NCBI RefSeq assembly: GCF_964355755.1 | Contig: NC_092672.1 | Coordinates: 7,688,001-7,752,000 of the forward strand | Reading direction: 5' to 3' | Origin: Antedon mediterranea | Lineage: Eukaryota; Echinodermata; Crinoidea; Comatulida; Antedonidae | Length of the DNA: 64,000 nt | Shown here: positions 1 to 64,000 of the stretch, piece after piece | Position numbering within the stretch: position 1 is the first letter of the stretch | Layout of the letters: every line of letters begins with the position of its first letter | Notes under the pieces: model-generated | Told to the model about the DNA's origin: nothing | Databases searched by the model: none | The model's input: the letters and a program-made list of their open reading frames with translations, nothing else | Made by a program: the position numbers and the translations under genes

Positions 1-34
1 AGTCCAGATTGCAAAGTCCATTTTCAACCAGCAC
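1..34 (-). CDS. aGPCR copy 1 exon: TM5, cut by window edge
   Basis: The first 34 bases match 28962-28995 and encode the CWLKMDFAIW start of TM5. The rest of the gene lies to the left of the window. Confidence 0.8.
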   Translation of the reverse strand, partial: MLVENGLCNLD

Positions 35-3000
35 CTATGAATTAAAATAATAAAAGAATCAAAGTTATGTGTGCATTTTATCTTTTTCTTAAGCATAAAC
101 AGAACTTGTTAAACTCAAGAAAAATTATTACAAAATAACCTATGACAGTAACCTATAAGACATTTAAACTGTTATCATTTGGAGTATAGGGTGTGGTAAT
201 CAATATCATACAGAACGCGACGAATACTGTGCAAGCCATTGTTAACGCATATTTTTATGTTCGCTAAACAATGTAAATGATACAAGCATAGAATTTTACA
301 CTTCATCGGAAACGTAGTTTTTCCTTGTACATCCAGCCGTCACTCCTACGATTATACTAGGAACTATCCAGCCAAGATAACGGCTAAATAAAAAGCGTCG
401 TTCGTGGTTAGCAAACGGATGTCTGATCTTCATGTACACGTCTGTAGACACAATTAGCATCCATGCAAAGGCGGCTAAGAGACTGTAATGTAAGCAACCA
501 GCAATGGCAGCACATACAATCTGGAAAAAAACGAAGAATAATGAGGAAGACGAAGAAAAGGATGAATATCTTAAACAAAAATAAGGACAGTCGACTCAGA
601 AAAAACAGTAAAGTTTTTTTTATAAATATAATAGTATGCTATATCTAGGAAAATGTACTTTAAGCAAGTTTATGTTCGATACTATGATATCGTCTTCCAG
701 TGCCGCCTTTTGTTTTATTAATATTTACAGTAAATCTGAAAACAGGCTAAATGTGGAAAGGGTTAAAAACGCCAGAGCGGCCGATAACAGTGTTGCCAAA
801 AACACTGAATATATTCTATTTTGAAGAATTCATTAAGGAGAGTATGTTTGGAAGGAGTGATGGCATGCCTTTTATGTAGACATATTCTCAGTACTGTATC
901 TCCGCATAAATATTTGTATGATAATAAATATATATAAGGAATATTGGTAATACAGCATCTAATATGTATCGCATGTTGTGCCTGTATCCTAAAAGGTTAA
1001 GGGTTAGCTTATGTTGTACGATACTAGGAGATACATTTCTAGGATACTGGGCAAATCTAGATACAGTACTGCGAATCGGCTGATGATCACCATATCAACC
1101 AAATTTCCAAAGTACAGTATTTGCAAATAAACAATTATTAACTCTGACAAATTTTATTTTGTATAAAGTCATAATAAAATATTTTTTTAAAATAAAATTT
1201 AAATTAAACTTACCTTATTTTTAACATTCACACCTAGGAAGGCATAGAAGAAATTGACGATAAGTAGAGCAACTACCAGATGACAAAGGATTTTATGGCG
1301 CTCAGAATTTCTTAAGCTTCTAAAATAGTAATAATTTTTAGAATCAATTTTAGAATCCAAACATGATTTTATTTTGTTTTTATTTATTTATTTAGGTTTA
1401 AAAACACATACAAAACAGCAGCCATTGGCTGATAACGTTTGTTTACAATCAATATACATATATAATTAAAAGATTAAAGTTTTATTTGAATTAGGACAGT
1501 GGATGTAAACACAACGTCTACTAACTGTATCAATTAAGAGGCTACATAGAAAACATAGCAGGAAAAAATGTTACTTAAGATTATTTTTCGCATTAATATT
1601 ATTATAATAACAAGTGTTAGTGCAAACTTTGTGTCTTAAACAGTTAAATCATGTTTTGTATTTGATAACTTACTTGAAACTGTATATAGTAATCAGGGTT
1701 ATAATAAGAAACAAACTGGAAATACCAAGTCCAACGTTAGTAATTATTGATAAAGTCTTGTCATTAATATTTGACTATAAAACAGAAAGTAATAATAATA
1801 TAATCAATAAACAAAAAGTAGTCGATTTACTAATTGTTAATTTGATTGACTATTCTAACGTCTTCTTCAGTTAAACAGGTTTTCGACAAAGATTTTCAAG
1901 TACATCATGTTGATTCACTCCAACACCTTAACTTATATCATTGAGGTCTCATTCGTATTCAACACATAGTAAACGCATTCAAGTATGTTTTATAACTGTT
2001 ATTTTTTTGTTGTTTATAAATGTTACATTTATAAACAACAACAAATTAATTTATTTATTTTAATCAGGGAAGATAAGTTCAATCCTTCCTTCCATTTATA
2101 TATATAATTAATCATATTTTACCGGTATCGGTTTCATCAAAACGACAAATGACGTCATATGATTACATCTGCATATCACACCATCAATATGGTAGTTTTC
2201 ATAAAAAGTAGAACAACCTTCTGTTGACCATATCCTTAATAAAAAAGTTATTTAACAAGACCTTTAACAATACTGTACCTGACATTTCAAAAACCATTAA
2301 ACATTTCAAAACAAAGTTATTTTTCGTAAATGTGGTATCAATAAGCAACATTCGTCGTAATAGGAGGCACCACTAGGCGATCAATAGGGGAGCTTTCGAT
2401 TTCCAATGAAAAACGATCTTGACAACCTACATCATGGTAATTCACTGTGCGCATGCGGGGATATTGGGACGTGACTCCTCGCTTCAAACCCTGACATAGT
2501 TTTGATGGTTTCTAGATACAAACGACGATCGACGAAACATCGATTGACCTAACCTAGCCAGGTCGTCACAAATCGCAAGCTACCTAATGTTTAGGTTGGA
2601 TCACGGAAGAGTGAACTGAAGCAACGCATGAGGACGTTGATGTGACGCAAGTAAGCGGCTTATCCGAACTTATCTGTCCCACTTGTCTCTCTTTCATTTA
2701 TCATATTTCTATTAATAAATAACTGCCTATACTTACGGCTCTGAAGAGTCCATATTTTCAGTATAATAACACGCTGGTATATATTTCACATTTGTCGAAT
2801 TTTCATTTGTAATGTTCTTGAAAGACAGATATTATTAATAATAATTATACGTTTATATTATGTTTAAATCTTTTAAAACAACCGTTAGTTGCTTAAAACG
2901 TACCTTAATAACAGGAAACTTAATCTCTAAATTCATACCAACTTCCTCGCCTTTGTCATCATATACGTCGATAGTGACAATGTCAGATGAACTTATCATC

Positions 3001-6000
3001 TCCTCATCGTCCCTTTTATAATCGAAAATAAATTAACATAAGAATTTAATAAAATTATACAGTGTACAGTAAAATGATAATTACAATGGTATGTTTTGTT
3101 TATATGTTTTAGAAACTGCAAAACCCTCCTGACAAATTGGATTTTGTTAGTTCTCTACTTGAGTTATCAAGTTAAAAAAAGTAAAATTATTATTTTTGTT
3201 TTGATCTCTGTATGTGTTTCCACCAGACTGTACTGACATTAATAATGATATAACCGTATTAAAAAAAGTTAATTGTCTATGATGTAATAGTAAATGAATA
3301 AAAGAATGTTTTTAAAATAATAATAATATAAATATTAACTTACTGACTTTCTACGTTGAAATGAGTATCTTCGTCAACAGTTTCCTTTTCTGCAACGATT
3401 GTGTATTTTCCATCTAGACAAAGAGGTGAAATATTTGCAAGGCAAAGAGTGATCAGTGAAAATAAAAGAATTATGTAGAGTGAGAGTATCTCAACATTAT
3501 TCCGCATTGTTGAAGAAGGCAGAGTTGTAGGACTAACCTTTAATAAATGTTATAATTATATCAATTAAAAGGTGGTGGTTAGTGGGTTGTTATAATAAAT
3601 ACTTGCGATAATCAAATGTAATGAATATAACTGAAATGCAAACAACTCTTCTGCCTGTAAACAAACATAAGTCCTGGCAAAGACTTTATAATCGATTAGC
3701 GATAAATACGTAATTACAAATTAATATGCAGATTTCGAAAATACATTGTAATGGTTGTTATTACTAGCTATTAAAAATGTGTAAATCACACCTTCTTCTA
3801 TAGAACTATCTGTTGAAGTTGAGAATGTAATGCTATCTGGTTCCGCTGTTAGAGGAACGTCTTTTACCTCCGGTGATGTAATATTTTTGATAACTAAAAA
3901 AAAACAACAAAATGCAACATGTATTTGTCATGTCATCACTTAAATAATGCTACCCTAGATTTCCAGGTTCATAGTTTTAATAAAGTTAATCATTTGCGTA
4001 GAACAACAAAAAATGTTTTCAAAACAACAAAATAAAAGGTTAAATTCAACCAAAACCCCATTTACTTTTAGTTAAATTATAGGTTTTTTTACAGTATAAT
4101 ATACTAAATAATAATAACTATTATGAGACATTAAAATGGCATATTAAACAAACACATTTTTTTTTCAGGGGGACAATTCATCTTAAACAGTTTCCATATA
4201 ATCATTGGTCAGGCAATTTAAAACGTACTTGTTCTAACAAAAATAACAACAAAACAAAGTACTAATTTACTAAAAATAACATTTAATCAAGATATTTACC
4301 CTTAGTTACCGGGATGTTGGTAGTAGCAGGATTAGTAGTAATGGAATCGGTAGTAGCAGGATTAGTAATGGAATCGGTAGTAGCAGGATTAGTAGTAATG
4401 GAATCGGTACCGGTAGTAGCAGGATTAGTAGTAATGGAATCGGTAGTAGCAGGATTAGTAGTAATGGAATCGGTAGTAGCAGGATTAGTAGTAATGGAAT
4501 CGGTAGTAGCAGGATTAGTAGTAATTGAATCGGTAGTAGCAGGATTAGTAGTAATGGAATCGGTAGTAACATGATGACTAGTGGTGGAATCGGTAGTAGC
4601 AGGATGCGTAGTGGTGGTATCGTTAGTAGCAGGATGCGTAGTGGAGGTATCGGTAGTAGGATTATTCGTAGTAGTATCGACAGTGGTATTGGTAGTAGTA
4701 TCGACAGTGGTATCGGTAGTAGGATTATTCGTAGTAGTATTGGTAGGATTCGTAGTGATATCGGTAGTAGTGGGATTCGTAGTGATATCGGTAGTTGCGG
4801 GATTCGTATCGGTAGTAGCGGGATTCGTAGTGACATCGGTAGTAGCGGGATTCGCGGGATTCGTAGTGATATTGGTAGTAGCAGGATTCGTAGTGATATC
4901 GGTAGTAGTGGGATTCGTAGTAATATCGGTAGTAGCGGAATTCGTAGTGATTTCGGTAGTAACGGGATTCTTAGTGATACCGGTAGTAGCGGGATTCGTA
5001 GAGACATCGGTAGTAGCAGCAGGATTCGTACAGGTAGTTTTTGTGGTAGTGGCAGTATTCGTAGCACTATCTATATTCAGCAGTCATGCATGAAAATTAA
5101 AGAATCAGAAAGTAATAAATACTTGTTAAACCTAAACAAAATTGCTTGTATTTTAACATAAAAGAATAGAAAATCGTTCAAAAATAGTAATATCGACGAT
5201 TATTTAAAGGCATAGTATTAGTAGTACACACTCATCAGAGTCCGCCAGTATAATACATTTCTTACATATAAATTAAAATTTAACAGTAAGTTTGTTTTAA
5301 CCTACCCTTGGACACTTCTATACCAGCAAGGAAACCGCCATACGTTACACTCTCATCGGTAGTAAACCTTATAACCAATGTGTTACTTGAAGACAAAGTG
5401 TCTGGTGGCAAAGTATCATCATTGTATTTGGCAATCGTGTTTCCACCGTCAACTGACAAATAATCATAATGTTTTTCAATATGGAAATCGTAGAATTTTA
5501 GTAACAGCACATTTTCAGGATTTGTACAAAACGTCCAGGTGTAGTTCAGATGATTATCATATTTGTCTGGATAATTTTCTGATGTGATGTTCTTAGACTG
5601 GCTTGGATATAGAAAGTAATCACCGGACCATGTTGTTTGACCTTACAAAAGAAAAACATTTATTCATTAAAACTAATTGCCTAATCCAAACAACTACACA
5701 TTCCCCACCACCACACATAAAACCCCCAAAATGAGCAGTTATTGAAGTGTATACTTGATATAACCTGTTGTATAACAATAAGGATGGGCATATCCGTTTA
5801 AAACAATCGGATTTTTATCGGATTCCTATCAACTATTCAGGTAAGAATTGTTTACTTTACTTTTTTTGATGACAACGAAGAAAGTGTTTTCGCTGATAAA
5901 CCTGACCATGGTAATTTTTTTATATTATTACTTTATAATATTAAAGCCACTGTGGTCGTATAGTTTCTCTAGTTTTACTGATGAGGAGGTGATTGCGTTT

Positions 6001-9000
6001 CGACAGGGAAGTATGAAACTAACGACAACTAAAGATTCGTTACACACGCATCTAATTCATGCTCTAAATTGATCAAAACGTATTTTTAAGCATTTTAAAT
6101 TTTTAACGCGTCACATTGAAAAAACAATTAGGAATAAATTAAAACATTTGAAAGATATTGTAAATTGGTTGTGATCATTGTCATTTAACTTTTTGAGATA
6201 TTTGACACACACAATCTTTACAGAAAGAAATATAGACAATGGTTAGTATTACAGTAGCAATATCGGTAGCAGCAAGATTAGTAATACAGTAGTAGTAGCA
6301 GGATTAGTATCGGTAGTATCAGGATTAGTATAGTAATACGATCAGTAGTAGCATGATTAGTATCGGTAGTATCAGGATTAGTATAGTAATACTCTTAGTA
6401 GTAGCATGATTAGTATCGGTAGTATCAGGATTAGTATAGTAATACTATCAGTAGTAGCATGATTAGTATCGGTAGTATCAGGATTAGTATAGTAATACTA
6501 TCAGTAGTAGCATGATTAGTATCGGTAGTATCAGGATTAGAATATTAATACTATTAGTAGTAGCATGATTAGTATTGGTAGTATCAGGATTCGTATAGTA
6601 ATACTATCAGTAGTAGCATGATTAGTATCGGTAGTATCAGGATTAGTATAGTAATACTATCAGTAGTAGCATGATTAGTATCGGTAGTATCAGGATTAGT
6701 ATAGTAATACGATCAGTAGTAGCATGATTAGTATCGGTAGTATCAGGATTAGTATAGTAATACTATTAGTAGTAGCATGATTAGTATCGGTAGTATCAGG
6801 ATTAGTATAGTAATACTATCAGTAGTAGCATGATTAGTATCGGTAGTATCAGGATTAGTATAGTAATACTATAAGTAGTAGCAGGATTAGTATCAGTAAT
6901 ATCAGGATTAGTATAGTAATACTATCAGTAGTGGCAAAATTAGTATCGGTAGTATCAGGATTAATATAGTAATACTATCAGTTGTAGCATGATTAGTATC
7001 GGTAGTATCAGGATTAGTATAGTAATAATATCAGTAGTAGCAGGATTAGTATCAGTAATATCAGGATTAATATAGTAATACTATCAGTAGTGGAAAAATT
7101 AGTATCGGTAGTATCAGGATTAGTATAGTAATACTATCAGTAGTAGCAGAATTAGTATCGGTTGTATAAGGATTTATAGTATACTAATACTATCAGTAGT
7201 AGCAGAATTAGTATCGGTAGTAATCAGGATTAGTATAGTAGTACTCTAAAGTAGTAGCAGAATTAGTATCGGTAGTATCAGGATTTATAGTATAGTACTA
7301 CTATCAGTTGTAGCAGGATTAGTATCGGTAGTATCGGGATTACTATAGTAATACTATCAGTAGTAGCAGAAATAGTAAATTAATATCCGGCAATATGGTA
7401 ATGTGAAGGGAGCCTCGACCTGCCACTATCTTGTACGACTTATTCATGACCTGTGTTCTGCAGTTGACAAAAATCGCAATATTGGCACAGCCGTACTCAC
7501 GGACTTCACCAAAGCGTTTGATCTTATTGAACATAACATCTTAATTAATAAAATTATCAATATTGGAGTCCGTGGGTCGATCATCCCTTGGATTTACAAT
7601 TTTCTCAGCTGCAGAGAACAGTGTGTCAGGTATAGCAACACTATCTAATTACATCCCTCTTAAAGGTGGTGTCCCCATGAGGACTAAGCTTGGGCCTATA
7701 GGTTTCCAGATTCTGGTGAATGATTCACGACAAAGTACGACTACAAAATATTTGTTTTAGCCTACCCTTGTACACTTCTACACCAGCAAGGAAACCGTCA
7801 AACGTTACACTGTAATCGGTAATAAACCTTATAACCAATGTGTTATTTGAAGACAAAGTGTCTGGTGGCAAATTATAACTATCGTATTTGACAGTCGTGC
7901 TTCCATCGTCAACTGACACATAATCATAGCCTGTTTCAATCTGGAACTTGTAGAATTTTAGTAACAGCACATTTTCAGGATTTGTATGAAACGTCCAGGT
8001 GTAGATCAGATCATTTTCATATTTGTCTGGATAATTTTCTGATGTGATGGTCTTAGACTGGCTTGGATATAGAAAGTACTCACCGGACCATGTTGTTTTA
8101 CCTTACAAAAGAAAAACATTTATTTATTAAAACTAATTGTCTAATCCAAACAACCACAGTTCCCCCACATACACATAAAACTCCCAAAATGAGCAATTAT
8201 TGAAGTGTATACTTGATATAACCTGTTGTATAAAAATGAGGATTTGCATATCCATTTAAAGCAATCGGATTTTTACGATTCCTATCGACTATTCAGGAAA
8301 GAATTCTTTACTCTACTTTTTTGATGACAACGTTGAAAGTTTTTTTCGCTGTAAACCTGACCATGATAATTTTTTATTTTATTACTAAAATCACCCTGGT
8401 CGTATAGTTTATCAGTTTCACTGATGAGGAGGTGGCTGCGTTTCAGAAGAGTTAAATTCGATAAACTAAATATTCGACAACTAACGAAAACTAAATATTC
8501 GTTACACATGATACTGAGAACACGTTCAGCCACGACGTGGTTGTGACAGTGTCAAGAACACTGTGTTCTTCAAAACATTTGTTTCAAGAGACTGAGAACA
8601 CGTTCAGTCATGACGTGGTTGTGACAGTGTCAAGAAGACTGTGTTCTTCAAGATATTTGTTTCAAAAGACTGAGAACACGTTCAGCCATGACGTTGTTGT
8701 GACAGTGTCAAGAACACTGTATTCTTCAGGACATTTGTTTCAAGGGACTGAGAACACGTTCAGCCATGACGTGGTTGTGACAGTGTCAAGAACACTGTGT
8801 TCATCAAGACATTTGTTTCAAGAAACTGAGAACACGTTCAGTCATGACGTGGTGGTGACAGTGTCAATACTGTATTCTTCAGGACATTTGTTTCAAGAGA
8901 CTGAGAACACGTTCAGCCATGAGGTGGTTGTGACAGTGTCAAGAACACTGTATTCTTCAGGACATTTGTTTCAAGAGACTGAGAACACGTTCAGCCATGA

Positions 9001-9493
9001 CGTGGTTGTGACAGTGTCAAGAACACTGTATTCTTCAGGACATTTGTTTCAAGAGACTGAGAACACGTTCAGCCATGACGTGGTTGTGACAGTGTCAAGA
9101 ACACTGTGTTCATCAAGACATTTGTTTCAAGAGACTGAGAACACGTTCAGACATGCCGTGGTTGTGACAGTGTCAAGAACACTGTATTATTCAGGACATT
9201 TGTTTCAAGAGACTGAGAACACGTTCAGCCATGACGTGGTTGTGACAGTGTCAAGAAGACTGTGTTCATCAAGACATTTGTTTCAAGAGACTGAGAATAT
9301 GTTTAGTGACAACTGACAACGCTAAATCACTTGTTGTCAGTTATCAATAACAAACTGAAGGAAGTCCATTTCTGCGTGGTAATGTTAATGCCTGTTAAGA
9401 TAGCTGCTCAATAGATTAGTTGAACTTACCAAAAGAAAAGTAATTTAAGTTGATGACAAAAGACAGAACTGCTTTCAACAAAACACGTTTCAT
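1..9493 (-). CDS. Adhesion-type GPCR with two CUB exons, copy 1 (partial at the window edge)
   Basis: This is the paralog of the 26875-37585 gene, near identical over 1-3900. Exons: signal peptide 9430-9493, CUB-A 7766-8101, CUB-B 5306-5641, Thr-rich 4300-5070, stalk 3792-3893, 3344-3413 and 2904-3012, GPS-like 2737-2816 and 2605-2668, TM1 1674-1774, TM2 1214-1319, TM3-4 300-520, TM5 1-34 (cut). TM6-7 and tail lie outside the window. All junctions seen are in frame, including the exon that is frameshifted in copy 2, so this is the better candidate for a working gene. It differs by having two CUB exons with a degenerate repeat array and a LINE fragment between them. Confidence 0.8.
300..520 (-). 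CDS. aGPCR copy 1 exon: TM3-TM4
   Basis: Encodes CAAIAGCLHYSLLAAFAWML and SRYLGWIVPSIIVGVTAG; 221 nt, paralog of 29261-29481. Confidence 0.9.
1214..1319 (-). CDS. aGPCR copy 1 exon: TM2
   Basis: Encodes SLRNSERHKILCHLVVALLI and VNFFYAFLG; identical in length and phase to 30175-30280. Confidence 0.85.
1674..1774 (-). CDS. aGPCR copy 1 exon: TM1
   Basis: Encodes KTLSIITNVGLGISSLFLII, the family B TM1 pattern; 101 nt, donor GTAAGT, phase 0 in and 2 out. Confidence 0.85.
2605..2668 (-). CDS. aGPCR copy 1 exon: second half of GPS-like motif
   Basis: Encodes SDKPLTCVTSTSSCVASVHS and Ser, joining TM1 in phase 0. Two cysteines remain, but the canonical CxC and HL-T/S cleavage site are not present; His-Ser-Ser is the nearest match. 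Autoproteolysis is doubtful. Confidence 0.5.
2737..2816 (-). CDS. aGPCR copy 1 exon: first half of GPS-like motif
   Basis: Encodes IPACYYTENMDSSE after three Asn-rich sequons; acceptor CTGTCTTTCAAG, donor GTAAGT, phase 0 in and 2 out. Confidence 0.6.
2904..3012 (-). CDS. aGPCR copy 1 exon: GAIN-like strands
   Basis: Counterpart of 32631-32739; encodes SDIVTIDVYDDKGEEVGMNL then EIKFPVIK, 109 nt, phase 2 in and 0 out. Confidence 0.65.
3344..3413 (-). CDS. aGPCR copy 1 exon: stalk / GAIN-like
   Basis: Counterpart of 33072-33141; encodes GKYTIVAEKETVDEDTHFNV, phase 1 in and 2 out. Confidence 0.65.
3792..3893 (-). CDS. aGPCR copy 1 exon: stalk
   Basis: Counterpart of 33520-33621 with the same 102-nt length and phase 1-1; it encodes IKNITSPEVKDVPLTAEPDS and a Ser/Thr-rich end. 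Confidence 0.65.
4300..5070 (-). CDS. aGPCR copy 1 exon: Thr-rich mucin-like repeats
   Basis: The 771-nt, phase 1-1 exon is open throughout as 27-nt units encoding TTNPATTDI variants, with longer TTDTTVDTTT-like units in the middle. An O-glycosylated stalk is likely. Unit number and order differ from copy 2, as expected for an unstable array. Confidence 0.8.
5306..5641 (-). CDS. aGPCR copy 1 exon: CUB-B domain
   Basis: Same length and phase as CUB-A, with SENYPDKYDNH, NVLLLKFYDFHIE, YDYLSVDGGN, PPDTLSSSNTLVIRF and GGFLAGIEVSKG. Acceptor TTTTGTAAG, donor GTAGGT. It contains one Cys at an unusual place (TWTFCTNPE). Confidence 0.8.
6230..7375 (-). repeat. 53-bp minisatellite derived from the mucin exon
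   Basis: About 20 units of a 53-bp sequence built from the Thr-rich repeat (minus strand AATCCTGATACTACCGATAC). 53 is not a multiple of three, so it cannot encode a repeat protein in one frame. It lies between the CUB-A and CUB-B exons. Confidence 0.85.
7403..7738 (+). mobile_element. LINE reverse-transcriptase fragment
   Basis: The plus strand encodes TAVLTDFTKAFDLIEHNIL (RT motif A), IPWIYNFLSCREQCVRY and, after a frameshift near 7640, IPLKGGVPMRTKLGPIGFQI (the GVPQG-LGP motif, degenerate). It is a non-LTR retrotransposon remnant abutting the CUB-A exon. Confidence 0.75.
7766..8101 (-). CDS. aGPCR copy 1 exon: CUB-A domain
   Basis: The 336-nt, phase 1-1 exon contains SENYPDKYEND, NVLLLKFYKFQIE, YDYVSVDDGST, PPDTLSSNNTLVIRF and DGFLAGVEVYKG. 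No cysteine is left in this CUB domain. A reverse-transcriptase fragment abuts its 3' end. Confidence 0.8.
8513..9310 (+). repeat. 78-bp minisatellite in aGPCR copy 1 intron 1
   Basis: About ten copies of a unit containing GAGAACACGTTCAGCCATGA and CAGTGTCAAGAACACTGT. The paralogous intron has about four shorter copies at 37105-37400. Each unit has a small palindrome (GTGTCAAGAACAC). Confidence 0.9.
9430..9493 (-). CDS. aGPCR copy 1 exon 1: signal peptide
   Basis: ATG at 9493-9491 opens MKRVLLKAVLSFVINLNYF, a signal peptide; donor GTAAGT in phase 1. Confidence 0.8.
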
Positions 9494-10169
9494 GATGACG
9501 TTGACATGATATCAAGAAATAAAGTACTCTGTGTATCGTATTTCTTCCAAATGATTCAAACAATTATAATCGTAACAACATTTTCTCTGTTAATATTCTA
9601 CAGATTTAACTTATTTAAGCAACTTATTAAGTAGTTAATGATGACAAAATTACACATTAGTGAAAGTGCCAAGATTGAATATTACATCTTAGTGAACGCA
9701 ATATAATCATTATTATGGCTTTTAGTCTTCTCCGTCACTATAGAAAGAACATTAAATTTAAAAAGTAAATAACATGGTATATTGATTTTATGATATATTT
9801 ATATTATTAAGTTAGAAAGTCATCAATGCTCTACAGTAGACCTACTAAAATGAGGAAATAAATACAAAACATACACAGCTAAGTAACAATATTGTAAAGT
9901 GCTATGATTGTATATTACCTCATCTTAATAAACTCAACACTGTTATTAATATTAGATTTTAATATATCGTTACTATGGAAAGGAAATTCAAGTGGTATTA
10001 TTTACTTTTAATATTAGTCTAAAAGTCATCACCAATACTTATATTGAAAATACGTGCTCGTATAGCACTATTTCAAGTTATTTTAATGTACTAAGGAAGG
10101 TTAGTAGAATGCGATTTGCACAAAAAAAATCGTATTGATGCGCAATCATTTTCTGAAACACGAGAATGG

Positions 10170-10370
10170 CATAATCCATGCTCTAAATTGATCAAAACGT
10201 AATTTTAAGCATTTTTGTGATTTAGAGTGATCACACTGGAAAGCTAATTAGGAAAAAATTAAATTATTTAAAAAATATTGTAACATTTTTGTGATCATTG
10301 TCATTTATCTTTTTGAGACACACATCTGTACAGAAAGAAATAAAGAAGAATAATAATAATAAAATGTCAT
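10170..10370 (+). repeat. LINE/SINE-like 3' tail repeat
   Basis: The segment CTCTAAATTGATCAAAACGT to TGTACAGAAAGAAATAAAGA also occurs at 38260-38460 and 6055-6240. It ends in a simple A-rich tail, as retroposon ends do. Two of the copies are shared by the segmental duplication. Confidence 0.4.
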
Positions 10371-10648
10371 ACATAGGTATAGGTGATTTAATTTAAATTA
10401 TCACCTTATAAGTTGTTGACGATGTTATTTGGAATGTCGACCAAAAACACCAATGGTTTCAGCAGCTGAAAGAACGAGTGAACAACTAAATACAGCGATG
10501 TCACTTTATTTTCAAATAGACACATTTACAGTAGAACAATTTTGAAATAAAATACACTATATTACATGTGTGCTACTATTATTGTATAGTTTGCACTACT
10601 GAGAAAGTACCAGTATGTAGACTAGAACCTGTATTATGTAAGACTTAC

Positions 10649-10712
10649 CTTGTCTTTGAGGTTGAAAGCTACGTTAGGCCTAGAATGTCCGTCGTCTTCA
10701 TGAACACTAATT
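10649..10712 (-). promoter_or_regulatory. Probable non-coding 5' exon upstream of aGPCR copy 1
   Basis: A block ending CTCAAAGACAAG before donor GTAAGT is conserved at 38675-38737 and 25985-26055, each about 0.9-1.2 kb upstream of a signal-peptide exon. It contains a short ATG frame that stops at TAG, so it is best read as 5' UTR. The upstream limit is not known. Confidence 0.4.
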
Positions 10713-12008
10713 TCTTTTCGATCTGGTTGACATAATTTGTTATTGCAGAATTACTAAAACTGTAATACCAATGTATATGTATAGAAATACTGCGATTATT
10801 GCGTACATGTACGGGTATTGATTGATTGAGTGATTATTTGGATCAACCTATATTGGATAATGTACGACAAAGCTTTCAAAACAATGACACGTGACAAGTA
10901 ATACTTGTTTTTAAAAGCATTGCCGGCCGTCAGACGTGATTTATTTTATTAACAATATACTACTGAAAAAATAAATGAAAACTAAGTAATATTAAATATT
11001 AAGTGCAACAAATTATACGTAGATTAATGATTGATTTAAATTAAAATGATTCTGTACAAGGTTTGACCTAACACGTGATCACTTACTATGCAAATAGCGA
11101 TTTAATTAAATGTTTTATGAACTTGCTTACAAGTAATTCTACAAATATTAAAGTAATACAATTAATTAAAAACCAACATTTCAAATCATTGTACAGAAGT
11201 ATAATTGATTACAATTTAAAATTATTATATAGAAAAACATACGATAAACCTAAACTATAATATACTCTAAGACATTTTCTTTGGGAGTTAAACAAAGTAA
11301 AATTTGGTGAAACTAACCGACGTTTCGTGAACACTCGGTTTACATTTTGTGCTGTTCTAATAAAGAAACGCCGACTAACAGTTTCAATATAAAGTATATA
11401 AACATCACAATTTACACAATTATTTTTTTAAAGAAAGTATGCACTCTAACATGGAAATTATATTTATTTAAATTCTGCATAATTGTTGTATAATTGTTAT
11501 AATATTGTATGAGGCAGCGAATGCTGTAATGATATTAAAAGATTTATACACACTTTGCGACCAGAAATCACATTAAATTAATAATTTCATTCATTTTGCC
11601 AAGATAGATCTTAGGTATAACCACACCATATTCAATTGAGAATGAAGTATCTAGTTTAGGCATGGCAACTCAATCTCAAACTTTAAATCTATGTATACAT
11701 TATGTACATATATATGGACATATTGCTTTAATGATAGAATATACTTTTAAAGCATTTTCTTCCTAATTTGAGACTTATAAACACTAAATTCTAATCGGAT
11801 TTTCTTAATCCTCCTCATTAGTTTGTGTTGATTGACATGTAGCTATTTCATATTGATTAGGCATCTGTGATTCCAGGTGGTCTGGTGCGCAGGACATCGT
11901 GGTACTAGGTGTAGGAGTCAAAACGTCGTTAGGTTGTATGGATGTTTCATATAAGTTTTTCTTTGTGTAGATACACGGCTCATACTTGCATGCGGTGTCT
12001 TTTGCTGA

Positions 12009-12026
12009 TTATGTCATTTTATATTC
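12009..12026 (-). pseudogene. Truncated tail exon of the decayed RTK
   Basis: It reads EYKMT then TAA, while the intact gene continues TSSAKDT with three tyrosines. Homologous sequence continues downstream to about 11920 beyond the stop. Confidence 0.65.
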
Positions 12027-12140
12027 CTAATAGAAAAGAACACAAAAAACAATTTAGTATTTGTAAATGTGTATATTATTCGTTACCGTGCATAAGACAA
12101 AAGTATACTAATAAAAAATAATAGAAACAGATATACATAC

Positions 12141-12279
12141 CATTTCTGCGTTAGACTCCATTTGTAAGTAATCATTTTTCGTCGCATTCTCTAACAAAGT
12201 ATCTAATTCATTGAACAGAATGTCAAAGGTCGGTCGTTTATCAGGAGATTTCTTCCAACATCTCTTCATTATAGAATAT
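12141..12279 (-). pseudogene. Kinase CW-RPTF exon of the decayed RTK
   Basis: It encodes YSIMKRCWKKSPDKRPTF; open, with intact splice sites; paralog of 40401-40539. Confidence 0.85.
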
Positions 12280-12390
12280 CTGTAAAAAAGTAATATATTT
12301 CGTTTTTGAAGAATTTAAGAATGACTAAGTCTACCGTTTAATTCTTTTAATGTAAATAAATAAAACTATGATAACTCAGGTTTTATTTAA

Positions 12391-13134
12391 CAAGGCCATA
12401 TAGATGGCTGCAGTCGCGTGCTCATTAGTGTTTACCGACCGACTGACCAACCTACCAACTGACCGAAATTACTGAACATGTTTAAAAATGTTGAAATATT
12501 TAAAAACATTTATATTTTTTTTAATTTACACGTGCGTAGCCTGTCACATTTGACGTGCTCGTTTAACGTAATTTCGAGTTGAAAAGTAAGTCAAGAAAAC
12601 AGAAATTGGGCAAAAAGAGTGCGCAATAACATTTAACGCGCAGTGCGCGCGCAAAAATTTTGTAAACGCTTAAAATTGCCTGAAACATACTGTTATTTCA
12701 TCGAAAATGAATTTTGAAAATTTTAAGCGCCCGTACGCATGCGTTACATGTGCTACGCACGTAACGTAATTGTATTGCCATATGATGATTTATGCCCTGA
12801 AATTTATGAGTACCAAATTTTATCTAATTGTGATTCATGGTTGTGAAGATATGATTACAAACGTGATTTCGTTAAATCGTGCGTAGATCGCGTAATTTTT
12901 TACTGGGCACCGTGAAAACATAACCACATCGATTCCTGGCCATAAGGAATATACTGTGAAAAATTGACTTAGCTAGATTAAACTGATATCAAGATAAGGT
13001 CAGAAAGTGATAAAACGCATAGTGATACCGGAACGACAGACAGACCGACAGACCGACCGACAGACGGACAGACCGACTGACCGACAGACCGACCGACCGA
13101 CATAGTGAACTATAGAGTCGCGTCCACGCGACTA
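12391..13134. mobile_element. 744-bp insertion with GACCGACA arrays
   Basis: The paralogous intron (40635-40650) lacks it, so it is an insertion. Both ends carry GTCGCGTG-type inverted sequence and CCGACC runs; the right end holds a (GACAGACC)n-like array at 13036-13102. The class is unknown. Confidence 0.55.
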
Positions 13135-13396
13135 AAAACATTGAACGAGCTAAATTCTACATCGAATCACAAGTATATTTTTACAAATGGATCAAAATAA
13201 TATTTTGAAATACGTTAAATCATAAATTAAACTCTAATTTTATTTTAAACATATTAAACAAAATATGAGTACATAGGCTACTAATGCTTATAAACAAGTC
13301 ACCTTTTAATTATGTACATACTTTATTTAAACTATTATTTTGTTCCTATATTAAACGCAGTGATAGACACCGATTTAATGTAATTACGTTGCTTAC

Positions 13397-13534
13397 ACTT
13401 GGTGGGGGCAGTTGCCTGGCCGTGCCATTCGGTAACCTTGTTGCAGTTTCTTCGGATGCATTTCTATGAGAACATCCGGATATGGAACTTTTCCATAGGT
13501 AAATATTTCGTACAAAACAACACCAAAAGACCAC
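13397..13534 (-). pseudogene. Kinase C-lobe exon of the decayed RTK
   Basis: It encodes WSFGVVLYEIFTYGKVPYP with open frame and intact splice sites; paralog of 40920-41057. Confidence 0.85.
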
Positions 13535-13773
13535 CTGAATTTCACAATAAACAATATTCATTTATAATCACTAAAAAATGAACAAACTTCCTGCTACAAT
13601 TCCCATAAAAACATGGTTTTTCAGTGGTGTGAAATGTGCTTAAAGGTTTTGTGTGTATTTGATGTACGATATTAATATATAGTAATAATACCTGTAGATC
13701 AGATGCTATAATAATACCACGAATTAACCATGGCACTATACATTTAATTTTATAGCTTCATGAAAAAACTTAC

Positions 13774-13985
13774 ACGTCACTTTCTGATGACATCCGTTTT
13801 TCAAATATTGTTTCCAAGCTATACCATTTTACGGGTATCTCACCGTCGGATAGTTTGATGTAACCTCTCTCAAATACGTCTTGTCCCAGCCCAAAATCAG
13901 CAACTTTTGCAATCAGTTTTTCTCCAACTAGAATGTTTCTTGCAGCTAAATCACCGTGAACTATTTTGTTTGCAGCGACATAGTC
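13774..13985 (-). pseudogene. Kinase catalytic-loop exon of the decayed RTK
   Basis: The 212-nt open exon encodes KIVHGDLAARNIL, VADFGLG and SSESDV. Splice sites are intact and it is very close to 41244-41455. The preceding kinase exons are missing. Confidence 0.85.
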
Positions 13986-14334
13986 CTAAAAATACAATTG
14001 GAAGCCTTACATTTTTATTATTAAAATAATTATATAATTATGCAAGTAGAAAAATAACTTGTGTTTATATTGTGTTCTTGAGATGTGTAGAATACAAGTA
14101 AGCGTCAAGCTCAGGCGGCGTTTGTAAGGCACTCATGACTCCAATTATATATAAACATTGTTTAATTTACAATATTAAAAATAGCAATAATAAATAACTA
14201 AATTACAAGTACATTACAACATATAAAAATGACATTAACATATTTAAAGCATAAATGATAAAATATTATTTAAAAATTAGGATGACTATAGCGAGGCATT
14301 TAATAAAAAGGCAAATTGCCTTAGAATGTAAAGT

Positions 14335-14366
14335 GACATGTTTCCAGAAACTATTCTCATCATCAG
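14335..14366 (-). ncRNA. Hammerhead-ribozyme-like motif of the Penelope fragment
   Basis: On the minus strand CTGATGA, a short hairpin (AGAA/TTCT) and GGAAACATGTC occur in hammerhead order (CUGAUGA - stem II - GAAA - C AU G - UC). Penelope-like elements are known to carry such motifs next to their ends. Stem II is weak, so activity is uncertain. Confidence 0.4.
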
Positions 14367-14477
14367 AACAGTAAACAACGCCTAGAGTGCTTATAAATTA
14401 TACCAGTAGGACATGTTGTATGTAAATAAGTAAGTAATTAACATAATAAAACAACAGGGAATGTAGGCAACAACCAA

Positions 14478-15165
14478 TCATATGGCAAGTGTGACGCCTA
14501 AGTTATAGATTTGTTTGTTCAAGGAAGGTTTAATCCACGAGATGTGGAGGGCTTCCTTGACCTTAAGTTTGAAAGCTGAATCTGCAGAATCCAGAACGGT
14601 GAAGCAATCCGCATTAGCGAGGGCCTTACACCGTTCTGAATCCTGCAGATGTTGAAAAATGTGAGAAGCCTTGTCCCTGAAATGTTCACGCACCCGCATT
14701 GATAACCGTCTATTGGTTTCACCAATATACATGGAATTACATCCCATACATTTAAATGTATAAACAACACGAGAGCGGAACACATCATCAGGGACAGGGT
14801 CCTTAAGACTACACAAGTTTGAAATTTTGAATGATTTGAAAGCTAATTTAATATTAATACCTTTGCAATATTTACGTGTAATTTTGTCGATTCTTTGTTG
14901 TGCGCATTTGGCAAACTGTAAGTAAGGTAATTTAAAATAAAGAACATTGTTTTGTTCAATAATGGACTCAACTGACGCAACATTGCAAGGAGAAAAAAAT
15001 ATTATTAAGATATCTGTAAATATTGTCATTAATTATTCTGAGTGGAAAACAGTTTTTACTTAAAATGGTTTTAAGAGTTGAAATGTCATTGTTAAAGCTA
15101 GACCAGGAATTATTCAATTTGTAAACTCTATCAATCAAAGTAAGCCCAATTTTGTAAGACTAGAT
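14478..15165 (-). mobile_element. Penelope-like element fragment with GIY-YIG endonuclease
   Basis: The frame has YTFKCMGCNSMYIGETNRRL, MRVREHFRD and ALHISWIKPSLNKQ, the GIY-YIG nuclease type found at the C-terminus of Penelope-like reverse transcriptases. A shifted frame upstream (LIDRVYKLNNSW, KNCFPLRIINDNIYRYLNN) continues the thumb region to about 15150. The reverse transcriptase proper is missing, so the copy is 5' truncated. It sits where kinase exons of the decayed RTK should be. Confidence 0.75.
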
Positions 15166-15214
15166 GGTACGCTCGCTTCGCTCGCATACCATCTAGGTCG
15201 TGCCCACAGATGGT

Positions 15215-16567
15215 TCTCGAATACATAATAATTTCAGCGTTAAAAAACTGGCGATTTCAAATGTACGTACCGCAGGACAATAATACATGTCGTTTAGGCT
15301 ACAGGAACGAATAAATAGACACTGATTTATGTACTCAACTAAATTTAGCACCCTGGGAATTACTTCCAAAAGAGAAACTTGTCACAAAATGAGACCAATT
15401 GTTTAAATTTAAACAAACTTAATTTGTGTTTTGTATGTAACATTAGGGTTGAGGGATGGGGAAGAGGATGGGTGCAAAGAGGAACAATTTTTAAATATAT
15501 TCTTTATCCATTTAGTAACGAAATATTAATTGTTTTCATGTTTTACAAATAATATACCACTACACACAGTAAAACATTGCGATTTAATACTTTGTTGAAA
15601 CTATCACCGTCATAGTCGATTGAAATAGTACAGTACATGTAACGATACATCACTACGACGTGTATTATATTTATATAATATAACACAATTTGTGAAAACC
15701 ACCTCTATTCGGGGAAAATCATAAATTCGATTTAATCGTCAATAAATATTAAATTATCTAACTCAACTTAATTAGTAGGCCTAATGGTTTTCAATTGTTT
15801 CTTAGAGCCAATTCATACTTAAGTTGGTTCCTACCCTACCTACCAACGCTACTCATGCCAGTGAGGGAAGGGTGGTGATGTGGGTGGTCTAACTGCAATA
15901 ATAAAGATGTGTACATAATATACGGCGAGTGAAAACGCTAGCTCATTATCCGTTAAAAAAAAAATGTGTATCCAACCTCTGCAGCACAGATTGAAATGGT
16001 GGGGGTGGTTGAAAAAAAAAATGGATCGAATTTCTGTTATGAGTATACAGTACTTGCCTTTACGACGCCTGAGGGAATAGACACTTGTGGAACAGAGATT
16101 GGAATGTTCCATTCATCGCAAATCAATACATTTGTATAAACGTATATTAAATCTATGAAAATAGTATTTTTTAAAGAAAATCGGCCTGTCTTCAACATTA
16201 TGATGCTGTACTCGAGCTGTTCAACCGGTTTTCAGCCATTAAAAACAATTATCGTAGGAGGAGATAGGAAAATGCGAAGCATCCTCGTATTATCGTCTGC
16301 GGGTATTTTTCAAGACGGACATCCATTAGACAGTGTATACCACGATCGAAAAACACCCCTATTTGGGGCAAATCGTTGAACCTAAATTCGTTTTAATCGT
16401 CAATAACTAATTATCGAACTCAATTTAATTAGTAAACAGGGTTACATCAGGCGGTTAAAATCAGTACCGAAAGTACGAACCAACTGTATATACCATCGAG
16501 TAAACATTCTAGAAATAACGCGCGATTTACCGAATTTTGCCCTTACGTAAATTTATATATAGAAAAG
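15215..16567 (+). repeat. Dispersed repeat, about 1.3 kb, class unknown
   Basis: Matches 31290-32295 in inverted orientation (for example TTTACCGAATTTTGCCCTTA and CACCCTGGGAATTACTTCC). It contains an internal diverged direct repeat (about 15690-15850 and 16345-16510). No clear coding frame. Confidence 0.5.
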
Positions 16568-16999
16568 GAAGTGAAACTGTTAAAATTAGTGAGGAGACCC
16601 GTTAAGGTAGGCTTTATGAAGACCGAAGTTATTTTTTAAAATAATATTTATTATTTTTTCTGACACTTTCAGGAATCGTTGATGATGCAGAGTTCTTTGT
16701 CTTTGTGACTTCAAACTGAGAGTGAAGTGGATAAAAAGATGACATCGGTACCTACCGACATTGTCATACCCAAACTATAATTTAATTATTTAAAACAAAA
16801 TTTTGAATTACAAATATATATGTATGTATGTTGCAGAGGATTTAGATGAATTACAATACAAATATTTATGTTGAATGCAAACCTACTACACTATACTCTG
16901 TAAATTATGTTATTGTCATGTGGCAGACCTTAAAAATTGAATATTTATTGTATGTTAGGCCTATTTTATATTTCATTAATACTGTATTCATTTAATATT

Positions 17000-17900
17000 A
17001 CTATTATTATAATTTATATTATACAGTACTAGTTTGTACATGTTTTTACCCAAAAAAAAAAAAAATGAATAAATAATTTGTTATTCAATCTAATTGCTTG
17101 TTTGTTCATCAATAACAAAACAATTGTAAGCAAGTATATAACAGTTCTTGTTAGCCGCTTATTTCCGGTCATATTATTAATATTAGCTAGGCCCGACGCG
17201 CCCGATCACAACGTCACTAAGTGACTTTCCGCCCCTGGAACAATCGGTCGCTAATAGGGCTAGGCCTCAGACTCGTATAAAAGCTATTATAATAGTTATG
17301 ATAAATATTCCTCAACTAAAATGTATACTGTGATAAATAAACAAGTAATAATATACGTTGTATTGGAATGTATTTATTTATATGAATTCTTATACGCGGA
17401 CAATTATAAACATCGCGTATATCGTTCGATATAAATAAATTCATAAACACGATGACGATGTGTTTACAAAATGGCGGTTTCGCTAGTTTTCGATGGAACA
17501 AATAGTGGTACCTTTAGTTTGAATAGTCGGAGCTGCATCCCAACCACCAAATTTTGTATCTTAATATCGTATTCTGTAGATTATTAATTTTTCTAACAGG
17601 GATTTTAAATTCAGGACTGTTCAATTTTTCTAAATATTTTATTTTAATGATTTTCTAGGGTACAATTTCGAAAAAAAGACATTGGTTGATTTTGCCGTTA
17701 AATTACAGATTATCGTTTTGTTCAAATACATTTAATTTTACATGACAATATATTAAAACCATTTATGAATTTATTTCACTAACAATATTTTTCCGTTAAT
17801 CAGCTAAATTTACAAATATTGTGTTTTTCCAACACCCTAAAATTTAGCAATTTTGAACTAAATTTGAAAAGTAGGGCGCCCTCTTCGAATCGAAATTTGA
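17000..17900. other. Unassigned intron-like sequence of the decayed RTK
   Basis: AT-rich, with a poly-A run at 17051-17064 and no recognisable exon. The TM, mucin and N-lobe kinase exons expected here are not found. Confidence 0.4.
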
Positions 17901-17924
17901 CACGATTTGTCGACTGGCTGTCCC

Positions 17925-17946
17925 ACTGCATATATATAATAATTAC
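17925..17946 (-). pseudogene. Relic of the second MAM exon
   Basis: After a CAG acceptor the sequence gives NYYIYA, matching NYYIYV at 51810; similarity then stops. This marks a deletion or replacement breakpoint. Confidence 0.35.
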
Positions 17947-18260
17947 CTGAAAAATTATGGGAAGTAAAGCGATAATTACCTATTATTCCAGAAGATGCTG
18001 TATGCCTAATACGAAGTAATCATTCGGTTATTTAAACCTCCAAAAAAGCAATAGAAATTCATTCTGAAATAAAACTTGTTTTATGCAGTTCTGCAAAATT
18101 TGACGACTAGTAAACTCTTGCAAAAATTGTAAGACTTTTTTTGAAAAAAAGACTAGTATTAATTCAAAGTTTGTGTACTAGAACATGACTACACATGAAT
18201 TGTTGTTTTCTGAGTTCATATAAACCTTAGCATACTAATACAGTACAAGAAGATTATGGC

Positions 18261-18404
18261 CTGTCTACACTATCAAACTTTATGTGACAACAAATGTGAT
18301 GTGCCTATATATGAATATATCACTACCATATTTGGGCATATCACTACCACATTTGGGCATCATATCACACTTTTTTTGTCCAATTAGTTTGATAGTGTAG
18401 ACAG
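18261..18404. mobile_element. MITE with CTGTCTACACTATCAAACT ends
   Basis: A 144-bp sequence with 19-bp perfect inverted ends and no coding capacity, next to the MAM relic exon. It contains an internal near-duplicate (ATATCACTACCA...TTTGGGCAT). Confidence 0.65.
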
Positions 18405-18416
18405 AGTTTTACTTAC

Positions 18417-18536
18417 TAGTTGATGTTGAGTGCCCGGAAGGTTTATTGGTTATACTATCATTCGAACGTTGCCATCCACTCACATTAGTCCAACCATCAA
18501 AACCATGTTCAAAGTCAGCGCAAATACCATCTGTTT
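18417..18536 (-). pseudogene. MAM first-half exon of the decayed RTK
   Basis: It encodes ETDGICADFEHGFDGW, the start of a MAM domain; 120 nt, phase 1-1, 54 nt shorter than the intact gene's exon. Its donor borders a MITE. Confidence 0.7.
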
Positions 18537-19080
18537 CTATATTAAAATAAGGTTAAGAAAAATGTAAACATATTACAGTTTCATAAATGTATTTTAGAAA
18601 TTGTTTCAATAATAAATATAGCGTTGATAGGTTATTTGCAATATATTGAAATCAAATAATATTGGACATTAATATAACATTTCCAGTCACAAAGATGTGG
18701 CAATAATACAAAACAAAAAAAACATGAACCTATGAATTAGATAAATGTTGTACCGGTCAGTCCACCACATGGCTGTTTACTATACTGGTTTGCATATGAG
18801 GCCTAGTCACTAGGTTTTCATGTCTAATTATTGTGCTTGCTTGTTATGCAATCATAAATACTTATAAACATAAAACATTAACCTTTAAAGTAATATTCGT
18901 AAGTAAGTATTCATAAATCGACAATTATTTGCGAAAAAAATCCAAATTTAATGAGAATTTCGGAAGAATGAACAACTAAATGAATTGAATAACTGCCAAG
19001 GTTAGTTTTTGAAAAGTTTTGTTTTTTCGTAAAGAATTTATGAATATTTAAAAACCAGATGAACATGTTTAATCACCCAC

Positions 19081-19157
19081 CGTTGTACACTTTAATATTA
19101 GCAAGGAAACCTATACGTTGTCCACTACTGTCGGTGCGAAACATAACAATGAATGTG
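19081..19157 (-). pseudogene. CUB exon, 3' part, separated by the transposon
   Basis: It reads TFIVMFRTDSSGQRIGFLAN, the end of the CUB domain, then a GTGGGT donor. Joined to the 5' part with one copy of TTA it restores a 339-nt phase 1-1 exon, which shows the insertion was clean. Confidence 0.8.
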
Positions 19158-19426
19158 TTAAGCCTGGTTTCCAGTCGACGTAAGAAATTAGAATTTCTTA
19201 CGATTGCGTCGTTTTTACATTGGAAATTGAAAATCGACAGGAAACCGGTTGAAAAAAGCTAAATGTCAAAACGACGTAACGCAAGTAGAAATCGTCGTAG
19301 TACAAGTGTTTGACAGGAAACCGGTGACTGAAGCTTCCGTCTGTTACGTCGATATTCGACGGTTCGACAGGAAACCGGTGAATTTCTGGATGAACATGCC
19401 TTACGATTCGATTTTATACCCTTCCG

Positions 19427-19473
19427 CTTACGCTTACGAAAGTTGACTTGAAGTCAACTTTCGTAAGCGTAAG
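19427..19473. repeat. Palindrome in the Harbinger left end
   Basis: CTTACGCTTACGAAAGTTGA is followed by its reverse complement around a short centre, giving a near-perfect 47-bp hairpin. Confidence 0.7.
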
Positions 19474-20231
19474 CGCAATGATCGTAAGAACCAGCCAATC
19501 AGTGACGAGGATTATGTGACGTTGGCAAGAAGGTCAAAGCTTCGAAAGGTGATAGAAAGTAGAAAGTACCGTATATATTAAGAATTGTTGACAATAATGA
19601 TACGTAAATAAACATGAACCACTTTTTTTTTTCAATTCGTGATAGAATGTAATAATTTAGGTGGATGAAATACGAAATAGATGTAAGAAATATACAAAAT
19701 TGTCTTGCTTGTTACTTATTATAATTATATAAACATTATAAAAATACGATATAATGGGTAAAAATAATACACACAGACGGACTAAATTAAAAACGTTATG
19801 GCAATACCATTTCATAAAATGTCAGAGAACAGTGTCATCATCAGGATCATCAGTATAACAATACGTTCACCTGGCATAGTTTGCGTTCAAAAGCAGGTGA
19901 GGAAAAGTTACGTAATGATTTTGTTTTAATTGTATGATGAAGGTAGGTTGGGAAATAAATTAATGATATATATTTATTAAATTCACCCAAGTGTTTGCTT
20001 GAATCATGGATTAAAGAATAGATTCTTTAATCCATGCTTGAATCTAAACACAATTTATAGGCATATGATAATTCATTTGATAATGAAAATAAATAATTAT
20101 AATTAGCCTACATCATTTGAATTTATTTATAAAAAAGGAAATAAAAACCGGGTAAAAAAATCCAATAGATGAACTGTAGGCCTATATGTAAATAACATCG
20201 CCGGGTAAAAAAATCCAATAGATGTAAAGAA

Positions 20232-22568
20232 GTCCGTGTGTTTGACGCTATTCAAGCTTATCTTTGTCTATATGACAAAAATACCAAAGAATACAAAAGT
20301 GGAAAACGGGGAAAAAAAATGCGTGGGGAAGCTGTTTCTAAAGATGTTAACGTCGCAGTAGAAGAGTGCCAACAAATTTATAACACTCGAAGAACAGCAT
20401 TTTCCAGGTAGAGTGTAAGGCCTAGGCTAGGCCCTTATTATTATTATTATAATCATAATTATAGTTATTATAATAATCGTTATTATTATTATTGTAATAA
20501 TAATTATAATTATTATTACTTTTGTAGACATCTAAAGAAGGTTAGGGCTAGTGTCCGTAGTGGTGCAGGCAGGGATGACATCCTCCCAATTGGCCATGAG
20601 TGGGAACACATGAGATGGTTGATTAAACATATAAATCATAGGAAGACACTAGAGTCCGAAGAAATGTCGATTTCATTAACCGAGTCGGAAGCTTCATCTG
20701 AATGCACACGGCTTTTTTTCCGAAACTCAACAAGTGTTGGAGCTGGACTTTGACGACTCAGGTAAATAATTGTATTTATCAACCACCACACACTAAATTT
20801 TTTATCACACTATTTGAAATGAGGATAAACAAATAAAAGTAATTTTACATCTCAATATCTCATTAACAACATTTAATAACATCTTCAAGTAGCAATCAAA
20901 TATAAATATTTGTTAACGTTCTGCAACATCAGCAATATATTTAAATAATTTTTGCTCATGTAAAATCGATTTTTATTTGGAAATGTAAACCATAGTACAA
21001 GGACAAGACAACAAAAAATAATTATGAATGCAAGTTATAGCAAGCATAAACTACAACATTGTTATTTTTTTCTTCAATAAACAAGATTTGTCAATATTAA
21101 AAATTACTCAGAACATACTTGAAAATAGATTTAAAAAAATGTCATATAGATTATTTACAAAACAGGAAGATTACAAATACATATTTTAAACAATTTACTA
21201 ACAACACTTTTAAGATGCCAAAGGACCGCAATTGTGTACCACATCATACTGCCAAGGAACAGCACCTTCCTGGCTGTTAAAGTAGTCTCGAAACCTATCT
21301 CTTGTTTCTTTGGCAGTAGCCGTATAATTGTTTGACCCCACACTTCTTATATTTTGAAGGCCAGTTTCATCATCTTACACAACACTGCGCCATTCCCCTT
21401 CTTTAAATTCTGCATTGCTCCAGCTGTCAACAAACCCGCTGGGTATGTAGTGTGCGTTATCAGTTTGCATTAGGTAATTGTGTAGGCAGATTACAGCTTT
21501 TGTAATCTGGTCAACAGTTTCAATATTTGCTCTTATAGGACGCCTAAATATGCGCCACCTTGCAGCCATTACACCAAAGGTGTTTTCGATGGTTGGGCGT
21601 CCTCTCGATGTCCTATAATTTGCCACTTCCTCTTCATCAGTCAAATTGTTGCCACCATATGGTTTTATTAACCAAGTTTTAAGAGGAAATATATCATCCC
21701 CTAATAAAACATAAGGCAATTGTTGACCACCCACAACCGATGGTGGTGGCAGCTTTAGCGTTCCAAAATCAGCTCTTTTGAAAAATGATGACGCACCAAA
21801 AATAGCGGAATCATTGTCCCGCCCATATGAGCCAATGCTTGTCCATACAAATGAGTAACTGGCATCACAAATTGCCATTAATACTGTACTATGAAAGCCT
21901 TTATAGTTATAGTACATCGAGCCGCCAAATTTGGGACACTCGATAGCAATGTGCTTACCGTCTACTGCACCAATCGCATGAGGAACATTCCAATCATTTT
22001 CAAATTTTTCTGCAATTGTCATCCATTCACTCTCACTTGAGGGTAGCCTTAGGTATTTCTTATTTAAAGCTGTCCAAATTGAATCACAAACTTCCCGGAT
22101 TATGTTAGAAACTGTTGCACGACCAACCCGAAAGTTAAATGTTTGTGATGCCATCGAATCACCCGTAGCCAGATAACGCAAAGTTATCACAAGCCTTTCT
22201 TCTGCTGAAATTGCAGTACGACCTCTGTCTTGTCTTATCTTTAGATAGGGCTCAACCGCAGACAGAAGATGACTAAATCTTTCCGGCGTCATCCTTAAAT
22301 ACCTGAAGACAATAAACAAAATTATAAATAACAAAAAATAATATTTTACATTTACATTACTACAAAATAGTTTGTACCAACACTACATACTTTCAAGGCT
22401 TAAAAATAAAAAAAAACATTATTTATTGTCATTTTAGGAGAAGGTACTGAGTTGCAAAATGAAACAGAAGAAGCCGACTTATTGGGTAATGTCTCGGACG
22501 ACTTGGAAGACAAGGAAGATATGGAACTACAAATTATGCAATTGTTCCGTGACTATTTTAAGAAGTAA
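20232..22568 (+). CDS. MADF/Myb-like second protein of the Harbinger element, frameshifted
   Basis: Three exons: ~20232-20407 (VFDAIQAYLCLYDKNTKEYK and EECQQIYNTRR, MADF-like), 20528-20761 and 22438-22568 (acidic end, LQIMQLFRDYFKK, TAA). Exon phases agree except for a run of seven T at 20713-20719; six would keep the frame to LELDFDDSG and exon 3. Such a protein normally helps the transposase bind DNA or enter the nucleus. The 5' end is unclear. The transposase lies antisense in its last intron. Confidence 0.6.
21375..22302 (-). CDS. HARBI1-like: HARBI1-like DDE transposase, prematurely stopped
   Basis: The 308-residue frame has AIGAVDGKHI (first Asp), SIGSYGRDNDSAIFGAS (second Asp), YVLLGDDIFPL, RPTIENTFGVMAARW (Glu) and a helical N-terminal part with RATVSNIIREVC. 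The start follows acceptor TTGTCTTCAG; the first ATG is at 22293. After TAA at 21375-21377 the frame goes on for 54 codons (QNIRSVGS, RDRFRDYFNSQEGAVPWQ) to TAA at 21210. The stop is therefore probably a mutation that removes the C-terminus. Confidence 0.88.
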
Positions 22569-23761
22569 TAACAGAATTGATTTGCCAAATGTCAAAGTTA
22601 ATTCATGATTAGTAAATGTATTATTTGTGATTATGTTATGTATTCAATCTTCTACGGCAATAAATGCACTTTTGTTTGGGATATTTTATTTAGACTACAA
22701 TTGTTCATTGTGTACTGCATGCACTATTTAATCAATTTAGATTTTAATTTTTCAACATAATAATAACAGTAGGAGTAATACATACTTCCTATCCGTTTAG
22801 TACTTCTCTAGGCTACCACTGTAGATGGGTGTACAGTAGTAGTAGTAGTGTAGACCATGTGTGGACTGGATTCTAGTTGTAGTAACCTACCTACTTTACT
22901 AGCCTAGAATAAAGATCTGTCTAGGAGTGTCTTGATCATAGCATATAGGCCTAAATACTGTAAGCCTATATAGGCCTATCCTAGCCTAGGCCTATTTTAC
23001 TCACCATCGTCTTTATATAGACGCCAGCTCGGCGGCTGAAATGAACTGTGACCTTCATCTTTATTTAGCCAGGTCCATGTATGATGGCCATGTACTCTAC
23101 TAGGCCTAGGCCTAGGGCCTTTATAATTATAAATGCAAATTACAATTAAACATCTAGGCCTAGGCCTAAAAGTAAAAAGATATTAATAATAATTAAATGT
23201 TATTAATATATATATAGGCCTAGGCCTACCTAAAAAACCATTCTCTGTCGTTTTTTATCAGGGTCTTAAATAATGTATGGTACTGCCCGAACTCTATTCT
23301 TTCTTTTAGCACTTTCCTCTCCCAGAACTTGTGGATTCTTGGTTCTTTGTTCAACTCCTTTCTCCTCTAATCCTTCTCGTTAATATTCTTAAATATAGTA
23401 TCTTTTTGGCCAACTCACGTCCTCTCCTACGAATAACCATATTGAAATCGCACTGCACTGTTTATGTTTTGGAAAATGGCCTCCTCTCTTTTCGCGAGGA
23501 GGAATTGTGTGAGCCATGTGTTGTCGGAAGGAAAAAATTCAACTCGACGTAAGCGCAAGAAGGACAGACTTGCGATAAATTCAACTTTCGTAACGACGGA
23601 ATCAGCACATGTAATAATCTAAATTTTTGCGGTCCAACGCGATTATGACAATTTTGTGTCGACGTTAGTTTTTTGTCTACTGATCGGAACGCAAGCGTAA
23701 TCGTAAGAAAACGACGCAATCGTAAGCGGAAGCAAGTCTTACGTCGACTGGAAACCAGGCT

Positions 23762-24023
23762 TTACTTGTCGACAAGGTGTCTTGTGGCAAGTCTGTATCG
23801 CAGTATTTGACAGTAGTACTTCCGTCGTCAACTCACACATAGTCATGACAGTTGAGTTCGAGAAGAAAATCAGAGAATTTGAGCAATAGTAAATGTCCAG
23901 AATTTGTACGAAACGTCCAATTGTAGCTCAGATTATCATCATAGTAGCTGGGATAATTTGGTGATGTAATATTCCTAGACTGCTTTGGACATAGAAAGTA
24001 CTCGTCAGACCATTCCGTTTGAC
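23762..24023 (-). pseudogene. CUB exon, 5' part, with internal TGA
   Basis: It reads SPNYPSYYDDN, HLLLLKFSDF, then CHDYV followed by TGA where paralogs have TCA (Ser), then VDDGSTTVKYC. It stops at the TTA target site of the Harbinger element. Unlike its paralogs it keeps the third and fourth CUB cysteines. Confidence 0.8.
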
Positions 24024-25070
24024 CTTTAAAAATAAAAAAAACTCATTTGTTTTTTATATCCTAAACAACATAGACAAACAATATGATTTTTTTTCAATTA
24101 CACCCTAGTATTTTTTTAATTGTTTATAGGCCTAATCGTCATCATCATAATTTGATATTTTTACTATAGATAGTCTTTCTTTCCTAGGAACATTTCCCGG
24201 GACATTCATTAAATACATAGGCCATTGGCTCGAATACAACACAAATTTAAATAATTTACAATAAAGTAAATTTATGTGTGTGTTAAATAATGCTTTCTCT
24301 TTTTATAAGCAACGTAAATGAACGATTAAAACATTTGTATACCCGAAAATATTAACACAGATATTAAATCAAATATTGCACAACTATCACAAGAATCATC
24401 AATGTAATTTTTGGCAAGTAAAAAGTAATACAGGATTATCACACACTTATTTGAATATATTTTTATAAAGATATAACATTAGCAGTTGGTCCATCTACAA
24501 GTTACACAGTCACACATTATTTATTCTTTCCAACAATTGTATTAAAAAATAATGTTTGTAAAATGTTAAGATAATCTTAATCAATCATAAGATCAATTTA
24601 AGAAAGTTACAACACACAAAGATTATGAGCTTATTTCGATTCTAAAAACATGATAATTGATAGAATAACACAATAGATTCAGGACGACCCTATTAATCCT
24701 TTAAGATGTATTTCCCCCCTCCCCAAAATATGTAATAAAAAAGATTAAATAAAAGAATGGAATGAAGAATATACATTCTTTCCTTTAAAAAAAAAACAAA
24801 CAATAATTCCACTTAAAAAAACTTACATAGAACATAAACGGAAAAATCCAAAAGTCATTGTCTGACAGACAATTTAAATTACAGTTTTGCAGGTGAATAC
24901 TTTTTTTCAACCTAATTTCAATCGAGATAAATAATAACTATTATGTTCAATTAAAATGGCATTATTAAAACATATTTTCAAGGAGACAATTTATCTTTAA
25001 CACAGAAGAATTAGTGTCCATTGTGGTCCTAAAAAGTATGAAACTAAAAAAAAATCATAGTTAAACTTAC

Positions 25071-25134
25071 CAACAGAAAAGTAGTTTAGGTTGATAACAA
25101 GGAATAGAAATGTTATCAACAGAACACGTTCTAT
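25071..25134 (-). pseudogene. Signal-peptide exon with lost start codon
   Basis: The 64-nt exon keeps donor GTAAG and reads ERVLLITFLFLVINLNYF, but the start is ATA (25132-25134) where three paralogs have ATG. Confidence 0.75.
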
Positions 25135-25984
25135 AGTAACTTAGAACAGGCGACGATGATGAAATATTTTTACTATTAAATTAAAGAAATACAGTAGGCC
25201 TGTACATACTGCATATGAATTTTATAGAAATCATAACACTCCAATCCTAACATCAGATTTAACCGTCTTAATTATTCTTCTCTGTTAATATTCTACATAT
25301 TGGAGTATTTTATGAATTTAATGATGACAATATTACACATTATTTCAAGTGCTATGGTTTGCAATTACCATTTCTTAGTAAACTCAACATATTTATTATT
25401 AGATTTTAATCTCCATCGTTACTATGGAAAGAACATTAATTTGTTAAGAGTAAACAACATTCAAGCGTGTCATCACTAATAATTTTTTTATAGGATGCGA
25501 AATGAAAAGCATCTAAGTTGTTGGAAAGGGTTATTTACTTACAACTCAGTAATTATATTGAAGAAAACAACATGATTTAATAAATTGCAATCAGGCTTTA
25601 GAAATCTCTATTCTACCAACACGTGTCTAATTATCTTCCTTACAGATCACATAAGCAAAAAACAGGTGGAAGCAGGATGGCATTTCGACGAATAAATAAT
25701 TAACGAATGAGTTGTTGTTGACGAATTTGGAAAAAAAAACTTTAAAAAAATAACAATGGAGTCAGCAGCTGAAAGAACGAAGCGACGAAATACAACGATG
25801 CCATTTGATTGTCAAATAAACCCATTTAGCCTACAGTATTAGAACAATTTTATAAAATAGACTGATTGATAATATGTACCGTAAACTATGCTCGCATGTG
25901 CTACAATTATGTATAGCTTGCACTACTGAGCTAATATAGGGTCTACCGGTATGTGAAGTAGACTGCAACATGTTCTAGACTTAC

Positions 25985-26055
25985 CTTGCCTTTGAGGTTG
26001 AGAGCTGCAGTACGTTAGGCCTAGAATGTCCGTCGTCGTCATGAACACTATAATT
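25985..26055 (-). promoter_or_regulatory. Probable non-coding 5' exon of the decayed RTK
   Basis: Homologous to the two blocks upstream of the GPCR genes, with donor GTAAGT. This shows that the kinase and GPCR genes share their 5' flank as well as the signal exon. Confidence 0.35.
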
Positions 26056-26556
26056 TCCTGACGTTTTTAATTTCTTTTTAAACTAGTTGACATACAAAAT
26101 TACTGAAAATACAAATGTATATGTATATTAATTGCAATTTTTGGGTACATGTACGGGTATTTATTGATTATTTGACTAAACATACAGTATATTGGATAAT
26201 GTACGATGTCGACAAAGGTTTCAAAACAATGACACGTGACAATTAATACTTGTTTATCATATTGCTGTCTGACATGATTTATTTTACAAAATATTACTGA
26301 AATGAAAAATAGTAACATTGTAATTAAGTTATTAAATGAAATAAATTGTAGATTACAGATTTATTTAATATTTAAATGATTTTCCACAAAGTTCGATCAA
26401 ACAAAGATCTCGTGATAACCTCCAGTAATTATGCAAATAGTGTGATTTAATTAATACATGTATGTATATGACGTTACTACTAATACCGGTAGTTCTACAA
26501 ATATTAAATTAATACAACAGATTAAAAACCGACTATCAAAATAATTTATAAACATA

Positions 26557-26562
26557 TTTATT
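26557..26562 (-). terminator. Candidate polyadenylation signal of aGPCR copy 2
   Basis: AATAAA on the minus strand about 310 nt after the stop codon. Not unique in this AT-rich DNA. Confidence 0.25.
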
Positions 26563-26874
26563 AATTCATTACAATCTCTAAAAGACGACCTCATTGAATA
26601 CGGTAGTGTTGCACCATTCGACACAAAGCAGTTCTACATGTGTTTTAAAGGTAATCAGAAAAAACAATAATTTTAACACATTAATTTAAAATAAAATACA
26701 CAGCACTATATACAATACATAAACAAATGCAAATGGTTTATGTTGGTGTGGTTTTATCAAAGTTTGCGTCCAGGATCGGTCTTTGTTGGCCCTAATTAGC
26801 CCTGAATGAGGATAGTGAATTACTGAAATATTATGGCTACATTATCTATAAATCACATTATTTAGTCACGTTGC

Positions 26875-26991
26875 TCAGCGGTGGTACGATGAATTGTTAG
26901 TTTGGTCACCAGCAAGTTTAGTAGTGTCTGTCATAGTGATTGTATCTGGATGGATACGGTTGGCTGTCTTCTTCTTCCATTTATATTGAAC
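26875..26991 (-). CDS. aGPCR copy 2 last exon: cytoplasmic tail
   Basis: A 38-codon tail, VQYKWKKKTANRIHPDTITM then a polar end NNSSYHR and TGA at 26875-26877. It joins in phase 0 after FSNE. An AATAAA on the minus strand at 26557-26562 could serve as polyadenylation signal. Confidence 0.8.
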   Translation of the reverse strand, partial: VQYKWKKKTANRIHPDTITMTDTTKLAGDQTNNSSYHR

Positions 26992-29900
26992 CTATAATTA
27001 ATGAACGTATGATATACAATTGAGAAATTATAACTGAATTTTACTTTTGAACTTTCCTAATACATTCTATGAATCACTATAAAGCAAGATAAAGAGATAG
27101 AAAGACCACGTAAAAGTGCATAAGGTATCATTAAAGCAGACATAATGGGTTTACTGATTTACGAGAAGTGTATTTTAGAAAAAAATAATATTAGGAAAGA
27201 CCCCACCCATCTGCTACATTACTGTTACAATTTTAATAGATCTGGCATTGGACTACGACCACCAAAAGCCAATCTATGTAGAACTAGGAAATCCTTTGTT
27301 GTAAATAGCATTTATATATATTATGTATAATTCAAATGTTCGACGATAACTCTATATACTGTAATTGTTTTTAAATTTGTATCAGTTTTAATTTAACAAT
27401 GGCCTATAAATCGTATTTTAACATTGGCTTATAGCGTTTTGGCAAATTTTATGTATTATTTTTTTGTGCCAGTTTCATTGTCTTTTTGTCTTAATTATGC
27501 CAAGCAAAATTAATTTGCATTTTAAGTGGGGACCAATAACATTTCTTGAATCTTGAGTCAGAAGGGAAGTGAAATGAGAAAGAGCTTCCCTTCAAATTTA
27601 CCAACATGCCTTTCATCTCCGATTCCATGTTAAGACCTCCGGCTTCCCCACTCTACCTTCCCCTATACACTATCCTCCCACTCTCTTTCTCCCCTAGGGT
27701 GAGTATTAACACCTTTTCTGCCTTCCCAGATGATATAAAAAAGAAATTTCTCTCAATTGTAACTAATTTTGTATTTATTTTGTCTATTTATGCCGATATT
27801 TTCCTTTGATGGCATCGTTGCTAATGAAATTGAAATGAAATGCCCAACTTTTTTTTTTACCAAGTTTGAAAATTTAAGATATTGCTAAAACTGATTGTTA
27901 TTTAGGTAAATTTAAAAGTACACGTGAGTACTGTACCTCATTACTGAAGACACACTGAGAGAGCCAGATGAAGAAACCTTGAAATGAGTTCATGATGACA
28001 AATATGTATTCCATGACTTTGGAACTACTGAAGAGGATGATGATACCAAAAATCCATGGTAGTCCAACTACAGGTGCAAGGAGGATCAAACCGAACGCCA
28101 ACGATCTTTAAAAACAAAAACAAGGAAAACACAATACAGTTTTTGATATATTCATACTATACCGGTAATATTTATTATTTTTGTACTAGAAATCCTTGCA
28201 TACTTACTGATAGAAGTAATGTTAGTAATTTGAATTAGTCTGGAAGACATTATACAATTATTTACTACTGTATCTGAATTATCATTTTTTTTATATTCAT
28301 TTATCATAATAATTATTATGAAATTGTTCATGTCAAAACGAAATCATTTAAGATATATGTTGATACCTGATTCGTTTGATTGAGTTCTTGTCTTCTTTAG
28401 ATCGTGTTGGAAATCGAGTTTTTGTGAGTGCTATATGTCCAATGACAACAATCTGTACACTGATAATCTATACAAGAAAATACAGCATGTAATATATTAT
28501 TAATGAGTGTTTGTTCAGTTTTCAACTTTTAATTTTAAAAATTATTTCAAGTTCAAATTAACTAAACGTTTCGATTCTTCTTAAAACACAGACAAACATG
28601 TAACATTTTTCGTGAAGTAATTGAAATTAAAATGGTTTAGAAAACCAGTGTACCAACGAAAACACAAACCGCATGTTGACGTGAATATCAAATTAACCAT
28701 ACTTTACCAAACTTCAATTTCAAGAATTTCTCTACGATAATATATAATACTTATTGATAATGTTATAATGTAAAATTGTATCGCATTTCAGTTTACTGTA
28801 ATGATAATTTTAATAAATATACCATTATGAATTAATAATCAACCAAAATCGCAAAAAACTCTAAAATAAGCAGACAAGCAGAAAAAATGCGTCATTACTG
28901 AAGAGGACAAAGGATGACAACCATTACTTACAATAAGCGTAATAGCCATTGGTATGATGAAAGTCCAGATTGCAAAGTCCATTTTCAACCAGCACCTATG
29001 AATTAAAATAATAAAAGAATCAAAGTTATGTGTGCATTTTATCTTTTTCTTAAGCATAAACAGAACTTGTTAAACTCAAGAAAAATTATTACAAAATAAC
29101 CTATGACAGTAACCTATAAGACATTTAAACTGTTATCATTTGGAGTATAGGGTGTGGTAATCAATATCATACAGAACGCGACGAATACTGTGCAAGCCAT
29201 TGTTAACGCATATTTTTATGTTCGCTAAACAATGTAAATGATACAAGCATAGAATTTTACACTTCATCGGAAACGTAGTTTTTCCTTGTACATCCAGCCG
29301 TCACTCCTACGATTATACTAGGAACTATCCAGCCAAGATAACGGCTAAATAAAAAGCGTCGTTCGTGGTTAGCAAACGGATGTCTGATCTTCATGTACAC
29401 GTCTGTAGACACAATTAGCATCCATGCAAAGGCGGCTAAGAGACTGTAATGTAAGCAACCAGCAATGGCAGCACATACAATCTGGAAAAAAACGAAGAAT
29501 AATGAGGAAGACGAAGAAAAGGATGAATATCTTAAACAAAAATAAGGACAGTCGACTCAGAAAAAACAGTAAAGTTTTTTTTTTAAATATAATAGTATGC
29601 TATATCTAGGAAAATGTACTTTAAGCAAGTTTATGTTCGATACTATGATATCGTCTTCCAGTGCCGCCTTTTGTTTTATTAATATTTACAGTAAATCTGA
29701 AAACAGGCTAAATGTGGAAAGGGTTAAAAACGCCAGAGCGGCCGATAACAGTGTTGCCAAAAACACTGAATATATTCTATTTTGAAGAATTCATTAAGGA
29801 GAGTATGTTTGGAAGGATTGATGGCATGCCTTTTATGTAGACATATTCTCAGTACTGTATCTCCGCATAAATATTTGTATGATAATAAATATATATAAGG

Positions 29901-32900
29901 AATATTGGTAATACAGCATCTAATATGTATCGCATGTTGTGCCTGTATCCTAAAAGGTTAAGGGTTAGCTTATGTTGTACGATACTAGGAGATACATTTC
30001 TAGGATACTGGGCAAATCTAGATACAGTACTGCGAATCGGCTGATGATCACCATATCAACCAAATTTCCAAAGTACAGTATTTGCAAATAAACAATTATT
30101 AACTCTGACAAATTTTATTTTGTATAAAGTCATAATAAAATATTTTTTTAAAATAAAATTTAAATTAAACTTACCTTATTTTTAACATTCACACCTAGGA
30201 AGGCATAGAAGAAATTGACGATAAGTAGAGCAACTACCAGATGACAAAGGATTTTATGGCGCTCAGAATTTCTTAAGCTTCTAAAATAGTAATAATTTTT
30301 ATAATCAATTTTAGAATCCAAACATGATTAAAGTTTTATTTGAATTAGGACAGTGGATGTAAACACAACGTCTACTAACTGTATCAATTAAGAGGCTACA
30401 TAGAAACATAGCAGGAAAAAATGTTACTTAAGATTATTTTTCGCATTAATATTATTATAATAACAAGTGTTAGTGCAAACTTTGTGTCATGTCTCAAACA
30501 GTTAAATCATGTTTTATATTTGATAACTTACTTGAAACTATATATAGTAATCAGGGTTATAATAAGAAACAAACTGGAAATTGCAAGTCCAACGTTAGTA
30601 ATTATTGATAAAGTCTTGTCATTAATATTTGACTATAAAACAGAAAGTAATAATAATATAATTAATAAACAAAAAGTAGTCGATTTACTAATTGTTAATT
30701 TGATTGACTATTCTAACGTCTTCTTCAGTTAAACAGGTTTTCGACAGAGATTTTCAAGTACATCATGTTGATTCACTTCAACACCTCAACTTATATCATT
30801 GAGGTCTCATTCGTATTCAACACATAGTAAACGCATTCAAGTATGTTTTATAACTGTTATTTTGTTGTTGTTTATAAATGTTACATTTATAAACAACAAC
30901 AAATTAATTTATTTATTTTAATCAGGGAAGATAAGTTCAATCCTTCCTTCCATTTATATATATAATTAATCATATTTTACCGGTATCGGTTTCATCAAAA
31001 CGACAAATGACGTCATATGATTACATCTGCATATCACACCATCAATATGGTAGTTTTCATAAAAAGTAGAACAACCTTCTGTTGACCATATCCTTAATAA
31101 AAGAGTTATTTAACAAGACCTTTAACAATACTGTACCTGACATTTCAAAAACCATTAAACATTTCAAAACAAAGTTATTTTTCGTAAATGTGGTATCAAT
31201 AAGCAACATTCGTCGTAATAGGAGGCACCACTAGGCGATCAATAGGGGAGCTTTCGATTTCCAATGAAAAACGATCTTGACAACCTACATCTATATATAA
31301 ATTTACGTAAGGGCAAAATTCGGTAATTCTCGGTTTATTTCTAGAATTTCTACTCGATGGTATATAAAGTTGGTACATACTTTTGGTACTGATTTTAACC
31401 ATCTGATGTAACCCTGTTTACTAATTAAATTGAGTTAGGTAATTAGTTATTGACGATTAAAACGAATTTAGGTTCAACGATTTGCCCCAAATAGGGGTGT
31501 TTTCCGATCGTGGTATACACTGTCTAATGGATGTCCATCTTGAAAAATACCCGCCACAAAAATACGAGGAGGCTTCGCATTTTCCTATCTCCTCCTACGA
31601 TAATTGTTTTTAATAGCTGAAAACTGGTTGAACAGCTAGAGTACAGCATCATAATGTTGAAGACAGGCCGATTTTCTTTAAAAAATACTATTTTGATACA
31701 TGTAATATACGTTTTTACAAATGTATTGATTTGTGATGAATGGAACATTCCAAATTATTTGGTTTAACCATAGAGGTATAGATTTAGATTTATGGGCCCC
31801 CTTTGAGAATAAACATAAATAGTATTGCAATGCTGTACAATACTGTTAAGGTATTAACCACTTTTGATCGCAATTTGAATCGCAAATTTCTTACTGTGAG
31901 TGTTGGTACTGTTAGAGTTTTAACAAAGTATTAAATCGTAAATGTTTTACTGTATTTAGTGGTATATTATTTATAGGCCTATAAAACATTAAAAACAATA
32001 TTTCGTTACTTAGTGGATAAGAATATATTTTAAAATGTTTCCTCTTTGTACCTATCTTCTTCCCCCATCCCTCAACCCTTAATGTTACATACAAAACACA
32101 AATTGGGTTTGTTTAAATGAGTCCAAATAAAAAAATTGACTCATTTTGTTTCTCTCTCGGAAGTAATTCCCAGGGTGCTAATTTTGGTTGACTACATAAA
32201 ATATTGTGTATATTTATTCGTTTCTGTAAACGAAAATTTATTATAGTCCTGCAGTTCATTTTAAATCTCTATTTTTTTCTCGCTGGAAATACTGTGCAAA
32301 TCGCAAGCTATCTAATGTGTAGGTTGGATCACGGAAGAGTGAACTGAAGCAACGCATGAGGACGTTGATGTGACGCAATAAGCGGCTTATCCGAACTTAT
32401 CTGTCCCACTTGTCTCTCTTTCATTTATCATATTTCTATTAATAAATAACTGCCTATACTTACGGCTCTGAAGAGTCCATATTTTCAGTATAATAACACG
32501 CTGGTATATATTTCACATTTGTCGAATTTTCATTTGTAATGTTCTTGAAAGACAGATATTATTAATAATAATTATACGTTTATATTATGTTTAAATCTTT
32601 TAAAACAACCGTTAGTTGCTTAAAACGTACCTTAATAACAGGAAACTTAATCTCTAAATTCATACCAACTTCCTCGCCTTTGTCATCATATACGTCGATA
32701 GTGACAATGTCAGATGAACTTATCATCTCCTCATCGTCCCTTTTATAATCGAAAATAAATTAACATAAGAATTTAATAAAATTATACAGTGTACAGTAAA
32801 ATGATAATTACAATGGTATGTTTTGTTTATATGTTTTAGAAACTGCAAAACCCTCCTGACAAATTGGATTTTGTTAGTTCTCTACTTGAGTTATCAAGAT

Positions 32901-35900
32901 AAAAAAAAGTAAAATTATTATTTTTGTTTTGATCTCTGTATGTGTTTCCACCAGACTGTACTGACATTAATAATGATATAACCGTATTAAAAAAAATTAA
33001 TTGTCTATGATGTAATAGTAAATGAATAAAAGAATGTTTTTAAAATAATAATAATATAAATATTAACTTACTGACTTTCTACGTTGAAATGAGTATCTTC
33101 GTCAACAGTTTCCTTTTCTGCAACGATTGTGTATTTTCCATCTAGACAAAGAGGTGAAATATTTGCAAGGCAAAGAGTGATCAGTGAAAATAAAAGAATT
33201 ATGTAGAGTGAGAGTATTTCAACATTATTACGCATTGTTGAAGAAGGCAGAGTTGTAGGACTAACCTTTAATAAATGTTATAATTATATTAATTAAAAGG
33301 TGGTGGTTAGTGGGTTGTTATAATAAATACTTGCGATAATCAAATGTAATGAATATAACTGAAATGCAAACAACTCTTCTGCCTGTAAACAAACATAAGT
33401 CCTGGCAAAGACTTTATAATCGATTAGCGATAAATACGTACTTACAAATTAATATGCCGATTTCGAAAATACATTGTAATGGTTGTTATTACTAGCTATT
33501 AAAAATGTGTAAATCACACCTTCTTCTATAGAACTATCTGTTGAAGTTGAGAATGTAATGCTATCTGGTTCCGCTGTTAGAGGAACGTCTTTTACCTCTG
33601 GTGATGTAATATTTTTGATAACTAAAAAAAAACAACAAAATGCAACATGTATTTGTCATGTCATCACTTAAATAATGCTACCCTGGATTTCCAGGTTCAT
33701 AGTTTTAATAAAGTTAATCATTTGCGTACAACAACAAAAATGTTTTCAAAACAACAAAATAAAAGGTTAAATTCAACCAAAACCCAATTGTCTTTTAGTT
33801 AAATTACAGGTTTTTTTTACAGTATAACATCTATATTATAAGTGAGAGAGTTTGTACGTCTGTCTGTTTGTTTGTTTGTTTGTTTGTTTGTTCGTTATAC
33901 AAATTTTTGTTACTGCACGTAATCTTACATATGGGGTATCAAAATGACCGCAATTGTACCGGGAATGTTCTAAGCTATATTTGAACATCATCCGCCATCT
34001 AAGATCCAAGTTAGGGGCCAAAATGTGGTCAAAATTGCCCACTTTTCCCCACTTTCGGGTTTTTGTGGGAGGGTTGGGAGGGGGGGTGGTGGTTTGTGAT
34101 GTCATTTTTGCTTGGAATCGGGGTTGTAGGCTATCGAATTGTAAAATTATACTACAAATGTTTTACAGTATTTGAATTATCCTCAGGAAGGCGTTTGGGG
34201 GAAATATAGATATAGATATACATATTTTAATCATTAACCAATATGACACCTATTCATTTACACATTTAGCAAAGTACTTTAACCATATCCAGCTATGTAT
34301 CAGTCTCTTGGATTGTCTCATTACAGACATCCATTCCTGTCTGAACATATACACGTTCTTTGCTGTTACTGTGTTCTATTACTATAGTTGAACATCATTC
34401 GCCATCTAGGATCCAAGTTAGGGGCCACAATGCATGGTCAAAATGGCCCACTTTCGATATTTGTTCGTTTTACAAATTTCTGTTTCTGCATGTAACCATA
34501 CATATGGGGTATCAAAATGATCGCAATTGTGGTTGGAAAATGTTAAAGTATTTTAATTATGCCTGGAAAGGGGCTGGGATTTTGGTGTGGGGATGTAGGC
34601 CTATCACCAAGACCGAAACTGTATTGGGAATGTTTTAAACTACTTTTGAAAACTGCGACTGAGGGATTATGGGTTGGGAGTGATGGCTAACATAATTTGT
34701 ATTAGAACCTTCTTAAACACATTACCCAGTATCTGGGGTGTGTTTGAAGTGGAGGAGGAGGACCGAAAATGCTGGCGTAATGAAGTAGCCTATATGATTG
34801 TAATAGGAAAAGTTACTACATTTGAACTGTCCAGGGGAGGAGTTACGGTTTGTTGATTGTGGCTGGGATGTTGAGAGGAGAAAGAAGGCTAGGGGTATCA
34901 AAATTAGATATTTTAATTATCAGCCAATATGACACCTATTTATTTACACAGTTTACAACGTACTTAAACCATAGGCCCATCGTAGCTATGTATACCCTCT
35001 CAATTTGAAGCTGAAGTTGAATTGAATTTGTACTTGGAAGAATTTGTTTAAAAAAAAGAGTGTGGGGTGTTATTGAATAGAGGTGGGGGTTGGTGAGTGT
35101 AGGGAGGTAGGCCTACTGGCGTCGGGTGTTATGTACTGAGAAGGCTTTAAACTAATTTTAAAACCCACCCTGGGGCGGGTATAATTGCTAGTACTAAATA
35201 ATAATAACTATTATGAGACATTAAAATGGCATATTAAACAATAACATTTTTTTTTCAGGGGGACAATACATCTTAAATTAAACTAAAGTTTCCATATTAT
35301 CATTGCTCAGGCAATTTAAAACGTACGGTACTTGTTCTAACAGTAATAATAACAAAACAAAACAAAACAAAAGTACTAATTTATTAAAAATAACATTTAA
35401 TCAAGATATTTACCCTTAGTTACCGGGATGTTGGTAGTAGCAGGATTAGTAGTAATGGAATCGGTAGTAAAATGATGAGTAGTGGTGGAATCGGTAGTAG
35501 CAGGATGCGTAGTGGTGGTATCGGTAGTAGCAGGATGCGTAGTGGTGGTATCGCTAATAGCAGGATGCGTAGTTGTGGTATCGGCAGTGATATCGGTAGT
35601 GGTATCGGTATTAGGATTATTCGTAGTAGTATCAACAGTGGTACCGGTATGATTCGGAGTAGTATCGGTAATGATATCGGTAATGGTATCGGTAGTAGCA
35701 GGATTTGTAGTAGTATCGGTAGTAGTGGGATTCGTAGTAATAGCGGTAGTAGCGGGATTCGTAGTAATAGCGATAGTAGTAGGATTCATAGTGGTATTGG
35801 TAGTAGCAGGATTCGTAGTGATATCGGTAGTAGCAGGATTCGTAGTGATATCGGTAGTAGCAGGATTCGTAGTGGTATCGGTAGTAGCAGGATTCGTAGT

Positions 35901-37585
35901 GATATCGGTAGTAGCAGGATTCGTAGTGATATCGGTAGTAGCGGGATTTGTAGTAATATTGGTAGTAGCGGGATTCGTAGTGATATCGGTAGTAGCGGGA
36001 TTCGTAGTGATATCGGTAGTAGCGGGATTCGTAGTGATATCGGTAGTAGCGGGAATCGTAGTAATAGCGGTAGTAACAGGATTAGTAGTGACATCGGTAG
36101 TAGCAGGATTCGTACAGGTAGTAGCGATAGTAGCAGCATTCGCAGTAATATCTATATTCAGCAGTCATGCATGAAAATAAAAGAACCAGAAAGTAATAAA
36201 TAATTGTAAACCTAAACAAAAATTGCCTGTATTTTAACATAAAATAATAGGAAATTAAAAAAATAGTAATACCGACGAATATTTAAAGGCATAGTATTTT
36301 CGGACAGACTCAGCTGAGTCCGTCAGTATACATTTCTTACTTATAAATTAACATTTAACAGTAAGTTTGTTTTAGCCTACCCTTGTACACTTCTATACCA
36401 GCAAGGAAACCGCCATACGTTCCACTTGCGTCGGTAATAAAGTTTATAACCAATGTATTACTTGAAGACCAAGTGTCTTGTGGCAAAACAGAACCTTCGT
36501 ATTTGACAGTCGTGCTTCCATCGTCAACTGACACATAATCATAGGCTGTTTCAATATCGAAAGCGTAGAATTTTAGTAACAGCACATTTTCAGGATTTGT
36601 ATGAAACGTCCAGGTGTAGTCCAGATCATTATCATATTGGTCTGGATAATTTTTTGATGCGATGTTCTCAGATTGGCTTGGACATAGAAAGTACTCCCCG
36701 GACCATGTTGTTTGACCTTACAAAAGAAAATTTGTAAAGATTAATTTATAATCCAAACATCCACAGCAGCCGGCCCAAAGCCCCCGGCCCAAAGCCCCCG
36801 GCCCAAAGGCCCCCCCCCCCCCCTCATCCACACATAAAACCCAAAAATGATCAGTTATTGAAGTGTATACTTGATATAACGATTCCTAACTATTCATGAA
36901 ATAATTATTTACTTTACTTTTTTGATGAAAACTTTGAACGTGTTTTCGCTACAAACCTGACAATAATAATTTTTTTATAAATATTACTTAAAGTCACCGT
37001 GGTCGTATATTGAAGAAGAGGTGGCTGCGTTTCGACAGGGAAGAGTGATATTCGAAAACTAAATATTTGACAACTAACGACAACTAAATATTCGTTACAC
37101 ATAGAGACTGAGAACACGTTCAGTCATGTAGTGGTTGTGACAGTGCCAAGAACACTGTGTTTATCAAGACTTTGTTTCAAGAGACTGAGAACACGTTCAG
37201 CCATTACGTGGTTGTGACAGTGTCAAGAACACTGTGTTCTTAAAGACATTTGTTTCAAGAAACTGAGAACAGTGTCAAGAACACTGTGTTTATCAAGACA
37301 GTTATTTCAAGTGACTGAGAACACGTTCAGCCATGACGTGGTTGTGACAGTGCCAAGAACACTGTGTTCATCCAGACATTTGTTTAAAAAACTGAGAATA
37401 TGTAGTGACAACTCTAAATCACTTGTTGTCAGTTATAAATGACAAACTGTAGGAAGTCCATTTCTGCATGGTAATGTTAATGCATGTTAAGATAGCTGCC
37501 CAATAGATTAGTTGAACTTACCAAAAGAAAAGTAATTTAAGTTGATGACAAAAATCAGAAACGTTTTCAACAAAACACGTTCCAT
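26875..37585 (-). CDS. Adhesion-type GPCR with CUB and mucin ectodomain, copy 2 (whole gene span)
   Basis: Fifteen phase-matched exons give a near-complete receptor: signal peptide 37522-37585, CUB 36381-36716, Thr-rich exon 35414-36151, stalk 33520-33621, 33072-33141 and 32631-32739, GPS-like 32464-32543 and 32333-32395, TM1 30532-30632, TM2 30175-30280, TM3-4 29261-29481, TM5 28932-28995, loop 28367-28467, TM6-7 27937-28105, tail 26875-26991. The 7TM segments match family B2 closely. The summed coding length would be 2442 nt (813 residues), but the exon at 32333-32395 is one base shorter than in copy 1. This copy may therefore be frameshifted before TM1. It probably signals through G proteins after ectodomain engagement; the ligand is unknown. 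Confidence 0.8.
27130..27560 (+). mobile_element. Decayed LINE remnant in the aGPCR copy 2 last intron
   Basis: HYCYNFNRSGIGLRPPKANL resembles the degenerate C-terminal region of LINE proteins, followed by a T/A-rich 3' UTR-like stretch ending TCTTGAATCTTGAG. Weak call. Confidence 0.3.
27937..28105 (-). CDS. aGPCR copy 2 exon 14: TM6 and TM7
   Basis: It encodes LILLAPVVGLPWIFGIIILF (TM6, GLPWIFG as in the family GLTWIFG) and FVIMNSFQGFFIWLSQCVFS (TM7, NS-QGFFI). These are the most diagnostic adhesion-GPCR signatures in the window. Confidence 0.93.
28367..28467 (-). CDS. aGPCR copy 2 exon 13: end of TM5 and intracellular loop 3
   Basis: It encodes IISVQIVVIGHIALTKTRF, then a basic loop SKEDKNSIKRI. 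The exon is 101 nt, phase 0 in, 2 out, donor GTATCA. Confidence 0.75.
28932..28995 (-). CDS. aGPCR copy 2 exon 12: ECL2 and TM5
   Basis: It encodes CWLKMDFAIWTFIIPMAITL, with the family CWL signature of extracellular loop 2 followed by TM5. The copy-1 equivalent is cut by the window edge at 1-34. Confidence 0.85.
29261..29481 (-). CDS. aGPCR copy 2 exon 11: TM3 and TM4
   Basis: It encodes CAAIAGCLHYSLLAAFAWML (TM3 with the conserved Cys and HY-LAAF-WML) and SRYLGWIVPSIIVGVTAG (TM4, with the family's GW-P-I-VG core). Acceptor TTTTTTCCAG, donor GTAAAA, phase 0 in, 2 out. Confidence 0.9.
30175..30280 (-). CDS. aGPCR copy 2 exon 10: loop 1 and TM2
   Basis: It encodes SLRNSERHKILCHLVVALLI and continues VNFFYAFLG, equal to the R-x-KIHxNLxxALL pattern of adhesion GPCR TM2. 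Donor GTAAGT, phase 0. Confidence 0.85.
30532..30632 (-). CDS. aGPCR copy 2 exon 9: TM1
   Basis: It encodes KTLSIITNVGLAISSLFLII, which matches the family B TM1 pattern (ALSIITYIGCGISL). Phase 0 in, 2 out; the split codon makes Lys at the start of intracellular loop 1. Confidence 0.85.
31290..32295 (-). repeat. Second copy of the 1.3-kb dispersed repeat
   Basis: It lies in the intron between the GPS-like exon and TM1 of aGPCR copy 2; copy 1 has about 150 bp of unrelated sequence at 2430-2570 instead. Confidence 0.5.
32333..32395 (-). CDS. aGPCR copy 2 exon 8: second half of GPS-like motif, 1-nt deletion
   Basis: The exon is 63 nt against 64 nt in copy 1 (2605-2668). One G is missing on the plus strand (gacgcaataagcgg versus gacgcaagtaagcgg), which shifts the frame before TM1. 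If the exon is used as drawn, this copy cannot make the 7TM part. Confidence 0.5.
32464..32543 (-). CDS. aGPCR copy 2 exon 7: first half of GPS-like motif
   Basis: It encodes NITNENSTNV, then IPACYYTENMD, which fits the C-x-(Y/F)-W start of a GPS with Tyr in place of Trp. Phase 0 in, 2 out; donor GTAAGT. Confidence 0.6.
32631..32739 (-). CDS. aGPCR copy 2 exon 6: GAIN-like beta strand region
   Basis: It encodes SDIVTIDVYDDKGEEVGMNL followed by EIKFPVIK, resembling the alternating strands just before the GPS in adhesion receptors. Phase 2 in, 0 out; donor GTACGT. Confidence 0.65.
33072..33141 (-). CDS. aGPCR copy 2 exon 5: stalk / GAIN-like
   Basis: It encodes GKYTIVAEKETVDEDTHFNV. The acceptor TTTCACCTCTTTGTCTAG has a good pyrimidine tract and the phase (1 in, 2 out) fits both neighbours. 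I preferred this to an upstream in-frame ATG that would give a false signal peptide. Confidence 0.65.
33520..33621 (-). CDS. aGPCR copy 2 exon 4: stalk
   Basis: The 102-nt phase 1-1 exon encodes IKNITSPEVKDVPLTAEPDS and then a Ser/Thr-rich, acidic end. The function is not recognised. It lies between the mucin exon and the GAIN-like part, with an N-glycosylation sequon NIT. Confidence 0.65.
33830..35191 (+). mobile_element. Non-autonomous Helitron in the aGPCR copy 2 intron
   Basis: It starts TCTATATTATAAGTGAGAGA, ends with a GC hairpin (CCCACCCTGGGGCGGG) and then CTAG, and is inserted between A and T without duplication. Copy 1 at 4101/4102 has the empty site. No Rep/helicase frame is seen. 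A (TTTG)n run lies at 33866-33892. Confidence 0.85.
35414..36151 (-). CDS. aGPCR copy 2 exon 3: Thr-rich mucin-like repeats
   Basis: The 738-nt phase 1-1 exon is a tandem array of a 27-nt unit encoding variants of TTNPATTDI, with THPATTDTT units near the 3' end. It should form an O-glycosylated stalk. The acceptor GCTGAATATAG and the donor after CCGGTAACTAAGG are clean. Confidence 0.8.
36381..36716 (-). CDS. aGPCR copy 2 exon 2: CUB domain
   Basis: This 336-nt, phase 1-1 exon contains KNYPDQYDN, NVLLLKFYAFDIE, YDYVSVDDGST, PQDTWSSSNTLVINF and GGFLAGIEVYKG. These are CUB features; only one cysteine (FLCPSQS) is kept. Confidence 0.85.
36773..36822 (+). repeat. Short GC-rich tandem repeat
   Basis: Three copies of CGGCCCAAAGCCCC followed by a C run, in the first intron of aGPCR copy 2; striking in an AT-rich region. 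Confidence 0.8.
37105..37400 (+). repeat. 78-bp minisatellite in aGPCR copy 2 intron 1
   Basis: Three to four irregular copies of the same unit as 8513-9310, showing change in copy number since the duplication. Confidence 0.8.
37522..37585 (-). CDS. aGPCR copy 2 exon 1: signal peptide
   Basis: ATG at 37585-37583 starts MERVLLKTFLIFVINLNYF, a hydrophobic signal peptide. Donor GTAAGT follows in phase 1. It is almost identical to the first exon of the kinase genes. Confidence 0.8.
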
Positions 37586-38674
37586 CGTAAGAGAAAGTAA
37601 ACGCTGACAAGATATTTCAAGAAATACAGTACACTATGTATCGTATGTCTTCCAAAGGAATCAAACAATTATAATCCTAACATCTAGACCCTTCTCTGTT
37701 AAAATTCTACAGATTTAACTTATTCAAGCAACTTATTAAGTAGTTAATGATGACAACATTACACATTAGTGGAAGTGCCAAGATTGAATATTACATCTTA
37801 GTGAACGCAATACAATCATTATTGTAGCTTTTGGTCTTCTTCGTCACTATGGAAAGAAAATGGTATATTGATTCTATGATATATTTATAATATTATTAAA
37901 TTAAAAAGTCATCAATGCTCTACAGTACGTCTACTAAATGATGAAATGAAAACAAACTAAGTAACATTATGATTGTATATTACCTCATCTTAGTAAACTC
38001 AATACTGTTATTTATATTAGATCCATCGTTTCTATGGAAAGAAAATTGATTTTTAGTGGTAAACAACATTAAAGTATGTTTCAATTGTATTGTTGACTTT
38101 TAATAAAGTCTAAAAGTCATCACCAATGCTTATATTGAAAATAAGTGCTCGTATATTTTAAGTTATTTTAATGTACTAAGGAAGGTTAGTAAAATGCGAT
38201 TTGCACACAAAAAATCATATTGATGCCCAGTCATTTTCTGAAACACGAGAATGGCATAATCCATGCTCTAAATTGATCAAAACGTAATTTCACAAAAGGG
38301 CGTATATATGTCATCACGGATGAGTGATCACACTGAAAAGCTAATTAGGAATAAATTAAATTATTTAAAAAATATTGTAACATTTTTGTGATCATTGTCA
38401 TTTAACTTTTTGGGACACACATCTGTACAGAAATAAATAAAGAAGAAGAATAAAGATTTCATACAATAACAATAGGTGATCACCTTATTAGTTGTTATAT
38501 ATATTATTTGGAATGTCGACCAAAAATACCAATGGTGTCAGCAGCTGGATGAACGAGTAAACAACTAAATACAGCGATGCCACTTCCACGTGTGCTACTA
38601 TTATTGTATAGTTTGCACTACTAAAATAGTACCTGTATGTAGACTACAACCTGTACATATTAGACCTACGGTAC

Positions 38675-38737
38675 CTTGCCTTTGAGGTTGAGAGCTACGT
38701 TAGGCCTAGAATGTCCGTCATCGTCATGAACACTAAT
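38675..38737 (-). promoter_or_regulatory. Probable non-coding 5' exon upstream of aGPCR copy 2
   Basis: Homologous to 10649-10712; donor GTACCG after CTCAAAGGCAAG. It suggests that a similar promoter lies just to the right. Confidence 0.4.
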
Positions 38738-40169
38738 TTCCTGAGTTTTTAATTTCTTTTCGATCTGGTTGACATTAATTTGTTAGTGCAGAATTACTAA
38801 AACTGTAATACCAATGTATATGTATAGGAATAATGCGATTATTTAGATCAACCTATATTGGATAATGTACGATGTAAACAAAGCTTTTAAAACAATGACA
38901 CGTGACAAGTTTGTTTTTAACAGCATTGCCTTCAGAGGTGATTTATTTTATAAACAAAATACTACTGAAAATGAAAAATAGTAAAATTTTTATTAAATAT
39001 TTAGTGTAATAACTTATACGTGGACGTTGTAGATTAATTATTTATTTAAATTATCAAATGATTCTGTACAAGGTTCGATCTAACAAACTTCACGTGACAA
39101 GTAATACTTGTTTTTAACAGCATCGCCGGCCGTCAGACGTGATTTATTTTATTAACAAAATACTACTGAAAAATGTAATGAAAAAAAAGTAACATTAAAT
39201 ATTAAGTGCAATACATTATACGTGGAAGTTGTAGATTAATGATTTATTTAAATTATTAAAATGATTCTGCACAAGGTATATGACCTGACAAAGATCACGT
39301 GATAACTTACTATGCAAACAGAGATTTAATTAAATGTTTTATGAACGTGCTTACAACTAGTTCTACCAATATAAAAGTAATACAATTAGTTAAAAACCGA
39401 TATTTCAAATCATTGGAAAGAAGTATAATTGATTACAATCTAATATTATTATATAGAAAAACATACCATAAATATATTCTAAGGCATTTTCTTTGGGAGT
39501 TTAATCAAGTAAAAGTTGGTGAAACTAACCGTCGTTGTTGTTCTAAACCTCGACTAACAGTTTCAATATAAAGTATATAGACATCACAATTTACACAATT
39601 GTTTTTTTAAAGAAAGTATGCGCTCTAACATGGAACTTATATAAATATATTTATTTAAATTCTGCATAATTGTATAAATGTTATAATATTGTATGAGGCA
39701 GCGAGTCATATAATTATAATGTTATCCACACTTTGCTACCAGAAATCACATTGAAAGATTAATTATTTTTTCGTATTCAATTTGCCAACATAGATCTTAG
39801 GTATAATCACAACATATTCAATTAAGAATGAAATATATGCACCAAGTATGGCAATTCAATCTCAAATTATGGAGGAACGTTAAATCTATGTATACATTAC
39901 GTACATATATGCACATATTGCTTTAATGATAGAATATTTATTTATTTATTTTATTTTATTCAGTTGTCAACCAACAGCGATGAAACCGTCACCAACAGGT
40001 TGAATAAAATATACTTTTAAAGCATTTGTTCCTAATTTGAAACTTATAAACGCTTAATTCTAATTGGATTTTCTTAATCCTCCTCCTCGATAGTTTGTCG
40101 ACATGTAGGTATTTCATATTGATTAGGCATCTGTGATTCCAGGTGGTCTGGTGCGCAGGACATCGTGTA
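38738..40169. other. Intergenic region between RTK and aGPCR copy 2
   Basis: Paralogous to 10713-11920. It holds the probable GPCR promoter and the RTK 3' UTR. A short frame conserved in both copies (11075-11260, 39299-39571) looks non-coding because it has no known similarity and its end is not conserved. Confidence 0.5.
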
Positions 40170-40286
40170 CTAGGTCAAAACGTCGCTAGGTTGTATGGAT
40201 GCCTCATATACGGTTTTCTTTGTGTAGATACACGGCTCATACTTGTTGCCTGCGGTGTCTTTTGCTGAACTTGTCATTTTACATTC
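40170..40286 (-). CDS. RTK last exon: cytoplasmic tail with tyrosines
   Basis: The 38-codon tail has three tyrosines in YEPCIYTKKTVYEAS, possible phosphotyrosine docking sites, and ends PSDVLT then TAG. The paralogous exon at 12009-12026 ends after five residues because of a TAA. Confidence 0.8.
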   Translation of the reverse strand, partial: ECKMTSSAKDTAGNKYEPCIYTKKTVYEASIQPSDVLT

Positions 40287-43200
40287 CTAATAGAAAAGAA
40301 CACAAAAAACAATTTAGTATTTGTAAATGTGTATATTATTCGTTATCGTGCATAAGACAAAAATATACTAATAAAAAAAAATAGAAACAGATATACATAC
40401 CATTTCTGCGTTAGACTCCATTGGTAAGTAATCATTTTTCGTCGCATTCTCTAACAAAGTATCTAATTCATTGAACAGTATGTCAAAGGTTGGTCGTTTA
40501 TCAGGAGATTTCTTCCAACATCTTTTCATTATAGAATACCTGTAAAAAATAATATATTTCGTTTTTGAAGAATTTAAGAATGAATAAGACCGTTTAATTT
40601 TTTTAATGTAAATAAATAAAACTATGATAACTTAGGTTTTATTTAAAAACATTGAATGGGCTAAAGCCCTTTTACACCAAATGTGTATAAACATACAGTA
40701 TTAAGTCTATTTTTATAAACGGATCAAATAATATTTTGAATACGTTAAATCATAAAATTAAACTCTTTATTTAAAACAAATTAAACAAATTATGAGTACA
40801 TAGGCTACTAATGCTATAAATAAGCCCCCTTTTAATCATGTACATACTTTATTTAAATTAGTTTTTTCCTATATTAAACGCAGTGATAGACACATATTTA
40901 ATGTAATTATGTTGCTTACACTTGGTGTGGACAGTTGTCTGGCTGTGCCATTCGGTGTCCTTGTTGCATTTTCTTCGGAAGCATTTCTATGAGAACATCC
41001 GGATATGGAACTTTTCCATAAGTAAATATTTCGTACAAAACAACACCAAAAGACCACCTGGATTTTATAATAAACAATTATTCATTTTTAATCACTAATA
41101 TTTTAACAAATGCCCTGCTACAATTCTCACTACTGCGCTTGAAGAGATGAAGTAAAGATGGTTTTGTGTGGTATGTGATGCAAAATACTATGTATGTATA
41201 GTAATAATAAATAGGATAATAATATTAAAAAAAACAAACTTACACGTCACTTTCTGATGACATCCGTTTTTCAAATATTGTTTCCAAGCTATACCATTTT
41301 ACGGGTACCTCACCATCGGATAGTTTGATATAACCTCTCTCATATACGTCTTGTCCGAGCCCAAAATCAGCAACTTTTGCAATTAAGTTTTCTCCAATTA
41401 GAATGTTTCTTGCAGCTAAATCACCGTGAACTATTTTGTTTGCAGCGACATAGTACTACAAATAGATACCAAATAGAATTTAAATCTTAAAAAAAAAAAC
41501 TTCATTATCAAAACAATTAGGTTATATGTAAGTATATAACGTATTAATTCTTAAAATCTTATTTTCAATTCAATCACTCGGGATACTGTGAAAGAAACGG
41601 CGAATTGCTGTACTTATTAGTGTGAACGTTTTGAAAAGGAATATGCTCATTTTTAACCTGTTGGCGTTCTAATTAAGCAAATTCGACAATTAATAATGGA
41701 AATGTAAATGATGTATAATAAATTATGTTAAAAACATAAAAGTAATGATATTTATAATAATAATAATAACTGTCAATAATTAATAATAAAAAAAAAATTG
41801 ATTGATTGCAGCTTAATACTCACCATTCCAGATGTAATTTGTCTGGCTAAACTATATAGTTCTACAAGTCCGATATCGAAGGTTGGGTCAGTGAATTCAA
41901 CTTCTTTCTTCATCTAGTATCGAAAAGCAAAAACAACACAACATCCATCATTTGACAATGTTAAAACACATTTAAATCACATCAATAAACAAAAGATATG
42001 TTGGAGTTAATAATATGTCCACTACCCTAATTGAGTACGTGTTTTTTCGTTGAATAATAGTGAATGAACTATAGCATAGGCCTACAATCTTAACTAATGA
42101 ATTAAAATAATTTTTCATTATTGCTATTTATGAGACATCACCAATGTACATCAAGCTGAGTTTTTAAGAACGTAATAGTGGAAGTGTCTGGTAAACATAA
42201 ATCAACCGAAGCAATTAGGCCTATTCTAGAACCTGGTCATACTCTAGGCCTACCTCCCGCATATGGTGCACACATACCTGCTCTGAGGCTCGTAAGAAGT
42301 GAAGCAAGCTACCATATTTCATGTATTCAGTAATAATTAACAGTGGGTCGTATGTTGTCCTACATTTTAATATACCAAGAACATTTTTGTGATTTGCAAG
42401 TTGGATCATCAAGTCGATTTCATTTTTAAAGTCTTCCTTCTCTCCAGCCGACGACGTTTCTAAATAAGTTTTACAAGATCATAAACAACAGTAGTAACAA
42501 ATAATAATTACTTTAGTGAATTAAGGTGAAGAACTATTTTCTTTTATATTTCATATATACTATTTGATTAGATTACACACATACCTAGTGGCGTCTTTAC
42601 AGCGACATTGATCGCGTTTTCTGCAACGCATTTTAAAGTACATGAAAATACTTTTCCAAAACGGCCTCCACCAATCAAGACGCGACTATCCCAATCAAGA
42701 TGTTCCTTATCCTTTAACTCATGACCCTTGAACTTAATATCCGGTACAAGTCGTGGAATTAGTAACTCTATATTATCTTTCGTTGTAAAAAAGTAATTAA
42801 ACAAAATGGTATTATGGCATATTAATTTACAGATAATTAATGTTATTTACAAACTGTAGCTATGTTAAATTAAATTACCTTGTGTCAAATTTACAGTACG
42901 ATGTTTATTTCTATATCGTAGTGCTAAAAATATCAAAACAGCTAAACACACAGAGGGAACAATTATACCGACCAAGAGAACAGGGGCAATGCTTGTCTGC
43001 AGAGTTGATGGTTCCGTTGTGTAAGTGAAACTGTCAACAGCTTATGATAGAGAAGTATCGATTTATAAAACATATCTTTAGAATAAAATTATAATGTTGG
43101 GGTTGGTGACAAATGAACTAGTAGTCGTCGTATCGGTAGTTGCAGGATTAGCAATCGTAGTATCGGTAGTAGCAGGATTAGTAGTCGTAGTATCGGTAGT

Positions 43201-46200
43201 TGCAGGACTAGTAGTCGTAGTATCGGTAGCTGCAGGACCAGTAGTCGTAGTATCGGTAGTTGCAGGACTAGTAGTCGTAGTATCGGTAGTTGCAGGACTA
43301 GTAGTCGTAGTATCGGTAGGTGCAGGACTAGTAGTCGTAGTATCGGTAGTTGCAGGACTAGTAGTCATAGTATCGGTAGTCCCAGGACTAGTAGTCGTAG
43401 TATCGGTAGTTGCAGGACTAGTAGTCGTAGTATCGGTAGTAGCAGGATTAGTAGTCGTAGTATCGGTAGTTGCAAGACTAGTAGTCGTAGTATCGGTAGT
43501 TGCAGGATTAGAAATCGTAGTATCGGTAGTTGCAGGACTAGTAGTCGTAGTATCGGTAGTTGCAGGACTAGTTGTCGTAGTATCGGTAGTTGCAGGACTA
43601 GTAGTCGTAGTATCGGTAGTTGCAGGACTAGTAGTGGTAGTATCGGTAGTTGCAGGACTAGTAGTCGTAGTATCGGTAGTTGCAGGACTAGTAGTCGTGG
43701 TATCGGTAGTTGCAGGATTAGCAATCGTAGTATCTGTAGTTGCACGACTAGTAGTCGTAGTATCGGTAGTTGCAGGACTAGTAGTCGTAGTATCGGTAGT
43801 TGCAGGATTAGTAGTCGTAGTATCGGTAGTTGCAAGACTAGTAGTCGTAGTATCGGTAGTTGCACGATTAGCAATCGTAGTATCGGTAGTTGCAGGACTA
43901 GTAATCGTAGTATCGGTAGTTGCAGGACTAGTTGTCGTAGTATCGGTAGTTGCAGGACTAGTAGTCGTAGTATCGGTAGTTGCAGGACTAGTAGTGGTAG
44001 TATCGGTAGTAGCAGGACTAGTAGTCGTAGTATCGGTAGTTGCAGGACTAGTAGTCGTGGTATCGGTAGTTGCAGGATTAGCAATCGTAGTATCTGTAGT
44101 TGCACGACTAGTAGTCGTAGTATCGGTAGTTGCAGGACTAGTAGTCGTAGTATCTGTAGTTGCAGGATTAGCAATCGTAGTATCGGTAGTTGCAGGACTA
44201 GTAGTCGTAGTATCGGTAGTTGAAGGACTAGTAGTCGTAGTATCGGTAGGTGCAGGACTAGTAGTCGTAGTATCGGTAGTTGCAGGACTAGTAGTCATAG
44301 TATCGGTAGTCCCAGGACTAGTAGTCGTAGTATCGGTAGTTGCATGACTAGTAGTCGTAGTATCGGTAGTAGCAGGATTAGTAGTCGTAGTATCGGTAGT
44401 TGCAAGACTAGTAGTCGTAGTATCGGTAGTTGCAGGATTAGCAATCGTAATATCGGTAGTTGCAGGACTAGTAGTCGTAGTATCGGTAGTTGCAGGACTA
44501 GTTGTCGTAGTATCGGTAGTTGCAGGACTAGTAGTCGTAGTATCGGTAGTTGCAGGACTAGTAGTGGTAGTATCGGTAGTAGCAGGACTAGTAGTCGTAG
44601 TATCGGTAGTTACAGGACTAGTAGTCGTGGTATCGGTAGTTGCAGGATTAGTAGTCGTAGTATCGGTAGTTGCAGGACTAGTGATTGTAGTATCGGTAGT
44701 TGCAGGACTAGTAGTCGTAGTATCGCCAGTTGCAGGACTAGTAGTCGTAGTATCGTTAGTTGCAGGACTAGTAGTCGTAGTATCGGTAGTTGGAGGACTA
44801 GTAGTCGTAGTATCGGTAGTTGCAGGACTAGTAGTCGTAGTATCGGTAGTTGCAGGATTAGCAATCGTAGTATCGGTAGTTGCAGGAGTAGTAGTCGTAG
44901 TATCAGTAGTTGCAGACTAGTAGTCGTAGTATCGGTAGTTGCAGGATTAGCAATCGTAGTATCGGTAGTAGTAGGACTAGTAGTCGTAGTATCGGTAGTT
45001 GCAGGACTAGTAGTCGTAGTATCGGTAATTGCACGACTAGTAGGCGTAGTATCGGTAGTTGCAGGACTAGTAGTCGTAGTATCGGTAGTTACCGGACTAG
45101 TAGTCGTAGTATCGGTAGTTGCAGGACTAGTAGTCGTAGTATCGGTAGTTGCAGGACTAGTAGTCGTAGTATCGATAGTTGCAGGACTAGTAGTCGTAGT
45201 ACCGGTTGTTGTTGCAGAACTAGTAGGCCTAGTCGTAGTATCCGTAGTTGCAGGACTAGTAGTCGCAGTATCGGTAGTTGCAGGATTAGGAATCGTAGTA
45301 TCGGTAGTAGCAGGACTAGTAGTCGTAATATCGGTAGTTGCAGGACTAGTAGTCTTAGTATCGGTAGTTGCAGGATTAGCAATCGTAGTATCGGTAGTTG
45401 CAGGACTAGTAGTCGTAGTATCAGTAGTTGCAGACTAGTAGTCGTAGTATCGGTAGTTGCAGGATTAGCAATCGTAGTGTCGGTAGTAGCAGGAATAGTA
45501 GTCGTAGTATCGGTAGTTGCAGGACTAGTAGTCGTAGTATCGGTAATTGCACGACTAGTAGTCGTAGTATCGGTAGTTGCAGGACTATTAGTCGCAGTAT
45601 CGGTAGTTACAGGACTAGTAGTCGTAGTATCGGTAAGTTGCAGGACTAGTAGTCGTAGTATCGGTAGTTGCAGGACTAGTAGTCGTAGTATCGGTAGTTG
45701 CAGGACTAGTAGTCGTAGTACCGGTTGTTGTTGCAGGACTAGTAGGCCTAGTCGTAGTATCCGTAGTTGCAGGACTAGTAGTCGCAGTATCGGTAGTTGC
45801 AGGATTAGCAATCGTAGTATCGGTAGTAGCAGGACTAGTAAGCGTATTATCAGTAGTTGCAGGACTAGTAATCGTAGTATCGGTAGTTGCAAGATTAGCA
45901 ATCGTAGTATTGGTAGTTGCAGGACTAGTAGTCGTAGTATCAGTAGTTGCAGACTAGTAGTCGTAGTATCGGTAGTAGCAGGACTAGTAGTCGTAGTATC
46001 GGTAGTAGCACGACTAGTAGTCGTAGTATCGGTAGTTGCAGGACTAGTAGTCGTAGTATCGGTAGTTGCACGACTAGTAGTCGTAGTATCGGTAGTTGCA
46101 GGACTAGTAGTCGTAGTATCGGTAGTTACAGGACTAGTAGTCGTAGTATCGGTAGGTGCAGGACTAGTAGTCGTAGTATCGGTAGTTGCAGGACTAGTAG

Positions 46201-49200
46201 TCATAGTATCGGTAGTCCCAGGACTAGTAGTCGTAGTATCGGTAGTTGCATGACTAGTAGTCGTAGTATCGGTAGTAGCAGGATTAGTAGTCGTAGTATC
46301 GGTAGTTGCAAGACTAGTAGTCGTAGTATCGGTAGTTGCAGGATTAGCAATCGTAATATCGGTAGTTGCAGGACTAGTAGTCGTAGTATCGGTAGTTGCA
46401 GGACTAGTTGTCGTAGTATCGGTAGTTGCAGGACTAGTAGTCGTAGTATCGGTAGTTGCAGGACTAGTAGTGGTAGTATCGGTAGTAGCAGGACTAGTAG
46501 TCGTAGTATCGGTAGTTACAGGACTAGTAGTCGTGGTATCGGTAGTTGCAGGATTAGTAGTCGTAGTATCGGTAGTTGCAGGACTAGTGATTGTAGTATC
46601 GGTAGTTGCAGGACTAGTAGTCGTAGTATCGCCAGTTGCAGGACTAGTAGTCGTAGTATCGTTAGTTGCAGGACTAGTAGTCGTAGTATCGGTAGTTGGA
46701 GGACTAGTAGTCGTAGTATCGGTAGTTGCAGGACTAGTAGTCGTAGTATCGGTAGTTGCAGGATTAGCAATCGTAGTATCGGTAGTTGCAGGAGTAGTAG
46801 TCGTAGTATCAGTAGTTGCAGACTAGTAGTCGTAGTATCGGTAGTTGCAGGATTAGCAATCGTAGTATCGGTAGTAGTAGGACTAGTAGTCGTAGTATCG
46901 GTAGTTGCAGGACTAGTAGTCGTAGTATCGGTAATTGCACGACTAGTAGTCGTAGTATCGGTAGTTGCAGGACTAGTAGTCGTAGTATCGGTAGTTACCG
47001 GACTAGTAGTCGTAGTATCGGTAGTTGCAGGACTAGTAGTCGTAGTATCGGTAGTTGCAGGAGTAGTAGTCGTAGTATCGATAGTTGCAGGACTAGTAGT
47101 CGTAGTACCGGTTGTTGTTGCAGAACTAGTAGGCCTAGTCGTAGTATCCGTAGTTGCAGGACTAGTAGTCGCAGTATCGGTAGTTGCAGGATTAGGAATC
47201 GTAGTATCGGTAGTAGCAGGACTAGTAGTCGTAATATCGGTAGTTGCAGGACTAGTAGTCGTAGTATCGGTAGTTGCAGGATTAGCAATCGTAGTATCGG
47301 TAGTTGCAGGACTAGTAGTCGTAGTATCAGTAGTTGCAGACTAGTAGTCGTAGTATCGGTAGTTGCAGGATTAGCAATCGTAGTGTCGGTAGTAGCAGGA
47401 ATAGTAGTCGTAGTATCGGTAGTTGCAGGACTAGTAGTCGTAGTATCGGTAATTGCACGACTAGTAGTCGTAGTATCGGTAGTTGCAGGACTATTAGTCG
47501 CAGTATCGGTAGTTACAGGACTAGTAGTCGTAGTATCGGTAAGTTGCAGGACTAGTAGTCGTAGTATCGGTAGTTGCAGGACTAGTAGTCGTAGTATCGG
47601 TAGTTGCAGGACTAGTAGTCGTAGTACCGGTTGTTGTTGCAGGACTAGTAGGCCTAGTCGTAGTATCCGTAGTTGCAGGACTAGTAGTCGCAGTATCGGT
47701 AGTTGCAGGATTAGCAATCGTAGTATCGGTAGTAGCAGGACTAGTAAGCGTATTATCAGTAGTTGCAGGACTAGTAATCGTAGTATCGGTAGTTGCAAGA
47801 TTAGCAATCGTAGTATTGGTAGTTGCAAGACTAGTAGTCGTAGTATCAGTAGTTGCAGACTAGTAGTCGTAGTATCGGTAGTAGCAGGACTAGTAGTCGT
47901 AGTATCGGTAGTAGCACGACTAGTAGTCGTAGTATCGGTAGTTGCAGGACTAGTAGTCGTAGTATCGGTAGTTGCACGACTAGTAGTCGTAGTATCGGTA
48001 GTTGCAGGACTAGTAGTCGTAGTATCGGTAGTTACAGGACTAGTAGTCGTAGTATCGGTAGTTGCAGGACTAGTAGTCGTAGTATCGGTAGTTGCATGAC
48101 TATTAGTTGTAGTATCGGTAGTTGCAGGACTAGTAGTCATTGTACCGGTAGTAGCAGGATTATTACAGTATTCGTAGTATCAGTAAGTATCAAGATTAGT
48201 AGTCGTAGTATCGGTATTAGCAGGACTACTACAGAAGTCATAGTATCCGTAGTAGCAGGATTGGTAGTCGTATCCTTAGTAGCAGGACTAGTAGTCGTAG
48301 TATCGGTAGTAGCAGGATTAGTGGTCGTAGTACCGGTAGTAGCAGGACTAGTAGTCGTAGTACCGGTAGTAGCAGGACTAGTAGTCGTAGTATCGGTAGT
48401 AGCAGGACTAGTAGTCGCAGCATCGGTAAGAAGCAGAACTAGTAGTCGGAGTATTTGTAGTAGCATAGTTGTATTAGCCAGTATCAATAATATTAGTAGT
48501 AATACCGGTAGTCGCAGGATTAGTAGAAGTAGTACCATTAGTGGATATATTAGTTGTAGCGGTACCGGTGGAATATACGACTGTGGTAACTTGTGGACGT
48601 TGAATCGGTGCTTTCACAATATTTTTTTCTGTTTTTTTAATAAAAAGAAGAAAAACACAATATTAGCAGGAATAAAAGTCGTAGTATCGGTAGTAACAGG
48701 ATTAATAGTCGTAGTATCGGTATTTGCAGGACTATTAGTCGTAGTATCGGTAGCAGCAGGATTAGTAGTCGTAGTATCGGTAGTTGCAGTACTAGTAGTC
48801 GTAGTATCGGTAGTTGAAGGACTAGTAGTCATAGTATCGGTAATTGCACGACTAGTAGTCGTAGTATCGGTAGTTGCAGAACTATTAGTCGCAGTATCGG
48901 TAGTTACAGGACTAGTAGTCGTAGTATCGGTAAGTTGCAGGACTAGTAGTCGTAGTATCGGTAGTTGCAGGACTAGTAGTCGTAGTATCGGTAGTTGCAG
49001 GACTAGTAGTCGTAGTACCGGTTGTTGTTGCAGGACTAGTAGGCCTAGTCGTAGTATCCGTAGTTGCAGGACTAGTAGTCGCAGTATCGGTAGTTGCAGG
49101 ATTAGCAATCGTAGTATCGGTAGTAGCAGGACTAGTAAGCGTATTATCAGTAGTTGCAGGACTAGTAGTCGTAGTATCGGTAGTTGCAAGATTAGCAATC

Positions 49201-52200
49201 GTAGTATCGGTAGTTGCAGGACTAGTAGTCGTAGTATCAGTAGTTGCAGACTAGAAGTCGTAGTATCGGTAGTAGCAGGACTAGTAGTCGTAGTATCGGT
49301 AGTAGCACGACTAGTAGTCGTAGTATCGGTAGTTGCAGGACTAGTAGTCGTAGTATCGGTAGTTGCACGACTAGTAGTCGTAGTATCGGTGGTTGCAGGA
49401 CTAGTAGTCGTAGTATCGGTAGTTACAGGACTAGTAGTCGTAGTATCGGTAGTTGCAGGACTAGTAGTCGTAGTATCGGTAGTTGCATGACTATTAGTTG
49501 TAGTATCGGTAGTTGCAGGACTAGTAGTCATTGTACCGGTAGTAGCAGGATTATTACAGTATTCGTAGTATCAGTAAGTATCAAGATTAGTAGTCGTAGT
49601 ATCGGTATTAGCAGGACTATTACAGAAGTCATAGTATCCGTAGTAGCAGGATTGGTAGTCGTATCCTTAGTAGCAGGACTAGTAGTCGTAGTATCGGTAG
49701 TAGCAGGATTAGTGGTCGTAGTACCGGTAGTAGCAGGACTAGTAGTCGTAGTACCGGTAGTAGCAGGACTAGTAGTCGTAGTATCGGTAGTAGCAGGACT
49801 AGTAGTCGCAGCATCGGTAAGAAGCAGAACTAGTAGTCGGAGTATTTGTAGTAGCATAGTTGTATTAGCCAGTATCAATAATATTAGTAGTAATACCGGT
49901 AGTCGCAGGATTAGTAGAAGTAGTACCATTAGTGGATATATTAGTTGTAGCGGTACCGGTGGAATATACGACTGTGGTAACTTGTGGACTTTGAATCGGT
50001 GCTTTCACAATATTTTTTTCTGTTTTTTTAATAAAAAGAAGAAAAACACAATATTAGCAGGAATAAAAGTCGTAGTATCGGTAGTAACAGGATTAATAGT
50101 CGTAGTATCGGTATTTGCAGGACTATTAGTCGTAGTATCGGTAGCAGCAGGATTAGTAGTCGTAGTATCGGTAGTTGCAGGACTAGTAGTCGTAGTATCG
50201 GTAGTTGCAGGACTAGTAGTCGTAGTATCGGTAGTAGCAGGATTTGCAATCGTAGTATCGGTAGTAGTCGGACTAGTAGTCGTACTATCGGTAGTAGCAG
50301 GATTTGCAATCGTAGTATCGGTAGTTGCAGGACTAGTAGTCGTAGTATCGGTAGTGCAGGACTAGTAGTCGTAGTATCGGTAGTGCAGGACTAGTAGTCG
50401 TAGTATCGGTAGTAGCAGGATTTGCAATCGTAGTATCGGTAGTTGCAGGACTAGTAGTCGTAGTATCGGTAGTAGCAGGATTTGCAATCGTAGTATCGGT
50501 AGTTGCAGGACTAGTAGTCGTAGTATCGGTAGTTGCAGGACTAGTAGTCGTAGTATCGGTAGTAGCAGGACTAGTAGTCGTAGTATCGGTAGTGCAGGAC
50601 TAGTAGTCGTAGTATCAGTAGTTGCAGGACTAGTAGTCGTAGTATCGGTAGTGGCAGGACTAGCAGACGTAGTATCGGTAGTAGCAGGACTAGTAGTCAT
50701 AGTATTGGTAGTAGCATGACTACACACTAGTAGTCGTGGCATTGGTAATAGCACAGTTCGCATTAATCAATATTGTCAGTAGTATCAATAATATTAGTAG
50801 TAATACCGGTAGTCGCAGGATTAGTAGAAGTAGTACCAGTAGTTGAAGGATTAGTTGTAGCGGTACCGGTGGAATATACGGCTGTGATAATCTGTGAACT
50901 TTGAATCTGTGCTGTCACAATATTTGTATCTGATTTTTTTTAAATAAAAACAAAGACACAATTAACGATGGCCTACACTCACTGAATGATCGATAGTTCC
51001 TCCGGGGTAAACGGAGTTCATACTGTGTTTTTAAAATAAACTCTCACACTTTCTCCGCAAGGAATTGTCTCACTAAAGATGCTAACCGGTTGTGGGCGAC
51101 TATTTATTAGTATGCATAATATGTTATTTAAATGTGTTTATGTCTTTGTCCTAAAAATTGTCTAAAGGGTGTGTCTGAACTTAATCGTCTGAACTTAATT
51201 AATAGAATGGTGCAAATTCTGCGGGAAAAAGTAAGTTTGGGTTTTCTATGTTTTAGTATATCATAGAATAGCATCTATGCCACTTTTAAATTCTTGCAAA
51301 AAAAAAAATCTGATATGTTTTTATCCTGTACAAATATGTTTTTAAATAAATAAATAAAATGCGAAGAGATGAGGCGCACGGCCAGACTAAAATAGTGAAT
51401 TATCTTCTTTTTTAAGTTTTTAAGTCTTTATTACATTTTTCCCACAAATGTGTATATCTACTGTTCTGCACCCAGCTTTATGAACATACCTTCAACATTT
51501 TCTGCAACAAAAATATCATCAACAGCTATAAATCCATACCTAGTAATTCCGGTAATCTTCACATAATTTCGCAATAAACGATTAGTAAATGCTGCACTTG
51601 CAAATGCCCATCCATATCTAATTGACTTAGAAATGTGAATTAAACGATGGGAAGAGCCTTTGAAATGGTGTGTTACCATTAGTGTTGTATCGCTGTTCAT
51701 GTAATAATTAAACTGAATAGATACACTTTTCCAATTTGTTGGTAAATCTGGACTCTGGATGTATTCGGAAGTATACCTTCCATTAGCTTCAACATAAATA
51801 TAATAATTACCTGAAAAAAATTTTGGTAATAATAAAGCAATGTATATTAAAATTAATATGCATTTTTTAAGAAATTGATATCCGCGTCTGCTTTTGCGAC
51901 CTTCTTGTTAAGTTTCTCAAACTGTCTAAGGTCCTGCTTGATTACTGTACTAGTCAAGGCAAAGTCATTAATGATGTGGCCAAACTTCCGAACAGAAAGT
52001 AAAATTAACACGAATTTGATAACAACATAAAAACTTTTAATGTCAGACATGTTTCGTCGTATTGTTATACAACATCATCAGTGAAGTGAGAGCTATACGC
52101 ATTTTCACATGAGGTTTAAATAGGTTTGTTTGTGCATAACAGGTGTAAAGAAATAAGTAGTATTATAATACGTACTGAACTACTTTGCATTAAATACTTA

Positions 52201-55200
52201 AAGATGTATTGTTCCTTTGACAAATTCCCAAAAAATAAAAAATAAAAGATTTGAAAAAAAGTTGGTCATTTTGAAGTATCATAATAGTTATTAACTTTCA
52301 CCAAAAAAATTAGTCGAAAAAAATCATTTAACTGCAATACAGACGTTTTGTTGTTCAAAAAATAACTTTGACTTCCAGTCAAAGTTTTCGATCAAAACAT
52401 ATCTCATAATGCAACACGCTTGTTTGGATATACTCTGTATGCATACTCATAAAAAATTCCTTGTGATCTGTGTGAGAACACCTTCTCAACCGTGACGAGT
52501 TGTAAACGATCCTAATTAGCATCATGCATACTCGTGGTTTGAAATCTTTGTTTATTTTCGCTCGCGACAATTTTCCAGACGAAATGTAATCAGATTAACT
52601 TACCTGTTAAATTACGTAAACTTGTTGTTTTTGGCCCGAATTTTCGACTTAAAGTGAATAACTTTAATACTACTTTGATATGGCCAATTTAAATTTAGAA
52701 TATTTTGACTTTCATTTTTTTGTGTTTCAAGGGAAAATACATCTTTAAGTTAATTGCATAGCTTTGAACTTGTTTGTTGAGTTCTGGACTCTTCCATTTA
52801 ATTTAGAGGGCTTCTTTAATTTTTAATTGATAGTTCGTGTTTGCCTTATCAATTACTAGCAATTATACCCGCCCCAGGGCGGGTTTCAAAATTAGTTTAC
52901 AGCCTTCTCAGTACATAACACCTGACGCCAGTATCTGTCTATACTCACCAACCTCCACCCATCTTCAATAACACCCCATATTCTTTCTTAAAAGCAAATT
53001 CTTCCCAGTGATCGACTAATTCAATTCAACCTACGCTTCAAATTGAGAGGAGTTTACATAGCTATGATGGGTCTAATAATGGTTGAAGTACGTTGTAAAT
53101 TGTGTAAATGAATAGGTGTCATATTGGCTGATAATTAAAATATCTAATTTAGATACTGCTGTCCCCCAGCCTTCTTTCTCCTTTCACCACCCAGCCACCA
53201 TCAACAAACCTTAACTCCTCCCCTGGACAGTTCAAATATAGTTACTTTTCCTAGTACAATTCCAATCATATAGGCTACTTCATTACGCTAGTATTTTCGC
53301 TCCTCCTCACCCTACAAACACACCCCAGATACACTGGGTGATATGTTGAAGACGGTTCCAGTACAAATTATGTTATTATCACTCCCCACCCATAATTCCT
53401 CAGTGGCAGTTTTCAAATGTAGTTTAAAACATTCCAAATACAGTTTTGGTCATGGTGATAGGCCTACATCCCCACCCCAAACTCCCAGCCGCTCCCCAGG
53501 AATAATTAAATACTTTAAAATTTTCAAACCACAATTCTGGTGTAAACAAAATCCCCACTATTCCCTGTACCCCAACTCCTAAAGCCTGTACTCCAACTTC
53601 CAAAGCTCCCAACCCCACTCTCCCACAATTGACGTTTTTTCCTTGGAGGCATGGTGATGTAGTTGAACACAGTAACAGTAAACAACATGTGTATGTTCAC
53701 ACAGGAATGGCTGTCTGTAATGAGACAATCCAAGAGACCGGTACATAGCTGGATATGGTTAAAGTACTTTGCTAAATGTGTAATTGAATAGGTGTCATAT
53801 TGGTTAATGAATAAAATATGTATATCTATATATCTATATTTCCCCAAACGCCTTGCTGAGGATAATTCAAATACTGTAAAACTTTTCTAGTATAATTTTA
53901 CAATTCGATAGCACCGAGGACAACTACCGAGCCCTAGCAAAAATGACATCACAAACCACCACACCCACCCACCTCCTCCCACAAAAACCCCAGGAGTGGG
54001 GGTACAATTGCCATCATGTTGATACCCCATATGTATGGTTACGTGCAGAAACAGATATTTGTATAACGAACAAAAATCGAAAGTGGGGGTTTTGACCACA
54101 TTTTGGTCCCTAACTTGGATCCTAGGTGGCGGATGATGTTGAAATATAGCTTAGAACATTCCCGGTACAATTGCGGTCATTTTGATACCCCAAAATGTAA
54201 GATTACGTGCAGTAACAAAAATGTGTATAACGAACAAACCAACAGACATACAGACGTACAAACTCTCTCACTTATAATATAGATTTAAAAACAAGTTTTG
54301 TTAATGTGTGTCTTACAATTCGTATCTTTAATTAAGTGTTTATATCATGTGCGAATGTTTATCTCTATGTAAATGCTCTTCTATCCGCGTTGTATAATGT
54401 CGGGAAGTTTCCCCAATATGCATTTTGTTATTGTGATATTGAAATAAAGAATTTTTATTTGAATAAATTAGCTGTTGATATAAAGTTTGCGGTATACCAC
54501 GTGTATTAGTTCTGAAAAGAACTGTTGAGTTTCTATACTTTGATCGTCCTCTAGGACAACTACCCGCTTAGGACAACTACCACGCGGACAATTACTCTCT
54601 AGGACAACTACCACGCGGACAATTACTCCCTAGGACAACTACCACCCGGACAATTACCCCCTAGGACAACTACCACCCGGACAACTACCTTCTATGACAA
54701 CTACCCTCTAGGACAACTTCTATTTTATTTAGATTCCCTCGGATCTGGGACTTAATCCTTCAGATGTTCAGGACATGTGCGTAAACCTACTTGATGTTAA
54801 AATGTTTTCTGTTAAGCTTAAAAAGAGTTTTTTTACGAAAGAAAATGTTAGTGTTAGTGTTGCTTATCTTTTATTTTATATTATTCAGTTATGTATCTAT
54901 CTATCATGATCTTCTATGAGTTTGAAATAACCAATGTTTGGTCTTAACCATTCTATTTAATTATTTTAAATTTGGGATGGGACGTCCCATCAAAAAAGAT
55001 GAGTCCCTCAGTAAAATCCGGAATAAATTGAATTGAATATTCCCCTTGGAAAACTACCCCTCTCAACAACACACAATGGACAACTATAATAACTAACCTC
55101 ATGACACCAACACCTTAGTCTTTTCATTTAAGTTCATTTATTTTGCTTTTTTTTTATAATAATAAATTACGTTTGACATGAAGATGCCGTATAGAAATCT

Positions 55201-57416
55201 AGGAACACAGTTTACCAATTTGCACCAGTCATCGAAAATCATATAAATATTTATTTTAACAGCCCCTTACTATCGATACAATTGGCCTGATTTTGTTCAT
55301 TTTTTCTTTTCCATAAGAGCTTATGTCATGCTGTTTAATGACATTATGTATTTACTGCAAGTCCAGTAAATATGGAATATTGGTTTGACCTACCCAGGGG
55401 TAGTAGTACTAGGGGAAGTTGTCATAGGAGTAGCCTAGTTTTCCTATGAGTATGGGTAGTTGTTCTAGGAGGTAGTTGTTCTAGGAGGTAGTTGTTCTAG
55501 GGGGTAGTTGTCCTAGAGGGTAATTGTCCTAGGGGGTAGTTGTCTTAGAGGGTAGTTGTCCTAGGGGGTAGTTGTCCTAGAGGGTAGTTGTCCTAGGGGG
55601 TAGTTGTCCTAGGGGGTAGTTGTCCTTGGGGGTAATTGTCTTAAGAGGGTAGTTTTCCGGATGGTAGTTGTCCCAGCAGGGTAATTGTCCAGGTGGTAAT
55701 TGTCCGGGTGGTAGTTTTCCGGGTGGTAGTTGTCCTAGACCCGATTTACGAATTATATTTTTGGAGAACAAGAAATAAACAAAAATCAAGTAGCCGGATT
55801 CAAATTTTATTCGATGAATCAGATCAGCAATGCCGAAATAATAGATCATCAATAGAATGTGTGTTTGAGCAGTGCGTGCTGAAATAAATGGCCAGTGTGA
55901 ATCAATTATAGGTCGTTGTGATTTTAGCGCTGTTAGTTGAATCAGTGTTGTTTTCAGTGAATTTAACACTACTGACGTTAGTTTTTTACTCACTAGTTGA
56001 GATTAAATGGACAATATGTGAATCAGTATAATAATTGATGTTTTTAGAGCTGTTAAGTTGCTTAGAAGGGAATGAGTGTCCGGTATTTGGATCACTATAA
56101 TTGGTTGTTGTGTTTTACCTCTGCTGGTAAGTCGCGTACTTACTAGTGTAGGTTGAGTACTCAGCATTGATTACATCATTTGACCGTTTCCATACTTTGT
56201 GGAATACTTTGTCTCGTTTACTGCCTCTTTTAAGAAAGGTTGGCACCAGGGTTTGCATACGACTCCATCCATTAAAACCATATTCAAAGTCAGCGCAAAA
56301 GCCTTCTGTTTCTGTTTCTAAATTGAAAGAAGTTAACATGACTAAAATATAAACAAATTAGAATTTCAGAATTGTATTTTAAAAATAAACAGATTTTTCT
56401 TTTTCAGAATCAATATTTATTATCATCATTGTCATCGTTTTCGTTGTCATCACCATTATCATTATCATCTTTATTATTATCACACAATTGAGGTATGTTG
56501 AATTGAATTTGTGCTGTAAGTTTGCTTGAGCCATTTAATCTAATTATATTACACTGAGTTTACAATACACCTCATGTGATCATCATCATCATCATCATCA
56601 TCACCATAAATAATTTCTTTTATAGTAGTATTCGCTTTAGCCTTACCGTTGCCACTGTACGCTTCAATACCAGCAAAGAAACCTCTATGTTGCCCACTGC
56701 TATCGGTAGTAAACGTAAGGTCCAATGTGTTACTTACAGAAGACAAAGTGTCCGGTGGCGTGTACGAGTTGCTGTAGTCGGTATGACGATTATGATCAAT
56801 TACTATTAAAAGGTCATTTGATCGGAGAGAAAAATCGTAAAATTTGAGCAACAGCAAATGTCCTGGATATGTACGAAACTTGTAATCGTAGATCAGATCA
56901 TTAAAATATTTTCTTGGATAATTAGGTGATGATATATTCTTCGAATGGTTTGGACATATGAAGTACTCGTCGGACAATGCCGTTTGCCCTTTATTAAAGT
57001 ATAAAATAAAATGTTTTTATAAAACGAAACAAGCCAAAAACAAACCGTACAAAGATAAAACAATAATAGCGAAGGTGAGCATATTGTTCAAAGCAGTTTA
57101 CGATTAATTCAATTTAACCATAATATGTTATTTATGTCACCGTAATCATTACTTTTCTTGGTTTCATTGATGAGGACGAACCCATCGGCACGAAAAAAGT
57201 TTTAAAAAAACTACAGATTCGATTAAGAACACTTTCATCTATAACGTGGTTGTAACAATGCCAAAAACACTTGTATAAAACAATGTAGAATTAAAGTCCA
57301 TATATATTATGTTTAGATATATAACTGATCAAAACACTAGATATGTACTTACCATCAGAAAAGTAATTTAAGTTGATAACGAAGAACAGAAATGTTTTAA
57401 ACAAAACACTTTTCAT
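40170..57416 (-). CDS. Receptor tyrosine kinase with CUB-MAM-mucin ectodomain (whole gene span)
   Basis: The gene is assembled from exons whose phases agree: 57353-57416 signal peptide, 56647-56988 CUB, 56144-56317 and 51490-51810 MAM, a Thr-rich repeat exon ending near 43119, 42879-43040 TM, 42585-42776, 42278-42459, 41824-41913, 41244-41455, 40920-41057 and 40401-40539 kinase, 40170-40286 tail with stop. The product should be a type I plasma-membrane receptor that phosphorylates tyrosines on ligand binding. The kinase has the glycine loop GGGRFGKV, VAVK, HGDLAARN, DFG and SDVWSFGV. All junctions outside the mucin array join in frame; the mucin region is the uncertain part. I know no standard RTK family with CUB + MAM + mucin; ALK/LTK carry MAM domains but in a different context. 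No symbol can be assigned. The promoter is not identified. Confidence 0.85.
40401..40539 (-). CDS. RTK kinase exon 6: CW-x6-RPTF motif
   Basis: It encodes YSIMKRCWKKSPDKRPTF, the conserved end of the tyrosine kinase domain (CW-x6-R), followed by an amphipathic stretch ending NDYLPMESNAEM. The exon ends in phase 0. Confidence 0.9.
40920..41057 (-). CDS. RTK kinase exon 5: C-lobe WSFGVVLYEI
   Basis: This 138-nt exon starts WSFGVVLYEIFTYGKVPYP and ends NCPHQ, matching the alpha-F/alpha-G region of tyrosine kinases. It runs from phase 2 to phase 2, and both junctions make Val with the neighbouring exon. Confidence 0.9.
41244..41455 (-). CDS. RTK kinase exon 4: catalytic loop, DFG, activation loop
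   Basis: It encodes KIVHGDLAARNIL (catalytic loop with Gly in place of the usual HRD Arg), VADFGLG, activation-loop tyrosines in DVYERGYIKL, VPVKWYSLE and SSESDV. It ends in phase 2 with donor GTAAGT. The catalytic Asp and Asn are kept, so activity is plausible. Confidence 0.9.
41824..41913 (-). CDS. RTK kinase exon 3: short insert and alpha-E helix
   Basis: The 30-codon, phase 0-0 exon encodes a short acidic kinase insert followed by IGLVELYSLARQITSGM, the alpha-E helix. The insert is far shorter than in split-kinase families such as PDGFR. Confidence 0.85.
42278..42459 (-). CDS. RTK kinase exon 2: alpha-C helix and hinge
   Basis: It contains FKNEIDLMIQL (alpha-C glutamate), HKNVLGILKC and LLIITEYMKYGSLLHFL, a hinge with Thr at the gatekeeper position. 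This layout is typical of receptor tyrosine kinases. The exon ends in phase 0 with donor GTATGT. Confidence 0.9.
42585..42776 (-). CDS. RTK kinase exon 1: glycine loop and VAVK lysine
   Basis: The exon encodes the juxtamembrane region, then LIGGGRFGKVFSC (nucleotide-binding loop) and INVAVKTPL (ATP-anchoring lysine). It is 63 codons plus split codons, phase 1-1. No counterpart is seen in the decayed paralog. Confidence 0.9.
42879..43040 (-). CDS. RTK exon: juxtamembrane and transmembrane segment
   Basis: The 162-nt phase 1-1 exon encodes EPSTLQTS, then a hydrophobic helix (IAPVLLVGIIVPSVCLAVLI), then the basic stop-transfer RYRNKHR. This is a single-pass type I membrane anchor. The donor is GTAATT. 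Confidence 0.8.
43119..44916 (-). CDS. RTK mucin-like exon (3' part, boundaries approximate)
   Basis: About 600 codons stay open on the minus strand as repeats of TTSPATTDTT, with variants such as IANPATTDTT. A Thr/Pro/Ser repeat of this kind is expected to be densely O-glycosylated and to act as an extended stalk. The frame is closed upstream by TAG at 44917-44919, created by a 1-nt deletion in a repeat unit. Every unit contains ACTAG, so acceptors are plentiful and the true start cannot be chosen. The donor at 43118 (GTTCAT) is weak but gives the phase the TM exon needs. Confidence 0.5.
50763..50929 (-). CDS. Possible leader exon of the RTK mucin region
   Basis: A phase-1 acceptor (AAAAAAATCAG) opens DTNIVTAQIQSSQIITAV followed by TTNPSTTG-type Thr-rich sequence, then meets TAA at 50763-50765. 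It would join correctly to the MAM exon. Two further copies of this leader with their own acceptors lie at 50019 and 48628. Each meets a stop after about 50 codons, so an internal splice or decay must be assumed. Confidence 0.4.
51490..51810 (-). CDS. RTK exon 4: second part of MAM domain
   Basis: This phase 1-1 exon of 106 codons begins NYYIYVEANG and contains YIQSPDLP, ISIQF-like VSIQFNYYM, YVKITGITRYGFIAVDDIFV. This matches the distal half of a MAM domain (Y-Y-Y-E, SP, IAIDDI). The acceptor is TTTTTTTCAG and the donor GTATGT. Together with the preceding exon it gives about 163 residues, the usual MAM size. The 4.3-kb intron upstream holds a Helitron, a Penelope fragment and a fold-back element. 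Confidence 0.85.
51848..52110 (-). mobile_element. Penelope-like element, 5' fragment
   Basis: A hammerhead-like motif (52046-52081) is followed by a short frame ending FEKLNKKVAKADADINFLKN, which resembles the N-terminal part of Penelope-like proteins, then a stop. It lies just upstream of the second MAM exon. Confidence 0.5.
52046..52081 (-). ncRNA. Hammerhead-ribozyme-like motif
   Basis: CTGATGA, a six-base-pair hairpin (TGTTGT / ACAATA, loop ATA), CGAC, GAAACATGTC; flanking TCA and TGA can start stem I. The order matches the minimal hammerheads of Penelope-like elements, with extra bases after stem II. Confidence 0.45.
52856..54283 (-). mobile_element. Second copy of the same Helitron family, in an RTK intron
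   Basis: On the minus strand it begins TCTATATTATAAGTGAGAGA after A and ends with CCCGCCCTGGGGCGGG, ATAATTG, CTAG before T. Internal sequence parallels 33830-35191 with indels. Confidence 0.82.
54543..55738. mobile_element. Fold-back element with minisatellite arms
   Basis: The left arm (54543-54722) repeats CTAGGACAACTACC units of about 18-20 bp; the right arm (55437-55738) repeats GGTAGTTGTCCTAG, the reverse complement. About 700 bp of non-repetitive sequence lies between. No transposase is seen. Confidence 0.6.
56144..56317 (-). CDS. RTK exon 3: first part of MAM domain
   Basis: The exon opens with ETETEGFCADFEYGFNGW, the C-DFE-G--GW signature that starts MAM domains. It is 174 nt, phase 1-1, with donor GTAAGT. 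A shorter homologous exon lies in the decayed paralog at 18417-18536. Confidence 0.8.
56576..56606 (+). repeat. (CAT)n microsatellite
   Basis: Nine or so CAT/ATC units in the intron after the RTK CUB exon; it creates a false poly-Asp extension if the donor is ignored. Confidence 0.85.
56647..56988 (-). CDS. RTK exon 2: CUB domain
   Basis: This phase 1-1 exon encodes about 113 residues of a CUB domain. Visible hallmarks are SSPNYPRKY, HLLLLKFYDF, PPDTLSS, NTLDLTFTTD and RGFFAGIEAY. Only one Cys is seen (FICPNHS), so the usual two CUB disulfides are absent. The acceptor is TTTATTAAAG and the donor GTAAGG. CUB domains usually mediate extracellular protein binding. Confidence 0.8.
57353..57416 (-). 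CDS. RTK exon 1: signal peptide
   Basis: The ATG at 57416-57414 opens MKSVLFKTFLFFVINLNYF, a Lys followed by a hydrophobic stretch ending near Ser-Asp, typical of a signal peptide. The donor GTAAGTAC follows in phase 1. The exon is 64 nt, the same length and nearly the same sequence as the first exons at 37522-37585, 9430-9493 and the decayed 25071-25134. Confidence 0.8.
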
Positions 57417-57730
57417 AGTTATAACAGGGAAAAATAAAATTGTTATTTCAAGAAATTCATTAGGTCGACACACTGTGTATTCCATAGAAATCATAAAACT
57501 CCAATCCAACATTTTATATATAACTCACTTAATTATTCTCTGTTAATATTCTACTGATTTTTATTGTTTTATGAATTTTATTGTGCATTTAATGATAAAA
57601 ATATTACTCCTTTGTAAGATTTTATAGTACTTCTTAGTAAACATAATAAACCATTATTAGAGTTCGTCTCCATCGAGAGTAAGAGTAAACAGCATTCAAA
57701 TATGTTTCAATGATGTGGTCGATTTATTAT

Positions 57731-57985
57731 GTAATAAAAAATCTCATTTATAATTATTATACGCCTAGAAGTCATCGATGCACGAAACTAGACAAAAATG
57801 TAAGGGAAATCTATAACAACCTAAGGCAAATAGTACATCCGGTAAATTTTCCATTACCTGTGAAAATATGGAACGAAACACCAATGCAAGTCCGAGAAAT
57901 TAAATATAGGAAACATTTTAAAACCAAAGTCATAGAACTCCTGTTTGAGTCATAACATTTGGATAAATAAAGAAAGAAATTTCTC
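57731..57985 (+). mobile_element. LINE 3' end fragment
   Basis: The frame ends PLPVKIWNETPMQVREIKYR and a basic end, the common C-terminal pattern of LINE ORF2 (WN-LP--IR----FK). It is followed by a stop and an A-rich ATAAAGAAAG tail. Confidence 0.6.
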
Positions 57986-57989
57986 ACTA

Positions 57990-60014
57990 ACCGATGAAAT
58001 GAAAAAAAATAAATAACGCAACTGATATACTTCGCACGTACTATAGCCAGTGCATTGGAGGGTTATGACCACACCAACCTGCTGAAACATAGCCTTAGTA
58101 ATCAAACGGCGCAGATCCGTGTTTAATAGTGGGAGGGGGGACGTATAAAAATGAAATGCTTTTCGAGCGAAGCGACCAACCTTAGGCTGGCGGCCAGGGG
58201 ATCGCCAAGGGCCCCCGATTGGGGTCTTTGAGTAATGTATAGGTCGTTTCAATCGATTTCTGAGCACATAGAAATTCTGCCCAGAAGAATGCAATTATTT
58301 TGAGTTACGCACTTTTTAGGCACTGGTTCTGATGCGCCACTGGTTACATTCACGCAAAATATATTATCTTAGATACTGTATTTTGAAACTACATACGATA
58401 CGTCATGCGTGCCATAGAAGTCTTACTTTCTATTTCATTTCAACAGTTTAATGATTTTTGCTGTTGAAAAGTGAGGAGGACAATCCCCACTAAAAATATG
58501 TGGGGAAGGGGGGGGGGGGGCGGTGGACATGTCCACATTTCACATTAAACTGTAACAAAATTAGACTAAATGAGTGCACATGGACCACCATTATCGGGTA
58601 TGATTTACAAAAAACAAAAATCAATAAAAAGAAAACTTGGTACGCCCGCACATTACTGGATGCTTTAGGTAGAGGTAGGTCTAAAGAAAGGAGAAAAAAT
58701 TAATACTAAAATATACAAAAATAATAATATTGCCAAATATGCCTAAAAGAAGCAAACATACAAATTTAGGCCTACGTAAAAGCGAATGTGGGCTTGTTTC
58801 TACATTTATATATTTGATATTTACTAGCTGTTTGACATCGAAAAATTAACAATCTATTATGAATTCAGTGAAATTACTATTGTGTGGGTTGTATTTTCAA
58901 TAACCTAATAAAGATTTACACCAGGGATCTGATTTACAAAAAGCCAGATATACATGGAATTAGAGCGCCCTCTATAACATTAGCAGTACAGTATTTCCGT
59001 TCATTCTGGATTTTCCAATGGTTAAAATTAAACAAAGGTTAAGTTCACTTCCCTATTTACTATACAAAAGGTGTGGATAGCATATAGACGGCCTAGCTTA
59101 CTAAATCGATGTTTTCAGCTACGGTTAGTTATTTTTAACAAGAATTCAACATTCTGTATATAGGCCTTAAAGCAGACTTGAAAATGAGACTAACAATGCT
59201 GAAAGGTATGACATAACATTTTTATAACTTATTTTAACAAGTTAAATAAAAAGGAAATAGCACGGACCGGTAGGCCTCTCATGATAAAAACACTCGTCGT
59301 ATTTTGGAATATTTTACGCTCCCCACTTAACCTAATATAAATTAATTAATTAATTATGGACGGTAATGTTCTTGCTGATAAGTGTGTTTTAAAGCAAAAC
59401 ATGTCGGGACGGCGCGGTTCAATCGTTGTCATTCGTAGTATGGGGCATAAAGGAGTGGTACTGTACTGCACTTTCGCACCGAGCTTACCCAACGTAAAAA
59501 TAAAACATTCACCCGCTGCGCGGCGGTGATGGCGAGTGAACCATGAAATCATAAATATGTACAGTATTTGTATATGTCTATTATAGCGCCCCCATAATAG
59601 CCATTAATTTTCATTTGCAAAGCCAGTTTTCTATGTAGTTTTCTGGAGTTTCCATGGAGTAGGAACTCTGATCATCTCGGAATGAATCATGAAACAATCA
59701 GTAACATTGTCCTTATCAATGATGCCAACTACGTTTACCTAATTTTTCAATCTACTGATGTGTAGAAGATAATCAAGTGTCTTGCTTAACTGGCTCTTAA
59801 TTTGATTTTGTTTGTATTAGGTACAAAGTTTACTAGGGGAAAGACACACAACGTAATTAAGTAATTGACCAATCACAAGCGATAGTCCGAAGAATCCTTC
59901 CTTTTGATTAGTAAACATAATTGTGTCGCGTCCTGTATTTGCGTTAAGTTAAGCACATATTAATATGAATACCATAAACTCATATTATAGTTATTTTCCC
60001 CCTTTTTCTGACAG
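57990..60014. other. Intergenic stretch, no gene recognised
   Basis: It lies between the RTK start and the plus-strand gene, so it may hold both promoters. It includes a G run at 58507-58520 and a GC-richer block at 58125-58230. No open frame with recognisable similarity is seen. Confidence 0.5.
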
Positions 60015-60245
60015 ACATAATAGTTTGTAGTGTTTCAACATCCAAAACCAGCGAAGATGTGGTTACAATGGTTCAGCAAGTATGCCCAGCAGAAAAGGTC
60101 ACATTCAAACCATTAGAAAGAAAGATTCGTTTTGATTCTAAGAAAGTAGTATTTTGTCACTCCAGTATGGATGGCCGTCTAGCATTGACAGATGTTAATG
60201 ACTCCATCTATGATCAGGCTATTAAAAATGCCTGTTCAGACGTGG
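60015..60245 (+). CDS. Membrane-protein gene, internal exon A
   Basis: Acceptor TTTTTCTGACAG, 2+228+1 nt open, donor GTAAGA. It encodes VCSVSTSKTSEDVV, FKPLERKIRFDSKK and MDGRLALTDVNDSIYDQ. An alternative short 3' exon at 61502 (after TTTTTTTTACAG) would end it with DHRGLFYILQYK and a stop. Confidence 0.55.
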
Positions 60246-63200
60246 GTAAGATACGATAAACTTCGTACTCAAGCATTTAATTTAAGACATTGATTTTACA
60301 CAAATGTTCTTACCTGCTTTTTAAGACCACCAAGTAATCAACCATTACGAAGTAAACAATATATTGAATTTTAGCAAGTTCTATGCTGAAAGAAAATACA
60401 GTAGTATAATCAACCTTATCAGACGAATTGTTTGTGAATATATTATAATTTCCGCCATGTTTCATTTGATATTCTAACTAAAACACTCTACTAAGCTTGC
60501 TAAAAGTGCGAATTTATATTAAAAATGTAATACTCAATACTCAGGTCACATCAAAGGGCATACGTTTATGAATAAACCAAAGGCTACAGACATTTACACG
60601 TACGGCGTACGTGACGCTAGCTTTCATCATTTTAGCAGCACGTATAGTACCTCTATTTTAAGCTTCTTTCCCACCACACTCGATTCACCAGGGACAAAAA
60701 GTAGTGAGCCCTCTATCGGCAGCCAATCGTTTTTGCACACGAGACAGCGTGGACAATTACCCGGAAGCAATTTTGTTTTGAAAAGTAAATCTTAGGTTTT
60801 TGCAAACTGGCCAATTGGAACTTTTGGTTTTATTTACTAATGAATAATTCATGAAAACCTTTGACAAGGCATCTACGAACCACGTGATATTGTTTTTTAA
60901 TCGACGAACCCATTATATTTGTGTGAAACAAGGGTGAATTACACCGATGTTTTTTAAACAATTTTAGGCTATTCGAATGTTAAAATTTCGTCTAATTTGT
61001 TGAGGCTGTAATAAAACAACGCAATTTTTTGAGAAGGTGGGTTTTATAGTTTCTGAATATTTGATTTTTCAATAGTAGTTAATAAAAAAATCTCGTTGGG
61101 GTTATTTTTTATTTTTTTTTAATGGCTGCTTAAACATGTGCCTTCTTGGGTATTTCACTATTGAAAATGGAACACATGGTTGTAGCTAAAATCATTTTTT
61201 ACGCCATAAGATAAAAAATTTGGTTTTGTAAATTAATAAGGGCAACATATAATATATAGGAAAGCTGTTTTTAATCATAAAACTCTACAAAGCCTCTTTT
61301 TTATTTATAAATCAATATAGTCTAGGCCTAGTAGTACAGTAGGAGAGCCAGGCTTTAGCCTCCTATAGTGGGGTAGTGCGTGCATTATTGGCGCGTGTTC
61401 ATTGTCGGGCGCGCGTTGTTTATAGGCCTAAGAAAATAAGTAAAATATACAAATATAATTAAATAATGATTATTATTAATTGAATGTTATTTTTTTTTTA
61501 CAGACCACAGAGGATTGTTCTACATACTTCAATACAAATAGCATTAAATCAACAACAATTTCTTATGAGTCATATTAATTGCTCTGGCATATAATGTGAA
61601 AAAGCACTATTAATACTGTAATAATGGATATCTATAGATGTATTGCCAAAAAGACATTTTATTTTTTAAAAACTTTAACTTATCCTAATTTACTTATTTA
61701 AAGGTTCAAGTGGCGGTTGGTTGTTGTGCAGTAGTTTAATAAAGTTTAAATGTACATTTCAAATCGGCAAATAAATAATGGTAATAGGCCTACAGTACTA
61801 CAGTAAAGAAAATCTTTTCGAAGATTAGGCTTAGTACAAAAGATGTTAGCTAAGTTGATGTAGAAAACTTGTTGTCTGATTTTTAAGGTGAAATTTGTGA
61901 TAATATTAAAAGTTAAAATGTTAATTGGTGTGTATTTGTATTTCATTTATTGCTCCATTATTATAATAAAAAGCAGGGAACCATGAAATTTCATTTTAGC
62001 TCCGATAAAAAGTAAACATTTTCAGCATATACTGTACTTAAATAAATCATATGTTAGTGACAGGTGACATTAACAGATTTATTATGAGATTACTAGTAAG
62101 CCTACTAGTAGGTTTAGCTCTATTCATAAAAATAATGACATTATATACTGTACATTAATTAATTAGCCTAGCTAGGCCTAACTAATTTACTGATTTTTCA
62201 GTATTTTACCAAGTCAACCAACCGTTCAGGCATGCAGACAGTCCTCACTTCACACTAATCTTCATAATTTTAAGAAAAATGAAAGTTCAGCACTTTATTT
62301 TAAAATTTATAAGCCCATATTATAAGATTCTGCATCATCCACTTAACAAGAACTAAAATTGAGAGCCCAGTGATAGAGCGCATCTTCCGACGTTCTCGTC
62401 GCCTAAGGAAACGAGTATTCCAGCCCTGCCGCGTCTTCCTAGGCCTACGCGCACCGCACTTTCGCTCAAAATACACTATCTTCAACTCCTTATAGAATTT
62501 GTTTGAAAAATAACCCCAAGCTTATATTTGGAAATCTTTGAAAATGCATATAAGACTATATTATAGCGTTTTCAGAATTTCATTTAAAAATTGCAAATTA
62601 ATGTTAGCTATTTTAACAGATTAGTTAGTTTTCACTTTTTTGTTTTCGCCGTATGACTCGCTTTGTTTACGTTTACATTTGGCTTAGACGTTTATCTTAG
62701 AATTCGAATCAATTAATCCATAATCAACTAAAATTGCTATTGTTGTGGTTTTTGTTTAATATAAATGTTCTTAATAAACAGAAATAAATCAAACAACAAT
62801 ATAATTTAATATAAATCCGTTAAAAGGGAAATTTAGACAGCCTATAAAACACGGAAGTCAGAACTCGCGTCGCTCGAAATGCTCGGGAACTTTCTATTTA
62901 TAGCCAATCGAAAAAGGCTCCGGCTAACTTAAACAATGAAAACGGCTCTCGGAACACTTAATGTCCCATTTTCGCTGTTTGACGTGGATGTGCCACTAGG
63001 ACGTAACGCAAGGTCGTAAACGCAACGCAAGTAAGTTGACCAATGACAACCGACAGTTTGCATTATCCATCACTTGAGATTGGTCAAATCACTTAGGTGG
63101 CGTTACGTCCTTGTGTTGCGTCTCTAGTGGGAACCAAGCATTAGATGGAACAATCCATGACTACCGTTTGTTTTTGTCCTTTGACGCCATTTCTTGAAAG

Positions 63201-64000
63201 GCAGCCATCGTCATAATGACATGTTATAAAATATAATCGATTGTGAATAAGTAGACCATATTATCTGTTTCTATCATAAATGTGTCTTTTTATTCTAAGG
63301 TAAAGAAAACGTGGCGTTTATCGTCACAAAAGTCCCCACAGCTGACGTCAGGGTTAGAACACAGATGATAAAGGACACACAGCCTACACTTATCTCTAAC
63401 ATTGGACTGTTGCTATTGGTGGATAGCGTTACGTCTGTTGAAGAGATAGGCAAGCACAGTGTTGATGAACTTCAAGACTTCTTAGCAAGACACGTTGATG
63501 TCGATAGAAGACCTGATGCGGATGTTGAAACATTGTTTCAATATTTGAATGGAATAGGCATAGGTATAGTCGCGCTGTTGCTGGTACTGCTGTTGGGCAT
63601 AAGAGGTTATTATAATATGAACAATAATAATGTCTCCCTTCTTCAAAATCAGGCAATAGAGTTGTATGAGAAGTCGAATAGTAAGCTTAACGCATCTATG
63701 GAATATTTAACGAGGAATATGAGTGATATTGGCAAACAGCTGAATTCATGTGATCAAACAGTCAACGAGCAAAATGAAAAAATAAATATGATTCAATCAC
63801 AGGTAACAGATGTATACGGAATAGTAAATGAAAGTATACGGGAACAAAAAGAAACTAACATCCGGTTGGAAAACAATATTATAAATAACTCGAAAACAAT
63901 GGAAAACAACTTACGCACTCAAGTAGCTAGTGATTCTAAGATTCTAAATTCAACTTTAAAAATGATCTTAACAACGGTGGAATCCGGCATTGGGAAGGTA
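60015..64000 (+). CDS. Unrecognised single-pass membrane protein with coiled coil (partial)
   Basis: Two exons are supported: 60015-60245 and 63300 to the window edge. They join in phase 1 (GACGTGG|GTAAGA and TTCTAAG|GTAAAG). The first gives about 76 residues with four Cys (VQQVCPAEKV, VVFCHSSMDG, KNACSDVG). The second gives an extracellular-looking segment, a hydrophobic helix GIGIGIVALLLVLLLGI, then about 130 polar residues rich in Asn, Gln, Glu and Leu that look like a coiled coil. No family is recognised. The 5' end is missing; a tiny phase-1 exon MRLTMLK at 59191-59212 is one speculative start. Confidence 0.55.
60246..63299. other. Long intron of the plus-strand gene
   Basis: AT-rich, with a possible alternative terminal exon at 61502-61540 and a MITE at 62989-63136. 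Nothing else is recognised. Confidence 0.4.
62989..63136. mobile_element. Probable MITE in the intron of the plus-strand gene
   Basis: Imperfect inverted ends (GTGCCACTAGGACGTAACGC and GGTTCCCACTAGAGACGCAA) with inner TTGACCAAT blocks facing each other. No coding potential. Confidence 0.4.
63300..64000 (+). CDS. Membrane-protein gene, exon B (TM and coiled coil), runs off the window
   Basis: 233 codons stay open to the last base. Residues include GKENVAFIVTKVPTADV, SVDELQDFLARHVDVDRR, the TM helix, then LLQNQAIELYEKSNSKLN and repeated polar heptad-like stretches. The last bases AAGGTA could be a donor. Confidence 0.6.

Follow-up and report, generated by a model that had tools for sequence, protein, structure and literature searches.

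Receptor tyrosine kinase and adhesion-GPCR genes with one kind of ectodomain head in a tandem array of Antedon mediterranea

In this study, we analyzed a stretch of 64,000 nt of Antedon mediterranea DNA (the window), which forms the right end of a ~150-kb tandem receptor array. When the window was taken together with the 100 kb to its left (a 164-kb region, C3:7.59-7.75 Mb), eight signal-peptide (SP) exons of one family were found, all on the minus strand, each 64 nt long and in phase 1. Three of them begin receptor tyrosine kinase (RTK) genes, one apparently intact (G1) and two broken in the assembly (G3 and G5), and the other five precede adhesion-GPCR (aGPCR) tails; the array continues for at least 80 kb left of the window, where further aGPCRs and the third RTK, a broken one, are located. 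When the region was queried with the SP peptide of G2, each of the seven remaining full copies was matched (E 4e-7 to 1.5e-6); a search of the whole genome with the 64-nt DNA gave four places, all in the array, and missed four known copies. No SP exon was found before G7b, whose CUBs are damaged, or before G10. The heads are composed of CUB, often MAM and often a Thr-rich stretch, and the tails of either a transmembrane (TM) segment and tyrosine kinase (TK) or a GAIN-region/GPS and seven helices (7TM). Phase-1 borders were found at the SP, CUB, MAM, Thr-rich, first aGPCR-tail and RTK-TM exons. All exon joins across the array are predicted from DNA, and the junction finder pairs a donor with an acceptor only if their phases are equal, so that phase agreement is partly built in and the donor phases are its independent part.

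The preliminary description of this DNA had read four minus-strand genes in the order RTK, aGPCR, decayed RTK, aGPCR, each opening with a 64-nt phase-1 SP exon followed by CUB exons, with Thr-rich stretches in the three intact genes and with different outputs. This reading was borne out. All four first exons were located, each of 64 nt and with a phase-1 donor; CUB exons follow them (Pfam CUB 5.7e-16 on a composite of G2), and Thr-rich stretches occur in G1, G2 and G4. The outputs indeed differ, since a composite of the G1 kinase exons behind the TM exon of a related gene on C4 matched PK_Tyr_Ser-Thr at 5.9e-76, and G2 matched GPS (3.3e-6) and 7tm_2 (2.5e-35). Two features can be added to that description, namely a MAM domain in the RTK heads and a second CUB exon in G4.

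Coordinates of the window genes are window positions on the minus strand. Exon 1 of G1 (57353-57416) encodes the signal peptide MKSVLFKTFLFFVINLNYFS in 64 nt and ends in phase 1. It is followed by phase 1-1 exons for CUB (56647-56988) and for the first and second parts of MAM (56144-56317 and 51490-51810); for the CUB acceptor the splice score preferred an internal site at 56862, and the homologous 56988 was adopted. The MAM score, 25.8-26.4 bits, is at the Pfam cut-off of 26.4. Next comes a Thr-rich, mucin-like minisatellite with a 30-nt unit in ~252 copies (43117-50722, 7.6 kb), whose exon joins are putative; the join to be bridged here spans 8.4 kb and ~252 units, and the exon structure is ambiguous from DNA. 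The TM exon (42879-43040), whose phase-1 acceptor scores weakly, precedes the tyrosine kinase exons (40371-42776: 42776-42585, 42459-42278, 41913-41824, 41455-41244, 41057-40920 and from 40539), in whose open frames GGGRFG, VAVK, HGDLAARN and DFG were found. By reading, the catalytic residues K, E, D of HGD and DFG are present, and the Arg of HRD is replaced by Gly. Thus, an SP, an ectodomain, a single TM and a kinase were all found in G1 with compatible phases, through predicted joins of which the TM acceptor is weak and the Thr-rich join ambiguous.

The first aGPCR, G2, begins with a 64-nt, phase-1 SP exon (MERVLLKTFLIFVINLNYFS, 37522-37585), followed by phase 1-1 CUB (36381-36716) and Thr-rich (35414-36151) exons and by a first tail exon with a phase-1 acceptor (IKNITSPEVKD..., 33520-33621). 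The GAIN-region exons and GPS (CRCNHMTSFVVLM) occupy 30981-33141; some joins are uncertain, and no credible junction was found directly before the GPS. A partial G2 composite gave no Pfam match to the GAIN model; the exons before the GPS are conserved, with uncertain joins. The seven-helix exons (27931-30632) start with TM1 at 30632, TM2 at 30280, TM3-4 at 29481, TM5 at 28995 and ICL3 at 28467, and end with TM6-7 at 28105-27931. G7, to the left of the window, matched 7tm_2 at 3.6e-37 and GPS at 6.7e-7, and G4 and G6 were recognized via tblastn with the G2 exons. A predicted cleavable H-x/T site was read directly among these aGPCRs (CNHMTSF and CTHLTSF), and among solved structures the array 7TM is nearest in sequence to ADGRL3/L2.

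An intact frame is absent from two of the three RTKs, from G5 by two frameshifts and from G3 by an ATA start, a TGA and missing exons. The SP exon of G3 (IERVLL...INLNYFS, 25071-25134) has ATA for ATG. Its CUB exon is split into a 5' part with the in-frame TGA (23764-24024) and a 3' part (19079-19159), separated by ~4.6 kb containing a transposase ORF. A remnant of the first MAM exon (18457-18537) and the last three kinase exons (12144-13982: 13982-13773, 13533-13399 and 12278-12144) follow, and no earlier kinase exons were found at E 0.01. G4, an aGPCR, comprises an SP exon (MKRVLLKAVLSFVINLNYFS, 64 nt, phase 1, 9430-9493), first and second CUB exons (7766-8101 and 5304-5641), a Thr-rich exon in open frame (4286-5083), the first tail exon, GAIN-region exons and GPS (2111-3891), and TM1 to TM5 (1-1774). 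TM5 spans the window edge, and TM6-7 lie outside the window, to its left, at C3:7686970-7687146.

Another feature common to the two classes is an element of ~500 bp, which was found at eight genomic places, seven of them before SP exons of RTKs and aGPCRs, so that it precedes seven of the eight genes with such an exon. In the window it lies before G2 (38591-39100, adjoined at 39091-39305 by a second, partial copy), G3 (25897-26418, 72% identical to the G2 copy) and G4 (10569-11073), and it was not found before G1. One copy is next to transposase-like ORFs, with no head within 9 kb, and in 10 kb searched at the copy at C4:13.40 Mb neither SP nor CUB nor MAM was matched at E 0.1. An upstream element common to both classes suggests that they may be regulated in common.

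The parting of head and tail is seen directly in a single case, the RTK G5 and the aGPCR G7. Their heads are 94% identical in DNA over 3.7 kb (90663-94360 and 60381-64086 of the joined region); the end of the last MAM exon is at 90712 and 60429, respectively, and the similarity stops ~50 nt beyond, inside a phase-1 intron. The CUB DNA tree groups G3 and G5 with G7 (98.5/98) and with G7, G9 and G8a (96.9/99). A single clade of RTK heads was rejected (AU P=0.005): the G3/G5 heads group with aGPCR heads and not with that of G1, a long branch of unsure position. Long stretches of the array are nearly identical to one another, with 77037-83713 and 108493-115159 being 98.0% identical and 96881-101386 and 125839-130347 99.2% identical (joined region). 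The preliminary description had proposed that an RTK-aGPCR pair was duplicated as a unit. Neighboring stretches were so duplicated; a single clean duplication of a pair does not describe the history, since the G3/G5 heads group with aGPCR heads, the kinase tree is indecisive and two of the three RTKs are broken.

Relatives of both tails occur behind other heads elsewhere in the genome. At C4:8.57 Mb the same TM and TK tail stands behind YWTD/EGF, with an EGF-to-TM join in phase 1 and 83-94% DNA identity to the array kinases in the kinase exons; a further, more distant C4 kinase sits behind Ig-type exons, and the head of a C11 kinase gave no SP, CUB or MAM match at E 0.1 within 10 kb. Likewise, aGPCRs that are 62-64% identical in the TM3-4 exon carry HYR ectodomains, one on C4 (Pfam) and two on C9 (by reading), and an exon similar to the first tail exon of G2 occurs in such genes. 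Phase-1 acceptors are kept at loci with quite different heads, both by the first exon of the aGPCR tail and by the TM exon of the RTK tail. The preliminary description had invoked exon shuffling or gene fusion at phase-1 introns to give the two classes one head; these relatives and the G5/G7 head support it.

The kinase tails of G1, G3/G5 and C4 are, by sequence comparison, close kin, with no branching order decisively favored. The G1 kinase exons are 86-97% identical in DNA to those of G3/G5. Over all introns of the kinase tail that were compared, matches were obtained in 5/5 for G1-G5 and in 1/6 for G1-C4; the blastn comparison of the introns beyond the first, which these totals include, gave 4/4 for G1-G5, 1/5 for G1-C4 and 1/4 for G5-C4. 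Exon identity is higher for G1-G5 than for G1-C4 in six of seven exons (not TK2b), and higher for G5-C4 than for G1-G5 in TK1. The kinase coding tree weakly places C4 with G3/G5, apart from G1 (83.5/63 for DNA, 75.3/65 for protein), and so leans opposite to the intron evidence. The array kinase tails as one clade were not rejected (P=0.24 and 0.16), nor was any branching order, so that fusion may have taken place separately in G1 and in G3/G5. A clade of array kinases apart from C4, as suggested by one intron, was not retained as a conclusion, since the coding exons weakly pair C4 with G3/G5. We also discarded a candidate kinase remnant in G7 (58.6-59.4 kb, joined region), a block common to G7, G3, G5 and C4 which proved to be an interspersed repeat (40 of 2853 candidates scored). 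Outside this repeat the C4 intron is not alignable with those of G1, G3 and G5, and the block is therefore taken as a separately inserted repeat.

We consider it probable that, through intronic recombination within the tandem array, two signaling classes came to carry the same fast-changing recognition head. A 5' cassette bounded by phase-1 introns and consisting of the upstream element, the SP exon, CUB exons and, in many cases, MAM and Thr-rich exons would have been joined to either a TM and tyrosine kinase or a GAIN-region/GPS and seven-helix tail. Unequal exchange and duplication between introns would have built the array, with kinase tails moving behind aGPCR-type heads once or twice. Intact members would be surface receptors whose fast-changing CUB/MAM heads bind ligands, so that the same class of binding event could be read out in two ways, by tethered-agonist G-protein signaling (via the GPS HM/T, with TSFVVLM as agonist) or by tyrosine phosphorylation. 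From the sequence we infer splicing, function, co-expression and a common ligand. It is a speculative and rather unlikely extension that the array is a recognition locus, in which a cassette for both regulation and recognition, its CUB/MAM heads under diversifying selection, is kept on two signaling classes, one family of surface cues (from self or non-self, a partner or a microbe) is sensed by a cell through both routes, and intronic recombination supplies new pairs of head and output.

The head exchange could instead be devoid of functional meaning, with kinase tails caught in an aGPCR array, heads homogenized by gene conversion and unequal exchange, kinase genes decaying and no paired recognition by two routes. 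We give this explanation somewhat less than an even chance. G3 and G5 are broken, and the kinase branch may be on its way out; blocks of 98-99% identity beside blocks of 82% clearly point to conversion or duplication in the recent past. However, G1 retains its kinase motifs in open exons, and 13 of the 14 array CUB exons in the tree are open over the matched stretch despite amino-acid change (the exception is G3; the damaged CUBs of G7b were omitted). The rate of that change is uneven: CUB dN/dS among close paralogues ranges from 0.26 (G10a/b) through 0.51 (G5/G7) and 0.63 (G7/G8a) to 1.8, with 9.3 for G4a/G4b. Positive selection as a firm claim was rejected, as among 13 pairs only G4a/G4b, together with the double G4b/G6a, reached P=0.0037, uncorrected. 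It is improbable that heads and tails belong to different genes, with headless receptors alternating with genes for small secreted proteins of CUB, MAM and mucin parts. The predicted nature of all joins, the ambiguous Thr-rich join of G1 and the failure to find a credible junction before the G2 GPS would allow it, yet no other first exon was recognized between heads and tails by reading, three RTK copies and several aGPCR copies repeat the order and the phase-1 borders, and both kinds of tail keep phase-1 acceptors behind foreign heads. Least credible is an assembly artefact, in which mis-joined haplotypes or repeats, as the long, nearly identical blocks might suggest, only mimic the alternation of RTKs and aGPCRs, since the units differ in CUB number, insertions and decay state in a mosaic of 82-99% identity, G5 and G7 have near-equal heads with different tails at different places, and the window and pieces L001-L010 contain 0 N.

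Most cases from which exon shuffling between classes of receptor has been inferred are old and blurred. Under recombination between introns of the array, the shuffling would be so recent that its joint can be located in one phase-1 intron, among genes that are still neighbors, and the long-standing question of how recognition and signaling are affected when the same ectodomain switches between kinase and GPCR output would become testable in one locus. Receptors with MAM/CUB ectodomains, the domain types of the array heads, include ALK/LTK and the neuropilins; to our knowledge, their ectodomains are not shared exon by exon with a neighboring GPCR. In the same genome, a CUB array at C10:21.40-21.51 Mb (CUBs 39-45% identical to a G7-type query) contains a CUB-MAM-ZP gene whose head, like those described here, has CUB and a two-exon MAM, but whose tail is of a third kind, a ZP domain and TM (read in one gene). 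Symmetric phase-1 modules thus have different partners, 7TM and TK in the array and, by domain content only, ZP on C10.

The preliminary description knew of no described family of this kind. In the titles, abstract openings and passages searched, which mostly excluded subscription papers, we found no array in which genes for RTKs and aGPCRs have an ectodomain in common, and that part stands, with Venus kinase receptors as a partial precedent. These are invertebrate RTKs with a class-C-GPCR-like Venus flytrap (PMC4026697), so that in them, as in the array, the ligand-binding part of an RTK is of a kind used by a GPCR class. That resemblance is one of domain type, whereas the array heads reach 94% DNA identity, match in phase and lie within one array. 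The array pieces scanned contained no Venus flytrap, and the G1 MAM and kinase pieces matched only MAM and kinase models of Pfam. ADGRG6/GPR126 carries a CUB near its N-terminus, then GAIN/GPS and 7TM, an order shared by the array aGPCRs, and also a pentraxin domain (PMC13197933); pentraxin was not seen in the G2 and G7 pieces scanned, MAM and Thr-rich exons occurring instead, and in the array a head of this kind is found on an RTK as well. Finally, the GPCR-TK fusions of sponges and choanoflagellates have 7TM and kinase in one protein (PMC12716839), and in both systems GPCR and tyrosine-kinase outputs are linked in evolution. In the array, 7TM and TK exons occupy different stretches and each gene from G1 to G6 starts with an SP exon of its own, so that the DNA does not indicate a single GPCR-TK protein; in contrast to the fusions, 7TM and kinase are here alternatives behind one head and belong to separate genes.

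In the source genome (354 Mb, 18 contigs), the window, C3:7688001-7752000, and the 100 kb to its left were joined into one region, in which a window position equals the region position minus 100000. All genes treated lie on the minus strand and are numbered G1 to G10 from 5′ to 3′. One signal-peptide (SP) family (xVL...INLNYFS) is encoded by eight exons, each running exactly 64 nt to its phase-1 donor, at region positions 157416, 137585, 125134, 109493, 93646, 78035, 63371, and 36983; a partial copy at 28616 is the ninth. The preliminary description had reported four such exons in the window, and these are indeed the first four of the eight; that of G3 has ATA in place of ATG. Gene contents were obtained from exon-peptide matches against the region. 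G1 is a receptor tyrosine kinase (RTK) gene with SP, CUB, MAM, and kinase (TK) exons, G3 is a decayed RTK gene, and G5 is an RTK gene (CUB, MAM, TK) whose second MAM exon and TK2 are frameshifted. Adhesion GPCR (aGPCR) genes comprise G2 (SP, CUB, GPS, 7TM), G4 and G6 (two CUBs each), G7 (CUB-MAM head), G7b (damaged CUB-MAM-CUB head), G8/G9 (two heads ahead of a single 7TM tail), and G10 (CUB-MAM-CUB). By the same matching, no SP exon was found in the region for G7b or G10. Based on these contents, three of the eight SP exons begin RTK genes and five stand before 7TM tails. Open Thr-rich frames are present in G1, G2, G4, G6, G9, and G10.

Several other elements lie in the window. A minisatellite of ~252 copies of a 30-nt unit, reading TTDTTTTSPA in one frame with internal frame changes, occupies 43117-50722, and two more lie in G4 introns (6279-7368, 20 copies of 53 nt; 8513-9297, 10 copies of 78 nt). 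A DDE_Tnp_4 transposase ORF of 335 aa (21375-22382) lies within the split CUB exon of G3, between its two parts. An ORF at 14478-15032, with a weak GIY-YIG match below the cut-off, may be a Penelope-like element, and a long plus-strand open frame at 63299-64000, which extends past the window edge, had no Pfam match above its cut-off.

The point at which head and tail part can be located by comparing an RTK gene with an aGPCR gene. Counting introns, the heads of G5 (region 94360-90663) and G7 (64086-60381) share 94% identity across 3.7 kb. Because 90712 in G5 and 60429 in G7 mark the end of the last MAM exon, the similarity breaks off ~50 nt inside the next phase-1 intron; from 60200 on, G7 is like the aGPCR genes G8/G9. 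In the CUB DNA tree, the RTK genes G3 and G5 group with the aGPCR gene G7 (98.5/98), then with G9 and G8a (96.9/99), and the RTK gene G1 stands apart, its head being a long branch. The CUB protein tree, with weaker support, groups G3, G5, and G7 (84/82), then G9 (83/81), with G8a outside. A constraint uniting the three RTK heads was rejected (AU P=0.005). In exon DNA, G1 and G3/G5 share 86-97% identity across their kinase tails, and the kinase-tail introns of G1 and G5 match in all five compared. When kinases from C11 and a more distant locus on C4 served as outgroups, the kinase coding tree placed the C4:8.57 Mb gene weakly with G3/G5 (83.5/63; 75.3/65), and no order was rejected. G3 and G5 thus combine aGPCR-type heads with a kinase tail. 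This tail may be derived from that of G1, or G1 and G3/G5 may have been joined separately.

The junction finder joins equal phases only, so the donors constitute the independent evidence on intron phase. A phase-1 donor follows the second MAM exon in G1, G5, G7, G8, and G10. In G2, predicted phase-1 joins connect the SP, CUB, and Thr exons to one another and to the first exon of the aGPCR tail. The acceptor of the RTK TM exon is in phase 1 in G5 and, though weakly scored, in G1. The same phase occurs where these tails follow other heads on C4 (EGF to TM exon; HYR to first tail exon). For the CUB exon, the top-scoring acceptor in G1 is internal, the homologous one ranking second, and in G5 the top-scoring one (92573) lies upstream of the homologous place. 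Read from sequence, heads and tails are shown to be rejoined modules with phase-1 borders, with one joint placed.

An RTK-aGPCR pair had been proposed to have duplicated as a unit. Neighboring blocks were in fact copied: region 77037-83713 matches 108493-115159 at 98.0% and spans the end of an RTK gene and exon 1 of the aGPCR gene after it, and 96881-101386 matches 125839-130347 at 99.2% and spans the end of an aGPCR gene and the upstream element of the RTK gene after it. The CUB/Thr parts of G2 and G4 differ by 18%, and the array is a mosaic to which both duplication and conversion contributed, rather than a single clean pair duplication. Intron-to-intron recombination inside the tandem array would have rejoined heads and tails. 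The upstream element, 510 bp long and located 1 kb ahead of the G2 SP exon, gave nine matching rows at eight genomic places: before G2 (two adjoining copies), G3, G4, G5, G6, G7, and partly G8, and once at C4:13.40 Mb. It lies 0.8-3.3 kb 5′ of SP exons of both RTK and aGPCR genes; before G1, no match >25 nt was found in the 14.6 kb searched. The lone C4 copy (L020, C4:13398486-13398879) adjoins transposase-like ORFs.

Related tails carry other heads elsewhere in the genome. The closest kinase detected beyond the array, at C4:8.57 Mb, has six kinase exons in common with it (73-96% aa to G1, 83-94% in DNA) and a TM exon with 54% aa in common, and its ectodomain is Ldl_recept_b plus EGF; in the 24 kb upstream, neither CUB nor MAM gave a match, and SP gave no good one. 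The gene reads (L011-L013, C4:8566001-8596000, minus) as a YWTD/LDLR-B plus EGF RTK with the TM and kinase tail of the array family, and its last kinase intron holds a ~700-nt interspersed repeat, as in G3 and G5. The more distant C4 kinase has Ig-type exons ahead of the kinase. At a related kinase on C11, an open frame of 2.6 kb (L021:6973-9555) starts with tandem kinase-exon peptide copies (ISRQIAKGMVSNYDPVTDYTNLDKIYLKDLF). Beyond the array, the closest TM3-4 exons in the search reached no more than 63% identity; one belongs to an aGPCR at C4:14.06 Mb with HYR and GPS (Pfam), and two C9 genes among them resemble it by reading. Full CUB exons matched a G7-type query at 48-97% in the array and at ≤47% elsewhere among the matches listed, the best candidates. 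At C10:21.40-21.51 Mb (L024-L025) lies a CUB-exon array; the single gene read there, CUB-MAM-ZP-TM, pairs this head type with a third kind of tail. Taken with the array, the C4, C9, and C10 loci place a CUB-MAM head with kinase, 7TM, and ZP tails, and kinase and 7TM tails also with very different heads. CUB and 7tm_2 matches lie close to each other on one strand at C3:33.33-33.47 Mb and C1:6.9-7.3 Mb, perhaps additional CUB-headed aGPCR clusters.

Pfam recognized CUB (5.7e-16), GPS (3.3e-6), and 7tm_2 (2.5e-35) in the G2 composite, the same three domains in that of G7, and PK_Tyr_Ser-Thr (5.9e-76) in the G1 kinase exons. MAM reached 25.8-26.4 bits in G1 (cut-off 26.4), 43.8 bits for the second MAM exon of G7 scanned behind a G1 piece, and 28.0 bits for that of G8. 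By sequence, the solved relatives nearest to the kinase are an EGFR-labelled entry, RET, and FGFRs, and those nearest to the 7TM are ADGRL3/L2. The GPS sequences of G2 (CNHM/TSFVVLM) and G7 (CTHL/TSFVVLL) fit predicted cleavage and a tethered agonist, judged by PMC13197933 and by general background on aGPCRs. The G1 kinase retains the G-loop, VAVK, Asp, and DFG, with HGD replacing HRD; the loop HGDLAARN for HRDLAARN (window 41243-41455) recurs in G3, G5, two C4 relatives, and C11.

CUB dN/dS was 1.2-1.8 in the G2/G4/G6 group, 9.3 for G4a/G4b (32 nonsynonymous, 1 synonymous), 0.63-1.18 among G7, G8a, and G9, 0.51 for G5/G7, and 0.26 for G10a/b. An uncorrected P=0.0037 was obtained in two of 13 CUB pairs tested, the two being in effect one comparison. 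For the tail exons, values were 0.10-0.76 (TM3-4) and 0-0.18 (TM6-7). Heads are taken as evolving faster than tails, with selection as a candidate cause only.

GPCR-TK fusions and aGPCR heads with domain shuffling (PMC12716839), a CUB domain in ADGRG6 (PMC13197933), and Venus kinase receptors (PMC4026697) have been described. In the literature surveyed, we found no description of two receptor classes sharing one head in one array. Phase-1 exon shuffling of receptor ectodomains is a known principle; what appears new, as read from this genome, is its operation across two receptor classes within one array.
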